From positions 1 to 64,000 of the forward strand of contig CANREF010000003.1 of NCBI GenBank assembly GCA_947629575.1: DNA of 64,000 nt. Reading direction: 5' to 3'. This DNA comes from an uncultured Clostridia bacterium. Its GTDB lineage: Bacteria > Bacillota > Clostridia > Christensenellales > Borkfalkiaceae. The stretch's first letter is position 1. Every line of letters starts with the position of its first letter. A model generated the notes under the pieces. It saw only the letters and a list, made by a program, of their open reading frames with translations. It had not been told where the DNA came from and searched no databases. This document shows, piece after piece, positions 1 to 64,000 of the stretch. Position numbers and translations under genes: made by a program.

Positions 1-422
1 TTGGACAATAAGGCAAAAGTAATTGCCAAATTGTGTCGCCCACGGCGGAAGTGAATTCCGCCTAAGGCAAGTAATTGATATGGTTTCGCACATTTCTTTG
101 CTCGCTCTCTCGGCGCGCCGCTTTGCGGCGCGCCTCGTTCGCTTCGAAAAGAAATGTGCGAGGAAACCTTCCTCCTGCATCAACCGAGTTGGACTCTCAA
201 AATCGCTCAGCTTGGACAATAAGGCAAAAGTAATTGCCAAATTGTGTCGCCCACGGCGGAAGTGAATTCCGCCTAAGGCAAGTAATTGGAAATAGTTTCG
301 CACATTTCTTTGCTCGCTCTCTCGGCGCGCCGCTTTGCGGCGCGCCTCGTTCGCTTCGAAAAGAAATGCGCGAGGAAACCTTCCTCCTGCATCAACCGAG
401 TTGGCTCTCAAAATCGCTTGGC
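1..422 (+). repeat. Family A structured repeat, two tandem copies
   Basis: Two nearly identical units with a 211-bp period (TTGGACAATAAGG recurs at 1, 212 and, diverged, 423). Each unit carries a small hairpin with arms GCAA/TTGC (13-26), a second with arms GGCGGAA/TTCCGCC and loop GTGAA (44-62), and a long hairpin that starts CGCACATTTCTTT and closes with AAAGAAATGTGCG, enclosing a GCGCGCCGC/GCGGCGCGC palindrome (about 88-156). No credible protein is encoded; the apparent open frames are just the repeat read through. The same family recurs at 5541, 15434, 15685, 15986, 28020 and 28998, always in this orientation. Function unknown. Confidence 0.85.
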
Positions 423-500
423 TTGGACAATAAGCCGTAAGAGTGCGGCAAATTGTGTGCGCTTATGGAAAAGCGTGGTTTTCCAACGTGCAGTAATTGG
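423..500 (+). repeat. Family A, partial variant copy
   Basis: This third, truncated unit begins TTGGACAATAAG like the preceding two. Its first hairpin has arms GCCG/CGGC instead of GCAA/TTGC and its second has arms GGAAAA/TTTTCC instead of GGCGGAA/TTCCGCC, so sequence changed while pairing was kept. It ends in CAGTAATTGG and is directly followed by a Family B element. Confidence 0.75.
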
Positions 501-503
501 AGG

Positions 504-591
504 GACACCACCCCCTTGATCCCCCTCCTAAGGAGGGGGCATATGGCTCCTCCTCAGGAGGAGCTGTCACGCAGGTGACTGAGGTGGTGTC
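504..591 (+). repeat. Family B palindromic element (MITE-like, terminator-like)
   Basis: An 88-bp element bounded by perfect 9-bp inverted ends GACACCACC (504-512) and GGTGGTGTC (583-591). It contains nested palindromes CCCCCTCCT/AGGAGGGGG and GCTCCTCCT/AGGAGGAGC, plus GTCAC/GTGAC. The right end runs into a T stretch, so it could act as a rho-independent terminator. Copies or derivatives occur at about 4896, 5718, 6683, 12436, 15463, 29286, 34838 and 58660. From here to the cysK start at 708 nothing else is recognisable. Confidence 0.75.
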
Positions 592-707
592 TTTTTTTGT
601 GTTATCCGAAATAAATATGGCGTCACCCATTCGGCAAGCCCGAAATGAGGCGGCTTACTGCGCACATGCGCAAGTGTGCGGGCATATCATGGAAAAAAGA
701 GGTGACC

Positions 708-1598
708 ATGGTCGTTCGCGATTTATTTCAGGCGGTCGGAAATACCCCCATGCTCGCACTGAGAGAGGGTGACGCGCATATTTTTCTCAAACTCGAATGC
801 TTCAATCCCACAGGGTCGGTGAAGGATCGCGTTGCCAAGGCGATGATCGAGATCGCCGAGAAGCGTCGGTTGCTCCGTCCCGATTCCGTCATCATCGAGC
901 CCACATCGGGAAACATGGGCATCTCCCTTGCCGCCTTTTCCGCTGCGCGGGGATACCGCTGTCTGCTCGTGATGCCCGAGACGATGAGCCTCGAGCGCAG
1001 AAAGCTCCTTGCGGTCTACGGCGCACAGGTGGTGCTTACGCCGGGCGAAGAGGGCATGGCGGGGGCGGTCGCAAAGGCAAGGGAACTTGCCCGCGAATAC
1101 GGGAACAGCTTCCTGCCCATGCAGTTCGAAAATCCCGCCAATCCGCAGGCGCACTACAAGACGACCGCACCCGAGATCGCGGCAGACGTCAAACGGGTGG
1201 ACGCCGTCGTCTGCGGCGTCGGAACGGGGGGAACGCTCACGGGGGTCGCTCGCTATCTCGGCGAATTCTCCCCCGCGCACATCGTTGCGGTAGAACCCGC
1301 TTCTTCCCCCGTGCTCTCGGGCGGGAAGGCGGGAAAGCATGGAATTCAGGGCATAGGCGCGGGCTTCCTTCCCCCCGTGCTCGACCGCTCTCTCATCGGC
1401 GAGATCGTCACGGTGACGGATGATGAAGCCCGCTCCGAGAAGGCGGGGCTTGCCCGCAACTACGGGATCTTTGTCGGATTCTCCTCGGGCGCGGCGCTTG
1501 CGGCGGCAAGGCGGGTCGCTTCCCGCCGGGAAATGAGGGGAAAGAACATCGTCGCCGTTCTTCCCGATTCGGGAGACCGCTATCTTTCTCTCCTCTGA
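708..1598 (+). CDS. cysK: Cysteine synthase (O-acetylserine sulfhydrylase)
   Basis: PLP enzyme of the cysteine synthase family (fold type II), which makes L-cysteine from O-acetylserine and sulfide in the cytoplasm. The 296-residue product has the family landmarks in order: NPTGSVKDR with the PLP lysine at residue 39, [10 protein letters not shown] (substrate loop), [10 protein letters not shown] (phosphate-binding loop), [10 protein letters not shown] and a C-terminal [10 protein letters not shown] chose the ATG at 708 because AGAGGTG lies just before it and the protein then begins MVVRDLF as in the family; an in-frame ATG at 645 would add 21 unrelated residues. It precedes tnaA and cyuA, so sulfur amino acid turnover is the common theme. 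A CBS/CysM-like paralogue cannot be excluded. Confidence 0.93.
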
Positions 1599-1627
1599 AA
1601 AGGACAGACGAAATTTCAAATTGCATA

Positions 1628-1656
1628 TTGACTTTTGCGCCCGGAGCGGATATAAT
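1628..1656 (+). promoter_or_regulatory. Promoter for tnaA
   Basis: TTGACT (1628-1633), 17-bp spacer, TATAAT (1651-1656). The predicted leader to the ATG at 1690 is only about 27 nt, so there is no room for a TnaC-type leader peptide; regulation by tryptophan-induced attenuation as in E. coli is not supported. Confidence 0.8.
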
Positions 1657-1689
1657 GGGAGAAGAAAAAATCCAAGGAGCAACTTTCCC

Positions 1690-3069
1690 ATGAAACCCAT
1701 CTACTATCCAGAACCCTTCCGCATCAAGAGCGTAGAACCGCTCAAAATGCTTACAAGAGCGGAGCGCGAACGCAAGATCGCCGAAGCGGGCTATAACGTC
1801 TTCTCCCTTGCTTCCCGCGATGTGTACATCGACCTTTTGACAGACAGCGGCACGGGCGCCATGAGTTCCGACCAGTGGGCGGGCGTCATGCTCGGCGATG
1901 AGTCCTATGCGGGCGCGGATTGCTACTACAAGGTGCAGGAAAACGCGAAGGAGATCTTCGGATTTGACTATATCCAGCTCGTGCATCAGGGCAGGGCGGC
2001 GGAGAAGGTGCTCCTTCCCATTCTTTTGGAGGGGAAGAAGTACGCAATCGCCAACATGCACTTCGATACGACGCGCGCCCATGTCGAACTTGCGGGCGCA
2101 CGCGCCATCGACTGCACGGTAAAGGAAGCGCTCGATACCACCAAATATTATCCCTTCAAGGGGAACATGGATACGGACAGGCTCGAAGAGCATATCAAAG
2201 AGCTTGGCGCGGAGAACATCGGCGTCATCATCATGACGATCACGAACAACTCCGCAGGCGGGCAGCCCGTATCCGTGGCGAACATCCGCAAGACGAGGGA
2301 CATCGCTCATAAGTACGGCATCAAGTTCATGATCGACGCCGCGCGCTATGCCGAGAATTCCTATTTCGTCAAACAGCGGGAGGAAGAATTCAAGAACAGC
2401 ACCATAGAGGAGATCGTCAAAGCGAGCTTCGAGGGCGCCGACTGCTTCACGATGAGCGCCAAGAAGGACGCGATCGTCAACATGGGCGGGCTCATCGGCT
2501 GCCGCGACAAGGCGGTCTTCGAGCTCGTGAAACAGCGCTGCATCTCGTTCGAGGGATTCATCACCTACGGCGGGATGTCCGGACGGGACATCGAAGCGCT
2601 CGCCCGCGGGCTCAAAGAGGGGATAGACGAACATTATCTGCGCTACCGCATCGGGCAAATGGAATATCTTGCAGCGCGGTTGGACGAGGCGGGCATCGCC
2701 TACCAGAGCCCCGTCGGCGGGCATGCCGTGTTCGTGGACGCGAAAAAGCTCCTTCCCCATATCCCGTACTATGAATTCCCCGCACAGGCGCTTGCGATCG
2801 AGCTCTATCTCGAAGCGGGTATCCGCGCGTGCGATATCGGCTCTTACATGCTCGGCAACGACCCCGACACAGGCAAACAGCTTGAGGCGGACTTCGAATT
2901 CACCCGCCTTGCCATTCCGCGCAGGGTGTATACGCAGTCTCATCTCGACGTCATTGCCGACGCTCTTATCAATATCAAGGAGCGCGCAAGTTCGATCAAG
3001 GGATACAAGATCGTGGAAGAACCGCCGATCCTGCGTCACTTCACCGCAAAACTCAAACCGCTCGGCTGA
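1690..3069 (+). CDS. tnaA: Tryptophanase
   Basis: PLP-dependent beta-eliminating lyase that converts L-tryptophan to indole, pyruvate and ammonia. The 459-residue protein carries the beta-eliminase core [13 protein letters not shown] near residues 40-55, [15 protein letters not shown], the PLP lysine pair in SAKKDA (258-259) and LRHFTAKLK at the C terminus. It resembles tyrosine phenol-lyase at the N terminus ([12 protein letters not shown]). At the position where tyrosine phenol-lyases have a substrate-binding Arg (MERG), it reads CDIGSYMLG with Ile, as tryptophanases do. The start is set by AAGGAG at 1673. It has its own promoter. Substrate assignment is inference from known family residues; tyrosine phenol-lyase is the alternative. 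Confidence 0.88.
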
Positions 3070-3078
3070 GACGAAGGA

Positions 3079-3105
3079 GGCGGACGTTACGGCGTCCGCC
3101 GTTTT
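3079..3105 (+). terminator. Hairpin with short T run between tnaA and cyuA
   Basis: GGCGGACG (3079-3086) and CGTCCGCC (3093-3100) form an 8-bp stem followed by GTTTTC. The only purine-rich ribosome binding site for cyuA, AAGGAGG (about 3074-3080), overlaps the foot of this stem and lies 30 nt from the cyuA ATG. It may be a weak terminator or may modulate cyuA translation. Confidence 0.5.
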
Positions 3106-3110
3106 CTGCC

Positions 3111-4364
3111 ATGAAACTCGAATATACGAAAATCTTAGAGGAAGAACTTCTGCCCGCGCTCGGGTGCACCGAACCCATTGCCGTCGCGTATGCGGCGGCG
3201 CTTGCGCGCAGAGTTTTGGGCAAAATGCCCGACCGTGTGGAGATCTTTGTCAGCGGGAACATCCTGAAGAACGTCAAGAGCGTCATCGTTCCCAATACGG
3301 GCGGACTCAAGGGAGTTGCGGCGGCGGCAATGGCGGGCGCGGTCGCGGGAGATCCCTGCAGGAAGCTCGAGGTGCTCTCTTCCCTCACGGAGGAAGACAG
3401 GGCGCACATCGCGCAGTGCATGAAACAAGTCCCCGTCTCGGTGAAAAAAGCTCCCTCGCGGTGCGTGTTCGACATCGGTGTAAAATTGTTTGCCGTGGAA
3501 GACGAGGCGTTCGTCCGCATCGAGGGGAGGCACACCAACGTCGTGGAAGTCGAAAAGAACGGCGAATGCGCCTTTTCCTGCGCCGAGATCGAGGAAGGGG
3601 GAGAGGGACACGAACTCTCGGTGGCGCAGATCGCAGAGTACGCAAGCACCGTTCCGCTCGAAGAGATCGAGACTGTCATTTCCCGCCAGATCGCGTACAA
3701 TTCCGCCATTTGTGCCGAGGGCATGAGAGGGGATTACGGCGCCCGTGTGGGCAAAATTTTAATGGACGCATACGGAAATTGTGTACATAACCGCGCAAAA
3801 GCGACGGCCGCGGCAGGTTCGGACGCCCGCATGAACGGCTGCTGTTTGCCCGTCGTCATCGTGTCGGGAAGCGGCAATCAGGGCATCACTGCCTGTATGC
3901 CCGTCTGCGTGTATGCGGAGCAGTTGAAAGTTCCGCGGGACAAGCTGCTGCGTGCGGTCGCGCTCGCGGATCTCATCACCCTGCACTTGAAATCGGGCAT
4001 CGGCAGGCTTTCCGCCTACTGCGGCGCGGTGAGCGCGGGCGTCGGTGCGGGCGCGGGGGTGTGCTATCTCCATGGGGGAGATTACGAAGAGATCGCGCAT
4101 ACCGTCGCAAACGCGCTTGCGATCGCCTCGGGGATCTTGTGCGACGGCGCGAAGTCGAGTTGCGCGGCGAAGATCGCTTCGGCGGTGGACGCGGGACTTT
4201 TGGGGTTTGAAATGACCCGCCGCGGCAGCGTATTCTCGGGCGGAGACGGTATTTTGGAACAGAACGTGGAGGAGACGATCGGGAACGTATCGGACGTGGC
4301 GCGCGAAGGGATGCGCTCGACGGACGAGGAGATCATCCGCCTCATGATCAAAAATTTACAATAG
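3111..4364 (+). CDS. cyuA: L-cysteine desulfidase / serine-dehydratase-like (UPF0597, CyuA family)
   Basis: Family of iron-sulfur enzymes that break L-cysteine into sulfide, pyruvate and ammonia. The 417-residue protein shows the family pattern ELLPALGCTEPIAVAYAAA near the N terminus, SGNILKNVKSV, VPNTGGLKG, GRHTNVVEVE, ASDARMNG, GSGNQGITACMPV and the C-terminal LCDGAKSSCAAK; the cysteines in GCTEP and CDGAKSSC are candidate cluster ligands. It lies 41 bp after tnaA. No ribosome binding site lies at normal distance; AAGGAGG sits 30 nt upstream, partly inside a hairpin. Together with cysK and tnaA it suggests cysteine/sulfide cycling in an anaerobe. Specificity for cysteine over serine is inferred. 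Confidence 0.85.
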   Translation: MKLEYTKILEEELLPALGCTEPIAVAYAAALARRVLGKMPDRVEIFVSGNILKNVKSVIVPNTGGLKGVAAAAMAGAVAGDPCRKLEVLSSLTEEDRAHIAQCMKQVPVSVKKAPSRCVFDIGVKLFAVEDEAFVRIEGRHTNVVEVEKNGECAFSCAEIEEGGEGHELSVAQIAEYASTVPLEEIETVISRQIAYNSAICAEGMRGDYGARVGKILMDAYGNCVHNRAKATAAAGSDARMNGCCLPVVIVSGSGNQGITACMPVCVYAEQLKVPRDKLLRAVALADLITLHLKSGIGRLSAYCGAVSAGVGAGAGVCYLHGGDYEEIAHTVANALAIASGILCDGAKSSCAAKIASAVDAGLLGFEMTRRGSVFSGGDGILEQNVEETIGNVSDVAREGMRSTDEEIIRLMIKNLQ

Positions 4365-4379
4365 GAGAAAAGCGGACGG

Positions 4380-4625
4380 ATGAAATTAGAAGAGGCGATC
4401 ACAAAGCGAATATATGATCTGTGCGACCAAAGAAAGATTGCGCCGAACAAGTTGGCAAGCATGGCAGGTATGCCTTCGGCGACGCTTAGGTGCATCTTCT
4501 ATGGGCGCAGTAAAAATCCGGGGACGAGAACGATCCTCGATCTCTGTCAGGCATTGGATATCACACTGTACGACTTTTTCAACGACCCCGTTTTCAAGAC
4601 CTTGGAATTAGAGGGGAATTACTGA
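4380..4625 (+). CDS. XRE-family helix-turn-helix regulator
   Basis: An 81-residue protein made almost wholly of a Cro/CI-type HTH: KLASMAGMPSATLRCIFYGRSKNPGTRTILDLCQALDITLYDFF. No ligand or protease domain is present. It begins 16 bp after cyuA with AGGAG at 4363-4367, so it is probably cotranscribed and could be a local regulator of the tnaA-cyuA transcript. Target genes are not shown by the sequence. Confidence 0.85.
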   Translation: MKLEEAITKRIYDLCDQRKIAPNKLASMAGMPSATLRCIFYGRSKNPGTRTILDLCQALDITLYDFFNDPVFKTLELEGNY

Positions 4626-4635
4626 ATGAAAGAAA

Positions 4636-4664
4636 ATCGGCGGCACACTGCTTCCGATCTTTTT
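4636..4664 (+). terminator. Weak terminator after XRE gene
   Basis: ATCGG (4636-4640) pairs with CCGAT (4654-4658), followed by CTTTTT. The stem is short, so confidence is low. Confidence 0.35.
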
Positions 4665-4689
4665 GTATATCGAAAATTTCTCCGGCATT

Positions 4690-4726
4690 TGCCCTTCCCC
4701 CGCACGAACCGTGCGGGGGAAGGGCA
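4690..4726 (+). repeat. Perfect 16-bp inverted repeat (GC hairpin)
   Basis: TGCCCTTCCCCCGCAC (4690-4705), loop GAACC, then the exact complement (4711-4726), followed by GGGGGTGTG. It resembles the internal palindromes of Family B but has no matching GACACCACC end. Confidence 0.7.
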
Positions 4727-4758
4727 GGGGGTGTGTTCTGAATATGTCGCCCGCCCTT

Positions 4759-4846
4759 ACGTCACCCTGAGCGCAGTCGAACGGGTGACACCATTGTAAT
4801 AAGGACATCATATTTCGACTTCACTTCGTTCCGCTCAATATGACGT
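4759..4846. repeat. Family C MITE-like element
   Basis: An 88-bp element with imperfect terminal inverted repeats ACGTCACCCTGAGCG (left) and CGCTCAATATGACGT (right). Inner AGTCGAA and TTCGACT are also complementary. It encodes nothing. Related sequences occur at 12269, 14663 and 15731. Confidence 0.6.
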
Positions 4847-5147
4847 GAGAATGCTTTTCTGTTTACTCTTGCTGTTCTTGAAAGGGTGGCGGGCTTTCTT
4901 GGCTGCCCCTTGAGGGGGAGCTGTCACGAAGTGACTGAGGGGGTGTTTAATGCGGATTGCAGACACCCATTCCGTCTTGCCGCCGTTGCGCGTGGCATCC
5001 CTCTCCGCGGATAGAACTCCGCGTCGGTCATCGTTCGCGCTGTATAATGCGCTCACTTATGTCGCATTGCGCCAACGGTTATCAACCGTTGGCAGAAAGC
5101 AATGCTCCACCTCAAGGGGTGGGCGAGAGTTTAAGCGACAGACGTTT
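4847..5147. other. Intergenic stretch with repeat fragments
   Basis: No gene is visible. It holds a partial Family B copy at about 4896-4946 (GAGGGGGAGCTGTCACGAAG, then TGACTGAGGGGGTGTT) and a perfect 10-bp inverted repeat GCCAACGGTT-ATC-AACCGTTGGC at 5071-5093. The open frames here are short and unsupported. Confidence 0.5.
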
Positions 5148-5525
5148 TCAAAAGATATTTTCCACGGCGGGTTTGTAGGTGTCGGGCAGGCACTTCGTCA
5201 AATGGAGCATGATCTCGAGCTTTGCAAGCGCGAGCGAGTAGTTTTTCTCCCCGATGAGGCGCACCGTCTCTGCCATGTAATCGTCTATGCGCGAAATGTC
5301 GTTGTGGGGGATCCACACATGTAATTTTTCCTTGCGGGTCTCCCACGAGGTCTGCACCGCCTTTGCGTCTTCGCCGACGGCGGTTTTTTCATCCGCCTTT
5401 TGATAGAGCGTGGAAAGTTCCTGCCCGAAGGATTCGAATTGGTCGTTCACGAAATACCATTCAAACAGTCCCGCTCCAAGCAGTAGCAGAAACGCTATCC
5501 CGATCGCAGTTAATGATTTGAGCAT
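5148..5525 (-). CDS. DUF4363 family membrane-anchored protein
   Basis: A 125-residue protein with one N-terminal membrane helix (LTAIGIAFLLLLGAGLF) and a helical extracytoplasmic part rich in charged residues ending YKPAVENIF. This matches DUF4363 proteins, which commonly sit directly downstream of DUF421 genes in Firmicutes; function unknown. I chose the ATG at 5525 because the protein then starts just before the membrane helix; the longer frame to 5573 begins inside a Family A repeat. No strong ribosome binding site precedes 5525, so the start is uncertain. The DUF421 gene lies upstream on the same strand, separated by repeats. Confidence 0.7.
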   Translation of the reverse strand: MLKSLTAIGIAFLLLLGAGLFEWYFVNDQFESFGQELSTLYQKADEKTAVGEDAKAVQTSWETRKEKLHVWIPHNDISRIDDYMAETVRLIGEKNYSLALAKLEIMLHLTKCLPDTYKPAVENIF

Positions 5526-5540
5526 ATGTATGACATTCAC

Positions 5541-5717
5541 GAAAAATCTTTCACAAATTTTGTCTTGCGACAAAATTTCGTGAGGGGTTAAGTTGTCTGC
5601 TCCGTAGCGACTATCTACCCGCCCGATAACTGCTTCGTAAAAACGGAAAGCCGTAAGAGTGCGGCAGATTGGGTGCGCTTATGGAAAAGTGTGATTTTCC
5701 AACGCGCAGTAATTGGA
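5541..5717 (+). repeat. Family A structured repeat
   Basis: The copy starts with a different version of the long hairpin (ATTTTGTC/GACAAAAT inside CACGAAA/TTTCGTG). It continues GGGGTTAAGTTGTCTGCTCCG, then hairpins GCCG/CGGC and GGAAAA/TTTTCC, and ends CAGTAATTGG. It separates DUF421 from DUF4363, and the upstream arm touches the DUF4363 start region. Confidence 0.8.
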
Positions 5718-5757
5718 GACACCACCCCCCTTCCCCCCCTCCTGAGGAGGGGGCAGC
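5718..5757 (+). repeat. Family B fragment
   Basis: AGACACCACCCC followed by the palindrome CCCCCCTCCTGAGGAGGGGG, directly after Family A exactly as at 500-540. It ends at the stop codon of the DUF421 gene. Confidence 0.6.
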
Positions 5758-5758
5758 C

Positions 5759-6466
5759 TCACCAAATTTTATGTTCGGGGTAGTTCACTTGCAAGGTCTC
5801 GAATTTCTTGCCCTTCACTTGCAAATAGAGTTTTCCGTTGCCGTCCGCGGTGAGAACGAGCACCCGTTTGACGTTTTGCGCGCCATGTTCCTTCAGTATG
5901 CCGTCGAAAAACTCTCTGTTCAGCCCCGTAAGTTCCAAATTCTTTTCGTCGTAACTGCCGTTGTCGATGATGACGAGGGGCAGCGAATTCTGCATCTGTT
6001 CATAGTCCTGTTTTGGCAGCGCGGAGAACGTTCCATTCGCCTCATAGAGGGCGTAGTCCACGCAGTCGAGGGAGAAATATCCCGCCGAGCGCAGCGACTC
6101 TATGAGGTCGGAAACATCTAAATTATTGCGCTTCAACTGGTAGTCGTCGATGCCGTTTTTATTGACGACGACGGAAGGCTTTCCGCTGATGAAACTCTTC
6201 CAAGGCTTTACTTTGAGGTCGAGCAGGGTCATGATCTCATGTAAAACGTAGATCGTGACGACGGAGATGATCCCATACAAAAGGGGAATGGAAGCGTCCG
6301 CCATGGGGATGCAGGCGAGCTCGGCGATGAGCAGCGTGATGACGAGCTCAAACGGCTGCATCTCACCGATCTGCCGCTTTCCCATGAGACGCATGATGAC
6401 GAGCAGCACGAGGAAGATGATCGCCGTGCGGATCATGACGAGTACCATATTGATAGTTTTGTTCAT
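5759..6466 (-). CDS. DUF421 (YetF-like) membrane protein
   Basis: A 235-residue protein with an N-terminal membrane segment (VLVMIRTAIIFLVLLVIMRLMGKRQIGEM), two further hydrophobic stretches (LVITLLIAELACIP and a helix around YGIISVVTIYVLHEI), then a soluble DUF421 domain with GKPSVVVNKNGI and RNNLDVSDLIESLRSAGYFSLDCVDYALYEANG. These are the family signatures; B. subtilis YetF/YrbG-type proteins are linked to spore or membrane traits, but the activity is unknown. The gene is followed on the same strand by DUF4363, the usual partner, after an intervening repeat. The C terminus abuts Family B. Confidence 0.85.
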   Translation of the reverse strand: MNKTINMVLVMIRTAIIFLVLLVIMRLMGKRQIGEMQPFELVITLLIAELACIPMADASIPLLYGIISVVTIYVLHEIMTLLDLKVKPWKSFISGKPSVVVNKNGIDDYQLKRNNLDVSDLIESLRSAGYFSLDCVDYALYEANGTFSALPKQDYEQMQNSLPLVIIDNGSYDEKNLELTGLNREFFDGILKEHGAQNVKRVLVLTADGNGKLYLQVKGKKFETLQVNYPEHKIW

Positions 6467-6489
6467 TTTGGGAAATGTATGTAATTTCC

Positions 6490-6518
6490 TTGCGAAAATT
6501 CCCGCGGTGTGCTATGAT
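6490..6518 (+). promoter_or_regulatory. Promoter upstream of candidate small RNA
   Basis: TTGCGA (6490-6495), 17-bp spacer, TATGAT (6513-6518). It points right, away from the DUF421 gene. The next coding start on this strand is 6853, giving a leader of over 300 nt or an independent small RNA. Confidence 0.55.
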
Positions 6519-6524
6519 TCTTTT

Positions 6525-6655
6525 GAAGAGTAGCCAAGGCGCGTTAAGTGTTGCGAAACGGGACGTTGTTCGCAAACGAAAGGGCGGAAGGTCCTGCGGT
6601 GCCGCGGCGCGTCCGCTCGAACGGCGCTCGGTTTCACGTGCGCCTGTTTTTTGCG
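6525..6655 (+). ncRNA. Candidate structured small RNA or long leader
   Basis: The stretch after the promoter has no open frame but folds well by eye: TTGCGAA (about 6553) pairs with TTCGCAA, GCGGA pairs with TCCGC, and GGCGC/GCGCC with a following TGTTTTTT makes a terminator near 6625-6656. I compared it mentally with 6S, SRP, tmRNA, TPP, FMN, preQ1 and yybP-ykoY and saw no convincing match. It could be an independent RNA of about 130 nt or an attenuated leader for the ECF gene. Confidence 0.4.
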
Positions 6656-6682
6656 AAAAAGGGAATGGCAGAATGCGCTGTT

Positions 6683-6760
6683 TCACCCCAGAGGGGGTAG
6701 GTCTTATGGCTCCTCCTGAGGAGGAGCTGGCGAGGCGTTAGCCGAGACTGAGGTGGTGTC
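6683..6760 (+). repeat. Family B element
   Basis: It contains the palindrome GGCTCCTCCTGAGGAGGAGC and the right end GACTGAGGTGGTGTCC. The left half (CACCCCAGAGGGGGTAGG) diverges from other copies. It sits between the candidate small RNA and the ECF gene. Confidence 0.6.
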
Positions 6761-6827
6761 CTTTACACCTCGCCGTCAATCCTTTTTCGCGATATGCCGC
6801 TGCGCGATGTGCGCGGCGAAAAAGCGG

Positions 6828-6852
6828 ACCTCTCTTTCGGGGAGGTTTTTTT
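6828..6852 (+). promoter_or_regulatory. Terminator-like hairpin that contains the ECF gene ribosome binding site
   Basis: ACCTCTC (6828-6834) pairs with GGAGGT (part of 6840-6846), followed by seven T residues directly before the ATG at 6853. The GGAGG in the 3' arm is the ribosome binding site. Folding would end transcription or hide the site, a layout typical of riboswitch expression platforms. No known aptamer was recognised upstream, although CCGCTGCGC-GATGT-GCGCGGC (6797-6817) is a further hairpin. Confidence 0.5.
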
Positions 6853-7503
6853 ATGCAGGAAAGGGCAAAACAGCAGAAGAAATGGAAGCGTATCCTCTAT
6901 TCCGACGCCATATTGGGGCTCTCGGACGCAAGGCAGCTCGCCTACATCGGGGTGATGACCGCGCTGTGCATCGCGGTGAACTTTTTCGAGATCAAACTTG
7001 CCGACACGCAGTTCTCCTTCACCGTGTTTGCGAGCATCCTCTCGGGAATCTTGCTCGGCCCTGTCTTCGGCTTTGTGTCCTCATTTTTGGGGGACGCTCT
7101 CGGTTTTTTGGTCAATTCGGGCGGATTTATCTACATGCCGTGGGTGGGGCTCTCGGTCGCCTTCATGGCGTTTTTTGCGGGGCTTTTCATGAAACTCCCC
7201 CTGCGTTTTCGGGGGGGCGTGTACGTAAAACTCGCCCTCGTCTGTCTCGTCTCTCTGCTCGTCTGTTCGGTGGGGATCAACTCGACGGGCTTCTACTTTT
7301 TCTACACACGGGTGGGCTTTTCGGGCAAGGCGCTCTCCCTTTTGCAGGAACACTTCGGCGGGGTCAACCTGTATTGGACGTATGCGCTCGTGCGGCTCGT
7401 GTTCATGGGGCAGCTCCTCAATAACGCCGTGAACTTCGCCCTGCTCTTTGCGATCGTCCCCATTCTGAGAGCGTTGAAGCCGCTCAAACTCAAAATCGAA
7501 TAA
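6853..7503 (+). CDS. ECF transporter S component (vitamin uptake)
   Basis: A 216-residue integral membrane protein with about six hydrophobic segments. The pattern ARQLAYIGVMTALCIAVNFFEI, then FASILSGILLGPVFGFVSSFLGDALGFLVNSGGFIYMPW, matches substrate-specific S components of energy-coupling-factor transporters, closest in feel to the folate/queuosine types. S components bind a vitamin and pair with shared EcfT/EcfA subunits, which are not in the window. The substrate cannot be read from sequence. Start at 6853 with GGAGG at 6841; the site lies in a hairpin, so expression may be regulated. A terminator follows at 7512. Confidence 0.78.
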   Translation: MQERAKQQKKWKRILYSDAILGLSDARQLAYIGVMTALCIAVNFFEIKLADTQFSFTVFASILSGILLGPVFGFVSSFLGDALGFLVNSGGFIYMPWVGLSVAFMAFFAGLFMKLPLRFRGGVYVKLALVCLVSLLVCSVGINSTGFYFFYTRVGFSGKALSLLQEHFGGVNLYWTYALVRLVFMGQLLNNAVNFALLFAIVPILRALKPLKLKIE

Positions 7504-7511
7504 ATTTTGCA

Positions 7512-7535
7512 AAGTCAACCGCGAAGGGTTGACTT
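7512..7535 (+). terminator. Terminator of ECF gene
   Basis: AAGTCAACC (7512-7520) and GGTTGACTT (7527-7535) form a perfect 9-bp stem followed by TCTTCTC. The 3' arm also supplies the -35 box of the lgt promoter. Confidence 0.7.
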
Positions 7536-7557
7536 TCTTCTCTATAGAGAGTATAAT
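7529..7557 (+). promoter_or_regulatory. Promoter for lgt operon
   Basis: TTGACT (7529-7534), 17-bp spacer, TATAAT (7552-7557). Its -35 box lies within the terminator stem of the previous gene. Confidence 0.8.
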
Positions 7558-7585
7558 AGAGTCTACGGTTAAAATGAGGTAGTCT

Positions 7586-8869
7586 ATGACGTCATTACTG
7601 CTTGCCGACGGCCCTCTGTTCGGTGCGAACGAGAGGGGGATCATTCTGTTCGGCTTTGAAATTTATTACTACGCCCTGTGCATTGTGGCGGGCATCATCC
7701 TCGCCACGGGGCTGTCCGTTCTGCTCATGAAGCGGCGGAATCTCTCTTCCGACCTCGTGTTCGTCGGCTTCATCTTCGTCATTCCCGTGGCGCTCATCTG
7801 CGCGCGGCTGTTTTACTGCATTACCGACGGAATGCACATCAAATATTGGTTCGCTTGGAGCAGTATCCGCGAAGGCGGGCTGTCCATTATCGGCGGGCTC
7901 ATCGGGGGCGTTACGACGGCATTTTTGGTCTGCCGCGTCAAGAAAGTGAACTTCCTGCGCGCGGCGGACTGCGTTGTTCCCACCATACTCGTTGCGCAGG
8001 CGCTCGGGCGGTGGGGGAATTTCTTCAACGGGGAAGTGTACGGCGGCGTCGTCACCAATCCCTCGCAGATGTGGTTTCCGTTCGCCGTGCCCATTGCGGG
8101 CGGTTCGGGGCTGAGCGGCTTTTCGAGCCCCAACCCCGAATGGCACTATGCCTTTTTCTTCTATGAGAGCGTGCTCAACCTCATCGGGTTTGCGATCCTC
8201 TTCTCCCTTGCGTGGAAGTGGGACAAGAAGCCCAACGGGCTCTTTCTGTGCGGATATCTCATCTGGTACGGGCTCGTGCGCACGATCATGGAACCGTTGC
8301 GCGCTCCGAAATACATTCTGAGCGGCGGGGGAGTTCCGTGGTCGCTCGTGATGTCCATCCTCATGCTCGTGGGCGGGATCGCGGGCGCAGTCGCCCTGCT
8401 CCTTTGGAACTATCACAAGGAAGATTCCCTCATCGGCAGCCAAAAGGGCGACCCGAGCGGGATCACCGACTATCAGACCCCTTACAAGGACGAGAAGCCC
8501 TACTATTCCAAGATCAACATGAAGGGTGCGGATTACCCCGTAAAACCGCCCGAAGAGAAGCCCTCGCTTTGGAAAAGGCTGTTCCGCAAGGAAGAAGAGG
8601 AAGAGGACGACACCCCCTCTGCCGCCGATGGCGACACCTCCCCCTCAAGGGGGCGGCAAGGTGAGGGTGAGGAGGACGATACCCCTTCTGCCGCCGATGG
8701 CACTGAGGGTTTCGAGGGCGACGCCCCCTCTTACGACGACACCCCTTCTGCCGCCGATGGCACTGAGGGTTTCGATGGCGACGCCCCCTCTGAGGGCGAC
8801 ACCCCCTCTGCCGCCGATGGCGGCACGACCTCAAGGGGGCGGCAAGAGGAAACGGAGGATCAAAAATGA
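7586..8869 (+). CDS. lgt: Prolipoprotein diacylglyceryl transferase with repeat-derived tail
   Basis: Transfers diacylglycerol from phosphatidylglycerol to the lipobox cysteine of prolipoproteins, in the membrane. Residues 1-280 hold the multi-pass Lgt fold with IREGGLSIIGGLIGG, the signature ALGRWGNFFNGEVYG, FFYESVLN and WYGLVRTIMEPLR. The protein is 427 residues against roughly 260-300 usually. The extra C terminus is charged and then built of DTPSAADG units (residues about 340-427) encoded by repeats at 8608-8848. The start follows GAGGT at 7575. It overlaps pncB by 4 bp, and lspA, the next lipoprotein-maturation enzyme, is in the same operon. Confidence 0.93.
   Translation: MTSLLLADGPLFGANERGIILFGFEIYYYALCIVAGIILATGLSVLLMKRRNLSSDLVFVGFIFVIPVALICARLFYCITDGMHIKYWFAWSSIREGGLSIIGGLIGGVTTAFLVCRVKKVNFLRAADCVVPTILVAQALGRWGNFFNGEVYGGVVTNPSQMWFPFAVPIAGGSGLSGFSSPNPEWHYAFFFYESVLNLIGFAILFSLAWKWDKKPNGLFLCGYLIWYGLVRTIMEPLRAPKYILSGGGVPWSLVMSILMLVGGIAGAVALLLWNYHKEDSLIGSQKGDPSGITDYQTPYKDEKPYYSKINMKGADYPVKPPEEKPSLWKRLFRKEEEEEDDTPSAADGDTSPSRGRQGEGEEDDTPSAADGTEGFEGDAPSYDDTPSAADGTEGFDGDAPSEGDTPSAADGGTTSRGRQEETEDQK
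8608..8848 (+). repeat. Repeat array within lgt, Family B-like
   Basis: Four copies of a GACACCCCCTCTGCCGCCGA-like unit (at about 8609, 8679, 8739 and 8799) alternate with GGCACTGAGGGTTTCGA and ACCTCAAGGGGGCGGCAAG units. The wording (ACACCCCCT, CCTCAAGGGGG, GTGAGGGTG) resembles the intergenic Family B repeats. All stay in frame and give DTPSAADG motifs. Confidence 0.75.
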
Positions 8870-10290
8870 GAAATCTTACATTACTTACCGACCTCTATCA
8901 ACTCACCATGGGGCAGGGATATTTCGCAGAGGGCAAGCATGAACAGCTCGCCGCATTCGATATCTTCTTCCGTCCCAATAAGCTCATCACCTACTCCGTC
9001 GCGGCGGGATTCGATCAGGCGGCGGAATACCTCGAAAACCTCTCCTTTACGGACGACGACATCGCTTATCTTCGTTCCCTCGGCATCTTCCGCGAGGACT
9101 TCCTCGCCTATCTTCGGAAGCTGCGCTTCACGGGGGACGTCGTATCCGTCAAAGAGGGGGAGATCGTCTTCCCCTATGAGCCCATTTTAACGGTGAAAGC
9201 GCCCATGATACAGGCTCAGCTCGTGGAAACGGCGCTTCTTACTTTTGTAAATCATCAGACCCTCATCGCCTCCAAGGCGGCGAAGATCTGCGCACAGGCG
9301 GGCGGCGGGGTCATGGAATTCGGACTTCGGCGTGCGCAGGGGGCGGACGCGGGCATCTACGGAGCGCGCGCCGCGATCATCGGCGGGTGCGTGGGAACTT
9401 CCAACGTGCTCGCGGGGAAGATGTTCTCCGTTCCCGTCTCGGGCACTATGGCACACAGCTGGGTGATGAATTTCCCCACCGAACTCGAGGCCTTCCGCGC
9501 CTACGCAAGGAGCTTCCCCGAGAATTGCCTCTTGCTCGTGGACACCTACGATACGTTAAAGAGCGGCGTTCCGAACGCGATACGGGTATTCAAGGAACTG
9601 CGGGAAAGCGGCTATGAACCCAAGGGCATCCGCCTCGATTCGGGGGATCTTGCCTACCTTTCCAAGGAGGCGAGGAAGATGCTCGACGAGGCGGGTTTCC
9701 CCAAGGCGATCATCTGCGCGTCGGGCGATCTCGACGAATACAGCGTGCGCTCCTTAAAGGAACAGGGGGCGAAGATCGACAGCTGGGGGATCGGCACCAA
9801 GCTCATCACGAGCGCGGATATGCCCGCTCTCGGCGGGGTGTACAAGCTCTGCGCCGTGTTCGAAGACGGGAAGGAGATCCCCAAGATCAAGCTCTCGGAC
9901 ACGACGGAGAAGATCACCAACCCCGGCATGAAGGAAGTTTGGCGGCTCTACGACAGGGAGACGGGCAAGGCGGTCGCCGACCTCATCACGCGGGAAGGGG
10001 AGACGATCGACGCCCCGCTCGAGATCTTCCACCCCGTGGAGACATGGAAGCGGATGACGCTCACCGATTTTAGCGTGCGCAAGCTGCGCGAGCCCCTCAT
10101 CAAGGGGGGAAAGAGGGTGAGAAGCTCCCTTCCGCTCAAGGAGATCCATGCCTACTTCGCGGCGGAATACGGGCGGTTCTGGGAGGAGTATACCCGCCTC
10201 GACGTGCCGCATATCTATAAGGTGGACCTCTCCGAGCAACTCCACGCCCTCAAATCCGAAATGGTGCGCATGCACGGAAAAGGAGAGTAA
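8866..10290 (+). CDS. pncB: Nicotinate phosphoribosyltransferase
   Basis: Makes nicotinate mononucleotide from nicotinate, PRPP and ATP in NAD salvage, cytoplasmic. The 474-residue product starts with the typical LLTDLYQLTMGQGYF and continues with FDIFFRPN, FGLRRAQGADAG, GTMAHSWVM (phosphorylated-histidine motif), DTYDTLKSGV and GIRLDSGDLAYLS, then GIGTKLITS. Length and motif order fit the family. The ATG overlaps the lgt stop and is preceded by GGAGG. NAD salvage has no obvious link to lipoprotein maturation, so the operon is mixed. Confidence 0.95.
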   Translation: MRNLTLLTDLYQLTMGQGYFAEGKHEQLAAFDIFFRPNKLITYSVAAGFDQAAEYLENLSFTDDDIAYLRSLGIFREDFLAYLRKLRFTGDVVSVKEGEIVFPYEPILTVKAPMIQAQLVETALLTFVNHQTLIASKAAKICAQAGGGVMEFGLRRAQGADAGIYGARAAIIGGCVGTSNVLAGKMFSVPVSGTMAHSWVMNFPTELEAFRAYARSFPENCLLLVDTYDTLKSGVPNAIRVFKELRESGYEPKGIRLDSGDLAYLSKEARKMLDEAGFPKAIICASGDLDEYSVRSLKEQGAKIDSWGIGTKLITSADMPALGGVYKLCAVFEDGKEIPKIKLSDTTEKITNPGMKEVWRLYDRETGKAVADLITREGETIDAPLEIFHPVETWKRMTLTDFSVRKLREPLIKGGKRVRSSLPLKEIHAYFAAEYGRFWEEYTRLDVPHIYKVDLSEQLHALKSEMVRMHGKGE

Positions 10291-10785
10291 ATGTTCAAAC
10301 GGTATAAGGAAAAGGACGTAAAAGCGCTGGTCGCGCGGCTCAAAGAGGAGTATGAAGAGACGCTCAGATCGCAGCGGGTCGCCGCCGAGGAGATCAAGGA
10401 GGAAAACCGCCGTCTGCGGGCGCGCCTTTCGGTGCTCGAATCGCAGCGCGGGGAAGTCTCCGCGGCGCTCATGCGCGCCGTCGCCGAGGGGGAGCGCATC
10501 AAGAAGGAGAGCACTTCCGAGGCGGAGGGAGAAAAAAAGGAGCTCCTGCTCCTTGCCGAAAAATGCCGCATTTTGTCCGAACGTCTATTGAAAAAATATC
10601 CCGATGAAGAGGACTGTGCCGACTTCAAGACCTTCACGGACGCGCTGCGCCGCCACCTCGGCGAGGAAGTCGAGGGCGAAGAGGAGGACAGCGGGTTCGA
10701 TTTAGACGAGGTTCTCAATCCCAAAAAGCCCCTCGATTTAGGGGACTTGTGCCGGGAACTCGGGCTCATGGAGGAAGAATCATGA
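10291..10785 (+). CDS. Coiled-coil protein of unknown function
   Basis: I do not recognise this gene. The 164-residue product is strongly helical and charged: heptad-like coiled coil from about residue 8 to 75 (VARLKEEYEETLRSQ, IKEENRRLRARLSVLES, then AEGEKKELLLLAEKCRILSERLLKKY), then an acidic stretch (EEVEGEEEDSGFDLDEVLNPKKP) and a short C-terminal helix. There is no membrane segment or signal peptide. It begins one base after pncB and overlaps lspA by 4 bp, so it is translated within the lgt-lspA operon. A DivIVA-like scaffold role is possible, but the DivIVA N-terminal motif is not seen. Confidence 0.75.
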   Translation: MFKRYKEKDVKALVARLKEEYEETLRSQRVAAEEIKEENRRLRARLSVLESQRGEVSAALMRAVAEGERIKKESTSEAEGEKKELLLLAEKCRILSERLLKKYPDEEDCADFKTFTDALRRHLGEEVEGEEEDSGFDLDEVLNPKKPLDLGDLCRELGLMEEES

Positions 10786-11321
10786 TCACAATGATCGTCG
10801 GAGGGATCGTCATGCTCCTGCTGCTCGCCTTTGACCTATTCACCAAGGCGTGGGCGTATGCCGTGCGGGTGCAGCAACAGAATTTCTTCCTCGGGTTTAT
10901 CCGTTTCAACTATCTTCCCGGCGGGAACACGGGCATTGCGTGGGGGCTCTTCGGCAATTCCCGCACGGCAATGATCCTCGTAACGCTGCTGACCGTGGTG
11001 ATGGTCATCGGGATCGGCGTGCTCTATTTCACCGTGTTCAAGAAGAATACGGCGGGCAGAATATGCCTTGCCGTCATCGAAGCGGGCGCGATCGGGAATT
11101 TGGTCGACAGGGTCTTCCTCGGCTATGTGCGCGACTTTGTGGACGTTTCGCCGATCGGCTTCAATATCTGCAACTTTGCCGATTTCTTCGTGACCTTCGG
11201 CGCGGTGGCGCTCGTCATCGTCATATTGTTCGTGGGAAAGGACGCGGTTATCCCGCTCGGCAAGAACCGAGAGGGGCGGGAGAAAGAACAGACGGAAAAA
11301 GAGCAAGAGCATGGAGATTAA
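10782..11321 (+). CDS. lspA: Lipoprotein signal peptidase
   Basis: Aspartyl membrane protease (signal peptidase II) that removes the signal peptide after Lgt has lipidated the cysteine. The 179-residue protein has four membrane helices and the conserved blocks NTGIAWG, EAGAIGNLVDRVFLGYVRDFVDV and FNICNFADFFVTFGA; the aspartates in VRDFVD and NFADF are the catalytic pair by family knowledge. A charged tail (REGREKEQTEKEQEHGD) follows. I placed the start at 10782 (ATGA overlap with the previous stop); an upstream in-frame ATG at 10749 adds unrelated residues. Confidence 0.95.
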   Translation: MITMIVGGIVMLLLLAFDLFTKAWAYAVRVQQQNFFLGFIRFNYLPGGNTGIAWGLFGNSRTAMILVTLLTVVMVIGIGVLYFTVFKKNTAGRICLAVIEAGAIGNLVDRVFLGYVRDFVDVSPIGFNICNFADFFVTFGAVALVIVILFVGKDAVIPLGKNREGREKEQTEKEQEHGD

Positions 11322-12219
11322 GGAATTTGTCGCGGAGGGAAACCTCCGCGTCGATGTTTTTTTGAGCGAAAAGGCGGGGCTCACCCGTTCGGCAGTGAAA
11401 AAGCTGTGCGAGGGCGGACACGTCTTTTTATGCGAAAGACCGGTGAAAGCGGGGGAGACGGTGAGAGCGGGGGAGACGGTGAAGGTCGAGATCCCCGACC
11501 CCGTTCCCATTGCGGCAAAGCCCGAGGAACTTCCCATAGACATCGTGTATGAGGACGACGATCTTGCCGTCGTCAATAAGGCGCAGGGAATGACCGTCCA
11601 CGCGGGCGCGGGGAACTTCGAGGGCACGCTCGTCAACGCGCTCCTGTTCCGCCTCAAAAATCTGAGCGGGATCAACGGGGAACTTCGCCCGGGCATCGTG
11701 CACAGGATCGACAAGGACACTTCGGGACTTTTGGTCGTCGCAAAAAACGATGCGGCGCATCTTTCCCTCTCCGCCCAGATCCAAAACAAGACCTGCAAAA
11801 GAGAGTATCTTGCCCTCGTCGAAGGGGTGATAAAAGAGGACACGGGTCGCATTTCTACGCAGATGGGGCGAGATCCGAAGAACCGTCTGCGCATGGCGGT
11901 CCTTCCCGCAGGGGAGGGCAGAAACGCGGAGACGGAGTTCTTTGTCGAAGAGCGGTTTGCGAAAAACACGCTTGTGCGGTTTTCCTTGAAGACGGGCAGG
12001 ACGCACCAGATCAGGGTGCACGCAAAGTATATGGGGCATCCCGTGGTGGGGGATAAGCTGTACGGATATCAGAAGCAGCGATTCGCGCTCGAGGGTCAGC
12101 TCTTACACGCCTTTCGTTTGGAACTCACCCACCCTAAAAGCGGTGAGCGCATGTTATTTACCGCCCCTCTGCCCGACTATTTCGCGCGCATTCTCGAGAT
12201 CGTGAGAAGGGAAAAGTAA
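11311..12219 (+). CDS. RluD-family 23S rRNA pseudouridine synthase
   Basis: Isomerises uridine to pseudouridine in large-subunit rRNA. The N-terminal S4-like domain (residues 1-70, LRVDVFLSEKAGLTRSAVKKLCEGGHV) is followed by the catalytic domain with HRIDKDTSGLLVVAKN (catalytic Asp in HRIDKDT), then KREYLALVEG, KTGRTHQIRVH and HPVVGDKLYG, all RluA/RluD-class motifs. 302 residues, normal length. The S4 domain contains an internal repeat KAGETVRAGETV from a 15-bp DNA duplication (about 11446-11476). It overlaps lspA by 11 bp; an lspA-rluD pairing is common in Firmicutes. The exact uridine targets cannot be assigned. Confidence 0.92.
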   Translation: MEIKEFVAEGNLRVDVFLSEKAGLTRSAVKKLCEGGHVFLCERPVKAGETVRAGETVKVEIPDPVPIAAKPEELPIDIVYEDDDLAVVNKAQGMTVHAGAGNFEGTLVNALLFRLKNLSGINGELRPGIVHRIDKDTSGLLVVAKNDAAHLSLSAQIQNKTCKREYLALVEGVIKEDTGRISTQMGRDPKNRLRMAVLPAGEGRNAETEFFVEERFAKNTLVRFSLKTGRTHQIRVHAKYMGHPVVGDKLYGYQKQRFALEGQLLHAFRLELTHPKSGERMLFTAPLPDYFARILEIVRREK

Positions 12220-12268
12220 CAGCGCTTGGCGTCCCTCGCCCGTGTGACGTAAGAGCACTCGCCTCTCC

Positions 12269-12435
12269 GCGTCATTCAGAGCGAAGCGAAGAATCCCGAA
12301 GTACAAAGTCCGACGGGGCAATTCTCCGAGGAAATCCTGCAACGTTTAGGCGGTTCAACCAAACGCGAACGTAAATAGATGCTTCGGGGAGAGCATTGTC
12401 GAACTGTGTAGCCACTCACTGGCTCAGCATGACGC
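12269..12435. repeat. Family C MITE-like element
   Basis: 167 bp bounded by GCGTCATTCAGAGC (12269-12282) and GCTCAGCATGACGC (12422-12435), 12 of 14 positions complementary. The interior has GAAGCGAAGAATCCCGAAGT and ATGCTTCGGGGA fragments. It is non-coding and follows the rlu gene directly. Confidence 0.65.
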
Positions 12436-12508
12436 ACACCACCCCCTTAGTCCCCCTCCTGGGGAGGGGGTTTCGCTTCTATCACCTCCAATGGAGGGGG
12501 AAAGGCTA
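12436..12508. repeat. Family B-like element
   Basis: It reads ACACCACCCCCTTAGTCCCC and then a CCCCCTCCTGGGGAGGGGG palindrome, ending ATCACCTCCAATGGAGGGGG. It separates the Family C element from the end of the HTH gene at 12511. Confidence 0.55.
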
Positions 12509-12510
12509 AT

Positions 12511-12954
12511 TTACGGCTCTCTGCCCAAGACGAAATCCACGCTACAATGGAAATAATCGGCAAGTTTTACGGCATAGTCGAGCGTCGGCAGCGACTGTCC
12601 GCTCTGCCACGCATAGATCACCGAATGCGTCACGGGCACTTCTTTGCACATTTGATATTTATTGACGCCAAAATATTTTAACAGAAAAGCCAACCGCTGC
12701 GAAAAGGGAGGGCACTGACGATAGGAAACTTTTCCGTATTCCGAGACCCTTCCGAGCAAATAGTCCGCCGAACAGGAAAAATAGTCGGCGATTTTTACGA
12801 GCAACTTCAAAGTCGGCTGACGGCTTCCCCGCATGTAATTATATACCGTGCTCTCATAGATCCCTATTCTTTCGGCAAATTCCTTGACGGACAGCCCCTG
12901 TTCAAACATCAGCTCTTTGAGGTTTTCGACAAAATTCGCGCAAAGTTCTGTCAT
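12511..12954 (-). CDS. Regulator with two tandem XRE-type HTH domains
   Basis: A 147-residue protein with two helix-turn-helix domains. The first is LSVKEFAERIGIYESTVYNYMRGSRQPTLKLLVKIADYFSCSADYLLGR. The second is VNKYQMCKEVPVTHSVIYAWQSGQSLPTLDYAVKLADYFHCSVDFVLGR. Both end with the same ADYF.CS.D.(L)LGR phrase, so they look like an internal duplication. Start at 12954, with AGGAGAT about 10 nt upstream; the longer frame to 13053 runs over the divergent promoter. It faces away from a 57-residue protein gene and shares its control region, which has an inverted repeat. Autoregulation is likely but inferred. Confidence 0.85.
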   Translation of the reverse strand: MTELCANFVENLKELMFEQGLSVKEFAERIGIYESTVYNYMRGSRQPTLKLLVKIADYFSCSADYLLGRVSEYGKVSYRQCPPFSQRLAFLLKYFGVNKYQMCKEVPVTHSVIYAWQSGQSLPTLDYAVKLADYFHCSVDFVLGREP

Positions 12955-12980
12955 ATCTACTTTATCTCCTATTGCAATTA

Positions 12981-13026
12981 TGTCCTGTTTTGTGTAAAAT
13001 AGTCTTAGACTGGTCAACACAGGACA
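12981..13026. promoter_or_regulatory. Candidate operator in divergent promoter region
   Basis: TGTCCTGT (12981-12988) and ACAGGACA (13019-13026) are perfect inverted copies, and between them lies the palindrome AGTCTTAGACT (13001-13011). The region sits between the tandem-HTH regulator and the 57-residue gene. A minus-strand -10-like CATAAT overlaps the left arm. Confidence 0.55.
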
Positions 13027-13056
13027 GTCAAATTCAGAAAAGGAGAAATACATAAC

Positions 13057-13230
13057 ATGACGCAGAGGAAGTACGAAGTGGACAAGGGCGCATTGCTTTT
13101 TGATTTTCTGCTACTGTCGGACGGGATCTTCGACGCGGAGATCGTCACGGAGAATCAAACCCTTCTCATCAAGTTCGGGAACGGGCAAGCGTTCAGGCTG
13201 TCATTGGATGAAATCAAGGCGGCGGACTAA
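13057..13230 (+). CDS. Small protein of 57 residues, unknown function
   Basis: ATG at 13057 with AAAAGGAGAA 10-15 nt upstream and a strong terminator 1 bp after the stop, so the gene is well delimited though short. The product starts MTQRKYEVDKGALLFDFLLL, continues SDGIFDAEIVTENQTLLIKF and ends SLDEIKAAD: an acidic, apparently beta-rich soluble protein with no cysteine and no membrane helix. I do not recognise the family. It is transcribed divergently from the tandem-HTH regulator and probably controlled by it. Confidence 0.7.
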   Translation: MTQRKYEVDKGALLFDFLLLSDGIFDAEIVTENQTLLIKFGNGQAFRLSLDEIKAAD

Positions 13231-13272
13231 TCAAAAACAGCAGGACATTACTCCTGCTGTTTTTGATTTTTT
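13231..13272 (+). terminator. Strong terminator after the 57-residue gene
   Basis: TCAAAAACAGCAGGA (13231-13245), loop CATTAC, perfect complement to 13266, then TTTTTT. It insulates the der promoter just downstream. Confidence 0.9.
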
Positions 13273-13284
13273 GCACGTTTTTTC

Positions 13285-13313
13285 TTTACAAAAAAGGCAA
13301 ATTTCTTTATAAT
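13285..13313 (+). promoter_or_regulatory. Promoter for der-plsY
   Basis: TTTACA (13285-13290), 17-bp spacer, TATAAT (13308-13313). The ATG of der is at 13320, only 7 nt after the -10 box, so the expected start site coincides with the start codon. Confidence 0.75.
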
Positions 13314-13319
13314 GAGGTT

Positions 13320-14630
13320 ATGATACCTTTGATTGCCATCGTCGGCAGACCCAATGTGGGGAAGAGCACCTTCTTCAATAAGGTCGCCGGACGCAAAATT
13401 TCCATCACGGAAGACAGACCGGGCGTCACCCGTGACCGCATCTATGTCACGAGCGAGTGGCGCGGGAAGCCCTTCATGCTCGTCGATACGGGCGGTATCG
13501 AATTGAAAAGCGAGGACGTCATGTGGAAGCAGATCGCTCTGCAGGCTCAGCTTGCCGTGGAGACCGCCGACGTCATCCTCTTCTTTACCGACGGCAGAGA
13601 GGGGCTCACCTCTTCCGACTACGACGTCGCCGACTATCTCCGCCGCTCTCAAAAGCCCGTCATCCTCGTCGTCAACAAAGTGGACGATTATTCCGAAGAC
13701 AAGCTGTTCGAATTTTACTCCCTCGGGCTGGGGGAGCCGTTTGGCGTTTCCGCCGAACATTCCCGCGGCATCGGCGACGTCTTGGACAAGGCGGTGGAAT
13801 GGTTTGAAAAGGGGGAGACCGCCGAGGACGATTCCCTCAAGATCGCCGTGGTGGGCAAACCCAACGCGGGAAAGAGCTCCCTCGTCAATAAAATTTTGGG
13901 CGAGGAGCGCACTATCGTCACCCCCATTGCGGGAACTACGCGGGACGCGATCGACACGCCGTTCATGCGGGGGGACAAGAAATATACCATTATCGACACG
14001 GCGGGCATCCGCCGCAAGCGCTCCATCGGCGACGACGTTGAGTACTATTCGGTGCTCCGCGCGTTCGACGCGATAAGGCGGGCGGACGTCGTTCTGCTCG
14101 TCGTGGACTGTGTGGAAGGGCTCACCGAACAGGACGTTCGCATCATCGGGCAGGTCCACGAAGAGGGGAAACCCTCTGTCGTCGTCATGAACAAATGGGA
14201 TACTGTCGAAAAGGACACCCACACCATTCAGAAGTTTGAGGAAAAGCTCAAGGAAGATCTCAAATTCATGAGCTATTACAAGTCGATCTATATCTCGGCG
14301 AAGACGGGACAGCGGGTGGAAAAGGTTCTTGCCCTCGCCGAAGAGGTGTTTGCGCATGCGAACTTCCGCATCCCTACGGGGGCTTTGAACGATCTTTTGA
14401 TGGACGCTATGCGAATTTCCGAACCGCCGAGCTATTTGGGCAGGCGGATGAAGTTATATTTTGCCTCACAGGTCTCGGTGAAACCGCCGCACTTCGTCCT
14501 CATGGTCAACGATGAAAAGCTGCTGCACTTCTCCTATGCGCGCTATCTCGAGAACGTCATCCGCGAAGCGTACGACTTTTCGGGCACGCCCATCAAGATC
14601 GAGGTGCGGAATAAAAAGGAGGACGCATAA
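13320..14630 (+). CDS. der: Ribosome-assembly GTPase Der (EngA)
   Basis: Essential GTPase with two G domains that helps mature the 50S subunit. The first G domain (residues 1-165) has GRPNVGKST, DTGG and NKVD; the second (about 175-340) has GKPNAGKSS, DTAG and NKWD; a KH-like C-terminal domain follows (RIPTGALNDLLMDAM, PPHFVLMVND). 436 residues, normal. I chose 13320 because the protein then begins MIPLIAIVGRPNVGKS as in the family. GAGG at 13314 could be a ribosome binding site, but the promoter position suggests a leaderless mRNA. It overlaps plsY by 1 bp. Confidence 0.96.
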   Translation: MIPLIAIVGRPNVGKSTFFNKVAGRKISITEDRPGVTRDRIYVTSEWRGKPFMLVDTGGIELKSEDVMWKQIALQAQLAVETADVILFFTDGREGLTSSDYDVADYLRRSQKPVILVVNKVDDYSEDKLFEFYSLGLGEPFGVSAEHSRGIGDVLDKAVEWFEKGETAEDDSLKIAVVGKPNAGKSSLVNKILGEERTIVTPIAGTTRDAIDTPFMRGDKKYTIIDTAGIRRKRSIGDDVEYYSVLRAFDAIRRADVVLLVVDCVEGLTEQDVRIIGQVHEEGKPSVVVMNKWDTVEKDTHTIQKFEEKLKEDLKFMSYYKSIYISAKTGQRVEKVLALAEEVFAHANFRIPTGALNDLLMDAMRISEPPSYLGRRMKLYFASQVSVKPPHFVLMVNDEKLLHFSYARYLENVIREAYDFSGTPIKIEVRNKKEDA

Positions 14631-15433
14631 TGGGTACGCTTCTTTCTGCCGCGCTCCCTTCCGTCATTTCGAGCGGAGGCGCAGCCGCAGTCGAGAAATC
14701 TCTTTCCTTTTCCCAGCTATGGTATTGGTTTTTGCTCATGGCGGTGGTGTGCTACTTCATCGGCTGTTTCAACTTTGCCGTACTCATCGCCAAGTTCAAA
14801 CATAAGGACGTCCACAAGATCGGGAGCGGGAATCCGGGGACGATGAACATCTCCCGCGAGTTCGGTCTGAAAGTCGGACTTTTGAATTTCCTCCTCGACG
14901 CCTGCAAGGGGGGCGTTCCCGCGATCATCAGCTATTTCGTCTTCCGCAATTATGTCTTTGCGGGTACGAACGTCGTCATTTCCGATTTCACCCGCTATTT
15001 CTGCGGCGTTTGCGTCATCATCGGGCACATTTGGCCCGTCACGATGAAATTCAAGGGCGGAAAGGGCATCGCCTCCACCCTCGGGCTGTTCTGGTTCTGC
15101 ATTTCGTGTGAAAAATGGTGGTACTTCTTCGTAATGGTCGGGCTGCTGCTCGGCGTCGTCGTGGGGTACATCGCCTACACGGAGTGGGGAAGCATGGGAT
15201 CGCTCTTGGGCGTAACGGGATTTTCCATTTGGCAGGGACTGATGTTCTTCTTCCGTTATGAGGCGGAGATCGGCGGAGCGTGGGTCATCGCGTGTTTCAT
15301 GATGCTGTTTGCGCTCAACGCGCTCACTTGGTTCGCGCACAGAAAGAATCTCGTGCGCCTCTTTGCGGGCGAGGAGCACCGCACCTCGGTGAGAAAACTC
15401 TCCCACGGCAAGAGAGGGATGAAAAATATGTGA
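14630..15433 (+). CDS. plsY: Glycerol-3-phosphate acyltransferase PlsY with repeat-derived N terminus
   Basis: Membrane enzyme that moves the acyl group from acyl-phosphate to glycerol 3-phosphate, the first step of phospholipid synthesis. The three PlsY motifs are present: GSGNPGTMN (residues 65-73), KGGKGIAST and a C-terminal HRKNLVRLFAGEEHR. At 267 residues it is about 50 longer than usual. Part of the extra N terminus, roughly residues 12-25 (VISSGGAAAVEKSL), is translated from a Family C repeat. The start is firm: ATG overlaps the der stop, with AAGGAGG 7 nt upstream. The first membrane helix starts near residue 31; an internal ATG at 14738 would remove the repeat but also part of that helix. 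Confidence 0.93.
   Translation: MGTLLSAALPSVISSGGAAAVEKSLSFSQLWYWFLLMAVVCYFIGCFNFAVLIAKFKHKDVHKIGSGNPGTMNISREFGLKVGLLNFLLDACKGGVPAIISYFVFRNYVFAGTNVVISDFTRYFCGVCVIIGHIWPVTMKFKGGKGIASTLGLFWFCISCEKWWYFFVMVGLLLGVVVGYIAYTEWGSMGSLLGVTGFSIWQGLMFFFRYEAEIGGAWVIACFMMLFALNALTWFAHRKNLVRLFAGEEHRTSVRKLSHGKRGMKNM
14663..14702 (+). repeat. Family C repeat inside plsY
   Basis: Begins GTCATTTCGAGCGGAGGCGC and continues to GTCGAGAAATCTC at 14702. The left GTCATTTCG and right TCGAGAAATCTC match the ends of the intergenic copy at 15731-15825. It is read in frame as part of PlsY. Confidence 0.75.
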
Positions 15434-15684
15434 AAGGTTTCGCACATTTCTTTGCTCACTTTCCCCCTTGCCCACCCCTTGAGGGGTGGGTGTCACGCGC
15501 AAAGCGCGTGACGGAAGGGGTGTCGTTCGAAAAGAAATGTGCGAGGGGTTAAGTTGTCTGCTCCGTAGTCACTATCTGCCCGCCCGACAACTGCTCCGTA
15601 AAAACAATAAGCCGTAAGAGTGCGGCAAATTGTGTGCGCTTATGGAAAAGTGTGATTTTCCAACGCGCAGTAATTTGGAAAGGG
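15434..15684 (+). repeat. Family A copy with Family B nested in its hairpin
   Basis: Long-hairpin arms CGCACATTTCTTT (15441) and AAAGAAATGTGCG (about 15531-15543) enclose a Family B-like element (15463-15524: CCACCCCTTGAGGGGTGG, GTCACGCGC/GCGCGTGAC, AAGGGGTGTC). The tail follows: AGTTGTC pairs perfectly with GACAACT, then hairpins GCCG/CGGC and GGAAAA/TTTTCC. It starts at the plsY stop codon. Confidence 0.85.
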
Positions 15685-15985
15685 TTTCGCACATTTCTTT
15701 TCTCTGTGCTATGTGCAAAACGCTCTAATTGTCATTTCGCCCCGCGCGCAGTTCTGATTCTCTAAGCGCGGCACGAGCCCGCAGGGCGAAGTAGCGGAGC
15801 GCGAAGCGCGTAGTCGAGAAATCTCACAATAGAAAAGAAATGTGCGAGGGGTTAAGTTGTCTGCTCCGCAGTCACTATCTGCCCGCCCGATAACTGCTTC
15901 GTAAAAACGAAAAGCCGTAAGAGTGCGGCAAATTGTGTGCGCTTATGGAAAAGTGTGATTTTCCAACGCGCAGTAATTTGGAAAT
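15685..15985 (+). repeat. Family A copy with Family C nested in its hairpin
   Basis: Arms CGCACATTTCTTTT (15688) and AAAAGAAATGTGCG (about 15834-15847) enclose a Family C element (15731-15825, GTCATTTCGCCCCG to TAGTCGAGAAATCTC). The Family A tail follows, with AGTTGTC/GATAACT pairing through a G-U wobble. It is adjacent to the previous copy, a tandem arrangement. Confidence 0.85.
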
Positions 15986-16080
15986 GGTTTCGCGGAAAAT
16001 CTTTTGCTGACGCAAAATCTTTTCCGCGAGGAAACTTACCTGAATGCTTTAACTTACTTATCCTCTCATTCGTTTCAAAG
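15986..16080 (+). repeat. Family A hairpin, alternate arms
   Basis: The long hairpin here is GCGGAAAATCTTTTG-CTGA-CGCAAAATCTTTTCCGC, different in sequence from CGCACATTTC but still paired. It ends GAGGAAACTTACCTGAATGC and then CTCTCATTCGTTTCA, as in the 28020 copy. The stretch to 16139 holds nothing recognisable. Confidence 0.75.
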
Positions 16081-16139
16081 GATAACATGGTCTGCCATAG
16101 AAGTCATTTTTTGCACCCGTTTGCAATAATCATAAAAAT

Positions 16140-17054
16140 ATGGAACAGCAAAACACGGCAAAACAGAATAAGCTCGTCGCCTTTCTTCTCGACATTCTGC
16201 GCGGCGTTGCCATTGGTATCGCGTTCATCATCCCGGGGTTTTCGGGCGGGTCGGTGGCGGCGATCCTCGGCATTTATGAAAAACTCGTTGGGGCGATCGC
16301 CGATATCTTCAAGCACTTCAAGTCGAGCGTGTTGATCCTCTTGCCCATTCTCTTGGGAATGCTTCTCGGTATTGCCGCGCTCATCCTTCCCATCCAATGG
16401 GGGCTCAAGCATTTCCCCATTCCCACCGTCACCCTGTTCGTGGGGCTTGCGCTCGGCGGACTTCCCTCCGTCACCGATAAGATGAAGGGAGAGCCCACGG
16501 CAAAGCCCTCGTGGAAGCATTTTCTCGCCTGCCTCATCCCGCTCATAGCGGCTGCGTCCCTCTGCTTTATCCCGCTCGGGCGGGAAGTAGATCTCTTCCA
16601 CCTCAATTTCGGCGGATACCTTCTGCTCGTTCTCATCGGCGCGGTCGGCTCGGCGGCGCTCGTCGTACCGGGGATCTCGGGTTCTATGCTCCTTCTCATC
16701 TTCGGCTACTATAACCCCATCGTCGCCCTCATCACAAAGAGCCTGCTGCACGGCAAACAGGTCGGGATCTGCCTCTTGGTGCTCGCCTGCCTCGCCGTGG
16801 GGCTCGCGGTGGGATTCTTCGGGATCTCCGTTCTCATGAAATACTGCCTCAAAAAATTCCCTCGGGGCACTTACTTTGCGATCTTTGGATTCATCCTCGG
16901 AAGCGTTCCCGCCGTGTACGCGTCCACCCTCCGCGAGACGGGAAAGATATTATTCGGCAATCCGTGGTATTGGGTCGTTGCCGCCGTGATGCTCCTCGTC
17001 GGCTTTGCTATCTCGCTTTCTCTCGTCCTTTGGTCAAAGAAGAAAACTTCATAA
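16140..17054 (+). CDS. DUF368 membrane protein (PopT-type undecaprenyl phosphate translocase)
   Basis: DUF368 proteins have been shown to return undecaprenyl phosphate across the membrane for cell-wall lipid carrier recycling. This 304-residue protein has eight or more hydrophobic segments and the diagnostic repeated motif: [22 protein letters not shown] near residues 24-45 and [20 protein letters not shown] near 177-196, the inverted-repeat halves typical of the family. The start at 16140 lacks a ribosome binding site; the upstream sequence comes from a repeat border. ridA follows by 13 bp. The carrier function is known for the family, inferred here. Confidence 0.85.
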
Positions 17055-17067
17055 AGGAGATACACAT

Positions 17068-17439
17068 ATGCAAACGGTTTTCACAAAAAATGCCCCCGCG
17101 GCGATCGGTCCGTACTCTCAGGCCAAGATCGTGGGAGGGCTGCTGTTCACCTCGGGGCAGATCCCCGTCGATCCTGAAAGCGGCGAAGTCGTCGAAGGCG
17201 GCATCGAGGCTCAGACCGAGCGCGTCTGCCTCAACCTCGCGTCGGTGCTGAAGGAGGCAGGCACGACTTTCGAAAAGGTCGTCAAGACCACCTGTTTCCT
17301 CGCGGACATGGGGGACTTTGCGGCATTCAACGCCGTCTACGCAAAATACTTTACGGAAAAGCCCGCCCGTTCCTGCGTGGCGGTAAAGGCTCTTCCCAAG
17401 GGAGTGCTCGCCGAGATCGAACTCATCGCAGAGCTTTGA
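17068..17439 (+). CDS. ridA: RidA family reactive-intermediate deaminase
   Basis: Hydrolyses reactive enamine/imine intermediates (such as 2-aminoacrylate) released by PLP enzymes. The 123-residue protein has the family core [56 protein letters not shown] and the C-terminal [23 protein letters not shown], with the Arg and Glu of the active site. The start is set by AAGGAG at 17055. It fits an organism with several beta-eliminating PLP enzymes, such as the tryptophanase and cysteine desulfidase at the left end of the window. Confidence 0.95.
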
Positions 17440-17455
17440 TATAACTTTGATGATC

Positions 17456-17500
17456 AAAGCGGCGCGGGACGCCCGTTTTCGGGCGTCCCGCGCCGCTTTT
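17456..17500 (+). terminator. Very strong terminator after ridA
   Basis: A perfect 20-bp stem (17456-17475 with 17480-17499), loop TTTT, ending in TTTT. The arms contain GGGACGCCCG and its complement. Confidence 0.9.
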
Positions 17501-17650
17501 CCTGCATTTCACCGCTTTTTTATATTATTTCGATATTCATCTAAATAATAAAATCGTATATTTAGACATTTATCTAAATAAAAAAGGGGACAGTTCGGAA
17601 ATGTTTACCGATAAGTCTTTTATTTTATAAATAAATTATTCGTGAATTGA
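17501..17650. promoter_or_regulatory. AT-rich spacer with triple TCTAAATA motif
   Basis: Unlike the GC-rich surroundings, 17520-17650 is AT-rich. TCTAAATA occurs at 17540-17547 and 17573-17580, and its complement TATTTAGA at 17559-17566, roughly one or two helical turns apart. It may be a protein-binding site for rny control or a UP-like element. No gene is seen. Confidence 0.4.
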
Positions 17651-17679
17651 TTGACAAGCTCGTCTCGGTATAGTATAAT
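17651..17679 (+). promoter_or_regulatory. Promoter for rny
   Basis: TTGACA (17651-17656), 17-bp spacer, TATAAT (17674-17679), an almost ideal sigma-A promoter 80 bp before the rny start. Confidence 0.85.
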
Positions 17680-17758
17680 TATTACGACAATGTCTAACTA
17701 TGCCCTCTCGGGCACCTTAGAATAAACGTCAAAAAATCATATTGCAGGAGGTTGAACA

Positions 17759-19384
17759 ATGAACTATTTTGTCAGCCTGCTCCTTGCCGTGGACGGATGG
17801 GCAATCGCTCTGATGATCGTGCTTCCCATACTTGGGATCGCGATCGGAGGCGTTGCCGCATTCTTTGTCACGCGGAATGTTCTGAAAAAGATTTCCGAAA
17901 AGCGCAACGCGCAAAAGCTCGACGAAACGTCGCAGAAAGTGGAAGAGATGCTTGCGAACGCACAGTCAGAATGCAAGCAATTGAAACGGGAAACGATTTT
18001 AGAGGCGAAGGAACAGGTAGAAAAGCGAAGAAACGAATTCGAACAGGAGATGCGCGAAAAGCGCGCCGAACAACAGCGGCAGGAAGCGCGTCTCAACAAG
18101 CAGGAAGACCAGCTCGAAAAGCGGGAGACGGAAATTTCCCGCAAGGAACAGTCCCTCGAGGACCAGAAGAAGAATCTTACCAAGAAGACGGAGGATGTGG
18201 ACAAGCTGCACGAGCAGCTTTCCCACCAGCAGGAACTCATGACGCAGGAGCTCGAGCGCGTCGCCCAGCTCACCAAGGAAGAGGCGCGCAAGCAGCTCAC
18301 CGAGGAGATCCTCGAGGATACGCGGAAGGACTGCGCTCTGCAAGTGCGCAACATGGAGGCGCAGGCAAAGGAAGAGGCGGACATGAACGCCAAGAACATC
18401 ATCTCGCTTGCGATCCAGCGCTGTGCTTCCGATCATGCCTCCGAGTCGACGGTCTCCGTGGTGCCCCTTCCCAATGACGATATGAAGGCGCGCATCATCG
18501 GCAGAGAGGGGCGGAACATCCGCGCCATCGAAAATGCGACGGGCATCGAGCTCGTCATCGACGATACCCCCGAGGTCGTCATCCTTTCGGGATTCGATCC
18601 CGTGAGACGGGAAGTCGCCCGCCTGACCCTCGAGAAGCTCATTTCGGACGGACGCATCCACCCCGCCCGCATCGAGGAGACGGTGGAGAAAGTCACCAAA
18701 GAACTCGAGCAGCAGATCAAGCTGGCAGGAGAAAACGCGATGTTCGAAGTGGGGATCTTCGGGCTTCATCCTGAGCTCATAAAACTCCTCGGACGTCTCA
18801 AATTCCGCACATCGTACGGTCAAAATGTGTACCGTCATTCCATTGAAGTCGCACAGCTCGCGGGGCTCATGGCGCAGGAATTGGGGCTCGACGTCAACTT
18901 CGCCAAGCGCGCGGGATTGCTGCACGATATCGGCAAAGCGGTCGATCACGAGCAGGAGGGCACGCACATCCAGCTCGGCGCGGATATCGCCAAGAAGTAC
19001 AAGGAAAACGCGATGATCGTGAACGCGATCATGGCGCACCACGGCGACGTAGAACCCAAGACTATCGAGGCGGTGCTTGTGCAGGCGGCGGACGCCATTT
19101 CGGGCGCACGTCCCGGGGCAAGAAGGGAGACAGGCGCAGGCTATGTGAAGCGCCTCGAAAAGCTCGAAGCTATCGCTTCCGAATTCAAAGGCGTCGAAAA
19201 GAGCTATGCGATACAGGCGGGCAGAGAGGTTCGCGTCATCGTGAAGCCGGAAGTTATCGACGACGCAAAGGCGATCTTCCTTGCAAAGGACATCGCAAAG
19301 AAGATCGAGACGGAGCTCGAATATCCCGGGCAGATCAAGGTGAATGTCATCCGCGAATTCCGCAGTGTGGAATACGCGAAGTAA
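17759..19384 (+). CDS. rny: Ribonuclease Y
   Basis: Membrane-anchored endoribonuclease that starts mRNA decay in Firmicutes. The 541-residue protein has an N-terminal membrane helix ([21 protein letters not shown], residues about 18-40), a long coiled coil (50-210), a KH domain with [23 protein letters not shown] (about 240-262), then an HD domain with [26 protein letters not shown] and NAIMAHHGD. The C terminus [21 protein letters not shown] is typical. The start has AGGAGG at 17745. Single-gene unit with its own promoter and terminator. Confidence 0.97.
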
Positions 19385-19408
19385 ACAGCGGAACACGAAT
19401 AAGTTATC

Positions 19409-19435
19409 ATCCCCCGCTTCGGCGGGGGATGTTTC
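19409..19435 (+). terminator. Terminator after rny
   Basis: ATCCCCCGC (19409-19417) pairs with GCGGGGGAT (19422-19430), followed by GTTTC. Confidence 0.7.
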
Positions 19436-19437
19436 AT

Positions 19438-19515
19438 GTGTCGTTATTCGTTAAAACAAAACCCGCTCTACCCGAATGGGTGGAGCGGGTTTTGGTCGAG
19501 GCGACGGGATTTGCG
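19438..19515 (-). pseudogene. tRNA-Pro 3' fragment with terminator (duplicated)
   Basis: On the minus strand this matches the 3' end of the intact tRNA-Pro and its terminator. CGAGGCGACGGGATTTG at 19498-19514 equals 19694-19710, and the hairpin ACCCGCTC...GAGCGGGT parallels AATCCGCCCC...GGGGCGGATT. The two share TCGTTATTCGT(T/C)AAAACAAAA, giving a direct duplication with an offset of about 199 bp. The rest of the tRNA is replaced by unrelated sequence. Confidence 0.7.
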
Positions 19516-19656
19516 CCTTTGGCGGCGCGCCCCGGTTGACAATTATCAATTGTCAAGTTTGCGGCAAACTTATCCGAATCCCAGCAATTCGCCCGCAAAC
19601 CGATTGCTCCCGCAATCGCCTCCACCCTCAAATCCCGTCGTTATTCGTCAAAACAA
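19516..19656. other. Spacer between duplicated tRNA 3' regions
   Basis: Non-coding. It contains the palindrome TTGACAATTATCAATTGTCAA (19537-19557, arms TTGACAATT/AATTGTCAA) and then sequence resembling neither Family A, B nor C. Confidence 0.4.
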
Positions 19657-19692
19657 AATCCGCCCCACCCGAATGGGTGGGGCGGATTTTGG
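19657..19692 (-). terminator. Terminator of tRNA-Pro
   Basis: Read on the minus strand, AAAATCCGCCCCACCC pairs with GGGTGGGGCGGATTTT around the loop ATTC, right after the encoded CCA end. Confidence 0.7.
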
Positions 19693-19766
19693 TCGAGGCG
19701 ACGGGATTTGAACCCACGACCTCTTGGTCCCGAACCAAGCGCGCTACCAAACTGCGCTACGCCTCG
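19690..19766 (-). tRNA. tRNA-Pro (anticodon CGG)
   Basis: On the minus strand the gene reads CGAGGCGTAGCGCAGTTTGG, then the D arm end, anticodon arm CTTGG-TTCGGGA-CCAAG (anticodon CGG, reading CCG), the T arm GTGGGTTCAAATCCCG, and the acceptor CGCCTCG closing with A and an encoded CCA. All four stems pair. 77 nt including CCA. It is transcribed from a promoter at 19955-19983 through a broken upstream copy. Confidence 0.95.
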
Positions 19767-19791
19767 AATGAAATTTTATGCTGTTTCGGGC

Positions 19792-19940
19792 ACCTCTTGG
19801 TCCCGAACCTCGTCGCCGCACGGCCTTATTCTGCGCTTTTCTTGCGAAAAGCTCGGTTATCGCCCGGCGGCTCCTCCTCCCGTAAAAATCCTACGGCTTT
19901 TTACGGGAACCCTTTGACTACCAAACTGCGCTACGCCTCG
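19792..19940 (-). pseudogene. Broken tRNA-Pro copy with 109-bp insertion
   Basis: On the minus strand 19940-19918 is the 5' half of the same tRNA (acceptor and D arm, identical to the intact gene). Then come 109 bp of foreign sequence containing the hairpin CCCGTAAAAA/TTTTTACGGG, and then 19808-19792, GTTCGGGACCAAGAGGT, the anticodon loop and 3' anticodon arm. The T arm and 3' acceptor are missing. It cannot make a tRNA as it stands and lies between the tRNA promoter and the intact gene. Confidence 0.75.
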
Positions 19941-19954
19941 TAAACAGCATCTCT

Positions 19955-19983
19955 ATTATATCAAACCCGTTTGCGGTTTGCAA
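19955..19983 (-). promoter_or_regulatory. Promoter for the tRNA-Pro locus
   Basis: Minus strand: TTGCAA (19983-19978), 17-bp spacer, TATAAT (19960-19955). It is placed correctly for the broken copy starting at 19940, and the intact tRNA is a downstream part of the same transcript. Confidence 0.75.
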
Positions 19984-20078
19984 GCATTTTTGCCGTCGTT
20001 GCCCGAATTTTCCCATTCGTGCCCTTAAATCTTTCTTTATCCCTCCACCGTCACCAATTTCAATATACTGTAATTCAA

Positions 20079-20108
20079 AGGACAAACAGGGGGAATACTT
20101 GTTATAAT
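20079..20108 (+). promoter_or_regulatory. Promoter for Na/Pi transporter
   Basis: AGGACA (20079-20084), 18-bp spacer, TATAAT (20103-20108). The -35 box is imperfect. GGAGGAG (20133) lies 15 nt before the ATG, a longer than normal spacing. Confidence 0.5.
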
Positions 20109-20154
20109 AAAGACGATCGGTCCGAAGATAGTCGGAGGAGAAAAATCGAGCGAT

Positions 20155-21849
20155 ATGAGTGCGTGGGAAATCATCAAGATCATCATGCAGATCCTCGGCG
20201 GAATGGGCACTTTCCTCGTGGGGATGCGCATCCTCTCCGAGAATATGACAAAAGTCGCGCACGGGAAGTTGCAAACGATGCTCAACAAAACGGCAAAGAG
20301 CAGGTTTGCGGGCGTTGGGATCGGCGCGGCGGTCACCGTTCTCGGGCAGAGTTCCGCCTTTACCACGGTCATGGTGGTCGGTCTCGTCAACGCGAGCATC
20401 ATGACGCTGTTTCAGGCGACCGCCATTATCATGGGAGCGAACATCGGCACGACGCTGAACGCGTGGGTGCTCGCGCTCGGCGGTTCGGATATCACCGTCG
20501 TGGCGCTCTGCCTTGCTGCGGTGGGCGTGTTCATGACGATGTTCGGCAAGAGTGAACGGGTCAAATCGGCGGGGAACATCGTCACGGCATTCGGGCTCAT
20601 CTTTGTCGGGCTCAAATTCATGTCGGGCGCGCTCGTCTTCGAAAAGGGCTCTGAGGAATTCGTTGCGATCTCCCATGTGCTCGAGAAGATCTCCAACCCC
20701 TTCCTGCTCCTCTTTATCGGACTTGCGATCACGGCGCTCGTGCAGTCCTCGACGGCCGTCACTGCGATCAATCTCACCATGGCGAGCCTCGGCATGGTCA
20801 TCGGCGGGGGCGGGAACGCGCCCCTCTACATCATCATCGGTTCCAACATCGGCACATGCGTCACCGCGCTCATCTCTTCGCTCGGAGCTTCCCCTAACGC
20901 AAAACGGGCGGCGGTCATCCATTTCCTCTTCAACTTCTTCGGTGCGATCATCTTCATGATCATCCTCGTCTGCTGGCGGGGGTTTGCCGACACCGTGCTC
21001 GGCGGCATCTTTCCCGTCAACGATCTGCAGGACGGCGGACTTGCGCCCGCACTGCAGATCGCATTCTTCCACACCCTTTTCAACGTCATCAATACCTTCC
21101 TCTTCTTGCCCTTCATCAAAATCTTCGTTCTCATCGCCGATCATCTCGTGCGGGAGAAGAAGGAAGGGGAGACGCAGGCGGCGGAACTCCCCATCTTCGG
21201 GGATCTCGACGAGCGTCTGCTCCGTTCGCCCTCCGTTGCGCTGGGGCATCTCTATCAGGAGACGGGCAAGGCGTTCACCTATGCCATGAATACGCTGGAC
21301 GAATCGTTCGGGGCGTTCCTTTCCAAGGACACTTCTGTAAAGTCCAAGGTGGACGAAAAGAACCGCGAACTCGCAGCGATGAACCGCCGCGCGGTCTCCT
21401 ATCTCGTGAAGCTCTCTTCCTCCTCCCTCGTCATGGAAGAGGAACGCACCGTCTCCTCGCTGCACTATGTCCTCAACGACATCATGAGGATAGGGGAACT
21501 TGCCGACAACGTAACGAAGTATACCGATCACTATGTGGCGGACGCGCTCGTCTTTTCGGATGAATTCCTCGCCATGCTGCAGGCAATGTATGACAAGCTC
21601 AAACAGCTCTACGCCCTCTCGTTGGAGACCTTCCTCTTCCGCGACCGCGGAAAACTTTCCGAAGTGGACGAGCTCGAGGATGAGATAGACCGCGACCGCA
21701 GAGACCTCGTCGCCTCCCATATCGAGCGGCTCAACGAGGGGAAGTGCCAACCGCAGAACTCCAACGTCACCATCAATCTCGTCGGCAATTTGGAACGCGC
21801 CGCCGATCACATCACTTTCATCGCCCACTCCATAGAGCAGAGCAATTAG
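20155..21849 (+). CDS. Na+/phosphate cotransporter family protein with PhoU-like domain
   Basis: Sodium-coupled phosphate carrier or exporter (NptA/YjbB type). The 564-residue protein has an inverted-repeat transmembrane domain, residues 1-330, with the hallmark QSSA (TVLGQSSAFTTVMVVGLV) and QSST (ALVQSSTAVTAINLTMA) motifs and MGANIGTTLNA / IGSNIGTCVTA. A helical PhoU-like domain covers about residues 360-560 (LERAADHITFIAHSIEQ at the end). Its direction of phosphate transport cannot be read from sequence. The gene is followed 4 bp later by tag. It is divergent from the tRNA-Pro locus. Confidence 0.9.
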   Translation: MSAWEIIKIIMQILGGMGTFLVGMRILSENMTKVAHGKLQTMLNKTAKSRFAGVGIGAAVTVLGQSSAFTTVMVVGLVNASIMTLFQATAIIMGANIGTTLNAWVLALGGSDITVVALCLAAVGVFMTMFGKSERVKSAGNIVTAFGLIFVGLKFMSGALVFEKGSEEFVAISHVLEKISNPFLLLFIGLAITALVQSSTAVTAINLTMASLGMVIGGGGNAPLYIIIGSNIGTCVTALISSLGASPNAKRAAVIHFLFNFFGAIIFMIILVCWRGFADTVLGGIFPVNDLQDGGLAPALQIAFFHTLFNVINTFLFLPFIKIFVLIADHLVREKKEGETQAAELPIFGDLDERLLRSPSVALGHLYQETGKAFTYAMNTLDESFGAFLSKDTSVKSKVDEKNRELAAMNRRAVSYLVKLSSSSLVMEEERTVSSLHYVLNDIMRIGELADNVTKYTDHYVADALVFSDEFLAMLQAMYDKLKQLYALSLETFLFRDRGKLSEVDELEDEIDRDRRDLVASHIERLNEGKCQPQNSNVTINLVGNLERAADHITFIAHSIEQSN

Positions 21850-21853
21850 ATCC

Positions 21854-22426
21854 ATGGAAAAGAAACGGTGTAATTTCGGTTTTGCGACAAGGGAATATCA
21901 TTTCACCCCGAAGGCCTTGCTCTATCATGACACGCGCTGGTGTAAGCCCGAACATCGGGACGGGGAACTCTTCGCCATGCTCATTTTGGAGGGGATGCAG
22001 GCGGGGGTCAGCTGGAATTTGATCCTCGAAAAGGAGGAGAATTTCCGCAGGGCGTTCGACGGCTTCGACCCCAAGACGGTCGCGTCTTACGATGAACAAA
22101 AGGTCGAAACACTCCTGCAGGACAGCGGCATCATCCGCAACCGCAGCAAGATCGAGGCGGCGGTCGCGAACGCGCGGGCCTTCCTCAGAGTGCAGGAGGA
22201 ATTCGGCAGTTTCGATAAGTTCATCTGGAGTTTTACGGACGGGAAAGTCATCGACCACCACCTTTCGGCGGGGGAGGAAATGCCCGCAAAGGACGCGCTC
22301 TCCGAAAAAATAAGCGCGGAATTGAAGAGGCGCGGGTTCAAATTTGTCGGACCGACGATCGTCTATTCCTACTTACAGGGGATCGGCGTCGTCAACGATC
22401 ACCTCGAAGATTGCGATTTCCGCTGA
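21854..22426 (+). CDS. tag: DNA-3-methyladenine glycosylase I
   Basis: Removes 3-methyladenine from alkylated DNA. The 190-residue protein has the Tag pattern: a cysteine near the N terminus (RCNFG), YHDTRWCKP, ELFAMLILEGMQAGVSWNLILEKEENF, IIRNRSKIEAAVANA, FVGPTIVYSYLQGIGVVNDHLEDC. The N-terminal Cys and YHD His, with the C-terminal NDH His and the final Cys, are the zinc ligands by family knowledge. Normal length. It is coupled to the phosphate transporter gene (4-bp gap). Confidence 0.92.
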   Translation: MEKKRCNFGFATREYHFTPKALLYHDTRWCKPEHRDGELFAMLILEGMQAGVSWNLILEKEENFRRAFDGFDPKTVASYDEQKVETLLQDSGIIRNRSKIEAAVANARAFLRVQEEFGSFDKFIWSFTDGKVIDHHLSAGEEMPAKDALSEKISAELKRRGFKFVGPTIVYSYLQGIGVVNDHLEDCDFR

Positions 22427-22429
22427 AAC

Positions 22430-22450
22430 GCCCCCCTGCGGGGCTTTTTT
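22430..22450 (+). terminator. Terminator after tag
   Basis: GCCCC (22430-22434) pairs with GGGGC (22440-22444), followed by TTTTTT. Confidence 0.7.
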
Positions 22451-22527
22451 GATGCGGCGGAAGGGGGCGCTCCCGCTTGCCGCAGAGGAGGGCGAGGGGG
22501 GATTTTCGGAAAAAACATGCAAAAGAC

Positions 22528-22556
22528 TTGTCACGGGGGAATAATTTTGCTATAAT
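22528..22556 (+). promoter_or_regulatory. Promoter for arabinofuranosidase gene
   Basis: TTGTCA (22528-22533), 17-bp spacer, TATAAT (22551-22556). Confidence 0.8.
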
Positions 22557-22564
22557 GGGTGCAT

Positions 22565-22590
22565 GAAAACGGCATTTGTATGCCGTTTTC
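22565..22590 (+). promoter_or_regulatory. Perfect 11-bp hairpin at the 5' end of the GH51 mRNA
   Basis: GAAAACGGCAT (22565-22575), loop TTGT, ATGCCGTTTTC (22580-22590). It would be at the extreme 5' end of the transcript and stops 8 nt before GGAAGGAG. It may stabilise the mRNA; there is no T run for termination. Confidence 0.6.
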
Positions 22591-22607
22591 GGTCGGAAGG
22601 AGATTTT

Positions 22608-24560
22608 ATGAAGATCAAGATCACGCAGGAGGGGAAACTGCCCGTGAGCGGCAGGCCTGTGGGGCTGTTTCTCGAAGACCTGAATTATGCGCTCGACGGC
22701 GGACTGTATGCGGAGATGCTCGAGAACCGCAATTTCGAAGCAAAGGACGTGCACGGGGAAAAGGGGCACTACACCGCGGACGACTGCGTATATGCGTGGA
22801 CGCCCTATCCCGAAGGGGCGAATGTGGAGACCAAACTCAAGAGCGACCGCCCGCTCTACCGCGTCAATCCGCACTATCTCCGCGTAAAGGCGGAGGCGGG
22901 CAAGGGAGTCCGGAATAAGGCATACGACGGCATTTTCCTTGCGAAAGGGATGAAGTATTTTCTCTCTTTCTATGTCCGTTCCTTCGATTACAAGGGCAAG
23001 ATCCTTGCGGGCGTCTTCCGCGACGGGACGCTCCTCACGGGCAAGCGCTTCAAGATCAAGGCGGACGGGAAATGGCATCGTTTTTCCTGCAAACTCAAGG
23101 CGAAGGGGGACGCGGAGCGCGCCGACTTCTGCCTCTTGCTCGAGCGGGCGGGCACGGTGCACATCGATTGTTTTTCCCTCATGCCCGAGAACGCGATCAA
23201 GGGCGTGTTCCGCCGCGACCTCGTGGAATTGCTCAAAGACCTCAAGCCCGCCTTTCTGCGCTTCCCGGGCGGTTGTCTCGTGGAGGGGAACACCCTCGAA
23301 AACAGGTATAATTGGAAGGATACCGTCACCTCTCCCGAGATGCGCAAATTCAACTGGAATCGCTGGGCGCTGCACGGTGCGAATGCGGAAAACGGCTACC
23401 GTTCGCGCTTTTCCCACTACGGTCAGACCCTCGGCGTCGGCTTTTACGAATATTTTTTGCTCTGTGAATTCCTCGGATGCAAGCCCCTTCCCGTTGTCAA
23501 TCTCGGAATGGCATGCCAGTTCATGTCCACGGAGTTCGTGCCCGTAGACAGTCCCGAATTCGAAAACTACATTCAGGACGCCCTCGATCTGGTGGAATTT
23601 GCCAACGGCGCGGAGGACAGCGAATGGGGGAGCGTGCGCGCGGAAATGGGACATCCCGAACCCTTCGGGCTCGAATTGCTCGGCCTTGGGAACGAGCAAT
23701 GGGAGGAGGAAGTGACCCTTTCGGACGGGAGAAAGGTCTCCAATGACCTCTTCCGCCGCATCGAGCGGTTTGAGGAGAGACTGCACGAAAAATATCCCTC
23801 GCTCAAACTCATCGGCACGGTCGGACCGGGCGTCCTCACCCCCGACTACGAGCGCGCATGGGAATTTACCCTCAGGAAGCTCTCCGAAAAGGAGAATTTC
23901 GTCTTCGCGTCCGACGAGCATTTTTATCTTCCCCCTCAATGGTTCTACGAGCATATCGACCTCTATGACGGCTATCCGCGGGAAGGGAAGGTGTTCGTAG
24001 GCGAATATGCGGCTCACTGCGAGAGCGGGGCGGCGGCAAAGGCGCGCGAGACGGGCGATCCTGCGGCAAACTGCTGGGAGGCAGCGCTCGCGGAAGCGGC
24101 ATTCATGACGGGCATGGAGCGCAACTGCGACGTCGTTCTGATGTCCTCCTATGCGCCGCTCTTTGCGCGCGTCGGCTATGCGCAGTGGAGCCCCGATCTC
24201 ATTTGGTTCGACGGGAATCGCGTCCTTCCGACGGCGAATTACTACGTGCAGAAACTATTCAGCCTCTATGCGGGGAACTATGTGCTGCATGCCGAAGCGG
24301 AGGGGGAGGACGTCTACGTCTCCGCGAGCGAACGGGAGGGGCTCACCTTCCTGAAGGTAGTCAACCCGGGCGGGGAGGTGGACGTGCAGGTGGAGGGCGA
24401 TCTCGGTTCTCTTACCCGCATCATCCGTATGCAGGGCGAATTTGAAGACTACAACTCCTTCGATTCGCAAAAACTCGTTCCCTACGAGGAGGCGCCCCTG
24501 TCCGCGCGCAGCTGCACCCTGCCCCCCCACAGTTTCAGCGTACTCGTCTTCCGCAAGTAA
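22608..24560 (+). CDS. Alpha-L-arabinofuranosidase, GH51
   Basis: Releases terminal L-arabinose from arabinan or arabinoxylan oligosaccharides. The 650-residue protein has no signal peptide, so it is cytoplasmic. It carries the N-terminal GLFLEDLNYALDGGLYAEMLENRNFE, a carbohydrate-binding-like section (about 100-190), then the barrel with FLRFPGGCLVEGNTLENRYNWKDT, the acid/base in LGLGNEQWEEE (E363) and the nucleophile in VFVGEYAAH (E466), and a C-terminal beta domain. The start at 22608 has GGAAGGAG; the upstream in-frame ATG at 22563 lies inside the leader hairpin region. It stands alone with its own promoter. Confidence 0.93.
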   Translation: MKIKITQEGKLPVSGRPVGLFLEDLNYALDGGLYAEMLENRNFEAKDVHGEKGHYTADDCVYAWTPYPEGANVETKLKSDRPLYRVNPHYLRVKAEAGKGVRNKAYDGIFLAKGMKYFLSFYVRSFDYKGKILAGVFRDGTLLTGKRFKIKADGKWHRFSCKLKAKGDAERADFCLLLERAGTVHIDCFSLMPENAIKGVFRRDLVELLKDLKPAFLRFPGGCLVEGNTLENRYNWKDTVTSPEMRKFNWNRWALHGANAENGYRSRFSHYGQTLGVGFYEYFLLCEFLGCKPLPVVNLGMACQFMSTEFVPVDSPEFENYIQDALDLVEFANGAEDSEWGSVRAEMGHPEPFGLELLGLGNEQWEEEVTLSDGRKVSNDLFRRIERFEERLHEKYPSLKLIGTVGPGVLTPDYERAWEFTLRKLSEKENFVFASDEHFYLPPQWFYEHIDLYDGYPREGKVFVGEYAAHCESGAAAKARETGDPAANCWEAALAEAAFMTGMERNCDVVLMSSYAPLFARVGYAQWSPDLIWFDGNRVLPTANYYVQKLFSLYAGNYVLHAEAEGEDVYVSASEREGLTFLKVVNPGGEVDVQVEGDLGSLTRIIRMQGEFEDYNSFDSQKLVPYEEAPLSARSCTLPPHSFSVLVFRK

Positions 24561-24597
24561 AAATCCTTTTTTGCATCGTTTTTCCTGCGGCAAACAG

Positions 24598-24626
24598 TTG
24601 AAAATTTCGCGCGGAAGTGTTATACT
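24598..24626 (+). promoter_or_regulatory. Promoter for LRR lipoprotein gene
   Basis: TTGAAA (24598-24603), 17-bp spacer, TATACT (24621-24626). Confidence 0.75.
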
Positions 24627-24678
24627 GTTAGCGTTGTACTTAGATATTTTACCGAGATTTCGGTCATTGGAGTAGCAC

Positions 24679-25809
24679 ATGAAGAAGATATTGCCTATAT
24701 CCGCTCTGATCGGCGCTCTGCTGCTTGCGGGCGGTCTCACGGGCTGCGGGAGCTGCGGAGACGGAACGCACACACACGACTTTACCGAATGGGAGATCGA
24801 AAAGGTACAGACCTGTCTTGAAGACGGTCTGCGCAGCCGTACCTGTCGGGATTGCGGCGAAACCGAAAAGGAAGTCCTCAAGGCGCGCGGCTATCACGTA
24901 TACCAACCGTGGACGAATTGGTGCAGAGACTGCGGATACGGGATCGATGATCCCACTCCCGGGTTGAGTTACGAGCCCATCGACGGCAGCGAAAATTACA
25001 TGGTGAGCCTCGGCAGTTGTACCGCAACGAATATCGTCGTTCCCGCCTACTATATGGATCATCCCGTTGTTGCCGTACGGGAAGAGGGCTTTGCCAATCC
25101 CGACGGAGTGACTACAAACGGCGGAAACCTCAGAAGTATCTGGCTGCCCGACGGTATCGTCTCCATCGGCGAGCGCGCCTTTTACGGCTGTGGGAAACTC
25201 AGCTTGGTCGTTCTGCCGAACACGCTGGAGCGCGTCGAAAACAATGCGTTCAGCGGCTGCACTTCCCTCGAACATGTGGGCACGCTTTCCGGATGGGATC
25301 GCGCTCCCTTGAAGCTCACTTCCATCGGGGACAGCGCATTCAACAACTGCACCAAGCTCGTCGCCGCTCCCCTTGGGGATGCGCTTGAGGAAGTGGGTGC
25401 GTTCGCCTTCCGTAATTGCGCGGCGCTCACCACCGCCAACCTCGACGCAAATGTCAAAACGGTAGGGGAATACGCGTTCAGCGGCTGCGAGAAAGTCCGC
25501 TACGCCATGATCGGCGGACAAATGGAGACGCTCGCCAACTCTGTCTTTTTCGGCTGTTCTTCGCTCACAGAAGTCGTCGTTCCCTATCGGTTCAAATATT
25601 TCGGCTCGGGCTCTTTCGGGAATTGCCCGTCGCTAAAGACCTTCCGCTTTCCGGGCACAAAGGCGGAATGGAAGGCAAATGTCACCCATGCCGACGACTG
25701 GTTCATCGGGGAATACGGCGACGAAGAACTTCCCACCTTCTATATCGAATGCGCGGACGGTTATCTCAACCAATACAATGTCGAGACCGCTCCGCCTGCG
25801 CAACAATAA
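24679..25809 (+). CDS. Lipoprotein with BspA-like leucine-rich repeats
   Basis: A 376-residue surface lipoprotein. The signal peptide ends in the lipobox LTGC (Cys 23). A cysteine-rich segment follows ([21 protein letters not shown], about residues 52-72), similar to a short domain often repeated in clostridial surface proteins. Then come about six LRR_5 units of the type [47 protein letters not shown] and [12 protein letters not shown]. BspA-type repeats often mediate adhesion, but the ligand is unknown. Monocistronic with its own promoter and terminator. Confidence 0.85.
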
Positions 25810-25814
25810 CGGCA

Positions 25815-25843
25815 AAACACGGAGCGTCCGCTCCGTGTTTCCT
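25815..25843 (+). terminator. Terminator after LRR lipoprotein
   Basis: AAACACGGAGC (25815-25825), loop GTCC, GCTCCGTGTTT (25830-25840), a perfect 11-bp stem. Confidence 0.85.
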
Positions 25844-25940
25844 TATGCCGCGCGCACGGCTCTTCTTCGCGGCGTCTCTCTGTTCTTACCAAAAACACGA
25901 TACTCCAAACCTACCCGCAGCATATAATAAGGAGAGAACT

Positions 25941-28019
25941 ATGGACATAACGGAATTGTTCGGAAGCAATGTCTTCGGCGACGAGGTGATGAAAAATTCC
26001 CTGCCGAAGGAGGTCTATAAGTCCCTGAAGAGGACGATCGACGAGGGCGCGCCGCTCGATTCGAACATCGCGAGCGCCGTCGCCAACGCCATGAAGGACT
26101 GGGCGGTGAAGAAGGGCGCTACCCATTACACCCACTGGTTTCAGCCCCTCACCAACCTCACGGCGGAAAAGCACGACAGCTTTATCGAACCCGACGGGGA
26201 TAAAGTCATCATGCAGCTCACGGGCAAGAGCCTCATCGTGGGCGAGCCCGACGCCTCTTCCTTCCCTTCGGGCGGCTCGCGGGCGACTTCCGCGGCGCGC
26301 GGCTACACCGCATGGGACCCCACTTCCCCCGCCTTTGTAAAGGAGGGAACGCTCTACATACCGACCGTGTTCGTCTCCTATACGGGCGAGACGCTCGATA
26401 AAAAAGCGCCCCTTCTCAAGTCCATGACAGCTCTCGACACGCAGGCGAAGAGACTATTGAAGCTCTTCGGGATAGAGTGCAGGAAGGTCTCCACCACGGT
26501 GGGGCCCGAGCAGGAATATTTCCTCATCGACGAGGAGGAGTACCTGAAACGCAAGGACCTCATCCTCACGGGCAGGACGCTGTTCGGCGCACCCCCTTCG
26601 CGCGGGCAGGAACTCGAAGATCACTACTTCGGCGTTTTGAAGACCCGTATTTCGGAATTCATGCGCGATCTCGATGAGACGCTCTGGAGCTACGGCATCT
26701 TCGCCAAGACGAAACACAACGAGGTCGCTCCCGCCCAGCACGAGCTCGCCCCCGTGTTCACCACGACGAATGTCGCCGTCGACGCCAACCAGCTCACCAT
26801 GGAGCTCATGAAGAAGGTCGCAAAGCGCCACGGGCTCGTCTGCCTGCTGCACGAAAAGCCCTTCGAGGGGGTGAACGGCTCGGGCAAACATAACAATTGG
26901 TCTCTCTCCACCGATACGGGGCTCAATCTTCTCGACCCCGGTGAAAATCCCGAGAGCAATCCCCGCTTCATGCTCGTGCTCGCCTGCGTCATCGCGGCGG
27001 TAGACCGCTATCAGGGGATCTTGCGCGCTTCCATTGCCTCCGCGGGGAACGATCACCGCTTGGGCGCGAACGAAGCCCCGCCCGCCATTATCTCCGTCTA
27101 CCTCGGCGATCAGCTCGGCGCACTCGTCGATTCCATTGTGAACGGCAGGGCGTATGTGCCCAAGAAGGCAGTGCCGGGGTCTATCGGCGTGCCCTCGTCG
27201 CCCATCTTCCCCATCGACACAACGGACAGAAACCGCACCTCGCCCTTCGCCTTTACGGGCAATAAGTTCGAATTCAGGATGCTCGGTTCGCAGGCGTCCG
27301 TTGCAGATCCCAACATCGTGCTCAATACGATCGCCGCAGAGCTCTTTTCCGAGGCGGTGGACGCTCTCTCCGGTGCGGAAGATTTCGGGAGAGTGTGCAG
27401 AGAATACACCGGATCCCTCCTCAAAAAACACTACCGTATCATCTTTAATTACAACGGGTACGGTCCGGACTGGGAACCCGAGGCGGAGAGAAGGGGACTT
27501 CTCGCCAACAAGACGACGGCAGACGCCGTGCCCGAGTTCTTCAAACGGGAGAATATCGATGTGTTCGTGAGGCAGGGGGTTTACACCGAGCGCGAAGTGG
27601 TGGCGCGGGCGAATATCCAGCTCGAAAATTATATCAAGTGTATCAATATCGAGGCGCTCACCATGGTGGAGATGGCGCGGCAGGACATCTATCCCGCGGT
27701 GAACGGGTACATCGCCGAGCTGTGCGCGGTGATCCAAAATAAGCGCGCAGTGAGCGAAAAACTGCAAACGGGTGCAGATCTGAAGCTCGCGGAGCGCCTT
27801 TCCGCCATGAATGACGCATTCTATGCGGCGATCGAAAAGCTCGAAGGCGATTTGAAGGAGATGCCCGCGGGCGAGAGCCCCGCTTCGCAGAAGATGGCGC
27901 ACGTCATCGTTCCCGATATGGACGCCGCCCGCCGTCTTGCCGACAGCATGGAAAAGCTCTGCTCCTCCGACTATTGGCCCTATCCCACTTATACCGATCT
28001 TTTGTATAGCGTGAAATAA
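25941..28019 (+). CDS. glnN: Glutamine synthetase type III
   Basis: Makes glutamine from glutamate, ammonia and ATP; GSIII forms are large and common in anaerobes. The 692-residue length fits GSIII rather than the about 450 residues of GSI. Motifs include the GSIII N terminus ([24 protein letters not shown]), [59 protein letters not shown] and [18 protein letters not shown]. Start at 25941 with AAGGAG at 25929. A TATAAT lies at 25923-25928 without a clear -35 box. The stop codon is directly followed by a Family A repeat. Confidence 0.96.
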
Positions 28020-28430
28020 TTTCGCACATTTAGTTTCGCACATTTCTTTGCTTGTTCTCTCAGCGCGCCGCGAAAGCGGCGCGCCTCGTTCACTGCGCAA
28101 AGAAATGTGCGAGGAAACCTTCCTCTATGCCTTAACCCTTTTGTCCTCTTGTTCGTTTCATCGGACAACAAGGCAAAAGTAATTGCCAAATTGAGTCGCC
28201 CTACTTCGCCCTGCGGGCTCGTGCCGCCCTTGGACATGAAAGAATGCGGGCGGGGCGGCGGAAGTGAATTCCGCCTAAGGCAAGTAATTGAGAATGGTTT
28301 CGCACATTTCTTTGCTCGCTCTCTCGGTGCGCCGCGAAAGCGGCGCGCTTCGTTCACTGCGCAAAGAAATGTGCGAAGAAACCTTCCTCCTGCATCAATA
28401 AGATATTCCTCTCATTCGCTTAGCTTAAAT
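28020..28430 (+). repeat. Family A, two copies
   Basis: The first copy begins at the glnN stop codon: long-hairpin arms CGCACATTTCTTTG / CAAAGAAATGTGCG (28041-28110) around CGCGCCGC-GAAA-GCGGCGCG, then CATCGGACAACAAGGCAAAAG, the GCAA/TTGC hairpin, a roughly 60-bp insertion (CTTCGCCCTGCGGGCTCGTG and following), GGCGGAA/TTCCGCC and GGCAAGTAATTG. A second long hairpin (28299-28375) follows, ending AAACCTTCCTCCTGCATCAA. The insertion shows that the loop region tolerates extra sequence. Confidence 0.8.
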
Positions 28431-28469
28431 AATAAGACACATAAACTCGGCGCAGAGAAAAGTCCCTTG

Positions 28470-28497
28470 CAAATTGCAGAGGGCTTTTGTTTTTTCC
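28470..28497 (+). terminator. Terminator-like hairpin before dut promoter
   Basis: AGTCCCT (from 28470) pairs imperfectly with AGAGGGCT (about 28479-28486) and is followed by TTTGTTTTTT. Confidence 0.45.
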
Positions 28498-28540
28498 TTG
28501 ACAAATGGCTTGGATTTCATTATGATATAAAGGAATCCAA
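28498..28540 (+). promoter_or_regulatory. dut promoter with inverted repeat around the -10 box
   Basis: TTGACA (28498-28503), 17-bp spacer, TATGAT (28521-28526). TTGGATT (28510-28516) and AATCCAA (28534-28540) are perfect inverted copies on either side of the -10 box, suggesting a repressor site. The leader is short. Confidence 0.65.
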
Positions 28541-28568
28541 AACTTCGTTCGCGCCCGATGGGGGATCT

Positions 28569-28997
28569 ATGAAAGTAAATATTAAAAAATTGAACGAAAG
28601 GGCAAAACTTCCCACCTATGGCTCTCAAAATGCCGCGGGTGCGGATCTCTATTCCTGCGAAGACTATACTGTGGAAGCGGGGGAAACGGTGTTCGTGCAC
28701 ACGGGAATCGCCATAGAGCTGCCCGCGGGTACGGTGGGGCTCGTGTATGCAAGGAGCGGGTTCGCCTGCAAAAAGGACCTCGCCCCCGCCAATAAAGTGG
28801 GTGTAATCGACTGCGACTATCGAGGGGAGATCATGGTCGCCATTCACAATCACGGAAAAGAGACGCGCACGATCGGGGAAGGGGAACGGATCGCCCAGCT
28901 CGTGGTGACGTCCTATTACACTTGCGAATTTGCGGAAGCGGAGGAGCTTTCCGATACCGTCCGCGGCGAAGGCGGATTTGGATCGACGGGGAGATAG
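28569..28997 (+). CDS. dut: dUTP diphosphatase
   Basis: Hydrolyses dUTP to dUMP and pyrophosphate, keeping uracil out of DNA. The 142-residue product fits the trimeric dUTPase family, with AGADLYS, ARSGFACKKD (catalytic Ser loop), NKVGVIDCDYRGEIMVAIHNHG (the Asp/Tyr substrate loop), ERIAQLVV and the C-terminal RGEGGFGSTGR. I chose the ATG at 28569, 36 nt after the promoter; the weak GGGGAT just upstream is the only ribosome binding site. The much longer frame upstream is repeat sequence. Family A begins at its stop codon. Confidence 0.93.
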   Translation: MKVNIKKLNERAKLPTYGSQNAAGADLYSCEDYTVEAGETVFVHTGIAIELPAGTVGLVYARSGFACKKDLAPANKVGVIDCDYRGEIMVAIHNHGKETRTIGEGERIAQLVVTSYYTCEFAEAEELSDTVRGEGGFGSTGR

Positions 28998-29270
28998 GGT
29001 TTCGCGGAAAATCTTTTGCTGCGCAAAATCTTTTCCACGAGGGGTTAAGTTGTCTGCTCCGCAGTTACTATCTACCCGTCCGATAACTGCTTCGTAAAAA
29101 CGAAAAGCGCGAAGTGTCGCGCAAATTGAGTGGAGTGGCGCAATTCTGTTCAACAGCGCGGGGCGCTGTGAACTGCGCCACGACAGGCGCGGTGGCCTCC
29201 GCGCCGTGCTTTGCGGCGGTCCCTGCCGCCCAAAGCGCAGCGCAAAATGGCGATTTTGCTCGCGGAAAGA
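28998..29270 (+). repeat. Family A, divergent copy
   Basis: The hairpin GCGGAAAATCTTTTG-CTG-CGCAAAATCTTTTCC (29003-29036) is followed by GGGGTTAAGTTGTCTGCTCCG, GATAACTGCTTCGTAAAAAC and a small hairpin with arms GCGCG/CGCGC (GCGCGAAGTGTCGCGC, 29106-29121), a third arm sequence at the same place. Then longer hairpins TGGCGCA/TGCGCCA enclosing GTTCA-CAGCGC/GCGCTG-TGAAC (29133-29180). The stretch to 29285 contains GC-rich sequence without a gene. Confidence 0.7.
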
Positions 29271-29285
29271 ATTGGGAAAAGCTGT

Positions 29286-29362
29286 TCACCACCTCAGTCA
29301 CCTACGGTGACAGCTCCTCCTTAGGAGGCGTCTTCTTGCCCCCCTCCTGAGGAGGGGGCAAA
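29286..29362 (-). repeat. Family B element (reverse orientation)
   Basis: CACCACCTCAGTCACCTACG, GTGACAGCTCCTCCTTAGGAGG, then CCCCCTCCTGAGGAGGGGG. It is the reverse of the order at 504-591. Confidence 0.65.
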
Positions 29363-29418
29363 GACCTATCCCCACCGGGAGGCCGGATAGTCGCGGAAAT
29401 CAAGATAGGAGCATATCA

Positions 29419-30156
29419 ATGCGAATGCGAAAAAAGCGGCATTTAGAGCCGAGAATGGAGGCGTGCGGAGAGCTTCTGCTCGTCCGCGGGCGGCCATGTC
29501 CCAATCTCAAAGAAGCCGCGGAAAACTTCCGCGCGCTCATCGACTATAAAGCAGTTTTCGGCAACGAGAACCCCATCGAGCTCGAAGTCGGCTGCGGGAA
29601 TGGGGGCTTCATTCTCGAACTCGCGCAAAGGCGTCCCGACGTCAATTTCCTTGCCGTGGAGATCTGTTCCAACGTCATCCTCACGGCAATGGAAAACTGC
29701 AAACGGGTCGGCATTTCCAACGTCCGTTTCCTCAATATCCCCGCTGAAATTTTGGCTTGCTATATCCCGAAAGGTAGCGTCGAGACAATCTATCTCAACT
29801 TCTCCACCCCCCTGCCCGAGACGAGCAGGGAACGCCAAAGGCTCACCTCTTCCCGCTTTTTGACCATCTATAAGGAGCTTCTGAAAAGGGGCGGAAAGAT
29901 CGCGCAGAAGACGGACAGCGAGGAGTTTTTCGACTATTCTCTCAATAAATTCCGCGAAAGCGGCTTCGAAGTGGGGGAAGTGACGCGCGATCTGCACCAT
30001 AGCGAATACGCGGATGATAACATCATCACCGAATACGAACGAAATTTTTCTGAAAAGGGAATGCCCATCTTCCGTGCGGTCGCCGTGAAGGCGTCGGACG
30101 CTACGGAGTGCGACGTTCCCGCGGAGGAGAAAAAGGAGACGTCCCATGTGGTATGA
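29419..30156 (+). CDS. trmB: tRNA (guanine-N7)-methyltransferase
   Basis: SAM-dependent enzyme that methylates G46 in tRNA variable loops. The 245-residue protein has the N-terminal MRMRKKRHLEPRME, the SAM motif ELEVGCGNGGFILELAQRRPD (about residues 54-74), EICSNVILTAMENC, and TDSEEFFDYSLNKF. The catalytic-region motif usually reads NFSDPWPK; here it is NFSTPLPETSRERQRLTS, with the Asp and Trp both replaced. This may affect activity or represent a subgroup form. A C-terminal tail of about 15 charged residues follows. It overlaps the glycosyltransferase gene by 11 bp. AGGAG at 29406 sets the start. Confidence 0.85.
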   Translation: MRMRKKRHLEPRMEACGELLLVRGRPCPNLKEAAENFRALIDYKAVFGNENPIELEVGCGNGGFILELAQRRPDVNFLAVEICSNVILTAMENCKRVGISNVRFLNIPAEILACYIPKGSVETIYLNFSTPLPETSRERQRLTSSRFLTIYKELLKRGGKIAQKTDSEEFFDYSLNKFRESGFEVGEVTRDLHHSEYADDNIITEYERNFSEKGMPIFRAVAVKASDATECDVPAEEKKETSHVV

Positions 30157-31447
30157 AATTCTCTATCGGGTTTTGAGCATTATCAATTATGTCGTGCTCA
30201 TCGTCATTGCGATCCCCGTTCTGCTGCAACTCTTCTATGTGTGCGCTTCCTTTGTGAAAAAGCGTACCTTTCCCAAGAGTGAAAAGAAGGGGCGTATCGC
30301 CTATCTCATCCCCGCGCATAATGAGGAAAAAGTCATTTATAACACCGTAAAGAAGGTGCTCGACGGGCAGAAGTACCCGCGGGACAAATTCGATGTGTTC
30401 GTCGTCGCGCATAACTGCACGGACAAGACGGCGGAATTGGCGAGGAAAGCGGGCGCGGTTGTGCTGGAATTGGACGACCCCGATCCCACCCACCGCATGG
30501 CGCTCTATCCCCTGAAGTATGGTATCGAACATATTCTTGCGCTCAAGGAAGACCCTTACGACGTCGTGATCCATCTCGACGCGGACAACCTCATCAATCC
30601 CGAATTTTCATCGCTCATGAACGACGCCTTTCAATCGGGGGTGGATTTCGCCCGTCCTTACGAGGGCTCGATCAATGCGACGCAGAATTTCTATACCAAG
30701 GCGTGCACGCTGTTTTACAGTTTCGATTCCCGTTACGGAAGCCGCGTGCGCGAACGGCTCGGCATTGCCGCGCACATCAACGGCAGCGGGGCGATGATGA
30801 GCGTCCGTATGCTCGAGAAGTGCGGCGGATACGACTGCGTTTCCATTTCCGACGACGCGGAGTTCAACTTCAACCGAATGCTCGAAGGTTACAAGGGGCA
30901 TTTCGTCGAGGACGCAGTGGTGTATGAAGATATGCCGTCCTCCTTCAAGGATACCCTCGCCCGCAACAAGCGCATCGGCAGCGGCGGAATGAAGTTGCTC
31001 AAGACCCGCCTTCTGAAGATGCTCGGGAAATTTTTCACGACGGGGAACTTCTCCTATGTGGAAATGTTCCTCACCTACATCTTCAACTTCATCACCATCC
31101 TCATCTCGGTGTGGATACCCCTCTACTACATATATCACTTCACCTTCCTCGGGTTTGCGGCGTACGGGGGGATCGCGCTCTCCTTCCAACCCGTCTCTTA
31201 CTACTACCATTCCCTTTGGAATACGGTCATCATAGGCGGAGCGATCATCGTGGGGCTTTTCCTCTTCTTCGGCTATCTGCAGGCGCTCTTTCTCGTCCTC
31301 TCGGACTATCGCAAGTTGGGCGCAAAGAAGCGGTCGGAACTCCTTTCCGCCGTCTTCCTGTTCCCCGTGTTCCTGCTCCTGTATGCCGTAACGCTGTGCA
31401 TGGGGGCGATGAGCAAACCGAGCTGGGGAAAAGTAAAGCGCAATTAG
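30146..31447 (+). CDS. Membrane glycosyltransferase family 2
   Basis: Transfers a sugar from a nucleotide donor to an unknown acceptor. The 433-residue protein has an N-terminal membrane helix (residues 10-35), a GT-A domain with AYLIPAHNEEKVIYNTV, VVAHNCTDKTAELA, the metal-binding HLDADNLINPEF, GSGAMMSV and ISDDAEFNFNRML, then three or four C-terminal membrane helices. This arrangement resembles processive or cell-surface polysaccharide synthases. A QxxRW motif of processive enzymes is not evident. AAGGAG precedes the start; translation is coupled to trmB. The ABC exporter genes 8 bp downstream might export or flank the same product, by inference. Confidence 0.85.
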   Translation: MWYEILYRVLSIINYVVLIVIAIPVLLQLFYVCASFVKKRTFPKSEKKGRIAYLIPAHNEEKVIYNTVKKVLDGQKYPRDKFDVFVVAHNCTDKTAELARKAGAVVLELDDPDPTHRMALYPLKYGIEHILALKEDPYDVVIHLDADNLINPEFSSLMNDAFQSGVDFARPYEGSINATQNFYTKACTLFYSFDSRYGSRVRERLGIAAHINGSGAMMSVRMLEKCGGYDCVSISDDAEFNFNRMLEGYKGHFVEDAVVYEDMPSSFKDTLARNKRIGSGGMKLLKTRLLKMLGKFFTTGNFSYVEMFLTYIFNFITILISVWIPLYYIYHFTFLGFAAYGGIALSFQPVSYYYHSLWNTVIIGGAIIVGLFLFFGYLQALFLVLSDYRKLGAKKRSELLSAVFLFPVFLLLYAVTLCMGAMSKPSWGKVKRN

Positions 31448-31454
31448 GAGCGTT

Positions 31455-32390
31455 ATGGAAGCACTCAGGATCGAAAATCTGTATAAGTCCTATGGGGACG
31501 TAAAGGCGGTGAACGGCATCTCCTTCTCGGTAAAGGAGGGGGCGCTGTTCGCCTTTTTGGGCATCAACGGCGCGGGAAAGAGCACCACGATCAACATCAT
31601 CTGCTCCATTCTCAAAAAGGACGGCGGGAAAGTGTTTGTCGGCGGGCACGACCTCGACGAGCATCCCTTCGAGATCAAGCGGGAGCTCGGGGTCGTGTTC
31701 CAGACGAGCGTCCTCGACAGGGAACTCACCGTAAAAGAGAACCTCGACATCCGCACTTCTTTTTACTCCCTTACCAAGGGAGAGAAAAGGCGGAATGTGG
31801 AGGAGATCGCCCGTCTTCTCGAATTGGGACTCATATTGGACCGCCCCGTGAAAAATCTCTCGGGCGGACAGATGCGGCGGGTGGACATCGCCCGCGCCAT
31901 GGTCCACCGCCCGCGGCTCCTCATTTTGGACGAGCCGACGACGGGGCTCGACCCCAAGACCCGTCTTGTCGTCTGGTCGCTCATCGACCGCATCAGAAAC
32001 GAAACGGGCATGACCGTCTTTCTCACCACCCACTATCTTGAAGAGGCGGACAAGGCGACAGACGTCGTGATCATGGACAAGGGCAACATCATCGCGCACG
32101 GCACGCCCAATGAGCTCAAAAACGCCTATTCGCATGATAAACTTATTTGCTACCGCGAGGAAAACGCAGAGCTCGAACGGGCGCTTTCGGCGGAGGGTGC
32201 GGAATTTTCCTACGATAGGGAGCGCGGGGCGTACAGCATCGTCATCGAGAACACGGCGGCGGCAAAGAAGCTCCTTGCCCGCTACGACGGACTTCTGCCC
32301 GATGTGGAGATCCTCAAGGGGGACATGGACGACGTTTTCCTCAATGTCACGGGCAAAAACATGGAACTTTCGGGAGGGGAAGAGGGATGA
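31455..32390 (+). CDS. ABC-2 exporter ATP-binding protein (DrrA-like)
   Basis: ATPase of a drug or lipid exporter. The 311-residue protein has Walker A GINGAGKSTT (residues about 36-45, Ile replacing the usual Pro), Q-loop VVFQTSVLDRELTVKENL, signature LSGGQMRRVDIARAM, Walker B LLILDEPTTGLDP and the H-loop TTHYLEEADKA. A C-terminal domain of about 90 residues after residue 215 is typical of DrrA-type proteins. The start overlaps nothing, 8 bp after the glycosyltransferase; its stop overlaps the permease start by 4 bp. Substrate unknown. Confidence 0.92.
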   Translation: MEALRIENLYKSYGDVKAVNGISFSVKEGALFAFLGINGAGKSTTINIICSILKKDGGKVFVGGHDLDEHPFEIKRELGVVFQTSVLDRELTVKENLDIRTSFYSLTKGEKRRNVEEIARLLELGLILDRPVKNLSGGQMRRVDIARAMVHRPRLLILDEPTTGLDPKTRLVVWSLIDRIRNETGMTVFLTTHYLEEADKATDVVIMDKGNIIAHGTPNELKNAYSHDKLICYREENAELERALSAEGAEFSYDRERGAYSIVIENTAAAKKLLARYDGLLPDVEILKGDMDDVFLNVTGKNMELSGGEEG

Positions 32391-33370
32391 AAACGAGATA
32401 CCCCGACATTTTCCTGCAGCTCACGCGGCGGCATCTTCTCGTCTTTTTCAAAAATAAGATCAGGGTGCTCTACACCCTCTTAGTCCCCGTCATCATCTTC
32501 GTGGTGTACATCTTCTTTCTGCGGGAGCTGGAACTCAGTATGCTGAAGGCGAACTTGCCCGCGGGGGTGGAACTCACGGCAGAGCTTTCCAAATATCTCG
32601 GCACTCTCGTCGATTCGTGGATGCTCTCGGGCATCACGGCGATCTCCGTCATCACCGTATCCCTGCAGACGAATAATGTATTCGTGGAGGACAAACAGAA
32701 CGGCGTCAACCGCGATTTTGCCTCTTCGCCCATTCCGCGCAGCGCGCTCATCGGCAGTTACTTCTTGTTCAACTTTATCGTCACCGTCGTCATATGCGCC
32801 ATTTTCCTGATCATCTGCGGGATCTATCTTGCCTGCCTCGGGGAATTCATGCTCACCTTTGCGAACGTCCTCACCATCTTTGCGGTGCTGCTCTATACCA
32901 CCGTCGCGGCGACGCTCATGACGGTGTTCATCTCCTCCTTCGTCAAGAAAGAGGCGACGATGGCGAGCATCGTAGCGATCTTCTCGACGGCGATCGGATT
33001 TTTGATCGGCGCCTATATGCCCTTCGGGATGCTTCCTGCGGGAATGCAATGGGTGGAGAATTTGTGCGTATTCATCCCGGGCACGCACGGGTGCGCCCTG
33101 ATGCGCTACGCCTTTATGGATACGCCCTTGAACGGGCTCGTCTCCTATCTGCGGGGCGTGGGGATCGCCGAGGCGGAACTCAATGAATTGCTGCAAACGG
33201 TATCTGCGAATTTCGGTTACGATCTGAAGTTCTTCGGCAATATCGTTACGCCGCAATGGCAGGCGGCGGTAAACGCGCTGTTCATCGTCTTCTTCCTCGT
33301 CCTCAATATCGTGACGGGTAAAAGACTTTCCGAAGTCCTCGGCATCGGAAAGAAGAAAAAGAAAAAATAA
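32387..33370 (+). CDS. ABC-2 type permease
   Basis: Membrane partner of the preceding ATPase. The 327-residue protein has six hydrophobic segments: one near residues 25-45 (VLYTLLVPVIIFVVYIFF), a large extracytoplasmic loop, then helices around 85-105, 125-150, 160-185, 190-215 and 295-315. The ABC-2 motif VNRDFASSPIPRSALIGSYFL is present. A run of six lysines ends the protein. A strong terminator follows at 33385. Confidence 0.9.
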   Translation: MKTRYPDIFLQLTRRHLLVFFKNKIRVLYTLLVPVIIFVVYIFFLRELELSMLKANLPAGVELTAELSKYLGTLVDSWMLSGITAISVITVSLQTNNVFVEDKQNGVNRDFASSPIPRSALIGSYFLFNFIVTVVICAIFLIICGIYLACLGEFMLTFANVLTIFAVLLYTTVAATLMTVFISSFVKKEATMASIVAIFSTAIGFLIGAYMPFGMLPAGMQWVENLCVFIPGTHGCALMRYAFMDTPLNGLVSYLRGVGIAEAELNELLQTVSANFGYDLKFFGNIVTPQWQAAVNALFIVFFLVLNIVTGKRLSEVLGIGKKKKKK

Positions 33371-33384
33371 AGGTTGAAAAGAAA

Positions 33385-33425
33385 AGCGCGCCCGCGGCGA
33401 ATATTCGCCGCGGGCGCGCTGTTTT
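33385..33425. terminator. Bidirectional terminator between ABC permease and radA
   Basis: A 36-bp perfect palindrome (33385-33420) with AGCGCGCCCGCGGCGAAT as one arm, followed by GTTTTATCC on the plus strand and preceded by AAAAG, so it can serve the convergent radA transcript too. Confidence 0.85.
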
Positions 33426-33436
33426 ATCCAATACAG

Positions 33437-34792
33437 TCAGAACAATTCCTTGATCATTTGCGAGACGTAGGAGACTGGGACGAGCTCGAGCTTTCCCTTG
33501 AACTTCTCGCACGCCTTCATGTTTTTGGAGGGAAGGATGACCTTCTTAAATCCCATTTTCAGGCACTCGTTCACCCGCTTTTCGGCGAAGTTCACGCCGC
33601 GCACTTCGCCCGTGAGCCCCACTTCGCCGAAGAGTGCCACTTCCTTTCCGATGGGAAGCATCCGCTCGGCGCTCGCGAGGGCGGCGCACACGGCAAGATC
33701 GGCGCTCGGCTCGTTGAGCCTGATCCCGCCCATTGCATTGAGGTAGATATCCTGCGCACCGAGGGGAAGCCCGCACCGCTTTTCGAGCACCGCGATGAGC
33801 ACGATGAGACGGTTGAGATCCACCCCCAAGGACATTCTGCGCGGAAGTCCGTAAGAAGTCTTTGCCATGAGCGTTTGGATCTCCACCATCATGCAACGGT
33901 TTCCCGTCTCGCTGGGGGTCACCGCAGCTCCCGCCGCTTCCCCGCGCGAATCGGAGAGGAAGAGGGAGGCATAGTCGCTCACGCCGAAGATCCCTTCCCC
34001 CGTCATTTCAAACACGCCCACCTCCTGCACCGAGCCGAAGCGGTTCTTCACCGAGCGTAAGATTTTGAAGTTCTCCGTCCGCTCCCCCTCGAAATAGAGG
34101 ACGGTATCCATGATGTGCTCGAGAACTTTCGGACCTGCGAGCGTGCCTTCCTTTGTGACGTGCCCGATGATGAAGAAGGTGATGCCGCGGGATTTTGCGA
34201 TGCGCATGAGCTTACTTGCGCATTCGCGCACCTGTCCCACGCTGCCCGCCGAAGAGGAGAGCGCCTCGGTATACACCGCCTGAATGGAGTCGATGATGAC
34301 ATATTCCATGCCGTCGAACGCTTCCTCCGCGTTGTCGAGACAGGTCTCGTTGAGCAGGAGAAGATCGTCCGAGTTGAGCCCCAAGCGTTCGCAGCGGAGC
34401 TTCACTTGCGAACAGCTCTCCTCGGCGGAGAGATAGAGGACCTTGTGCTCCTTTGCAAGGTGCGCCGCGACCTGCGTGAGAATGGTGGACTTGCCCACCC
34501 CGGGGTCTCCTCCCACGAGCACGAGCGACCCGCGCACGATCCCGCCGCCGAGCACCACATCGAGTTCCGAAATGCCCGAGGAGACCCGCTCGAACTTCTC
34601 GAACTTCACCTGAGAGAGGGGAAGGGGACGGGCGGAAAGTGCGGGACGGTATGACTTTTTCGCGGGTAGGGCGGGCGCTACGGCCTCTTCTATGAGGGTA
34701 TTGAACTTCCCGCAATCGGGGCATCTCCCCAACCATTTGGGGCTCGTGTAGCCGCATTCGTTGCATACAAATTGTGTCGTCGTCTTTGGCAT
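33437..34792 (-). CDS. radA: DNA repair protein RadA
   Basis: RecA-like branch-migration helicase for recombination intermediates. The 451-residue protein has the N-terminal C4 zinc finger (CNECGYTSPKWLGRCPDCGKF), Walker A GGDPGVGKST, ESCSQVKLR, the RadA-specific KNRFGSVQEVGVFEM motif and a C-terminal Lon-protease-like domain (GVDLNRLIVLIAVLEKR to VILPSKNMKACEKFKG). Normal length. It lies downstream of rqcP-ispDF on the same strand after a 155-bp repeat-bearing gap and converges on the ABC exporter genes. Confidence 0.96.
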   Translation of the reverse strand: MPKTTTQFVCNECGYTSPKWLGRCPDCGKFNTLIEEAVAPALPAKKSYRPALSARPLPLSQVKFEKFERVSSGISELDVVLGGGIVRGSLVLVGGDPGVGKSTILTQVAAHLAKEHKVLYLSAEESCSQVKLRCERLGLNSDDLLLLNETCLDNAEEAFDGMEYVIIDSIQAVYTEALSSSAGSVGQVRECASKLMRIAKSRGITFFIIGHVTKEGTLAGPKVLEHIMDTVLYFEGERTENFKILRSVKNRFGSVQEVGVFEMTGEGIFGVSDYASLFLSDSRGEAAGAAVTPSETGNRCMMVEIQTLMAKTSYGLPRRMSLGVDLNRLIVLIAVLEKRCGLPLGAQDIYLNAMGGIRLNEPSADLAVCAALASAERMLPIGKEVALFGEVGLTGEVRGVNFAEKRVNECLKMGFKKVILPSKNMKACEKFKGKLELVPVSYVSQMIKELF

Positions 34793-34947
34793 GATATTTT
34801 TTCCTTAATTTTTGTAATGTTTTCCGTGCGCCTTGGCTCCCCTCACAGGGGAGCTCCGCCGCAGGCGGTGAGGGGTTTTTAACCCTTTCGGCGCTTACGC
34901 GCCACTTTCCCTGTAAGGGACAGCAAGAGTTAGAACTTTTTTCGTCT
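34793..34947. repeat. Family B-like repeat between ispDF and radA
   Basis: It contains GGCTCCCCTCACAGGGGAGC, CCGCCGCAGGCGG, a GTGAGGGGTTTTT end, CGGCGCTTACGCGCC and TTTCCCTGTAAGGGACAG. The internal hairpin followed by T residues could end or attenuate transcripts. No gene. Confidence 0.55.
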
Positions 34948-36093
34948 CTATCCGCGGTTCGCTGCTAAGAGTACCATGGCATAAGAGGTGATGCCGCGGC
35001 CTTCGCCGATATATCCGAGCTTTTCATTCGTTCCCGCGGCGATCGCGACGTTTTCGCAGGACAGGGCGGCGCGCAGATTTTCCCGCATTTTTTCGATGTA
35101 AGGGGAGAGACGGGGGAGTTCGCACAGAACGGAGATCGAGACGTTTTGTACCGAAAAACCGTGTACGTATACCATTTTCATGACCTCGGCGAGCAATTCC
35201 ATGCTGTTTGCGCCCCTGTACTTCGGGTCGATATCGGGGAAGAAATACCCGATGTCCCGCTCGCCGATCGCGGAGAGCAGCGCGTCCATGAGGGCGTGCA
35301 CCAAGACGTCCCCGTCGCTGTGCGCTTTCAAGGCGCGGTTGGAGGGAATCGTCACCCCGCCGAGGGTGATATAGTTCAAATTGAGCCGCGCGATACCGCG
35401 GTCGATCTCTTCCTGATGATCGAAGGCGTGGGTATCCACGCCGAAGCCCACGCGTTCGGCAGGGTAGAAGTCCTCGGCGTATGTCAGCTTTTTATTGGTA
35501 CGTTCCCCCAAAACGAGGACGGGCGCGCCGATATAGGCGGCATATACCCCGCTGTCGTCGGTGAATGCGTCCGCGCGGTTCTGCGCAAAGGCGCGCTCGT
35601 AGGCCGAGAGCAGTTCCCGCGTGCGGAAGCCCTGCGGCGTCTGGATATGGTAGACATGTTCCCGCGGGGGGAGTTCATACCCGCCGTCATGGGCAAAGAC
35701 AACGGTGTCCGTCGCGGAGACCGCTGCGATCCCGCTGCCGTGTTCCTGCACGCTTTTTATCACCCGTTTTACGGTTTCCGCCGTGACGAAGGGACGCGCC
35801 GCGTCGTGAATGAGCACGATGTCGCCCTTCGCCCCCTTCAACGCATGGAATACGCTCTCCATGCGGGTCGCCCCGCCGAGCACCGTCCGCCCGTTTTCAT
35901 ATTGCGAGAGCAGGGGAAGGACGCTCGCCTCGTCCTCCTTGCGGCAGACGACGAGGATCTCGTCTGCGTAGGGGGAGAACGCGGAGAGGGAATAGCACAG
36001 AACGGGCATCCCGTTCAGTTCGCGCAGGACCTTGTTTTCCTCAAAGCCCGTCCGCGTGCCCCTTCCCGCAGCGCAGATGATGACAGACGTCAT
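34948..36093 (-). CDS. ispDF: Bifunctional IspD-IspF (MEP isoprenoid pathway)
   Basis: A fusion of two enzymes of the non-mevalonate pathway. Residues 1-220 are 2-C-methyl-D-erythritol 4-phosphate cytidylyltransferase (IICAAGRGTRTGFEENKVL, GGATRMESV, LIHDAARPFV, DTVVFAHDG). Residues about 228-381 are 2-C-methyl-D-erythritol 2,4-cyclodiphosphate synthase (VGFGVDTHAFD, HSDGDVLVHALMDALL, DIGYFFPDIDPKYRGANS, NVAIAAGTNEKLGYIGEGRGI). The two catalyse steps either side of IspE, which is not in the window. The frame is continuous, so this is a genuine fusion. AAGGAG precedes the start, inside the end of rqcP. Confidence 0.95.
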   Translation of the reverse strand: MTSVIICAAGRGTRTGFEENKVLRELNGMPVLCYSLSAFSPYADEILVVCRKEDEASVLPLLSQYENGRTVLGGATRMESVFHALKGAKGDIVLIHDAARPFVTAETVKRVIKSVQEHGSGIAAVSATDTVVFAHDGGYELPPREHVYHIQTPQGFRTRELLSAYERAFAQNRADAFTDDSGVYAAYIGAPVLVLGERTNKKLTYAEDFYPAERVGFGVDTHAFDHQEEIDRGIARLNLNYITLGGVTIPSNRALKAHSDGDVLVHALMDALLSAIGERDIGYFFPDIDPKYRGANSMELLAEVMKMVYVHGFSVQNVSISVLCELPRLSPYIEKMRENLRAALSCENVAIAAGTNEKLGYIGEGRGITSYAMVLLAANRG

Positions 36094-36105
36094 GATAATA
36101 TCTCC

Positions 36106-36348
36106 TTATGATATGATCTCGTACAAACTTGCGGCTTCGTCCTTTTTCACCGTCTCCTTGAGTTCCAGCACGCGGAAGCGCACCGTGCCCGACACGTAGT
36201 CGAGCTCCACAACGTCGCCCACTTTCAGGCGATAGGCGGGCTTTACCACCTTTCCGTTCACCGAAATTTTCCCCGCGTCGGCGGCTTCCTGCGCCACCGT
36301 CCGCCTCTTCAGAATGCGGCTCACCTTGAGAAATTTGTCGATTCGCAT
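36106..36348 (-). CDS. rqcP: RqcP, S4-domain ribosome quality control factor
   Basis: An 80-residue protein consisting of one S4 RNA-binding domain: MRIDKFLKVSRILKRRTVAQ, then ISVNGKVVKPAYRLKVGDVVEL and a C-terminal KKDEAASLYEII. It closely follows the Firmicute RqcP (YabO/Hsp15 homologue) pattern. RqcP helps RqcH add alanine tails on stalled 50S complexes. GGGAGGAAGG lies directly upstream of the ATG. It is the first gene of the minus-strand unit with ispDF. Confidence 0.9.
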   Translation of the reverse strand: MRIDKFLKVSRILKRRTVAQEAADAGKISVNGKVVKPAYRLKVGDVVELDYVSGTVRFRVLELKETVKKDEAASLYEIIS

Positions 36349-36410
36349 ACCTTCCTCCCATTTTCGGCGAAAAAATCGTTAAAAATTTATTTTTCCGCAC
36401 ATAAAACCGA

Positions 36411-36439
36411 TTGACTTATTTTGGCGCGTGGGTTATAAT
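36411..36439 (+). promoter_or_regulatory. Promoter for rpoBC
   Basis: TTGACT (36411-36416), 17-bp spacer, TATAAT (36434-36439). The leader of over 200 nt contains the hairpin GCGCTCCTTC-CCGGGA-GAAGGGCGC (36471-36495). Confidence 0.8.
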
Positions 36440-36469
36440 TACATACTGTATTATTATGCTCGGGCAATA

Positions 36470-36496
36470 GGCGCTCCTTCCCGGGAGAAGGGCGCA
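36470..36496 (+). promoter_or_regulatory. Leader hairpin of rpoB mRNA
   Basis: GGCGCTCCTTC (36470-36480) and GAAGGGCGC (36487-36495) pair with one mismatch around CCGGGA. It is not followed by a T run. It could be an RNA-binding or processing site. Confidence 0.4.
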
Positions 36497-36517
36497 GAGC
36501 GGTAAAACATCTTTTTC

Positions 36518-36546
36518 ATTATAACTTTTTCCGAACGTTTTGTAAA
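36518..36546 (-). promoter_or_regulatory. Promoter for rqcP-ispDF, facing the rpoB promoter
   Basis: Minus strand: TTTACA (36546-36541), 17-bp spacer, TATAAT (36523-36518). Transcription would run left across the rpoB promoter region, giving overlapping antisense leaders. Confidence 0.65.
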
Positions 36547-36653
36547 GGGGAAAAAGAGAAAAATTTTCGGTAGCATTTCGATTTTTATCGATGAAAAGAT
36601 ATACTCGGTAGATCGTCAATGATAACAAATAAAAAAAGGAGTTAAATTGACGG

Positions 36654-40928
<4,275 letters not shown>

Positions 40929-40941
40929 TGGGAGGCAGAAT

Positions 40942-43900
40942 ATGTACGAATTAAATGATTTCAACAGCATTCAGATCAGCGTAGCATCTCCCGAAAAAAT
41001 CAGGGAATGGTCTTACGGGGAAGTCACAAAACCCGAGACGATCAACTACCGCACCCAAAAGCCGGAGCGGGACGGGCTCTTCTGCGAGAAGATCTTCGGA
41101 CCGACGAAGGATTGGGAATGTCACTGCGGTAAATACAAACGTATCCGTTATAAGGGGCTCGTCTGCGAAAAGTGCGGCGTGGAAGTCACCCGCGCCAAGG
41201 TGAGAAGGGAACGCATGGGGCATATCGAGCTCGCAGCTCCCGTCTCCCATATCTGGTATTTCCGCGGCGTGCCTTCCAAGATCGGTCTCCTTCTCGATAT
41301 GGGGCCCAAGGCGCTCGAGCAGGTCATCTATTTCGCCGCATACGTCGTACTCGATCCCGGCACGCTGGAAAATTACAACTACGCGCTCGAGGAAGAGGCG
41401 GGCGAAAACGGCGAGACCGTCTGCAAGCTCGTCGTATACAAGTGCAATAATATAGAGGGCGCGCGCGAAGCGAGGACGGTCGTCTACACCCGCGAACTGA
41501 GCGGCAAGAACGAATTCGATAAACTCAATTCCAACATCTATGCGCCGCTGTTCTCGGCAAAGAAATGCTCCATCATCAACGACGCGATGCTGCGCGAGTA
41601 CAACGAGATCTTCCCCGACGACGCTCCCCGCCTCAAAGTGGGCATGGGCGCCGAGGCGATCCGCGAGCTCTTGATGGCGATCGATCTCGACAAGGAGAGC
41701 GCCGAGGCAAAGGCGATCATCGACAGCAATGCGACAGGGCCCAAGCGCGTGAAGGCGATCAAGCGCATCGAGATCGTGGAGGCATTCCGCAAGAGCGGAA
41801 ACCGTCCCGAGTGGATGGTGCTCACCGTTCTCCCCGTGATCCCGCCTGATCTTCGTCCCATGGTCCAGCTCGACGGCGGCAGATTCGCCTCCTCCGACCT
41901 CAACGACCTCTATCGGCGGGTCATCAACCGCAACAACCGCTTGAAGCGCATGATCGAGCTCGGCGCGCCCGAGATGATCGTCAAGAACGAGAAGCGTATG
42001 CTTCAGGAAGCGGTAGACGCCCTCATCGACAACGGCAGGAGGGGCAAGCCGCTGAGCGGACCTTCCAACCGTGAACTCAAATCCCTTTCGGGACTTCTCC
42101 GCGGCAAGCAGGGCAGATTCCGTCAGAACCTGCTCGGCAAGCGCGTGGACTACTCGGGCCGTTCGGTCATCGTCGTCGGTCCGGAACTCAAGATCTACCA
42201 GTGCGGCCTTCCCAAGGAAATGGCGATCGAGCTGTTCAAGCCCTTTGTCATGAAGCGCCTTGTGGAGACGAACAAGTGCCACAATATCAAGAGCGCCAAA
42301 CGCACCGTGGAGAAGGGGAAGGACTTCGTTTGGGACGTCCTCGAAGAGGTCATCAAAGATCACCCCGTTCTTCTGAACCGTGCGCCCACCCTGCACCGTC
42401 TGTCCATTCAGGCATTCGAACCCATTCTGATCGAGGGCAGAGCGATCAAGATCTCGCCCCTCGTCTGCGGTCCTTTCAATGCGGACTTCGACGGCGACCA
42501 AATGGCGGTCCACCTTCCCCTGTCCATCGAAGCGCAGGCGGAAGCAAGGTTTTTGATGCTCTCCGCGAACAACATTCTGAAGCTCGCGGACGGCAAATCG
42601 GTCATGAGCCCCACGCAGGACATGATCATCGGCGCGTACTACCTCACCATTCTCAGAAGGGAAGAGGGGAAGCGGTACGACGATCAGGGGCGTCCGGACG
42701 AAAACGGAGAGATCTACGTTCCGCCCATCTATGCTTCTTTCGATGAGGCGCTCATGAGCTATCAACTCAAGGACGTGCACTGTCAGGATGAGATCTACGT
42801 CCGCCGCACGGTACAGCTGCCCGAGAAGTTCGCCTCGCTCGAACTTCCCTACGAGAAAACGTTCACCCGCGATGAGGCCGTTCCCAACAACGGGCTCAGA
42901 GGACACGTCGCCGTTTGGGAAGACGAGAAGACGGGCGCGCGTTATGTCTCGGGCGTGCTCAAGACGACGGTCGGCAGGATCATCTATAACGACAACATGC
43001 CTCAGGATCTCGGCTTCGTCAATCGCGAGAATCCCGAGGACTATCTGAAGCTTGAGCTTTCCACCGAGTTCATCGGCGGGGCGCGCGCCATCGGCAAGAA
43101 GCACCTTTCGCGCATCGTCGAGGCTTGCTTCAAGACGGGTTATGCTCCCAAGGCGTCCGCCGTGCTCGACGCGATCAAGGAACGTGGCTATAAATATTCG
43201 ACTATCGCGGCGCTCACGACTTCCGTCTTCGATATGAAGATCCCCGAGGAGAAGGAGGAGATCGTCACCAAGGCAGAGGCGGACGTTGCGAAGATCTCCA
43301 AGAAGTACGCGCGCGGACTTCTGAAGGAAGACGAGCGCTACCATGCGGTCATCGACGTTTGGGACGACGCAACGGATAAGGTCGCGAGCCTCCTCAAAAA
43401 GCAGGGCGAGCGGGATAAGTTCAACCCCATCTGGATGATGGCGGATTCGGGCGCCCGCGGCTCTATCGACCAGATCAAACAGCTCTCGGGGATGCGCGGG
43501 CTCATGGTGAACCCGCAGGGCAGAAAGATCGAAGTCCCCGTCAAATCCTGTTTCAGAAACGGACTTTCCGTTCTCGAGTATTTCATTTCCTCCCACGGCG
43601 GAAGAAAAGGTCTTGCCGATACCGCACTGAAAACGGCGGACTCGGGCTATCTTACACGCCGTCTCGTGGACGTCTCGCAGGACGTCATCGTGCGCGAAGA
43701 GGATTGCTATGCGGGCAAACAGCCCCGCGGCACGCGCATCCGCGCCATCGTCGGCCCGAACGGCGAGATGATCGAGTCCCTTGAGGACCGCCTCACGGGC
43801 AGATTCGCCGCGGAGAATCTCACGGACGCACAGGGCGAGATCATCGTCCCCGTCAACGAGATGATCACCGAAGCCAAGGCAAAGCAGATCGCCGCTCTTG

Positions 43901-44967
43901 CGAAAGAAGCGGAGAGCCTCTATGCCCGTCTCTCGGAGGAGGGCGCAGCCATTCCCGCCTATGTCATGCAGTATAAGGACGGCGTGAATATCCGCTCTAT
44001 CTTCAACTGCAATACCCGCTTCGGCGTCTGCGCGAAGTGCTACGGCAAGAACATGGCAACGACCCTTCCCATCAAGGTGGGCGAGGCGGTCGGCGTCATC
44101 GCGGCGCAGTCCATCGGCGAACCCGGCACTCAGCTCACGATGAGAACCTTCCACACGGGCGGTATCGCGGCGACGGGGGACATCACCCAAGGTCTTCCCC
44201 GCGTCGAGGAGCTCTTCGAGGCGAGAAAGCCCAAGGGCGTCGCCACGATCTGCGAAGTCCGCGGCAGGGTCAATGTGATCAAGGCGGACGACAGCGACGA
44301 TAAACTCAACCACATTCAGGTCTTCGACCTCGACACGAAGGAACTCATCAAGGAGTACAAACTTCCCTACAATGCCGAGATCAAGGTGGAGTCGAACACG
44401 GAGATCATGCCGGGCGCATTGCTCAACGCAGGCTCGGTCAACCCGCAGGACATCATTCGCGTCGAAGGCGTGAAGGGCGTGCAGGATTATATTCTGGAAC
44501 AGGTCCAGTCGGTCTACCGTTCGCAGGGCGTCGATATCAACGACAAGCACGTCGAGATCATCGTCCGTCAGATGCTCAGAAAGGTGCGCATCGAAAACGC
44601 GGGCACGACGGATATGCTTCCCGGGCAGCTCGTGGATATGTTTACCTTTGAGGAGCAGAACGAGAAGACGATCGTCTCGGGCGGAATTCCCGCCACGGCA
44701 AAGAGGGTGCTGCTCGGCATCACCAAGGCGGCGCTCGCCACGGACAGTTTCCTCTCTGCAGCCTCCTTCCAGGAGACGTCGAGAGTGCTCACCGAGGCCG
44801 CGATCTGCACCAAGCGCGACCCGCTCATCGGGCTCAAGGAGAACGTCATCATCGGCAAGCTCATCCCCGCGGGCACGGGCATGAAGGAATACAAGAATGT
44901 TTCCGTTCAGACCACGGGCAGATACACCGACATCATGATGGACGAAACGGCGGTAGCCGAGGAGTGA
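40942..44967 (+). CDS. rpoC: RNA polymerase beta' subunit
   Basis: The 1341-residue largest core subunit. It has the N-terminal zinc ribbon [21 protein letters not shown], the active-site metal motif [12 protein letters not shown] (about residues 512-523), the trigger-loop/bridge-helix regions ([12 protein letters not shown]-like [20 protein letters not shown], then [28 protein letters not shown]) and the second zinc site with CAKCYG. I chose the ATG at 40942 with GGGAGG upstream; the longer frame from 40891 lies in the end of rpoB. No rpsL/rpsG/fusA genes follow, unlike the common Firmicute layout. Confidence 0.98.
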
Positions 44968-44991
44968 TCTCCTTCGGGGCGACAATCGAAA

Positions 44992-45051
44992 TATCGTTGA
45001 TATATTAACGATAAAATGTAAAACGAACGCCGCGGCAAAACTGCCGCGGCG
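44992..45051 (+). terminator. Hairpins after rpoC
   Basis: An AT-rich hairpin TATCGTT/AACGATA (44992-45013) is followed by CGCCGCGGCA-AAAC-TGCCGCGGCG (45028-45051) with GATTTG after it. The second stem is strong, but the T run is poor. Confidence 0.55.
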
Positions 45052-45150
45052 ATTTGCTGTCAGTTAATTTATTGGTAAGAGGTGGGGGAGCGGGGAACGC
45101 CGTAACGCAAAAAAACCGTATGCGCATAAAATGTAGTGCGGCAAGACGTC

Positions 45151-45164
45151 CGTAAAATTTTACG
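45151..45164. promoter_or_regulatory. Perfect 14-bp palindrome CGTAAAATTTTACG before Cys-rich gene
   Basis: CGTAAAATTTTACG at 45151-45164, a dyad ending 4 nt before GAGGT, the ribosome binding site of the next gene. It is a candidate repressor or metal-sensor operator. No clear -35/-10 pair is visible. Confidence 0.5.
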
Positions 45165-45178
45165 ACAGAGGTCAGTTT

Positions 45179-45559
45179 ATGTGTAACACTTGTAATTCCT
45201 GCGGCAACAACGGCTGCGGGTGCAACAACGGCAATAACGGCAACGGCTGCGGGTGCGGCTGCGATGTGCTTCTCAACACCTTAAAGAATCTCTTCGCTCC
45301 CATCGGCGGCTGCAATTGCGGCTGCGGTTGCCGCAACTGCATGGGCGGCGGAACGCTGTATCTCGTGAACAATCTCGGCGCAGTGCCTGTTCAGACGGGA
45401 AACACGGGCTGCGGCTGCAACAACGGGAATGGCGGCAATAACGGCTGCGGCTGCAACAACGGAAATAACGGTTGCGGGTGCGGCTGTAACAGATGTCAGA
45501 CCGCCGACGCCTACTACGTAAGACAGTACGCGCTCTGCGGCTGCGGCTGCAACGGTTGA
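45179..45559 (+). CDS. Cysteine/glycine/asparagine-rich small protein
   Basis: I do not recognise a named family. The 126-residue protein has 24 cysteines, mostly as CGC or CGCGC blocks separated by NNGNNG spacers: at residues 2-28, in the middle ([12 protein letters not shown]), and in two C-terminal arrays ending ALCGCGCNG. Two ordinary segments, [16 protein letters not shown] and [20 protein letters not shown], interrupt them. There is no signal peptide. Such composition suggests metal binding or a disulfide-crosslinked structural (coat-like) protein. GAGGT precedes the ATG. It stands alone between rpoC and fic. Confidence 0.8.
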
Positions 45560-45615
45560 GAAATAAACGGAGATCCCGCGGGATGTCCATAGGGATTCGG
45601 AAATTAAGCGGCTTG

Positions 45616-45640
45616 GCGGTTAGTCAAACCGCTTATTTTG
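45616..45640 (+). terminator. Terminator after Cys-rich gene
   Basis: GCGGTT (45616-45621), loop AGTCA, AACCGC (45627-45632), followed by TTATTTTG. Confidence 0.65.
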
Positions 45641-45661
45641 TACAAATGGCAAAAATGTCCT

Positions 45662-45689
45662 TTGAAAGTTACCGGGAATGTGCTATAAT
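45662..45689 (+). promoter_or_regulatory. Promoter for fic gene
   Basis: TTGAAA (45662-45667), 16-bp spacer, TATAAT (45684-45689). Confidence 0.65.
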
Positions 45690-45750
45690 AAAAAAGAATC
45701 TTAGAGTTTCGAAGAAATATAGCGATCGATATTTTTTTGGGAGAAGCGCT

Positions 45751-46602
45751 ATGATCAAGACATCCATCCGATTTTTTGAAGATATCCCGGTGAGAGCCGT
45801 TTGGAATGACGAGGATTCCAAATGGTGGTTTTGCGCTGTCGATATTGCCGAGGCGCTCGCGAAGAGTAAAAATCCACGCTCATATTGGAATGCATTCAAG
45901 CGCCGCCACAATGAGTTGTCGACAATTTGTCGACAACTGAAACTTGTAGCGCGGGACGGGAAATCCTATCTCACCGATGTAATTGAGGCAAGTGGGGTCA
46001 ATACGGTTGTCGCGCTCATTCCGGCCAAGAACCGAGAGAACTTTGTCCGTTGGCTTTCGGGTATGGGCAGCACCATTGACGAAAAGAGCAAGCAGAAAGC
46101 GTATGAACTGTTTGAAAGCGGGATGATCGGTGAAATAGAAGTTGGGACGGTCAAGGGATTGCAACAGCTCCACGGCTACATCTTCGGCGGGCTCTATGAC
46201 TTTGCGGGACAGATCCGCGGTCTGAATATTTCCAAGGGCGGCTTTGCGTTTGCGCCTGCGATGTATCTGAAAGAAAATCTTGCACTCATCGAGAAGATGC
46301 CCGAAAGCACTCTTGAAGAGATCGTCAAAAAATACGTTGAAATGAACATCGCCCATCCGTTTATGGAGGGCAACGGGCGGAGCACGCGTATTTGGCTCGA
46401 TCTCATTTTGAAAAAGAATTTATGCAAATGCGTCGATTGGAGTTTGATCGATAAGCGCGCCTATCTCGATGCTATGCGAAAAAGTCCTGTCGATGCGTCG
46501 GACATTTATCGGCTCATCGAAGGTGCGTTGACCGGCCAAATCAACGACCGTGAAATGTTTATGAAAGGGATCGACTACTCCTATTATTACGAGGAAGAAT
46601 AA
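45751..46602 (+). CDS. Bro-N-like / Fic domain protein
   Basis: Fic enzymes attach AMP (or other phosphate groups) to target proteins and are often toxins. The 283-residue protein starts with a Bro-N/RhuM-like domain (residues 1-105: [57 protein letters not shown]) followed by a Fic domain with [21 protein letters not shown] and the complete catalytic motif [12 protein letters not shown] (His202). It ends with [13 protein letters not shown], seen in many clostridial Fic proteins. GGGAGAAG lies before the ATG. Codon use looks less GC-biased than neighbours, which with the toxin type suggests transfer. No antitoxin gene is adjacent, and an inhibitory helix was not identified. Confidence 0.85.
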
Positions 46603-46713
46603 GAGCGGTATCTGCGTCAACTTCAACGGGAACTACTATTACCGGTTCTCAACAATGATTTAATGCTACACAGCGCTTCCGCTATGGGATATGGCCTTCC
46701 GGAAGACCCTTAT

Positions 46714-47457
46714 TTACACGATAATGGGAAGGCCTTTGAGGGCGAGGCGCCGCGATTCGGAGAGCTCGTCGAAGATGATCTTGTCAAAGGCGGAGAGGGG
46801 TTCTACGAGATAAGTCCCCGGCATTTCGAATTTGGTATGATCGGCGAGCAGAATGCGCACGGCGGAACGGTTGAACACCGTCCGCTTCACTTCCCGCTGG
46901 TCGAGGGAGTTCTCATAGACGCCGTGGGTGTCTATCGCGGCGCAGGAGGAGAGCATCAAATCGAAGCGGAACTCCGAGATGAGGCGGTTCGTCCAACTTC
47001 CCGTAATGGAGTGCCCCCGCGGGGAGACCGTTCCGCCCGGCACGATGAGGTTGATCCCGCGGATGCGCGAGAGCTGTACCACCGCTTGCAGGGAATTGGT
47101 GATCACCGTCTTGTCGGTGAGGTCCATCTGCCGCGCCACGGTGAGCACGGTGGAGGAACTGTCCAAAAATACCGTCTTGAAATCGGAGGGAAGATTTTTG
47201 AGCGCCTTCATGGCGACCTGAGACTTTTCGTTGGCGTTCTCCTCCATGCGCACGAAGATGGAGACCTCCTCCGCCGATTCGAGCAGTACCGCGCCGCCGT
47301 GGCTTCTGCGCAGCAGCCCCATGTTCTGCATTTCGCTCAAGTCCCGCCGCACGGTCGCCTCGCTCACAAAGAGGGTGGAAGCGAGATAACTCACCGTCGC
47401 AACGCCGTTTTTTTGCAAAATTTTAAGGATCGCATCCTTTCTTTCATTGTTCAGCAT
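46714..47457 (-). CDS. DeoR-family transcription regulator (rhamnose locus)
   Basis: Repressor type with an N-terminal DeoR HTH (MLNNERKDAILKILQKNGVATVSYLASTLFVSEATVRRDLSEMQNMGLLRRSHGGA) and a C-terminal sugar-phosphate-binding domain (FLDSSSTVLTVARQM, VITNSLQAVVQL, IVPGGTVSPRGHSITG, LLADHTKFE). 247 residues. The start at 47457 matches the family; a GTG at 47466 is possible. The gene diverges from rhaB, and the shared promoter region has an inverted repeat overlapping both -35 boxes, so it probably represses itself and the rha operon until a rhamnose metabolite binds. Ligand identity is inferred. Confidence 0.92.
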   Translation of the reverse strand: MLNNERKDAILKILQKNGVATVSYLASTLFVSEATVRRDLSEMQNMGLLRRSHGGAVLLESAEEVSIFVRMEENANEKSQVAMKALKNLPSDFKTVFLDSSSTVLTVARQMDLTDKTVITNSLQAVVQLSRIRGINLIVPGGTVSPRGHSITGSWTNRLISEFRFDLMLSSCAAIDTHGVYENSLDQREVKRTVFNRSAVRILLADHTKFEMPGTYLVEPLSAFDKIIFDELSESRRLALKGLPIIV

Positions 47458-47497
47458 TTTGCTCACTCTTGCTCGAATTATTTTGTTTCATGCTCAT

Positions 47498-47526
47498 ATC
47501 ATAGCACATTTCTGTTTATTTGTCAA
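47498..47526 (-). promoter_or_regulatory. Promoter for the DeoR gene
   Basis: Minus strand: TTGACA (47526-47521), 17-bp spacer, TATGAT (47503-47498). Confidence 0.8.
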
Positions 47527-47549
47527 TCTTACAAACGAATATTGACAAA
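47519..47549. promoter_or_regulatory. Candidate DeoR operator between divergent promoters
   Basis: TTTGTCAAT (47519-47527) and ATTGACAAA (47541-47549) are perfect inverted 9-mers. Each arm contains the -35 box of one of the two divergent promoters, so one bound regulator could block both. Confidence 0.7.
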
Positions 47550-47570
47550 AATTTTTTATTGTGTTACCAT
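47542..47570 (+). promoter_or_regulatory. Promoter for rhaB operon
   Basis: TTGACA (47542-47547), 17-bp spacer, TACCAT (47565-47570). The rhaB start follows at 47589 with GAGGTGG between. Confidence 0.75.
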
Positions 47571-47588
47571 AATTTGTGAGGTGGTTTC

Positions 47589-48947
47589 ATGAAGGAATTC
47601 CTTGCTGTCGATATCGGCGCTTCCTCGGGGAGGCACATTCTCGGGCGCGTCGAAGACGGCATCCTTCGGATGACGGAGATCTACCGTTTTTCCAACTCTC
47701 CCCAAAAGCGGGGAGAGCTTATTTGGGATGCCGAGGCGCTTTTTTCTCACATCGTTGACGGGATGAAACGGGCAAAAGAGCTCGGGCATACTCCCTGCTC
47801 GGTCGGGATCGATACGTGGGGAGTGGACTATGCCCTCCTCGACCGCGATCTGAATACGGTCGGCGAAGTGTTCGCCTACCGCTCCGACCGCACCGCACCC
47901 GTCATTCCTTCCGTGCACGCGCGCGTTCCTTTTGAACAATTATATGCGCGCACGGGCATCCAATTCCAATCGTTCAATACGATCTACCAGCTCTGTGCGG
48001 ACAAAGCGAGCGGAAAGCTCGACCGCGCCGAGCATTTGCTCATGCTCCCCGATTATTTCCATTTTCTGCTCACGGGGAAGCTGAGCCGCGAATATACCAA
48101 CGCCACCACGACGGGGCTCATCAACGCGCACACGCGCACATGGGACGGGGAGACGCTCAAAGCCTTGGGGCTTCCCGAAAAGCTCTTTCCCAATACCACG
48201 CCCGCGGGCACTTGCATCGGCACGCTCAGAAAGGAGATCCGCGACAGGGTGGGGTACGATACGAGGGTCGTTTTGCCCGCCACGCACGATACGGCGAGCG
48301 CGGTCGTTGCGTCGCTCGCAAAGGGCGGGCCCTATCTCTCGAGCGGAACATGGTCGCTGCTCGGGATCTTGCAAAACAGCGCGCATACCGACAAGGTGAG
48401 CATGGACGCGAACTATTCCAACGAGGGCAGCCCCGACGGACGGTTCCGCCTGCAAAAGAACATCATGGGGCTGTGGATCATCCAGCAGCTCCGCGCCGAG
48501 GAGGGGAAAGAGCTCTCCTTCGGCGAGCTCGCGCAGCTCGCGGCGCAGAATGAAAACGACGCCTTCATCGACGTCAACGACGATTCTTTCCTCGCTCCGA
48601 AGAGCATGAAGAGAGCGATCGAAGAGGGGGCGGGCAGAAGTCTCACCCTCGGTCAGGCGGCGTACTGCGTGTTCAACAGCCTCGCAAAGAGTTACAAAGA
48701 CGCGATCGGGGGACTTTCCTCCATCACGGGAGAGAAGTATACGACCCTCAACATCATCGGCGGCGGAAGCCAGAACAAGCTCTTGAACGCACTCACCGCG
48801 CGCGAAACGGGGTTGAAGATCGCGGCGGGCCCCACCGAGGCGACCGCCATGGGCAACCTCGTCATGCAGCTGGCGGCGGAGGGGGAGATCTCCCTTGAGG
48901 AAGCCCCCGCACTCATCGAAAAATCAACGGAGGTCAATTATATATGA
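47589..48947 (+). CDS. rhaB: Rhamnulokinase
   Basis: FGGY-family sugar kinase that phosphorylates L-rhamnulose to rhamnulose 1-phosphate. The 452-residue protein starts FLAVDIGASSGRHILGRVEDG (phosphate-binding loop with the rhamnulokinase ASSGR), followed by SVGIDTWGVDYALLD, YRSDRT, LLMLPDYFHFLLTG, ATHDTASAVVA, YLSSGTWSLLG and IIGGGSQNKLLN (ATP-binding). These wordings are those of RhaB rather than xylulose or glycerol kinases. First gene of the plus-strand rhamnose operon; its stop overlaps rhaA (ATGA). Confidence 0.96.
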   Translation: MKEFLAVDIGASSGRHILGRVEDGILRMTEIYRFSNSPQKRGELIWDAEALFSHIVDGMKRAKELGHTPCSVGIDTWGVDYALLDRDLNTVGEVFAYRSDRTAPVIPSVHARVPFEQLYARTGIQFQSFNTIYQLCADKASGKLDRAEHLLMLPDYFHFLLTGKLSREYTNATTTGLINAHTRTWDGETLKALGLPEKLFPNTTPAGTCIGTLRKEIRDRVGYDTRVVLPATHDTASAVVASLAKGGPYLSSGTWSLLGILQNSAHTDKVSMDANYSNEGSPDGRFRLQKNIMGLWIIQQLRAEEGKELSFGELAQLAAQNENDAFIDVNDDSFLAPKSMKRAIEEGAGRSLTLGQAAYCVFNSLAKSYKDAIGGLSSITGEKYTTLNIIGGGSQNKLLNALTARETGLKIAAGPTEATAMGNLVMQLAAEGEISLEEAPALIEKSTEVNYI

Positions 48948-50176
48948 CAGAGAAGGAAAAATTTGCAAAATACGGAGTGGATATGGAGGGGGCGTTGAAG
49001 ACCCTTTCCGAAGTACCCATCTCCATTCACTGCTGGCAGGGGGACGACGTGATCGGCTTCGACGGAGCGGATTCTCTCTCGGGCGGCATTCAGACGACGG
49101 GCAACTATCCCGGGCGGGCGCGCACCTTTGAGGAACTCAAAGAGGACATCCGTTTTGCGTTTTCCCTCATGCCCGGAAAGAAGAGGCTCAATCTTCACGC
49201 AAGCTACGCGATCCTCGGCACAGACAAGGGCAAGGTGGACCGCGACGGATATACCTATAAATATTTCGAGCCGTGGGTGGAGTTCGCAAAGGAACTCAAA
49301 CTCGACGGCATCGACTTCAATCCGACTTTCTTCGGCCATCCCAAGATGAAGGACGGGCTCTCCCTCTCCTCGCCCGACGAACCCACCCGCAAATTTTGGG
49401 TGGAACACGGCAAGCGCTCCCTCGAGATCGCAGCTCAGCTCGGCAAGGCGTTTGGAAAGCCCTGCCTCGTGAACATCTGGATCCCCGACGGATTCAAGGA
49501 CGTTCCCGCAGACCGCTTGGGTCCCCGTCTCCGCTTGAAGAAGTCCCTCGACGAGATGCTCGAAGGGTACGACAAGCAGTGGGTCATTCCCGCCGTCGAG
49601 AGCAAGGTTTTCGGCATCGGGCTTGAAAGCTACACGGTCGGCTCTAATGAATTCTATCAGAACTATGCGGCGAGCCGCGGAATTTGCTGTCTTCTCGACA
49701 ACGGGCATTATCATCCGCTCGAATACGTCTCCGACAAGATCCCCGCTCTCCTCGCCTTCTACGATCGGGTCGCCCTCCATGTGACGAGAGGAGTGAGGTG
49801 GGATTCCGACCACGTTGTCATATACGACGACGAAACGCGGGAGATCGCCAAGGAGATCGTGAGAAACGACGCTCTCGGTAAAGTCATCATCGGGCTCGAC
49901 TATTTCGACGCGAGCATCAACCGCATCTTTGCGTGGGTATCGGGGCAACGCGCCATGCAGAAGGCGCTCCTGTACGCCCTCCTTCTCCCCAACGGGCAGA
50001 TGAAACGGTTGCAGGACGAGGGGGACTTCACCGCCCTCATGGATATGCAGGAGCGGGTAAAGGATCTTCCGTTCGGCTGCGCATGGGAGAAGTACCTCAA
50101 AGAGCAGGGGCTCGAAGAGGAATTCCTGCCGCAGATCAAGGCGTATGAAGCGCGCATTCTCAAGGAGCGCGTGTAA
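48944..50176 (+). CDS. rhaA: L-rhamnose isomerase
   Basis: Converts L-rhamnose to L-rhamnulose, the step before RhaB. The 410-residue length and the motifs ISIHCWQGDDVIGFDG, GIQTTGNYPGRART, LNLHASYA, DGIDFNPTFFGHPKMKDGLSLSSPD, NIWIPDG and LDNGHYHPLE match the family; the acidic and histidine residues in these blocks bind the two metal ions. Overlaps rhaB by 4 bp. The sugar-binding lipoprotein follows after 18 bp. Confidence 0.97.
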   Translation: MTEKEKFAKYGVDMEGALKTLSEVPISIHCWQGDDVIGFDGADSLSGGIQTTGNYPGRARTFEELKEDIRFAFSLMPGKKRLNLHASYAILGTDKGKVDRDGYTYKYFEPWVEFAKELKLDGIDFNPTFFGHPKMKDGLSLSSPDEPTRKFWVEHGKRSLEIAAQLGKAFGKPCLVNIWIPDGFKDVPADRLGPRLRLKKSLDEMLEGYDKQWVIPAVESKVFGIGLESYTVGSNEFYQNYAASRGICCLLDNGHYHPLEYVSDKIPALLAFYDRVALHVTRGVRWDSDHVVIYDDETREIAKEIVRNDALGKVIIGLDYFDASINRIFAWVSGQRAMQKALLYALLLPNGQMKRLQDEGDFTALMDMQERVKDLPFGCAWEKYLKEQGLEEEFLPQIKAYEARILKERV

Positions 50177-50194
50177 TTAGAAAAAAGGGGGGAA

Positions 50195-51604
50195 ATGATG
50201 AGACGTATCAAGTTATTTGCAAGTTTGGCGGGCGCGGCGCTCCTCGCGGGGAGTATGCTGTGCGGCGCGGGCTGTTCGGAGCCTGAAGCTGCGGGAAAGG
50301 CGGACACGACCCTCGATCCCGCGACGAGGGCGACGATCAAGCTCGGCATCAGCACGCAGAACCAGGAGGGCAAGATCGCCCAGAATCTGATCGCCTCCTT
50401 CAATGAAAAATACCCCAACATCACCGTGGAAACCGTCTCCATGTCGGGGTCGAATACGGTGAACGACATCAACAGGCTGCACAGCACGGGGCAAGCTCCC
50501 GATATTTTCCTGTGCAATTCGTTCGACATGCTCACCATCAACGGAATGGAGCTTCTGTACGACTTTTCGGAAGTCATCGCCGACGAGATCGAAGCGGGCA
50601 CGTTCAGTTATGACGACTATTACGACACTTATTTCCGGCTGGGGCAGGCGGATTTCAACGGCGCACAGCTCATGATCCCCCGCTCGGCGGACAGGGTCGT
50701 CGTCCACTACGACAAGAAGATAATTAAGGACGCGGAAGCGGAGACGGGGCTCGATATCCTCTCCCACATCCACAACGGCTGGACATGGGATGAATTCGAC
50801 CAAGTTTGCGATATGCTCAAACAGTATTCGGTGTTTCAGCAGCCCAACCGCTATCTTGTGGACTCCTATTGCGAATGGGAAGCCGTCTTCTATCCCATTT
50901 TCCGCCATTTCGGCGTGCAGATCTTCGCCCCCGAAAAGAACGGACAACTGACCTTCGTCTCCGATGAGGCGCATCAGGCGCTCGATTTCATCAAGGCGTG
51001 GGCGGACAAGGGCTATATCGGCCATGGCGGCGTGGAAGCGAACTTCCGCAACGAAAACGGCGGCGTCATGCTCTTCCAGTCTCAGGCCGTCTCCGAGGTG
51101 GAGACGCTGCTCAGCCTGAATAAATATCCCGTCCGCACCTCCGAAGAGCCGATGAGCGATTATTACGACGTCGTTACCATGCCCGTGTTCGAGGGGGACG
51201 AGTACATCGGCGCGGGTGCGGCGGGGTACTGCGCGTACTACGGCAACAAAAATCCCACCGTCGTGTGGGCGTTCATGAAGCACATCATCTCCAAGGAAGG
51301 GCAAAACGCCATTGCGGACGCGGGGGTCAACCTTGTGCCCGTGCGCAAGGACATGGCGGATTATCAAGACCCGTCCAACCACTGGGGGATCGGCTACACC
51401 GATTATAATCTTGCGGCATACACTTATGAGCCCGATTGGAACTGCTATACCGATTATTTCATCAAGCCCGGCTATTCGGAGTTCGCAACGGCGCTCAACC
51501 TCAAGTTCGGGCAGGTGATAAAGGAATACGCCGGCGGCAAGAGTTACGAAGCCGTCACAGGGAATCTCGACAAAGAGATCAAGACCATCCTTCAGAAGAA
51601 ATGA
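50195..51604 (+). CDS. Sugar ABC transporter substrate-binding lipoprotein
   Basis: Family 1 extracellular solute-binding protein. Residues 1-26 form a lipoprotein signal peptide (RRIKLFASLAGAALLAGSMLCGAGC, lipid on the final Cys). The mature part shows IKLGISTQNQEGKIAQNLIASFNEKYPNITVETV, TGQAPDIFLCNSFD and PRSADRVVVHYDKKI, the ordinary pattern of these proteins. 469 residues. A second ATG at 50198 is equally possible; GGGGGG precedes. Given its place in the rha operon it likely binds rhamnose-containing saccharides; specificity is inference. Confidence 0.9.
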   Translation: MMRRIKLFASLAGAALLAGSMLCGAGCSEPEAAGKADTTLDPATRATIKLGISTQNQEGKIAQNLIASFNEKYPNITVETVSMSGSNTVNDINRLHSTGQAPDIFLCNSFDMLTINGMELLYDFSEVIADEIEAGTFSYDDYYDTYFRLGQADFNGAQLMIPRSADRVVVHYDKKIIKDAEAETGLDILSHIHNGWTWDEFDQVCDMLKQYSVFQQPNRYLVDSYCEWEAVFYPIFRHFGVQIFAPEKNGQLTFVSDEAHQALDFIKAWADKGYIGHGGVEANFRNENGGVMLFQSQAVSEVETLLSLNKYPVRTSEEPMSDYYDVVTMPVFEGDEYIGAGAAGYCAYYGNKNPTVVWAFMKHIISKEGQNAIADAGVNLVPVRKDMADYQDPSNHWGIGYTDYNLAAYTYEPDWNCYTDYFIKPGYSEFATALNLKFGQVIKEYAGGKSYEAVTGNLDKEIKTILQKK

Positions 51605-51607
51605 TCT

Positions 51608-52603
51608 ATGGAGCGGAAAAGTGCGGCCGCGGCGGGCGGACAGCCCGCCCGTGAAAAAACAAGGCCCTCGCCCGCAACGCGGCGGCGGAGGCGTATCGAT
51701 TGGTTGACGGGCGTGCTGTTTGCGCTTCCCGTCATTATCGGTATTCTTCTGTTCAATTACTATCCCACCGTACGGGCGCTCATCAACAGCTTTACGGCTT
51801 CACGGGGCAGGGCGGGGATCGAATTCGTAAAATTCAAGCACTACATCACCGCGCTCTCGTTCGAGTTCGAGGGAAAGCTCACCCTGCAGATCTTCGGGAA
51901 CACTTTGGTGTATGCGCTCGTCTCCGTCCCGTTCGGGCTCATCGTGGGCTATTTTCTCGCGCTTGCCGCCAATTTCAAGCTCAAGGGGATCTCCGTCTAT
52001 CGGATGCTCTTCTATCTGCCCGTCATCATTCCCGGCGTTGCGAGCGGGATCTTGTTCGTGCGGATGTTTGCGGACACCACCCAGCACGGCATTTTCAACC
52101 AACTGTTCACATCGCTGGGGCTTCCCGAAGCGAGCTTCTTCCGCTCGGAAAAGACTTCGCTCATCACCCTCATCTTTATGGGGATATGGTCGGCGGGGGG
52201 AAGCATGATCATATGGCTCTCGGCATTCAAGAACATTCCCGCAAATCTGTACGAGGCAGCCAAGCTCGACGGCGCGAATTCCCTCCAATGCCTTGCAAAG
52301 ATCACCATCCCCATGAGCACGCCGCTCATCTTCTACAATTTGGTGACGGGGATCATCGGCGGTCTCCAATGCACCACCCCGCTCGTGGTAGTGGGGAACG
52401 GCGGCGGAGCGTGGGATCGCGGCGCAGGCGTCGGCAATTCCCTCTACTTTGTCGCCGTAAAGATCATGAACGAGTTCAATCTCACCTTCTATGAGTACGC
52501 CTCGGCGTTGGCGTTTTTGCTCTTCTTCATCGTCGGCATCTTCACCTTCATCCTGTTCAAAACGAGCAAGTGGGTATTCTACGGAGAGGAGGAAGGGAAA
52601 TGA
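51608..52603 (+). CDS. Sugar ABC transporter permease (MalF-like)
   Basis: Membrane subunit of the same uptake system. The 331-residue protein has a basic, alanine-rich N-terminal extension (residues 1-30), six membrane helices, and the EAA loop EAAKLDGANSLQCLAKITIPMSTP that contacts the ATPase. No ribosome binding site is strong; the gap to the previous stop is 3 bp, so translation is probably coupled. The second permease overlaps by 4 bp. Confidence 0.92.
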   Translation: MERKSAAAAGGQPAREKTRPSPATRRRRRIDWLTGVLFALPVIIGILLFNYYPTVRALINSFTASRGRAGIEFVKFKHYITALSFEFEGKLTLQIFGNTLVYALVSVPFGLIVGYFLALAANFKLKGISVYRMLFYLPVIIPGVASGILFVRMFADTTQHGIFNQLFTSLGLPEASFFRSEKTSLITLIFMGIWSAGGSMIIWLSAFKNIPANLYEAAKLDGANSLQCLAKITIPMSTPLIFYNLVTGIIGGLQCTTPLVVVGNGGGAWDRGAGVGNSLYFVAVKIMNEFNLTFYEYASALAFLLFFIVGIFTFILFKTSKWVFYGEEEGK

Positions 52604-53535
52604 CGCAGCGTGAGATCATGGCAAATGAAGTCCTCCTCGATGCGCTCTCGGCAGAACCCGCTGCGGGCGGCACGCCGCGGAAGGGGAAGGACAGGAACGC
52701 TTCGGCGCGGCGGAAACGCGTCGTCGTGCGCGTTTTGCAATATATCCTGCTCACGGCGATCGCACTGTTCTTGGTGTTCCCCTTCGCCCTCATGGTGAGC
52801 CAAAGCGTCATGTCGCAGGAACAGAGCATCAGGGGAGATCTCATTCCCACCCGCATCGTTTGGGAGGGGTACAGGGAACTCTTTGCCCATGAGGACTATT
52901 TGAGCTCTCTTTGGCGGACGCTCTACATCGTGGTATTCAACGTTTTCGCAGTGCCGCTCTCGGCTTCGCTTTGCGCCTATTCCTTTGCAAGAACAAGGTG
53001 GAAGGGGAAGGAATTCGTGTTTGCGGCGATGCTCGCAACGCTCATGATCCCCGGGGTCGTGACGCAAGTGCCCCTGTACCAATTATTCGCGCAGATGCAC
53101 TGGACGAATACGATCTTGCCCCTCACCATTCCCAATCTGTTCGGCGGGGGCGCGGTGAACATCTTCCTGTTCCGCCAGTTCATGCGGTCCATTCCGTATG
53201 AGCTCGAAGAAGCGGCGAAGATCGACGGGGCGAACGCATTCAAGCGGTATGCGCTCATCACCCTGCCGCTGTGCGTGCCCATTCTGCTGTTCGTGGCGGT
53301 GGGGGCGTTCGGGTCGAGCTGGGGCGATTATTTCCAACCCATGTTCTATTTTACAGACCCGCACAAGTTCACCCTCGCATACACGGTGTATAAGATCGTG
53401 GTGCTCGACGGGGTGAAGTTCAATTCCGTCGCCATGGCGGCGGGGGTATTTATGGCGATTCTTCCCGCACTGGTCTTTTTCCTTCTTCAACGCAAGTTGA
53501 TAGACGGAATTATGGTCGGCGCGGTGAAAGGATAA
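52600..53535 (+). CDS. Sugar ABC transporter permease (MalG-like)
   Basis: Second membrane subunit, 311 residues, with a cytoplasmic N-terminal extension (about 45 residues), six helices and the EAA motif ELEEAAKIDGANAFKRYALITLPLCVP. Start at 52600 overlaps the previous stop (ATGA), with GGAGGAAGG upstream. No ATPase gene is in the operon; systems of this type often share one MsmX-like ATPase encoded elsewhere. Confidence 0.93.
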   Translation: MTQREIMANEVLLDALSAEPAAGGTPRKGKDRNASARRKRVVVRVLQYILLTAIALFLVFPFALMVSQSVMSQEQSIRGDLIPTRIVWEGYRELFAHEDYLSSLWRTLYIVVFNVFAVPLSASLCAYSFARTRWKGKEFVFAAMLATLMIPGVVTQVPLYQLFAQMHWTNTILPLTIPNLFGGGAVNIFLFRQFMRSIPYELEEAAKIDGANAFKRYALITLPLCVPILLFVAVGAFGSSWGDYFQPMFYFTDPHKFTLAYTVYKIVVLDGVKFNSVAMAAGVFMAILPALVFFLLQRKLIDGIMVGAVKG

Positions 53536-53565
53536 AATTCGGTAAGAATGAAAAGGAGGAATGTT

Positions 53566-56500
53566 ATGAAGGTAAGAACAAAGAGCGGACTTTTGACGGT
53601 ATTGCTCGCAGTCGTCTTCGCGCTCACGCTTTGCGCGGGATTATGGCTTGCGATGCCCAAGAGTTCCAACAACGTGTCGGCCGAAGCCGAAACGGGTCTC
53701 GTGCCCCTCTACGGCGACGAGCTGAAGGCAAACGGTTCGCCGAAGGTGAACGCTGCCGGCGAGGGCGTTTGGTGGGATGCCGGAAAAACACAGATTCGGC
53801 TGTTTTTCAAGTTTAACGGCATCACTCCGCCTGCCCGTCAGGATACGATGGGCGGCGGCGGTACGGGCGCTCAACCGAATATGGACCACGTGCTCGTCAC
53901 CTCGGGCGGCGTTACCAAAACGGTAGCGGAATGGGGCAAAGGCTGGGGCGCTGCGAGAGAAGCAGCGGTCAACGGTGAGCAAGTGGACCAAAACACGTTC
54001 GAGTGGTGGTTCAATGCAAACGAAGACGCGGACTGGATCCATAACGTTACCGAAGTTACCTTGCTTGCGGGTTTCCAATGGTATAACGGCAATACGCCCA
54101 TAGAGGGCGCGGTGCTGAATAAGACCTACATCCTCTCCCTTACCGATAATTGGTGGACGTTGAAGAGCGATACCGAGCCCGTTGGGCTTGTCCCTCTCTA
54201 CGGCGAGGGGATCACGAAGAGCAACGCGCCCGCGGGCAACCCCGCCACTTACAGCGCACTTTGGGGCGAAAACCAAATGCGGCTCTTCTTCCGTTTGTCG
54301 GGAACGACCAAGCTGCCAAATCAGGCAGATTTGAGTGGTGCGACGGCCGGTTCTCAAAAGAAGGCATTCGGCAATCTTCCCACCCATATCGAGATCACCG
54401 CTGGCACGGAAACCAAGACGGCTGCGGAGTGGATCGTCGAAAACAAGATCGCATGGATCGCGCCCTTCAACGGCCATGGACTTACCGGCACGAGCGTCTA
54501 TGAGCTTTGGTTGAACGCGGGCGAATCTGCGGAGAACAAGGCATGGCTCGCAACGGTCAGCGCGATCACTTACAAAGCGGGGCTTGAATGGCCGCTTTCC
54601 GCCGATCAGAATGTGGCGGGCGTGGTTTGCCCCAAGGATTACAAGCTCACGCTCGACGGCAACAAGATCTGGCAACTTGACAGTGCGACTGACGCCGAAC
54701 CCGTCGCTCCTGGTATGTACCCCATTTACGGCGACGAGCTTCGCTACAATGCGGCTTACAGAACTTCGATGAAGGGGAAGGGCATTTATTGGGATGATTC
54801 CCACGCGCCTATCCGTCTGTTCTTCAAGTTCGAGGGCATGGCGCAGCCTACCCGTCAGGACATCATCGGCGGAGACGCTACTTATGTTTCCCCCAACGCC
54901 GACAAGATCCTTTTGACGACGACATCGGGTGAAACCAAGACGTTCAGAGAATTTGCTCCCGGTTGGCTCGGGCCGCGTGAAACTGCGGTCAACGGGCCCG
55001 ACGGAAAAGCCGCCGACCCCTATGTCTATGAGCTTTGGCTCAACGGCGGCGAAGACCTTATGGCTTCCATTGAAAAGGTGACCCTCAAAGCGGGCTTCCA
55101 GTGGTATATCGGCAAAGAGAATACCCCCGTTCCCGGGTCTGAGCTCGATAGAGATTACACTCTGAAGATCGAGAACAACTGCTGGGTGCTTGACAGCATA
55201 AGCGAGCCCGTGAAACCTGCCGAAAAGTCGGTCACTCCGATCGCGGGAGGCGACCTTGCGGGCCATTTCCTCAACTCCAACGCGGAAAGCAATAAGTCAG
55301 ATGCTCCCAAAGTCTTTTGGGATGCTTCGCCTTCGCAGATGAGGTTCTACTTCAAGCTCAACGGAGTTACCCCTCCCGACGGTCCGGCAATGGGTACGAA
55401 TATCTATGCCGGCGAAGAGAACATCCTTCTCACCACCAAAGAGGGCGAGACCCATTCCATAAAAGATTGGGCTGCAACTATGGGCGGTTATTGGCTCGAT
55501 AACAGCAGGGCAGGGGGAGCCGGCCCTGAATACCACGAAGTTTGGCTGTGCACGCAGAATCACGATTGGTTCAATTCGCTCGGCTACGTCACGATCAAGG
55601 CGGGCTTCCAGCTCAAATCCGCCGCCAATACTCCCATCGACGGCGCGGTCGTGAAGGAGACCGTCTACCTCAAGATCAATGAGAATGGACAGTATGAGAC
55701 CTGCACCGAGCAGGATATTCCCAAGGCAGAGACCTCGGTCGTTCCCGCATACGGTCATGCCGACGCGACCGACGGCTTATATTGGGGCGGCGGAAACATG
55801 CTTCGCCTGATGTTCACCGCAAAGGGCGTCAATCCGCTTCCCAAGGGAACGGCAGACTTGTCATCGGAAAATATTTGGGCAGCTTCGCAGAGCGATATTA
55901 CGAAGTACATCCTCATCAACGGGGAAGAATACAGTAAGTGGAGCGACCACATCGGTTGGATCGCGCCTCACGTCATTCAAAACACCTTTGGCGGTAGTGT
56001 CTATGAGATTTGGATCTGCTCGGCGGGCGTAGGCAGCACGAAAGATAATCCCACCCAAAACGAGCATGAACAGTGGCTCAAAGCGATCAAGACCGTCACG
56101 CTCAAAGAGGGCTTCTGCTTCTGGAATCAAGACGGCAAGGCGGAGGGTGCGCAGATTCGTGAAGACGTCACCATTTGGAACGGCGGCACGGCTGGTTGGC
56201 AGAGATATGCCGATAGCATCACGGCTACCCTCAAAGATGGCGAGATCCCCCAAGGCGCAAGGCTCGAGGAATACCTCACCGTCAAGGCGAAGTACGGCAC
56301 AGAGGAAGAGGCCGTCACGGGCTACACCCTCGAAGGGTATGACGACACGAAGGGCGGCGTAGCGCAGACCGTCACCGTCAAGTATCAGGATAAAGAGACG
56401 ACCGTCTCCGTCACTCTCCAAGCTCCCGATAAGACCCTCACGGACATCGAGCTCTCGGGCACGACCACGTTCACCGTGAAGCGGTTTGAACAGCTCACCA

Positions 56501-58611
56501 TTACGGGGCTCATCGTAAAGGCGAAGTTCAGCGATGGAAGCGAAACGACGCTTACGGATACGGATTACAAGATCGCACCGTTCGACACCTATCAGGCAGA
56601 GGGCGACTACACCCTTAAAGTCTCCTACGAGTATGCAGCCAAGACGCGCGAGAAGAACATCACCGTCAAGATCGACAAGCCCGACACCACAACGGGCCTC
56701 GAATTCGCATGGAAGGCGACCGGTACCCGTTGGCATAACAAGCCGGCCGAGGATCCCGCTTACGCGACAGACATCACGATGCTTCGTCTCCACTTCAAGA
56801 ACAAGGAGGGCACCGCTCTTCCTCTCGTTGAAATTAAGACGAATGAAGGGGTCACGGCAATGAATGCTGCCTCCCACCTCCTGAATTACATCCTTCTCAA
56901 CGGCGAGGATTCCTCCAAGTGGGCAGATAAGATCAGTTGGATCGCCCCGCATTCAGCCATTCAGGCGCTCAATCCCGATATTGGCGGCTTAGAGCTCATT
57001 CTTGCCGTCAAGGAGGGCGCAGACAGAGACGCCAACATGAAGTGGCTCGCGGGGATCAAGACGATCACCCTCAAGGCAGGCCTCACCTGGTTTGACATCA
57101 ATGGCGATGTCGCCGGCGCGATCCTCAAGGAGGACGTGGAACTTTGGGACGAAGGCGAGCAGGGCTGGACCAAGCACGCCCAGCGCCTCGAGGTGAGCAC
57201 CACCCAAAAGAATCCTCCCATCGGCGCGACAGTGGACTGCTCCAAGATCACCGCGAAAGTCTTCTATTTGGACAGCAAGGAAGGTGAGGAAATCCCCGTC
57301 ACCCCGGAAATGCTCGACGTCAAGACCTTCACCGAGGGGGGAACCCAGATCGTGACGATCACCTACCAGGATGTCACCGCCCAGCTTACCTTCCAGGTGA
57401 GCGATGAAAAGATCACGGGGATCAAGGTCACCCACGATCCCATCAAGACGCTCTATCGCTTCGGCACGCTCTCTCTCGACACGAGAGGCATCGAAGTCGT
57501 AAAGCTCTTCGAAGGCGAAGAGGCAGATCCGAAGAATGCGATCGACATCAACGATCTGACCTTCGAAGGCTATGACCCTTACTGCATGGAAGAAAAGCAG
57601 GTCATCACGGTGAGATACGGCAACTTTACCACTACCTTCGAGATCAAAATGGAACCCCTTGAAAACGGCATCGAGATCGACTGGGGCATGTCTTCCTTCG
57701 ACACGCAGATCAATGTGGAAGGCCTTACGGTCGTCATCCTCTCTCCTGCCGAAAAGGAACTCAATCCCGTCAAAGTGCCCTTCGACGCTCCCGGCGTCAT
57801 CGACAAGCTCAAGATCAACGGCAAGTCCGCACAGGAATATGTCAAGAAGGGCGTGATCGATTGGGTCGGTTTCTATACGTGGCGGTTCGTCATCGCACTC
57901 AATACGCCCGACCTTGTATGGGGCACCGAATCGGGCAACCTCAACCCCAACAGCAGCTATGAGGCAGGCCGCTCCGAGCTCATCAGAACGGTGGAACTTC
58001 TTCCCGGCTTCCAGGTGTATACCACGGTGGACGGCGCGGATCATTGGGACGAGGCCGCCAGCATGAGATACGCAAGGGCCGTGGAGGGCTCTGTGCTCAC
58101 CCACAAGGTTCTGCTCTACAATGCAGACGGTCACGGTTGGGATCGTGTTCTGAAACAGGGCGCAGGCGCTAACCTCGACGGCTCGAGCGCGGACTTCAAG
58201 CTCGTTCCCGCTGAGGACGCGATCACCCTCAAATCGAGCGGCAAGGTCGTCTACAAGAAGGGCGAAAACATCTCCGTTCGCGGATTCGTGTTCACCCTGC
58301 AATTTGAGGACGGCGGCACAGAGGACCGCGCGTTGAGCCCGATCCAGATCGATACGGACACCTATGATCCCGATACCCTCGGCGAACAGAACGTCAAGAT
58401 TGAGATCTCCGGCGGGGTCTACTACCTCAAGGTCACGGTCACCGAAGACGGACAGGGCGGCGAGCAGCCCGGGGATCAACCCGGCGGCGAACAGCCCGGC
58501 GAGCAAGGCGGCGAAGAGAAGGGCGGCTGCGGCGGCATTCTCGGCGTCAACGCGCTCATGCTCATGTGCGGCGGCTGCGCGCTTGCGCTCCTCCGCAGAA
58601 GGAAGAAGTAA
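53566..58611 (+). CDS. Giant repeat-containing surface protein with GC-rich C-terminal anchor
   Basis: A 1681-residue protein. Signal peptide at residues 1-40 (VLLAVVFALTLCAGLWLAMP). About seven copies of a 150-170 residue unit follow, beginning near nucleotides 53695, 54184, 54715, 55229, 55735, 56695 and 57655. Shared wording is MRLFFKLNG, ILLT/ILING, YELWLN, VTLKAGFQW and GAV..DY.L. Ig-like domains (ITATLKDGEIPQGARLEEYL, IELSGTTTFTVKRFEQLTI and others) separate later units. The end has a GEQPGDQPGG linker and GGCGGILGVNALMLMCGGCALALLRRRKK-type anchor (two Cys pairs, helix, basic tail) rather than LPXTG. Probably captures polysaccharide for the rha system, by inference. AAGGAGG at 53553 selects this start over 53548. 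Confidence 0.85.
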   Translation: MKVRTKSGLLTVLLAVVFALTLCAGLWLAMPKSSNNVSAEAETGLVPLYGDELKANGSPKVNAAGEGVWWDAGKTQIRLFFKFNGITPPARQDTMGGGGTGAQPNMDHVLVTSGGVTKTVAEWGKGWGAAREAAVNGEQVDQNTFEWWFNANEDADWIHNVTEVTLLAGFQWYNGNTPIEGAVLNKTYILSLTDNWWTLKSDTEPVGLVPLYGEGITKSNAPAGNPATYSALWGENQMRLFFRLSGTTKLPNQADLSGATAGSQKKAFGNLPTHIEITAGTETKTAAEWIVENKIAWIAPFNGHGLTGTSVYELWLNAGESAENKAWLATVSAITYKAGLEWPLSADQNVAGVVCPKDYKLTLDGNKIWQLDSATDAEPVAPGMYPIYGDELRYNAAYRTSMKGKGIYWDDSHAPIRLFFKFEGMAQPTRQDIIGGDATYVSPNADKILLTTTSGETKTFREFAPGWLGPRETAVNGPDGKAADPYVYELWLNGGEDLMASIEKVTLKAGFQWYIGKENTPVPGSELDRDYTLKIENNCWVLDSISEPVKPAEKSVTPIAGGDLAGHFLNSNAESNKSDAPKVFWDASPSQMRFYFKLNGVTPPDGPAMGTNIYAGEENILLTTKEGETHSIKDWAATMGGYWLDNSRAGGAGPEYHEVWLCTQNHDWFNSLGYVTIKAGFQLKSAANTPIDGAVVKETVYLKINENGQYETCTEQDIPKAETSVVPAYGHADATDGLYWGGGNMLRLMFTAKGVNPLPKGTADLSSENIWAASQSDITKYILINGEEYSKWSDHIGWIAPHVIQNTFGGSVYEIWICSAGVGSTKDNPTQNEHEQWLKAIKTVTLKEGFCFWNQDGKAEGAQIREDVTIWNGGTAGWQRYADSITATLKDGEIPQGARLEEYLTVKAKYGTEEEAVTGYTLEGYDDTKGGVAQTVTVKYQDKETTVSVTLQAPDKTLTDIELSGTTTFTVKRFEQLTITGLIVKAKFSDGSETTLTDTDYKIAPFDTYQAEGDYTLKVSYEYAAKTREKNITVKIDKPDTTTGLEFAWKATGTRWHNKPAEDPAYATDITMLRLHFKNKEGTALPLVEIKTNEGVTAMNAASHLLNYILLNGEDSSKWADKISWIAPHSAIQALNPDIGGLELILAVKEGADRDANMKWLAGIKTITLKAGLTWFDINGDVAGAILKEDVELWDEGEQGWTKHAQRLEVSTTQKNPPIGATVDCSKITAKVFYLDSKEGEEIPVTPEMLDVKTFTEGGTQIVTITYQDVTAQLTFQVSDEKITGIKVTHDPIKTLYRFGTLSLDTRGIEVVKLFEGEEADPKNAIDINDLTFEGYDPYCMEEKQVITVRYGNFTTTFEIKMEPLENGIEIDWGMSSFDTQINVEGLTVVILSPAEKELNPVKVPFDAPGVIDKLKINGKSAQEYVKKGVIDWVGFYTWRFVIALNTPDLVWGTESGNLNPNSSYEAGRSELIRTVELLPGFQVYTTVDGADHWDEAASMRYARAVEGSVLTHKVLLYNADGHGWDRVLKQGAGANLDGSSADFKLVPAEDAITLKSSGKVVYKKGENISVRGFVFTLQFEDGGTEDRALSPIQIDTDTYDPDTLGEQNVKIEISGGVYYLKVTVTEDGQGGEQPGDQPGGEQPGEQGGEEKGGCGGILGVNALMLMCGGCALALLRRRKK

Positions 58612-58634
58612 GAATCCCTCTTAAACCGATCGGC

Positions 58635-58658
58635 GGGGCGTCCCGAATGGGACGCCCC
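58635..58658 (+). terminator. Terminator-like hairpin after surface protein
   Basis: GGGGCGTCCC (58635-58644), loop GAAT, GGGACGCCCC (58649-58658). The T run after it is weak (AATTTG). Confidence 0.55.
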
Positions 58659-58659
58659 C

Positions 58660-58910
58660 AATTTGCCCCGCGGGGGAATGCCCCCTCCTCAGGAGGGGGA
58701 CTAAGGGGGTGGTGTCCTTCGCTTCAGATATTTCACCACCTCAGTCACCTGCGGTGACAGCTCCTCCTCAGGAGGAGCCGATTCCCCCCATCACCGCCTA
58801 CGGCGGAGTCTCCCCCCCCGAGGGGGTAGGCCTTTGCGTGCCCCCTCCTCAGGAGGGGGACTAAGGGGGTGGTGTCCTTCGCTTCTGATATTCACCACCT
58901 CACACATTCA
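58660..58910. repeat. Family B repeat cluster
   Basis: Three Family B-like elements in a row: CCCCCTCCTCAGGAGGGGG then AAGGGGGTGGTGTCC (58680-58714); a reverse-oriented CACCACCTCAGTCACC then GCTCCTCCTCAGGAGGAGC (58737-58778); a third with ACCGCCTACGGCGG, then CCCCCTCCTCAGGAGGGGG and AAGGGGGTGGTGTCC (58790-58876). TTCGCTTC(A/T)GATATT follows the first and third copies. No gene between 58612 and 58925. Confidence 0.75.
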
Positions 58911-58925
58911 AAAAAGGAGACCTTC

Positions 58926-60809
58926 ATGAAATTATTCCGTAAGATCGCCGCGCTCTGCCTTGCGGGCTGTCTGCTACTGCCCTGCGGCTGTTCTGCTTCG
59001 GGCGGCAAAAACGAAAATGACCAAAATAACGGCAATGGCCAAGGCGGGAACAGCGGGGTCGTCGCCTACGACGAATCCCTCCGCGTGGAAGATACGCGCA
59101 CCCTCACCCCCGAGGAGTTCACGATCGCCAATCTCTCGGCAACGGACGATTTCGGGCGGTTTCTCTTCACGGTGGACGGCAAGGAGAATAAAGACCGCTA
59201 TGTCGGCATGTTCTTCTTTTTGTGGCTCGGACAGCACGGAGACACCCAGCGCGGCATCTACGATTGCAGTGAGATCACCCAAAACGGCACGGACCTCGAC
59301 GCCTTTCAGGTAAACGACGACACTTCCCCCGTCGGCGCGGCGCACTTTTGGGGAGAGCCCGTGTGGGGGTATTACAGTTCCACCGACGAATGGGTCATGC
59401 GCAAGCAGGTAGAAATGCTCACCCTCGCGGGCGTGGACTTCCTCGTGTTCGACGTCACCAACGGCTTCACCTATCCTACGGTGACGAGCAAGCTCTTCCG
59501 CGTATTGAAAGAATATCAGGACGCGGGCTGGAACGTGCCCAAGTGCATGTACTATGTCGCGGCGGAATCGACCACGGGGCAGTGCCTCAACACCCTCAAA
59601 GAGGTGTATCATCATTTCTATGAGGACGAGACGTACAAGTCCCTTTGGTTCGCTCCAGACGGCAAGCCCATCATCACCCTGCACGAAAATTACTACTATG
59701 CTCAGGATTTCGGGCTCGATCTCAACGACCCCGAGGAGAAAGCCATCCACGATCTCTTTCAATTCCGCTGCCGCCAATGGCCCAACGAGAGTTTCAATGA
59801 AGACGGCATTCCGTGGATGGAATTCACCCCCAATATTTTCAACCGCTTTCAGCCCGTTCACAACGGTTGGATGAATGTCTCTGTGGGACAGCATGTGGGC
59901 GCGGTCCGCTTCTCGGATACCGTCAGCACACAGGGGCGGGGCTTCGACCACATTTTGAACAGGACCGACCACGACCGCTATCGGGAAGACCTCAACTACA
60001 TCTCCCAGTGGCAGACCGTTCTCGACAACAAGGACGAGGTGCGCTTCACCTTCCTCACGGGCTGGAACGAGTGGGTCGCCACCAAGATGCGAGACGAGGG
60101 AGGGACTTATTTCACGGTGGATACCTTTATCCCCGAGTTCTCGCGAGACCTCGAGCCCTCGGTCAACCTCGGCGACAATTCTTACTTGCTCACAGCGCAG
60201 AAGATCCGCGAGAACAACTACACACAGGCAAAGCACTATCGCTATTCCGAATACACCATGAGCTCCGCGGCGGACGGACAGTGGGGGAATGTGAACAGGT
60301 ACGTCGATTTTACGAACGACTGCCTCGACCGCGACGCCTACGCCATGGCGGGCAGGAAGCACTATACCGACAATTCGGGCAGAAACGACATTTCCTCCGT
60401 TCAGGTCGCCCACGACAAGAACTATCTCTATTTCCGCGTCGAGACGGCGGAGGACGTCACCCCTTACGAGGAGGGCGACGCGGCTTGGATGAATCTTTGG
60501 CTCAACACCCGCGCCGCGGGAGAGCGGTATATGGGATACAATTACGTCATCCGCCGCAGCGGCGAAGGCGCGGACGTCTGCTCGGTGCAGGGCGGAGAGC
60601 TCGTGAAGACCGCTTCCGCCGACCTCGCCGTGGAGGGCAAGGAGATGTTCGTGCGTGTGGCGCGTTCCGCGCTCAACATGACAGGCGCGGACTACGACTT
60701 CGAGTTCAAAGTGACGGACAACGTGAAGCAGAGCGGAAAATATCTTGACTTTTACCGCACGGGCGACAGCGCTCCCATCGGAAGATTGAATTATCACTAC
60801 GGATATTAA
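58926..60809 (+). CDS. Lipoprotein with GH99-like barrel and C-terminal binding domain
   Basis: A 627-residue secreted lipoprotein: signal peptide ending LLPCGC (lipid Cys at about residue 21), a Gly/Asn linker (GGKNENDQNNGNGQGGNSG), then a barrel with DRYVGMFFFLWLG, DEWVMRKQVEMLTLAGVDFLVFDVTNG, IITLHENYYY and FTFLTGWNEWVATKM. This is the GH99/GH71-like (WbsX-related) pattern. A C-terminal beta domain (about 480-627: QVAHDKNYLYFRVETAEDV) looks like a CBM9/DOMON-type sugar-binding module. Substrate unknown; location suggests rhamnose-rich polysaccharide. AAAGGAG sets the start. Confidence 0.75.
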   Translation: MKLFRKIAALCLAGCLLLPCGCSASGGKNENDQNNGNGQGGNSGVVAYDESLRVEDTRTLTPEEFTIANLSATDDFGRFLFTVDGKENKDRYVGMFFFLWLGQHGDTQRGIYDCSEITQNGTDLDAFQVNDDTSPVGAAHFWGEPVWGYYSSTDEWVMRKQVEMLTLAGVDFLVFDVTNGFTYPTVTSKLFRVLKEYQDAGWNVPKCMYYVAAESTTGQCLNTLKEVYHHFYEDETYKSLWFAPDGKPIITLHENYYYAQDFGLDLNDPEEKAIHDLFQFRCRQWPNESFNEDGIPWMEFTPNIFNRFQPVHNGWMNVSVGQHVGAVRFSDTVSTQGRGFDHILNRTDHDRYREDLNYISQWQTVLDNKDEVRFTFLTGWNEWVATKMRDEGGTYFTVDTFIPEFSRDLEPSVNLGDNSYLLTAQKIRENNYTQAKHYRYSEYTMSSAADGQWGNVNRYVDFTNDCLDRDAYAMAGRKHYTDNSGRNDISSVQVAHDKNYLYFRVETAEDVTPYEEGDAAWMNLWLNTRAAGERYMGYNYVIRRSGEGADVCSVQGGELVKTASADLAVEGKEMFVRVARSALNMTGADYDFEFKVTDNVKQSGKYLDFYRTGDSAPIGRLNYHYGY

Positions 60810-60813
60810 AAAT

Positions 60814-63768
60814 ATGAATAAGAAGATGTTCAAAAACCCGCCGCTTGCGCGGCGGGCAAAACCTTTTTGGTCGCTCAACGGCGACCTCAAGGAGGAGGAG
60901 CTCAAACGCCAGATCGGCGTTCTCTCCCAAATGGGCTTCGGCGGTGCTTATCTCCACGCCCGCACGGGCTTAAAGACGGAATACCTCTCGGACGAGTGGA
61001 TGCGGCTCATGAACGTCTGCGCGGACGAGCTCTCCGCCCACGGCATGGAAGCGTGGCTGTACGATGAAGACCGCTATCCCTCGGGCGTGGCGGGCGGCTT
61101 GGTGACCAAAGACCCCGCCCTTCGCGGGAAATATCTCACCGTGCGCTTCGAGGAAGACCGCTATTCCCCGCAGGAGGGGGACGTGGCGGCGTTTTCGGTG
61201 CAATTCGAAGGGGATCGGCTGCTCTCCTATCGGCCCTACCGCGGGCAGAAGGGGAGGATCGCCGTGTTCTCCGTGCACCTGCGCGAGAATCAGGACGTCT
61301 ACAACGGGTATGCCTATGTGGACACCCTGAAGCGGGAGGCGACGGAGGAATTTTTGCGCGTCACCCATGAGAGATACGCCGCTTCGATGGGAGAAAAATT
61401 CGGCGGCAGCGTGAAGGGGATCTTCACCGACGAGCCCAACCACGGGGCGGTTTTCAACGGCTTTGCCCACGAGGGAAGAGATACCGAGAGGCGCGTGCCC
61501 TACACGGAGACCCTCTTTGAGGAGTACTTCGCCCGTTGGGGGGAGAGGCTCGAAGACAAACTTCCCGAACTCTACTTCCGCGGCGAGGAGCTCTTTTCGC
61601 GCACCGCTTGGCGGTATAACGAGACGATCTTTTCCCTCTTCCTCGAGAATTACTGCAAACCCTATGCTGCATGGTGCAGCGAGCACGGTCTTCAATTTAC
61701 GGGACACATCCTGCACGAGGACAACCTCTCCGCAATGACCACCCTCTGCGGAAGTCCCATGCGCTTCTACGAGCACATGGACGTGCCCGGGGTGGACAAT
61801 CTCACCGCGGAGAGCACCAACCTTGCCGTTCCGCTCATGGCGGCTTCGGTCGCGCGGCAGTGCAAGAAGAGGGGAGTTATGTGCGAGATGTACGCCGCGA
61901 TCGGCTGGCAGGCGGATTTCGGGACATACAAGCGCATCGGCGATTGGCACGCCATGTTCGGCGTCAACGAGCGCTGTACCCACCTGAGCATGTATACCAT
62001 GGCGGGAAACGCCAAGCGGGACTACCCCGCGAGCATCCTTCACCAAGCCGATTGGTGGAAGGATTATTCCCTCGTGGAGGACTATTTTTCCCGTTTGAAC
62101 TACTTCCTTTCGCAGGGAAAGCGAAGACCGCAGCTGCTCTATATCCACCCCGTGGAATCGGCGTGGGGGCTGGGCAGAATGGGGGGCTATCGCGACGCCT
62201 TCACCCCAACGGACGGGGAATATCTCGCCCTCGAGGGGCGCTACAGAAGGGTCGTGGATTCCCTTGCCGAGGCGGGCGTTCCCTTCGACTTCGGCGATGA
62301 GGAGATGATGTCCCGTCTTGCGCGGGTCACCTCGCGAGGGGGAGCCCGTCTGCACGTCGGCGCGGAGAGCTATCCCTGCGTGCTGCTCGCGGGAAATCTC
62401 ACCCTGCGCGCTTCCACCGTAAAACTGCTGAGAAAATTTCTCGCGCTGGGCGGGAAGGTGTACGTGGTGGGGGGATTCCCCCGTTTCCGCGACGGAGACC
62501 GCTGCGACGTGCGCGCCCTTCTTGCGGGCGCGGTGGAAGTTTCCGAAGAGGAGCTGCCCGCGATGTTCTCGCTTCCCTTCCGAACGTCGGGCGGGTGCGC
62601 TTACACCCACTACGCCGAGGAGGGGAAGAACGCCTATTTTGTCGCGATAAACGCCGAACGTGTGCGCAAAAACTTCCTCTTTACCCTCGAGGGAGAGCGC
62701 GCGGCGGAGAAATTCGATGCGCGCACGGGCAAGACCGCTCCCTTTGCCGCAAGCTATGCTGACGGGAAGACCGTGATAGAAGTTTCCCTCGACGGGGGCG
62801 AGGAATTGCTCCTCTCCCTCAGGGAGGGAAGAGGGGAGAAAGCGGAGCGAACAAATCGTCCCGTCACCGCAGTTTCCCTGCCCTCGGAGGTCTCCTATCG
62901 TCATCTCTGCCCCAATGTCTGCGTGTTCGATTTTGCCGAATACGCGCTTGCGGGCGGACAGGGAAGGGGGGAGATCCTCGTCGTAGACCGCGAACTTCGC
63001 GCCCGTTTGGGACTGCCGCAGCGCACGCCCGAGGCGATCCAACCGTGGTATCGCAGGAAGTTCTGCCCACCGCTCGGCGTGAGCGAACCCGTAAAACTAC
63101 GCTTTTCCTTCCGCGCGAGGAGCGTCCCCGCGCAAGCCCGTCTCGTGTACGAACCGATCGCGGGCGAAGAGATGGCGCTGAACGGCGTCCCGCTTCCGAT
63201 ACAAGAAGCCCTTCCCTCCGCTTGGGACAGTTGTTTCAGAGAGCTTCCCCTTCCCTTGAACGCCTTGAAAAAGGGGGAGAACACGATCGAAGTCTCCTTC
63301 CGCATGGAGGAAGAGACGGACGTGGAGGCGATGTACCTTTTGGGGGATTTCGGCGTCTCGGTCAAGGGGCACGAAGTCACGCTCACCCGCCTTCCCAAAA
63401 AACTGCGCTTCGGCGACATCACGGAGCAGGGATTCCCCTTCTATGGCGGGGAACTCGTCTACAAGATCCCTCTGCCCGCGGGGCGCTATGAAGTCGAGAT
63501 CCCTTCCTTTGCGGGCGCGCTCGTGAGGATCGGGAAGGTGAAATTGCCCTTCGCTCCCTTCCGCGCCGCGGTCTCGGGCAGTTTCGAGGTGGGCGTCACC
63601 GTCACACGGAAGAACACCTTCGGACCGCTCCACTTCAAAACGGCGGAATGTTACGGCTCATACGGCGATTTCTGTCCGCCCAAGGAGCTCTTCCGCGAGG
63701 ACTATTCTCTGCTTCAACAGGGGCTGCTTGAAAAACCGATCGTCACAAAAACGGAGGAACGTATATGA
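60814..63768 (+). CDS. GH106-like alpha-L-rhamnosidase
   Basis: A 984-residue cytoplasmic enzyme (no signal peptide). The N terminus RRAKPFWSLNGDLKEEELKRQIGVLSQMGFGGAYLHARTGLKTEYLSDEWMRLM and MEAWLYDEDRYPSGVAGG is the typical opening of the GH106/related glycosyl hydrolases. Further marks are GIFTDEPNHG, FTGHILHEDNLS and CEMYAAIGWQADFGTYKRIGDWHAMFGV, with the acidic residues TDEP and LHED as likely active-site parts. A C-terminal beta-sandwich follows (from about 790). Starts 4 bp after the previous stop. GH106 members release L-rhamnose; exact linkage is not readable. Confidence 0.75.
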   Translation: MNKKMFKNPPLARRAKPFWSLNGDLKEEELKRQIGVLSQMGFGGAYLHARTGLKTEYLSDEWMRLMNVCADELSAHGMEAWLYDEDRYPSGVAGGLVTKDPALRGKYLTVRFEEDRYSPQEGDVAAFSVQFEGDRLLSYRPYRGQKGRIAVFSVHLRENQDVYNGYAYVDTLKREATEEFLRVTHERYAASMGEKFGGSVKGIFTDEPNHGAVFNGFAHEGRDTERRVPYTETLFEEYFARWGERLEDKLPELYFRGEELFSRTAWRYNETIFSLFLENYCKPYAAWCSEHGLQFTGHILHEDNLSAMTTLCGSPMRFYEHMDVPGVDNLTAESTNLAVPLMAASVARQCKKRGVMCEMYAAIGWQADFGTYKRIGDWHAMFGVNERCTHLSMYTMAGNAKRDYPASILHQADWWKDYSLVEDYFSRLNYFLSQGKRRPQLLYIHPVESAWGLGRMGGYRDAFTPTDGEYLALEGRYRRVVDSLAEAGVPFDFGDEEMMSRLARVTSRGGARLHVGAESYPCVLLAGNLTLRASTVKLLRKFLALGGKVYVVGGFPRFRDGDRCDVRALLAGAVEVSEEELPAMFSLPFRTSGGCAYTHYAEEGKNAYFVAINAERVRKNFLFTLEGERAAEKFDARTGKTAPFAASYADGKTVIEVSLDGGEELLLSLREGRGEKAERTNRPVTAVSLPSEVSYRHLCPNVCVFDFAEYALAGGQGRGEILVVDRELRARLGLPQRTPEAIQPWYRRKFCPPLGVSEPVKLRFSFRARSVPAQARLVYEPIAGEEMALNGVPLPIQEALPSAWDSCFRELPLPLNALKKGENTIEVSFRMEEETDVEAMYLLGDFGVSVKGHEVTLTRLPKKLRFGDITEQGFPFYGGELVYKIPLPAGRYEVEIPSFAGALVRIGKVKLPFAPFRAAVSGSFEVGVTVTRKNTFGPLHFKTAECYGSYGDFCPPKELFREDYSLLQQGLLEKPIVTKTEERI

Positions 63769-64000
63769 AAAATATTATCAAGACCGTCTATCCCGAACGC
63801 ATCGTTACAGCGTGCGGAGCGGAAAACGAGGGCGTTTTGCTCAAGCGGAAAAGACTCCAGATCGGCATCGGGCGGGAGGAAGTCTGTAAACTTTCCGCGG
63901 GGGGATATCTCCTTCTCGATTTCGGCAGAGAGATCGTCGGCGGCGTGCGCATCCTGAGCTGGTTTTCCGCGCCGAACGTTCCCGTGCGCCTGCGCTTCGG
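63765..64000 (+). CDS. Start of a GH78-like alpha-L-rhamnosidase (partial)
   Basis: The window cuts the gene after 78 residues. ATG at 63765 overlaps the previous stop (ATGA), with GGAGG upstream. The visible part begins MKNIIKTVYPERIVTACGAE and reaches GYLLLDFGREIVGGVRILSW, then VPVRLRFG. The LDFGRE.VGG phrase is typical of the N-terminal beta domain of GH78 alpha-L-rhamnosidases. The catalytic domain lies outside the window, so the call is tentative. Confidence 0.6.
   Translation, partial: MKNIIKTVYPERIVTACGAENEGVLLKRKRLQIGIGREEVCKLSAGGYLLLDFGREIVGGVRILSWFSAPNVPVRLRF

Follow-up and report, generated by a model that had tools for sequence, protein, structure and literature searches.

A stop-codon-proximal hairpin repeat in the genomes of Borkfalkiaceae: a probable non-autonomous intergenic element

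HEARO / IscB omega RNA is a many-copy mobile DNA with the character of a structured RNA. Among bacterial interspersed elements, the REP sequences with their BIME arrangements and the BOX elements of Streptococcus pneumoniae (boxA-boxB-boxC) are further points of reference for the repeat that is the focus of this report. In PMC12306157, 446 of 4,072 REPs lie within 15 nt of a stop codon, and a study cited there proposed a role in translational regulation for 260 of 496 E. coli REPs. BOX elements, according to PMC3049150, have been suggested to be non-autonomous mobile elements and may stabilise transcripts as 3' additions; they have been linked to an insertion sequence through their terminal repeats.

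The repeat was recognised in the window, the whole 64,000-nt stretch of DNA analysed, which belongs to the 1.87-Mb genome of a gut bacterium. Its unit consists of four ordered hairpins, A-B-C-D, with a short tail at the end; units recur with a period of ~160-360 nt and are joined head to tail in arrays of one to four. An earlier note on this DNA had named nine places, all of which hold copies or part copies, and a covariance model built on the two-hairpin core (C and D) scores cores there at 9, 220, 431, 5647, 15608, 15911, 28169 and 29104. The hairpin variants that the earlier note had listed are present as described, namely GGCAA/TTGCC, GCCG/CGGC and GCGCG/CGCGC in the first small hairpin, GGAAAA/TTTTCC and GGCGGAA/TTCCGCC in the second, and the arms CGCACATTTCTTT, CGCGGAAAATC and CACGAAA in the long hairpin. 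The fixed hairpin order likewise holds, within the head-to-tail A-B-C-D units and, for C, linker and D, in other genomes. The elements of the window are as follows.

1-506, plus strand: three-unit array at the contig start; cores 9-83 and 220-294 (C = GGCAA, D = GGCGG) and 431-506 (C = GCCG, D = GGAAAA), with hairpin A (TTTCGCACATTTCTTT...AAAGAAATGTGCGA; 84-161 and from 296) and B2 between cores.
500-598, plus strand: slot E after this first array; a long GC-rich hairpin, GACACCACC...GGTGGTGTC, then a T run, terminator-like.
5541-5722, plus strand: single unit; A 5550-5584 (TTCACAAATTTTGTC...GACAAAATTTCGTGAG), B1 from 5582, core 5647-5722; the genes called on either side of it (5148-5525 and 5759-6466) are on the minus strand, antisense to the unit.
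15434-15986, plus strand: two-unit array directly 3' of the stop of the glycerol-3-phosphate acyltransferase gene (ends 15433); unit 1 with A 15438-15544, B1 from 15543 and core 15608-15683; unit 2 with A 15685-15847 (a repeat nested inside), B1 from 15846 and core 15911-15986.
15987-16095, plus strand: part copy; A from 15988 (TTTCGCGGAAAATC...TTTTCCGCGAGGAAA) and a B2 remnant, without core.
28020-28296, plus strand: unit beginning at the stop of a type III glutamine synthetase gene (ends 28019); a short partial A, then A 28034-28112, B2 and core 28169-28296, whose D encloses ~55 nt of a different repeat (28201-28257).
28297-28437, plus strand: second hairpin A (28298-28376) and B2-like part, without core; 3' of it lie a terminator-like hairpin with T run, a promoter-like stretch and then the dUTPase gene.
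28998-29156, plus strand: unit directly 3' of the stop of the dUTPase gene (ends 28997); hairpin A from 29000, B1 from 29039, core 29104-29156 with C = GCGCG and a longer hairpin, GGAGTGGCGCAATTC..., in the D slot.

Spacers that carry the repeat also host other repeat families, some of them nested within hairpins A and D.

The repeat is genuine and more abundant than the nine sites. When the genome was searched with the covariance model, as the earlier note had proposed, 141 of 150 scored candidates matched as core copies, a lower bound; the scored set was taken from 612 first-look candidates. In addition, blastn returned 53 matches in the same genome. In the window, AGGGGTTAAGTTGTCTGCTCCG has 4 matches with up to three mismatches against a mean of 0.00 expected by chance, and GTTTCGCACATTTCTTT has 13 against 0.25; the short core pattern alone, at 18 occurrences against 13.8 expected, stands at chance level. 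The copies form 93 arrays, 40 of them with two to four units, and none of the 93 is spanned by a called gene. In parsed units of this genome, hairpin variants are mixed among the slots. Could these be unrelated palindromes gathered in the same spacers rather than one element? The other families found there, and nested within A and D, would fit such a reading, but the fixed A-B-C-D order in head-to-tail units contradicts it, as does the constant order of C, CAAATTG linker and D across other genomes; all 93 of the 93 aligned cores have the linker unchanged, although it was part of the search motif. We give this explanation hardly any credence.

The alignment behind that count was reduced from 240 candidate cores to 185 distinct sequences, 165 after a flank filter, 99 after removal of redundancy at 90% and finally 93, once six rows had been taken out manually: five whose D is long or replaced, and one false positive from the window. 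To qualify, a candidate needed AAATTG, a hairpin C paired throughout (G.T counting as a pair, C.A not) and a D hairpin folding below -9 kcal/mol, and the counts for helix C and the invariant linker are therefore inflated. Hairpin C thus partly decided which rows were included; in them, 14 of 15 core pairs vary on both sides, and 95.0% of alignment cells are paired, compared with 77.0% after shuffling and at most 50.3% after sliding. Our own R-scape-like test, which uses a tree-based null, puts 8 of 2850 column pairs at E<0.05; four are modelled pairs and three extend the inner D helix, and seven of the eight fit helices C and inner D, while the basal D stem shows no significant covariation. 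Hairpin C and the inner D stem thus covary beyond shared ancestry. The compensatory change claimed for the repeat holds for these helices but not for the 'middle stem' AGTTGTC/GATAACT in B, which is paired in 85.2% of cases in 58 parsed units versus 85.1% when partners are shuffled; the real value is reached in 242 of 500 shuffles. As this stem shows no covariation, its wobble pair is no evidence of selection on folding.

The way candidates were selected accounts for part of the fold, and for part of the surplus of G.T over C.A, in the filtered set and in the model-found one. A check without the fold filter used 94 exact-pattern hits, 30 of them from loci of unstated taxon. Here the four inner D pairs form in 80-89 of the 94, the 5' arm of hairpin C reads GCCG in 70 of 94 versus 0 of 21 in records titled other taxa (one Christensenellaceae included), and the RNAalifold consensus is poor. 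The closing pair of hairpin C is T.G in 22 hits and C.A in 3, which is evidence on the strand that folds. Among model-found cores, hairpin C is paired at 94.8% in 23 antisense cores versus 99.8% in 93 sense cores; the pairing and slot analyses of the own genome placed 122 of the 141 cores, the other 19 not being placeable.

A search of relatives gave strong matches in 32 of 121 family genomes (own included), spread over 4 of 18 genera; each of them has between 1 and 39 matching candidates, out of at most 39 scored. The other 89 had no match at E<=1e-6 under strict filters. Class-wide, 3 of 245 genomes match, all three from the same family, and an order-wide scan beyond the family returned only five single weak matches (E 2.8e-5 to 7.4e-4), which we take as chance. 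Among the genomes scanned, the repeat is, judged by these matches, restricted to one bacterial family, Borkfalkiaceae. In Rfam 15, the whole window at gathering score yields only a tRNA and the THF riboswitch, with no match to the repeat, and positions 15380-16110 at E<=5 yield two miRNA hits, both far under their thresholds. No published description was found in literature that mostly lay outside subscription journals and preprints.

Related genomes already offer filled and empty versions of the same operon junctions. The genes hslV and hslU overlap or lie at most 12 nt apart in 10 of 18 parsed loci; at the same junction G246 carries an A-B-C-D unit, G018 a solo hairpin A and G011 an A-P2-P3-C-D unit, each 1-5 nt past the stop. 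Similarly, dUTPase and trmB are spaced by 3 nt or less in 9 of 18, and the junction is filled with recognisable element parts in G000, G006, G008 and G020. Between glnA and dUTPase, the element of G000 and G006 lies, by eye, between the stop codon and a terminator-plus-promoter stretch. Element content of one junction thus varies between relatives. Genes whose ends overlap or almost touch in many relatives have an element between them in others, so that the element appears to insert, and this presence and absence at orthologous sites agrees with the 'mobile element' proposed before. In the junctions compared by eye, no target-site duplication was definable and no sharp 3' end was seen.

Placement relative to genes, based on calls from a home-made codon-usage caller, is strongly biased. 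Of 90 arrays, 68 point the same way as the gene upstream and 22 are antisense to it; between co-directional genes the ratio of sense to antisense is 54:18. The recognisable 5' (A) end lies 0-8 nt past a stop codon in 62 of 63 sense arrays, and in independent records 51 of 71 sense arrays begin no more than 10 nt past a stop. At the other end, 65 sense arrays have a called gene downstream, and in one of these the last core lies 30 nt or less from that gene. A terminator follows 7 of 65 sense arrays in a crude scan, and placement upstream of a terminator therefore rests on a single locus. Both the stop-codon bias and the excess of sense arrays exceed what would be expected if the element merely tolerated intergenic sites, which favours some role in the 3' untranslated region (UTR).

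These biases, their recurrence in independent records, the covariation of the core and the effect on E. coli translation reported for stop-proximal REPs (PMC12306157) would also suit a cis-acting structured RNA, that is, a host-selected 3'-UTR module for mRNA stability or translation termination whose spread by gene conversion and duplication is incidental. Such a module is rather unlikely: roughly a quarter of arrays are antisense, yet hairpin C stays largely paired in antisense cores; most family genomes returned no match under the strict filters; and junction content varies among relatives, unlike that of a conserved regulator.

Mobilisation by a RAYT or another Y1 (HUH) transposase, as for REP/BIME-type repeats and as suggested earlier, draws on REP-like traits, since hairpins, high copy number, intergenic clustering and stop-codon proximity are all shared (PMC2817692 and PMC12306157). 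The expected partner did not emerge. Y1 transposase (PF01797) was found in none of 12 element-bearing genomes searched, several of them incomplete; it is present in 6 of 31 genus genomes, and five Y1-bearing genomes have no DNA match to the repeat. By eye, the flanks of three Y1 genes (L060-L062) carry other hairpins than those of the element and have an ordinary IS200-type look. A GTAG/GTGG head, counted next to hairpin A on its 5' side, occurs in 0 of 43 copies inside arrays and in 3 of 61 at gene junctions. RAYT/IS200 was accordingly rejected as mobiliser, and this explanation is very improbable. Reverse transcriptase (PF00078) gave no match in G000 and has matches in 5 of 16 genomes. Around the one copy found in G246, where a transposase was looked for, the listed ORFs, HslV and HslU included, look housekeeping by eye. 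From the initial proposal of a structured RNA or mobile element, fold and insertion remain, without the middle stem and the RAYT/TnpA partner.

Taken together, the repeat is probably a non-autonomous, trans-mobilised intergenic element, REP/BIME- or BOX-like in manner and not a RAYT-REP system. A trans-acting recombinase would recognise the folded element strand, as single-stranded DNA or, less likely, as an RNA copy, and would place copies just 3' of stop codons, where both the gene and the next ribosome-binding site would be spared. In a transcript, the hairpins would form part of the 3' UTR of the upstream gene's message and should protect it against 3' exonucleases; because they lie less than 15 nt from the stop, they may also slow terminating ribosomes, as reported for E. 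coli REPs. A bolder and distinctly unlikely version holds that insertion is actively aimed at stop codons via the message that is transcribed and translated, for instance at a point where mRNA is laid bare or cleaved by a ribosome as it terminates. The fold of the sense strand would then act as RNA, and the element would be a bacterial counterpart of a SINE, spread through an RNA intermediate by a host or other enzyme. Whether the sharp 5' placement reflects selection sparing only those sites or aimed insertion is a testable question.

Compared with known systems, the probable non-autonomous element differs from HEARO in having no Rfam match (window at gathering score; 15380-16110 at E<=5), and no associated open reading frame was noticed beside it in the loci read; it resembles HEARO in being structured RNA-like, mobile and multicopy. 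To MITEs, as outlined in the background of PMC3049150, it is similar in that hairpin A looks like a pair of terminal inverted repeats enclosing variable cargo and exists solo (G018), whereas B-C-D lie outside hairpin A and neither a target-site duplication nor, in an unsystematic search, a parent insertion sequence was found. With BOX it shares, going by description, a modular, RNA-foldable, intergenic build; unlike BOX, it mixes hairpin variants at each slot and abuts stop codons with its 5' end, and BOX has been tied to an insertion sequence (PMC3049150), while the element has no known such partner. REPs and BIMEs are clustered high-copy extragenic hairpins often found soon after stop codons, as is this element (141 of 150 scored candidates; 40 of 93 arrays multi-unit). 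Its unit, however, comprises four ordered hairpins per ~160-360 nt where a REP has 20-40 nt, few if any of the copies counted have the GTAG/GTGG head before hairpin A, the 12 element-bearing genomes searched gave no Y1 partner as in the RAYT systems, it forms head-to-tail arrays (G000) and its stop-codon bias is sharper. With it, the short list of interspersed elements in bacteria gains a repeat that is clade-restricted, foldable and combinatorial.

The unit of the element consists, from 5' to 3', of a long hairpin A, which opens with TTCAC or TTTCGC, closes with GTGAGG or GCGAGG and often contains other repeats in its loop, a slot B with two main forms (B1 and B2), a hairpin C with a six-base loop of the ARGNNT type, the linker AAATTG, a hairpin D whose stem is in two parts, and a tail around GTAATTTGGAA. 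Copies or part copies are present at all nine places in the window where an earlier note had located them. Units arranged head to tail adjoin directly, with a period of roughly 160-360 nt. In array-internal units of the own genome (G000), the four bases preceding hairpin A are mostly ATGG or ATAG (22 of 43), more weakly so at gene junctions, and may belong to the tail or to an insertion signal.

Across the own genome (1.87 Mb in 38 contigs, the window being bases 1-64000 of contig 3), a blastn search with one unit as query gave 53 matches, and a covariance model of the core, that is hairpins C and D, built from 93 sequences, found at least 141 cores at E<=0.01, a lower bound since scoring covered 150 of the 612 first-look candidates. 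These cores group into 93 arrays, of which 53 are single, 33 double, 6 triple and 1 quadruple; no called gene spans any of them.

The sharp placement of the element is supported, and its position at the stop codon is the surprising aspect. Of the 93 arrays, 68 have their upstream neighbour on the same strand and 22 on the opposite strand, and for 3 it falls outside the fetched stretch; arrays flanked by co-directional genes divide into 54 sense, i.e., in the orientation of the upstream gene, and 18 antisense. The start of hairpin A is recognisable in 63 of the 68 sense arrays, none being seen in the stretch examined for the remaining five, and it follows the stop codon by 0-8 nt in 62 and by 34 nt in one. 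The 3' end serves as an internal control: of the 65 sense arrays for which a downstream gene was called, 1 has its last core within 30 nt of that gene. Antisense arrays, judged by eye, often start just past the ribosome-binding site of the opposite gene. In 76 loci fetched from a pattern scan, 145 cores form 117 arrays (71 sense, 25 antisense, 21 without an upstream gene in the locus), and 51 of the 71 sense arrays begin no more than 10 nt downstream of the stop codon.

Putative insertion at gene ends is supported by sequence, and differences between relatives at orthologous junctions are read as probable insertions with subsequent turnover of content. Between hslV and hslU (18 of 30 fetched loci parsed), the genes overlap or lie at most 12 nt apart in 10 loci, 2 spacers of 83 and 100 nt have no recognised repeats, 3 loci hold other repeats over 800 nt, and in the relatives G246, G018 and G011 the element or a solo hairpin A starts 1-5 nt past the stop, the type being different in each. 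In G018 (locus L278) a solo hairpin A (TTCACACTTTTTCTTTC...GAAAGAAAAAGTGTGAA) follows the stop codon at this junction without B, C or D; hairpin A may move alone. Between the dUTPase gene and trmB (18 loci from 20 genomes queried), the spacer measures at most 3 nt in 9 loci, 23 nt in G002 and 124 nt, without the element, in G094; recognisable parts of the element are present in G000, G006, G008 and G020, an A-like start running into other repeats in G007 and G024, and other repeats in G009. At the glnA-dUTPase junction, read by eye, G000 and G006 share the order stop codon, element, terminator-like hairpin with T run, and promoter-like stretch; a part copy is found in G024 and other repeats in G007 and G008; in G004, G005, G002 and G015 the stop is closely followed by a plain terminator, and the upstream neighbour differs in several genomes. 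A further repeat of relatives, GTCATTTCGAGC...GTCGAGAAATCTC or close variants (loci L243, L244, L245 and L052), occupies similar junctions, including stop-codon sites of the element in G000.

Sequence comparison also supports covariation in the fold and indicates which strand probably folds. Among 93 aligned cores, whose preselection for perfect pairing in hairpin C and for stability of D inflates the pairing figures, 95.0% of 1359 cells are paired, compared with 77.0% when shuffled and no more than 50.3% with partners slid; two-sided changes occur at 14 of 15 pairs and in 205 cells, versus 48.5, and further pair types show no excess (27 versus 25.1 shuffled). In exact-pattern hits taken without a fold filter, the 5' arm of hairpin C is found in 70 of 94 (other taxa: 0 of 21), and each of four inner D pairs forms in 80-89 of the 94, with 26-38 double changes. 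A tree-based null made for this analysis used FastTree and Fitch, with substitutions dealt out again over the branches in 100 nulls. Against it, 8 of 2850 column pairs reach E<0.05: the modelled pairs 8-15, 37-55, 38-53 and 40-51, three extensions of the inner D helix (44-48, 36-56 and 34-57) and the offset neighbour 42-50; the basal D stem, four of five hairpin C pairs and three inner D pairs individually miss this threshold. Covariation claimed in the earlier note for a middle stem inside slot B (AGTTGTC/GATAACT) is not borne out, pairing being 0.852 against 0.851 shuffled in 58 units. The closing pair of hairpin C in the unfiltered hits is T.G in 22 and C.A in 3, an imbalance that points to folding of the element strand; among own-genome cores found by the model, T.G and C.A number 46 and 0 in 465 sense pairs and 10 and 2 in 115 antisense pairs, the model itself favouring T.G.

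The slots combine in several ways. Simple pattern rules classified 122 of the 141 own-genome cores; among these, B1 and B2 each occur with C=GCCG and with C=GCGCG, both of which are combined with several D forms, and C=GGCAA occurs with B2 only and mostly with D=GGCGG (28 of 32). In other records the same C-D core is preceded by a different, larger middle part (P2, P3). In Borkfalkia-type loci (L077, L081, L092, L105 and L111), pairs of units face each other tail to tail and can occupy the entire spacer, also between co-directional genes, an arrangement that suggests a composite with hairpin A at each end.

By DNA search, the element occurs in 12 of 41 genomes including its own, all within the genus. 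The covariance model, with strict filters, found it in 32 of 121 genomes of the family, probably the Borkfalkiaceae, including its own, in 4 of 18 genera (at most 39 candidates scored per genome), in 12 of 151 genomes of the order, five being single weak matches outside the family (at most 31 scored), and in 3 of 245 genomes of the class including its own, all from the family (at most 19 scored). Among the matches listed in an exact-pattern scan of named genomes, 59 are titled Clostridia, Firmicutes or Candidatus Borkfalkia, a group in which reading of the sequences finds the core present, and 21 belong to other taxa.

Other repeats accompany the element. A second family of GC-rich hairpins, e.g., GACACCACCCCC...GGTGGTGTC, lies at 500-598, 12431-12470 and 29335-29360 of the window; they occupy slot E, behind the element tail, and resemble terminators, a T run being present in some. 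A further repeat (CGCCCCGCGCGCAGTTCTG..., in inverted orientation, 82% complementary) lies at 15738-15794 within hairpin A and at 28201-28257 within hairpin D of another copy, and thus repeats insert into repeats. The window also holds the following features.

Side features of the window
6524-6620: THF riboswitch preceding the called gene 6853-7503
8603-8826: short coding repeats in several imperfect copies, towards the 3' end of gene 7586-8869
19440-19513 and 19637-19710: 74-nt stretch present twice (92% identity), which contains a CCCGAATGGGT-type palindrome and overlaps the tRNA gene end
19693-19766, minus strand: tRNA gene

The element would be mobilised in trans by an enzyme acting on the folded strand. 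A reverse transcriptase gave no match in G000. IS200-like Y1 transposase genes (HUH transposases of the RAYT/IS200 type) occur in members of the genus (loci L060, L061 and L062), with flanks of ordinary appearance, and five of the six Y1-bearing genomes were searched and gave no DNA match to the element. The earlier guess of a structured RNA or mobile element was right in outline; its REP/RAYT side was not supported, as the element fails the tests for that identity, including a search for Y1 transposases that gave no match in the element-bearing genomes of the 41-genome DNA comparison.

For the host, by analogy with REP and BOX (PMC12306157, PMC3049150), the element would be expected to protect 3' ends and to affect terminating ribosomes. 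Because it works like REP/BIME or BOX, yet fails the REP/RAYT tests, we place it among the small interspersed mobile repeats, as a new variation on this known type.
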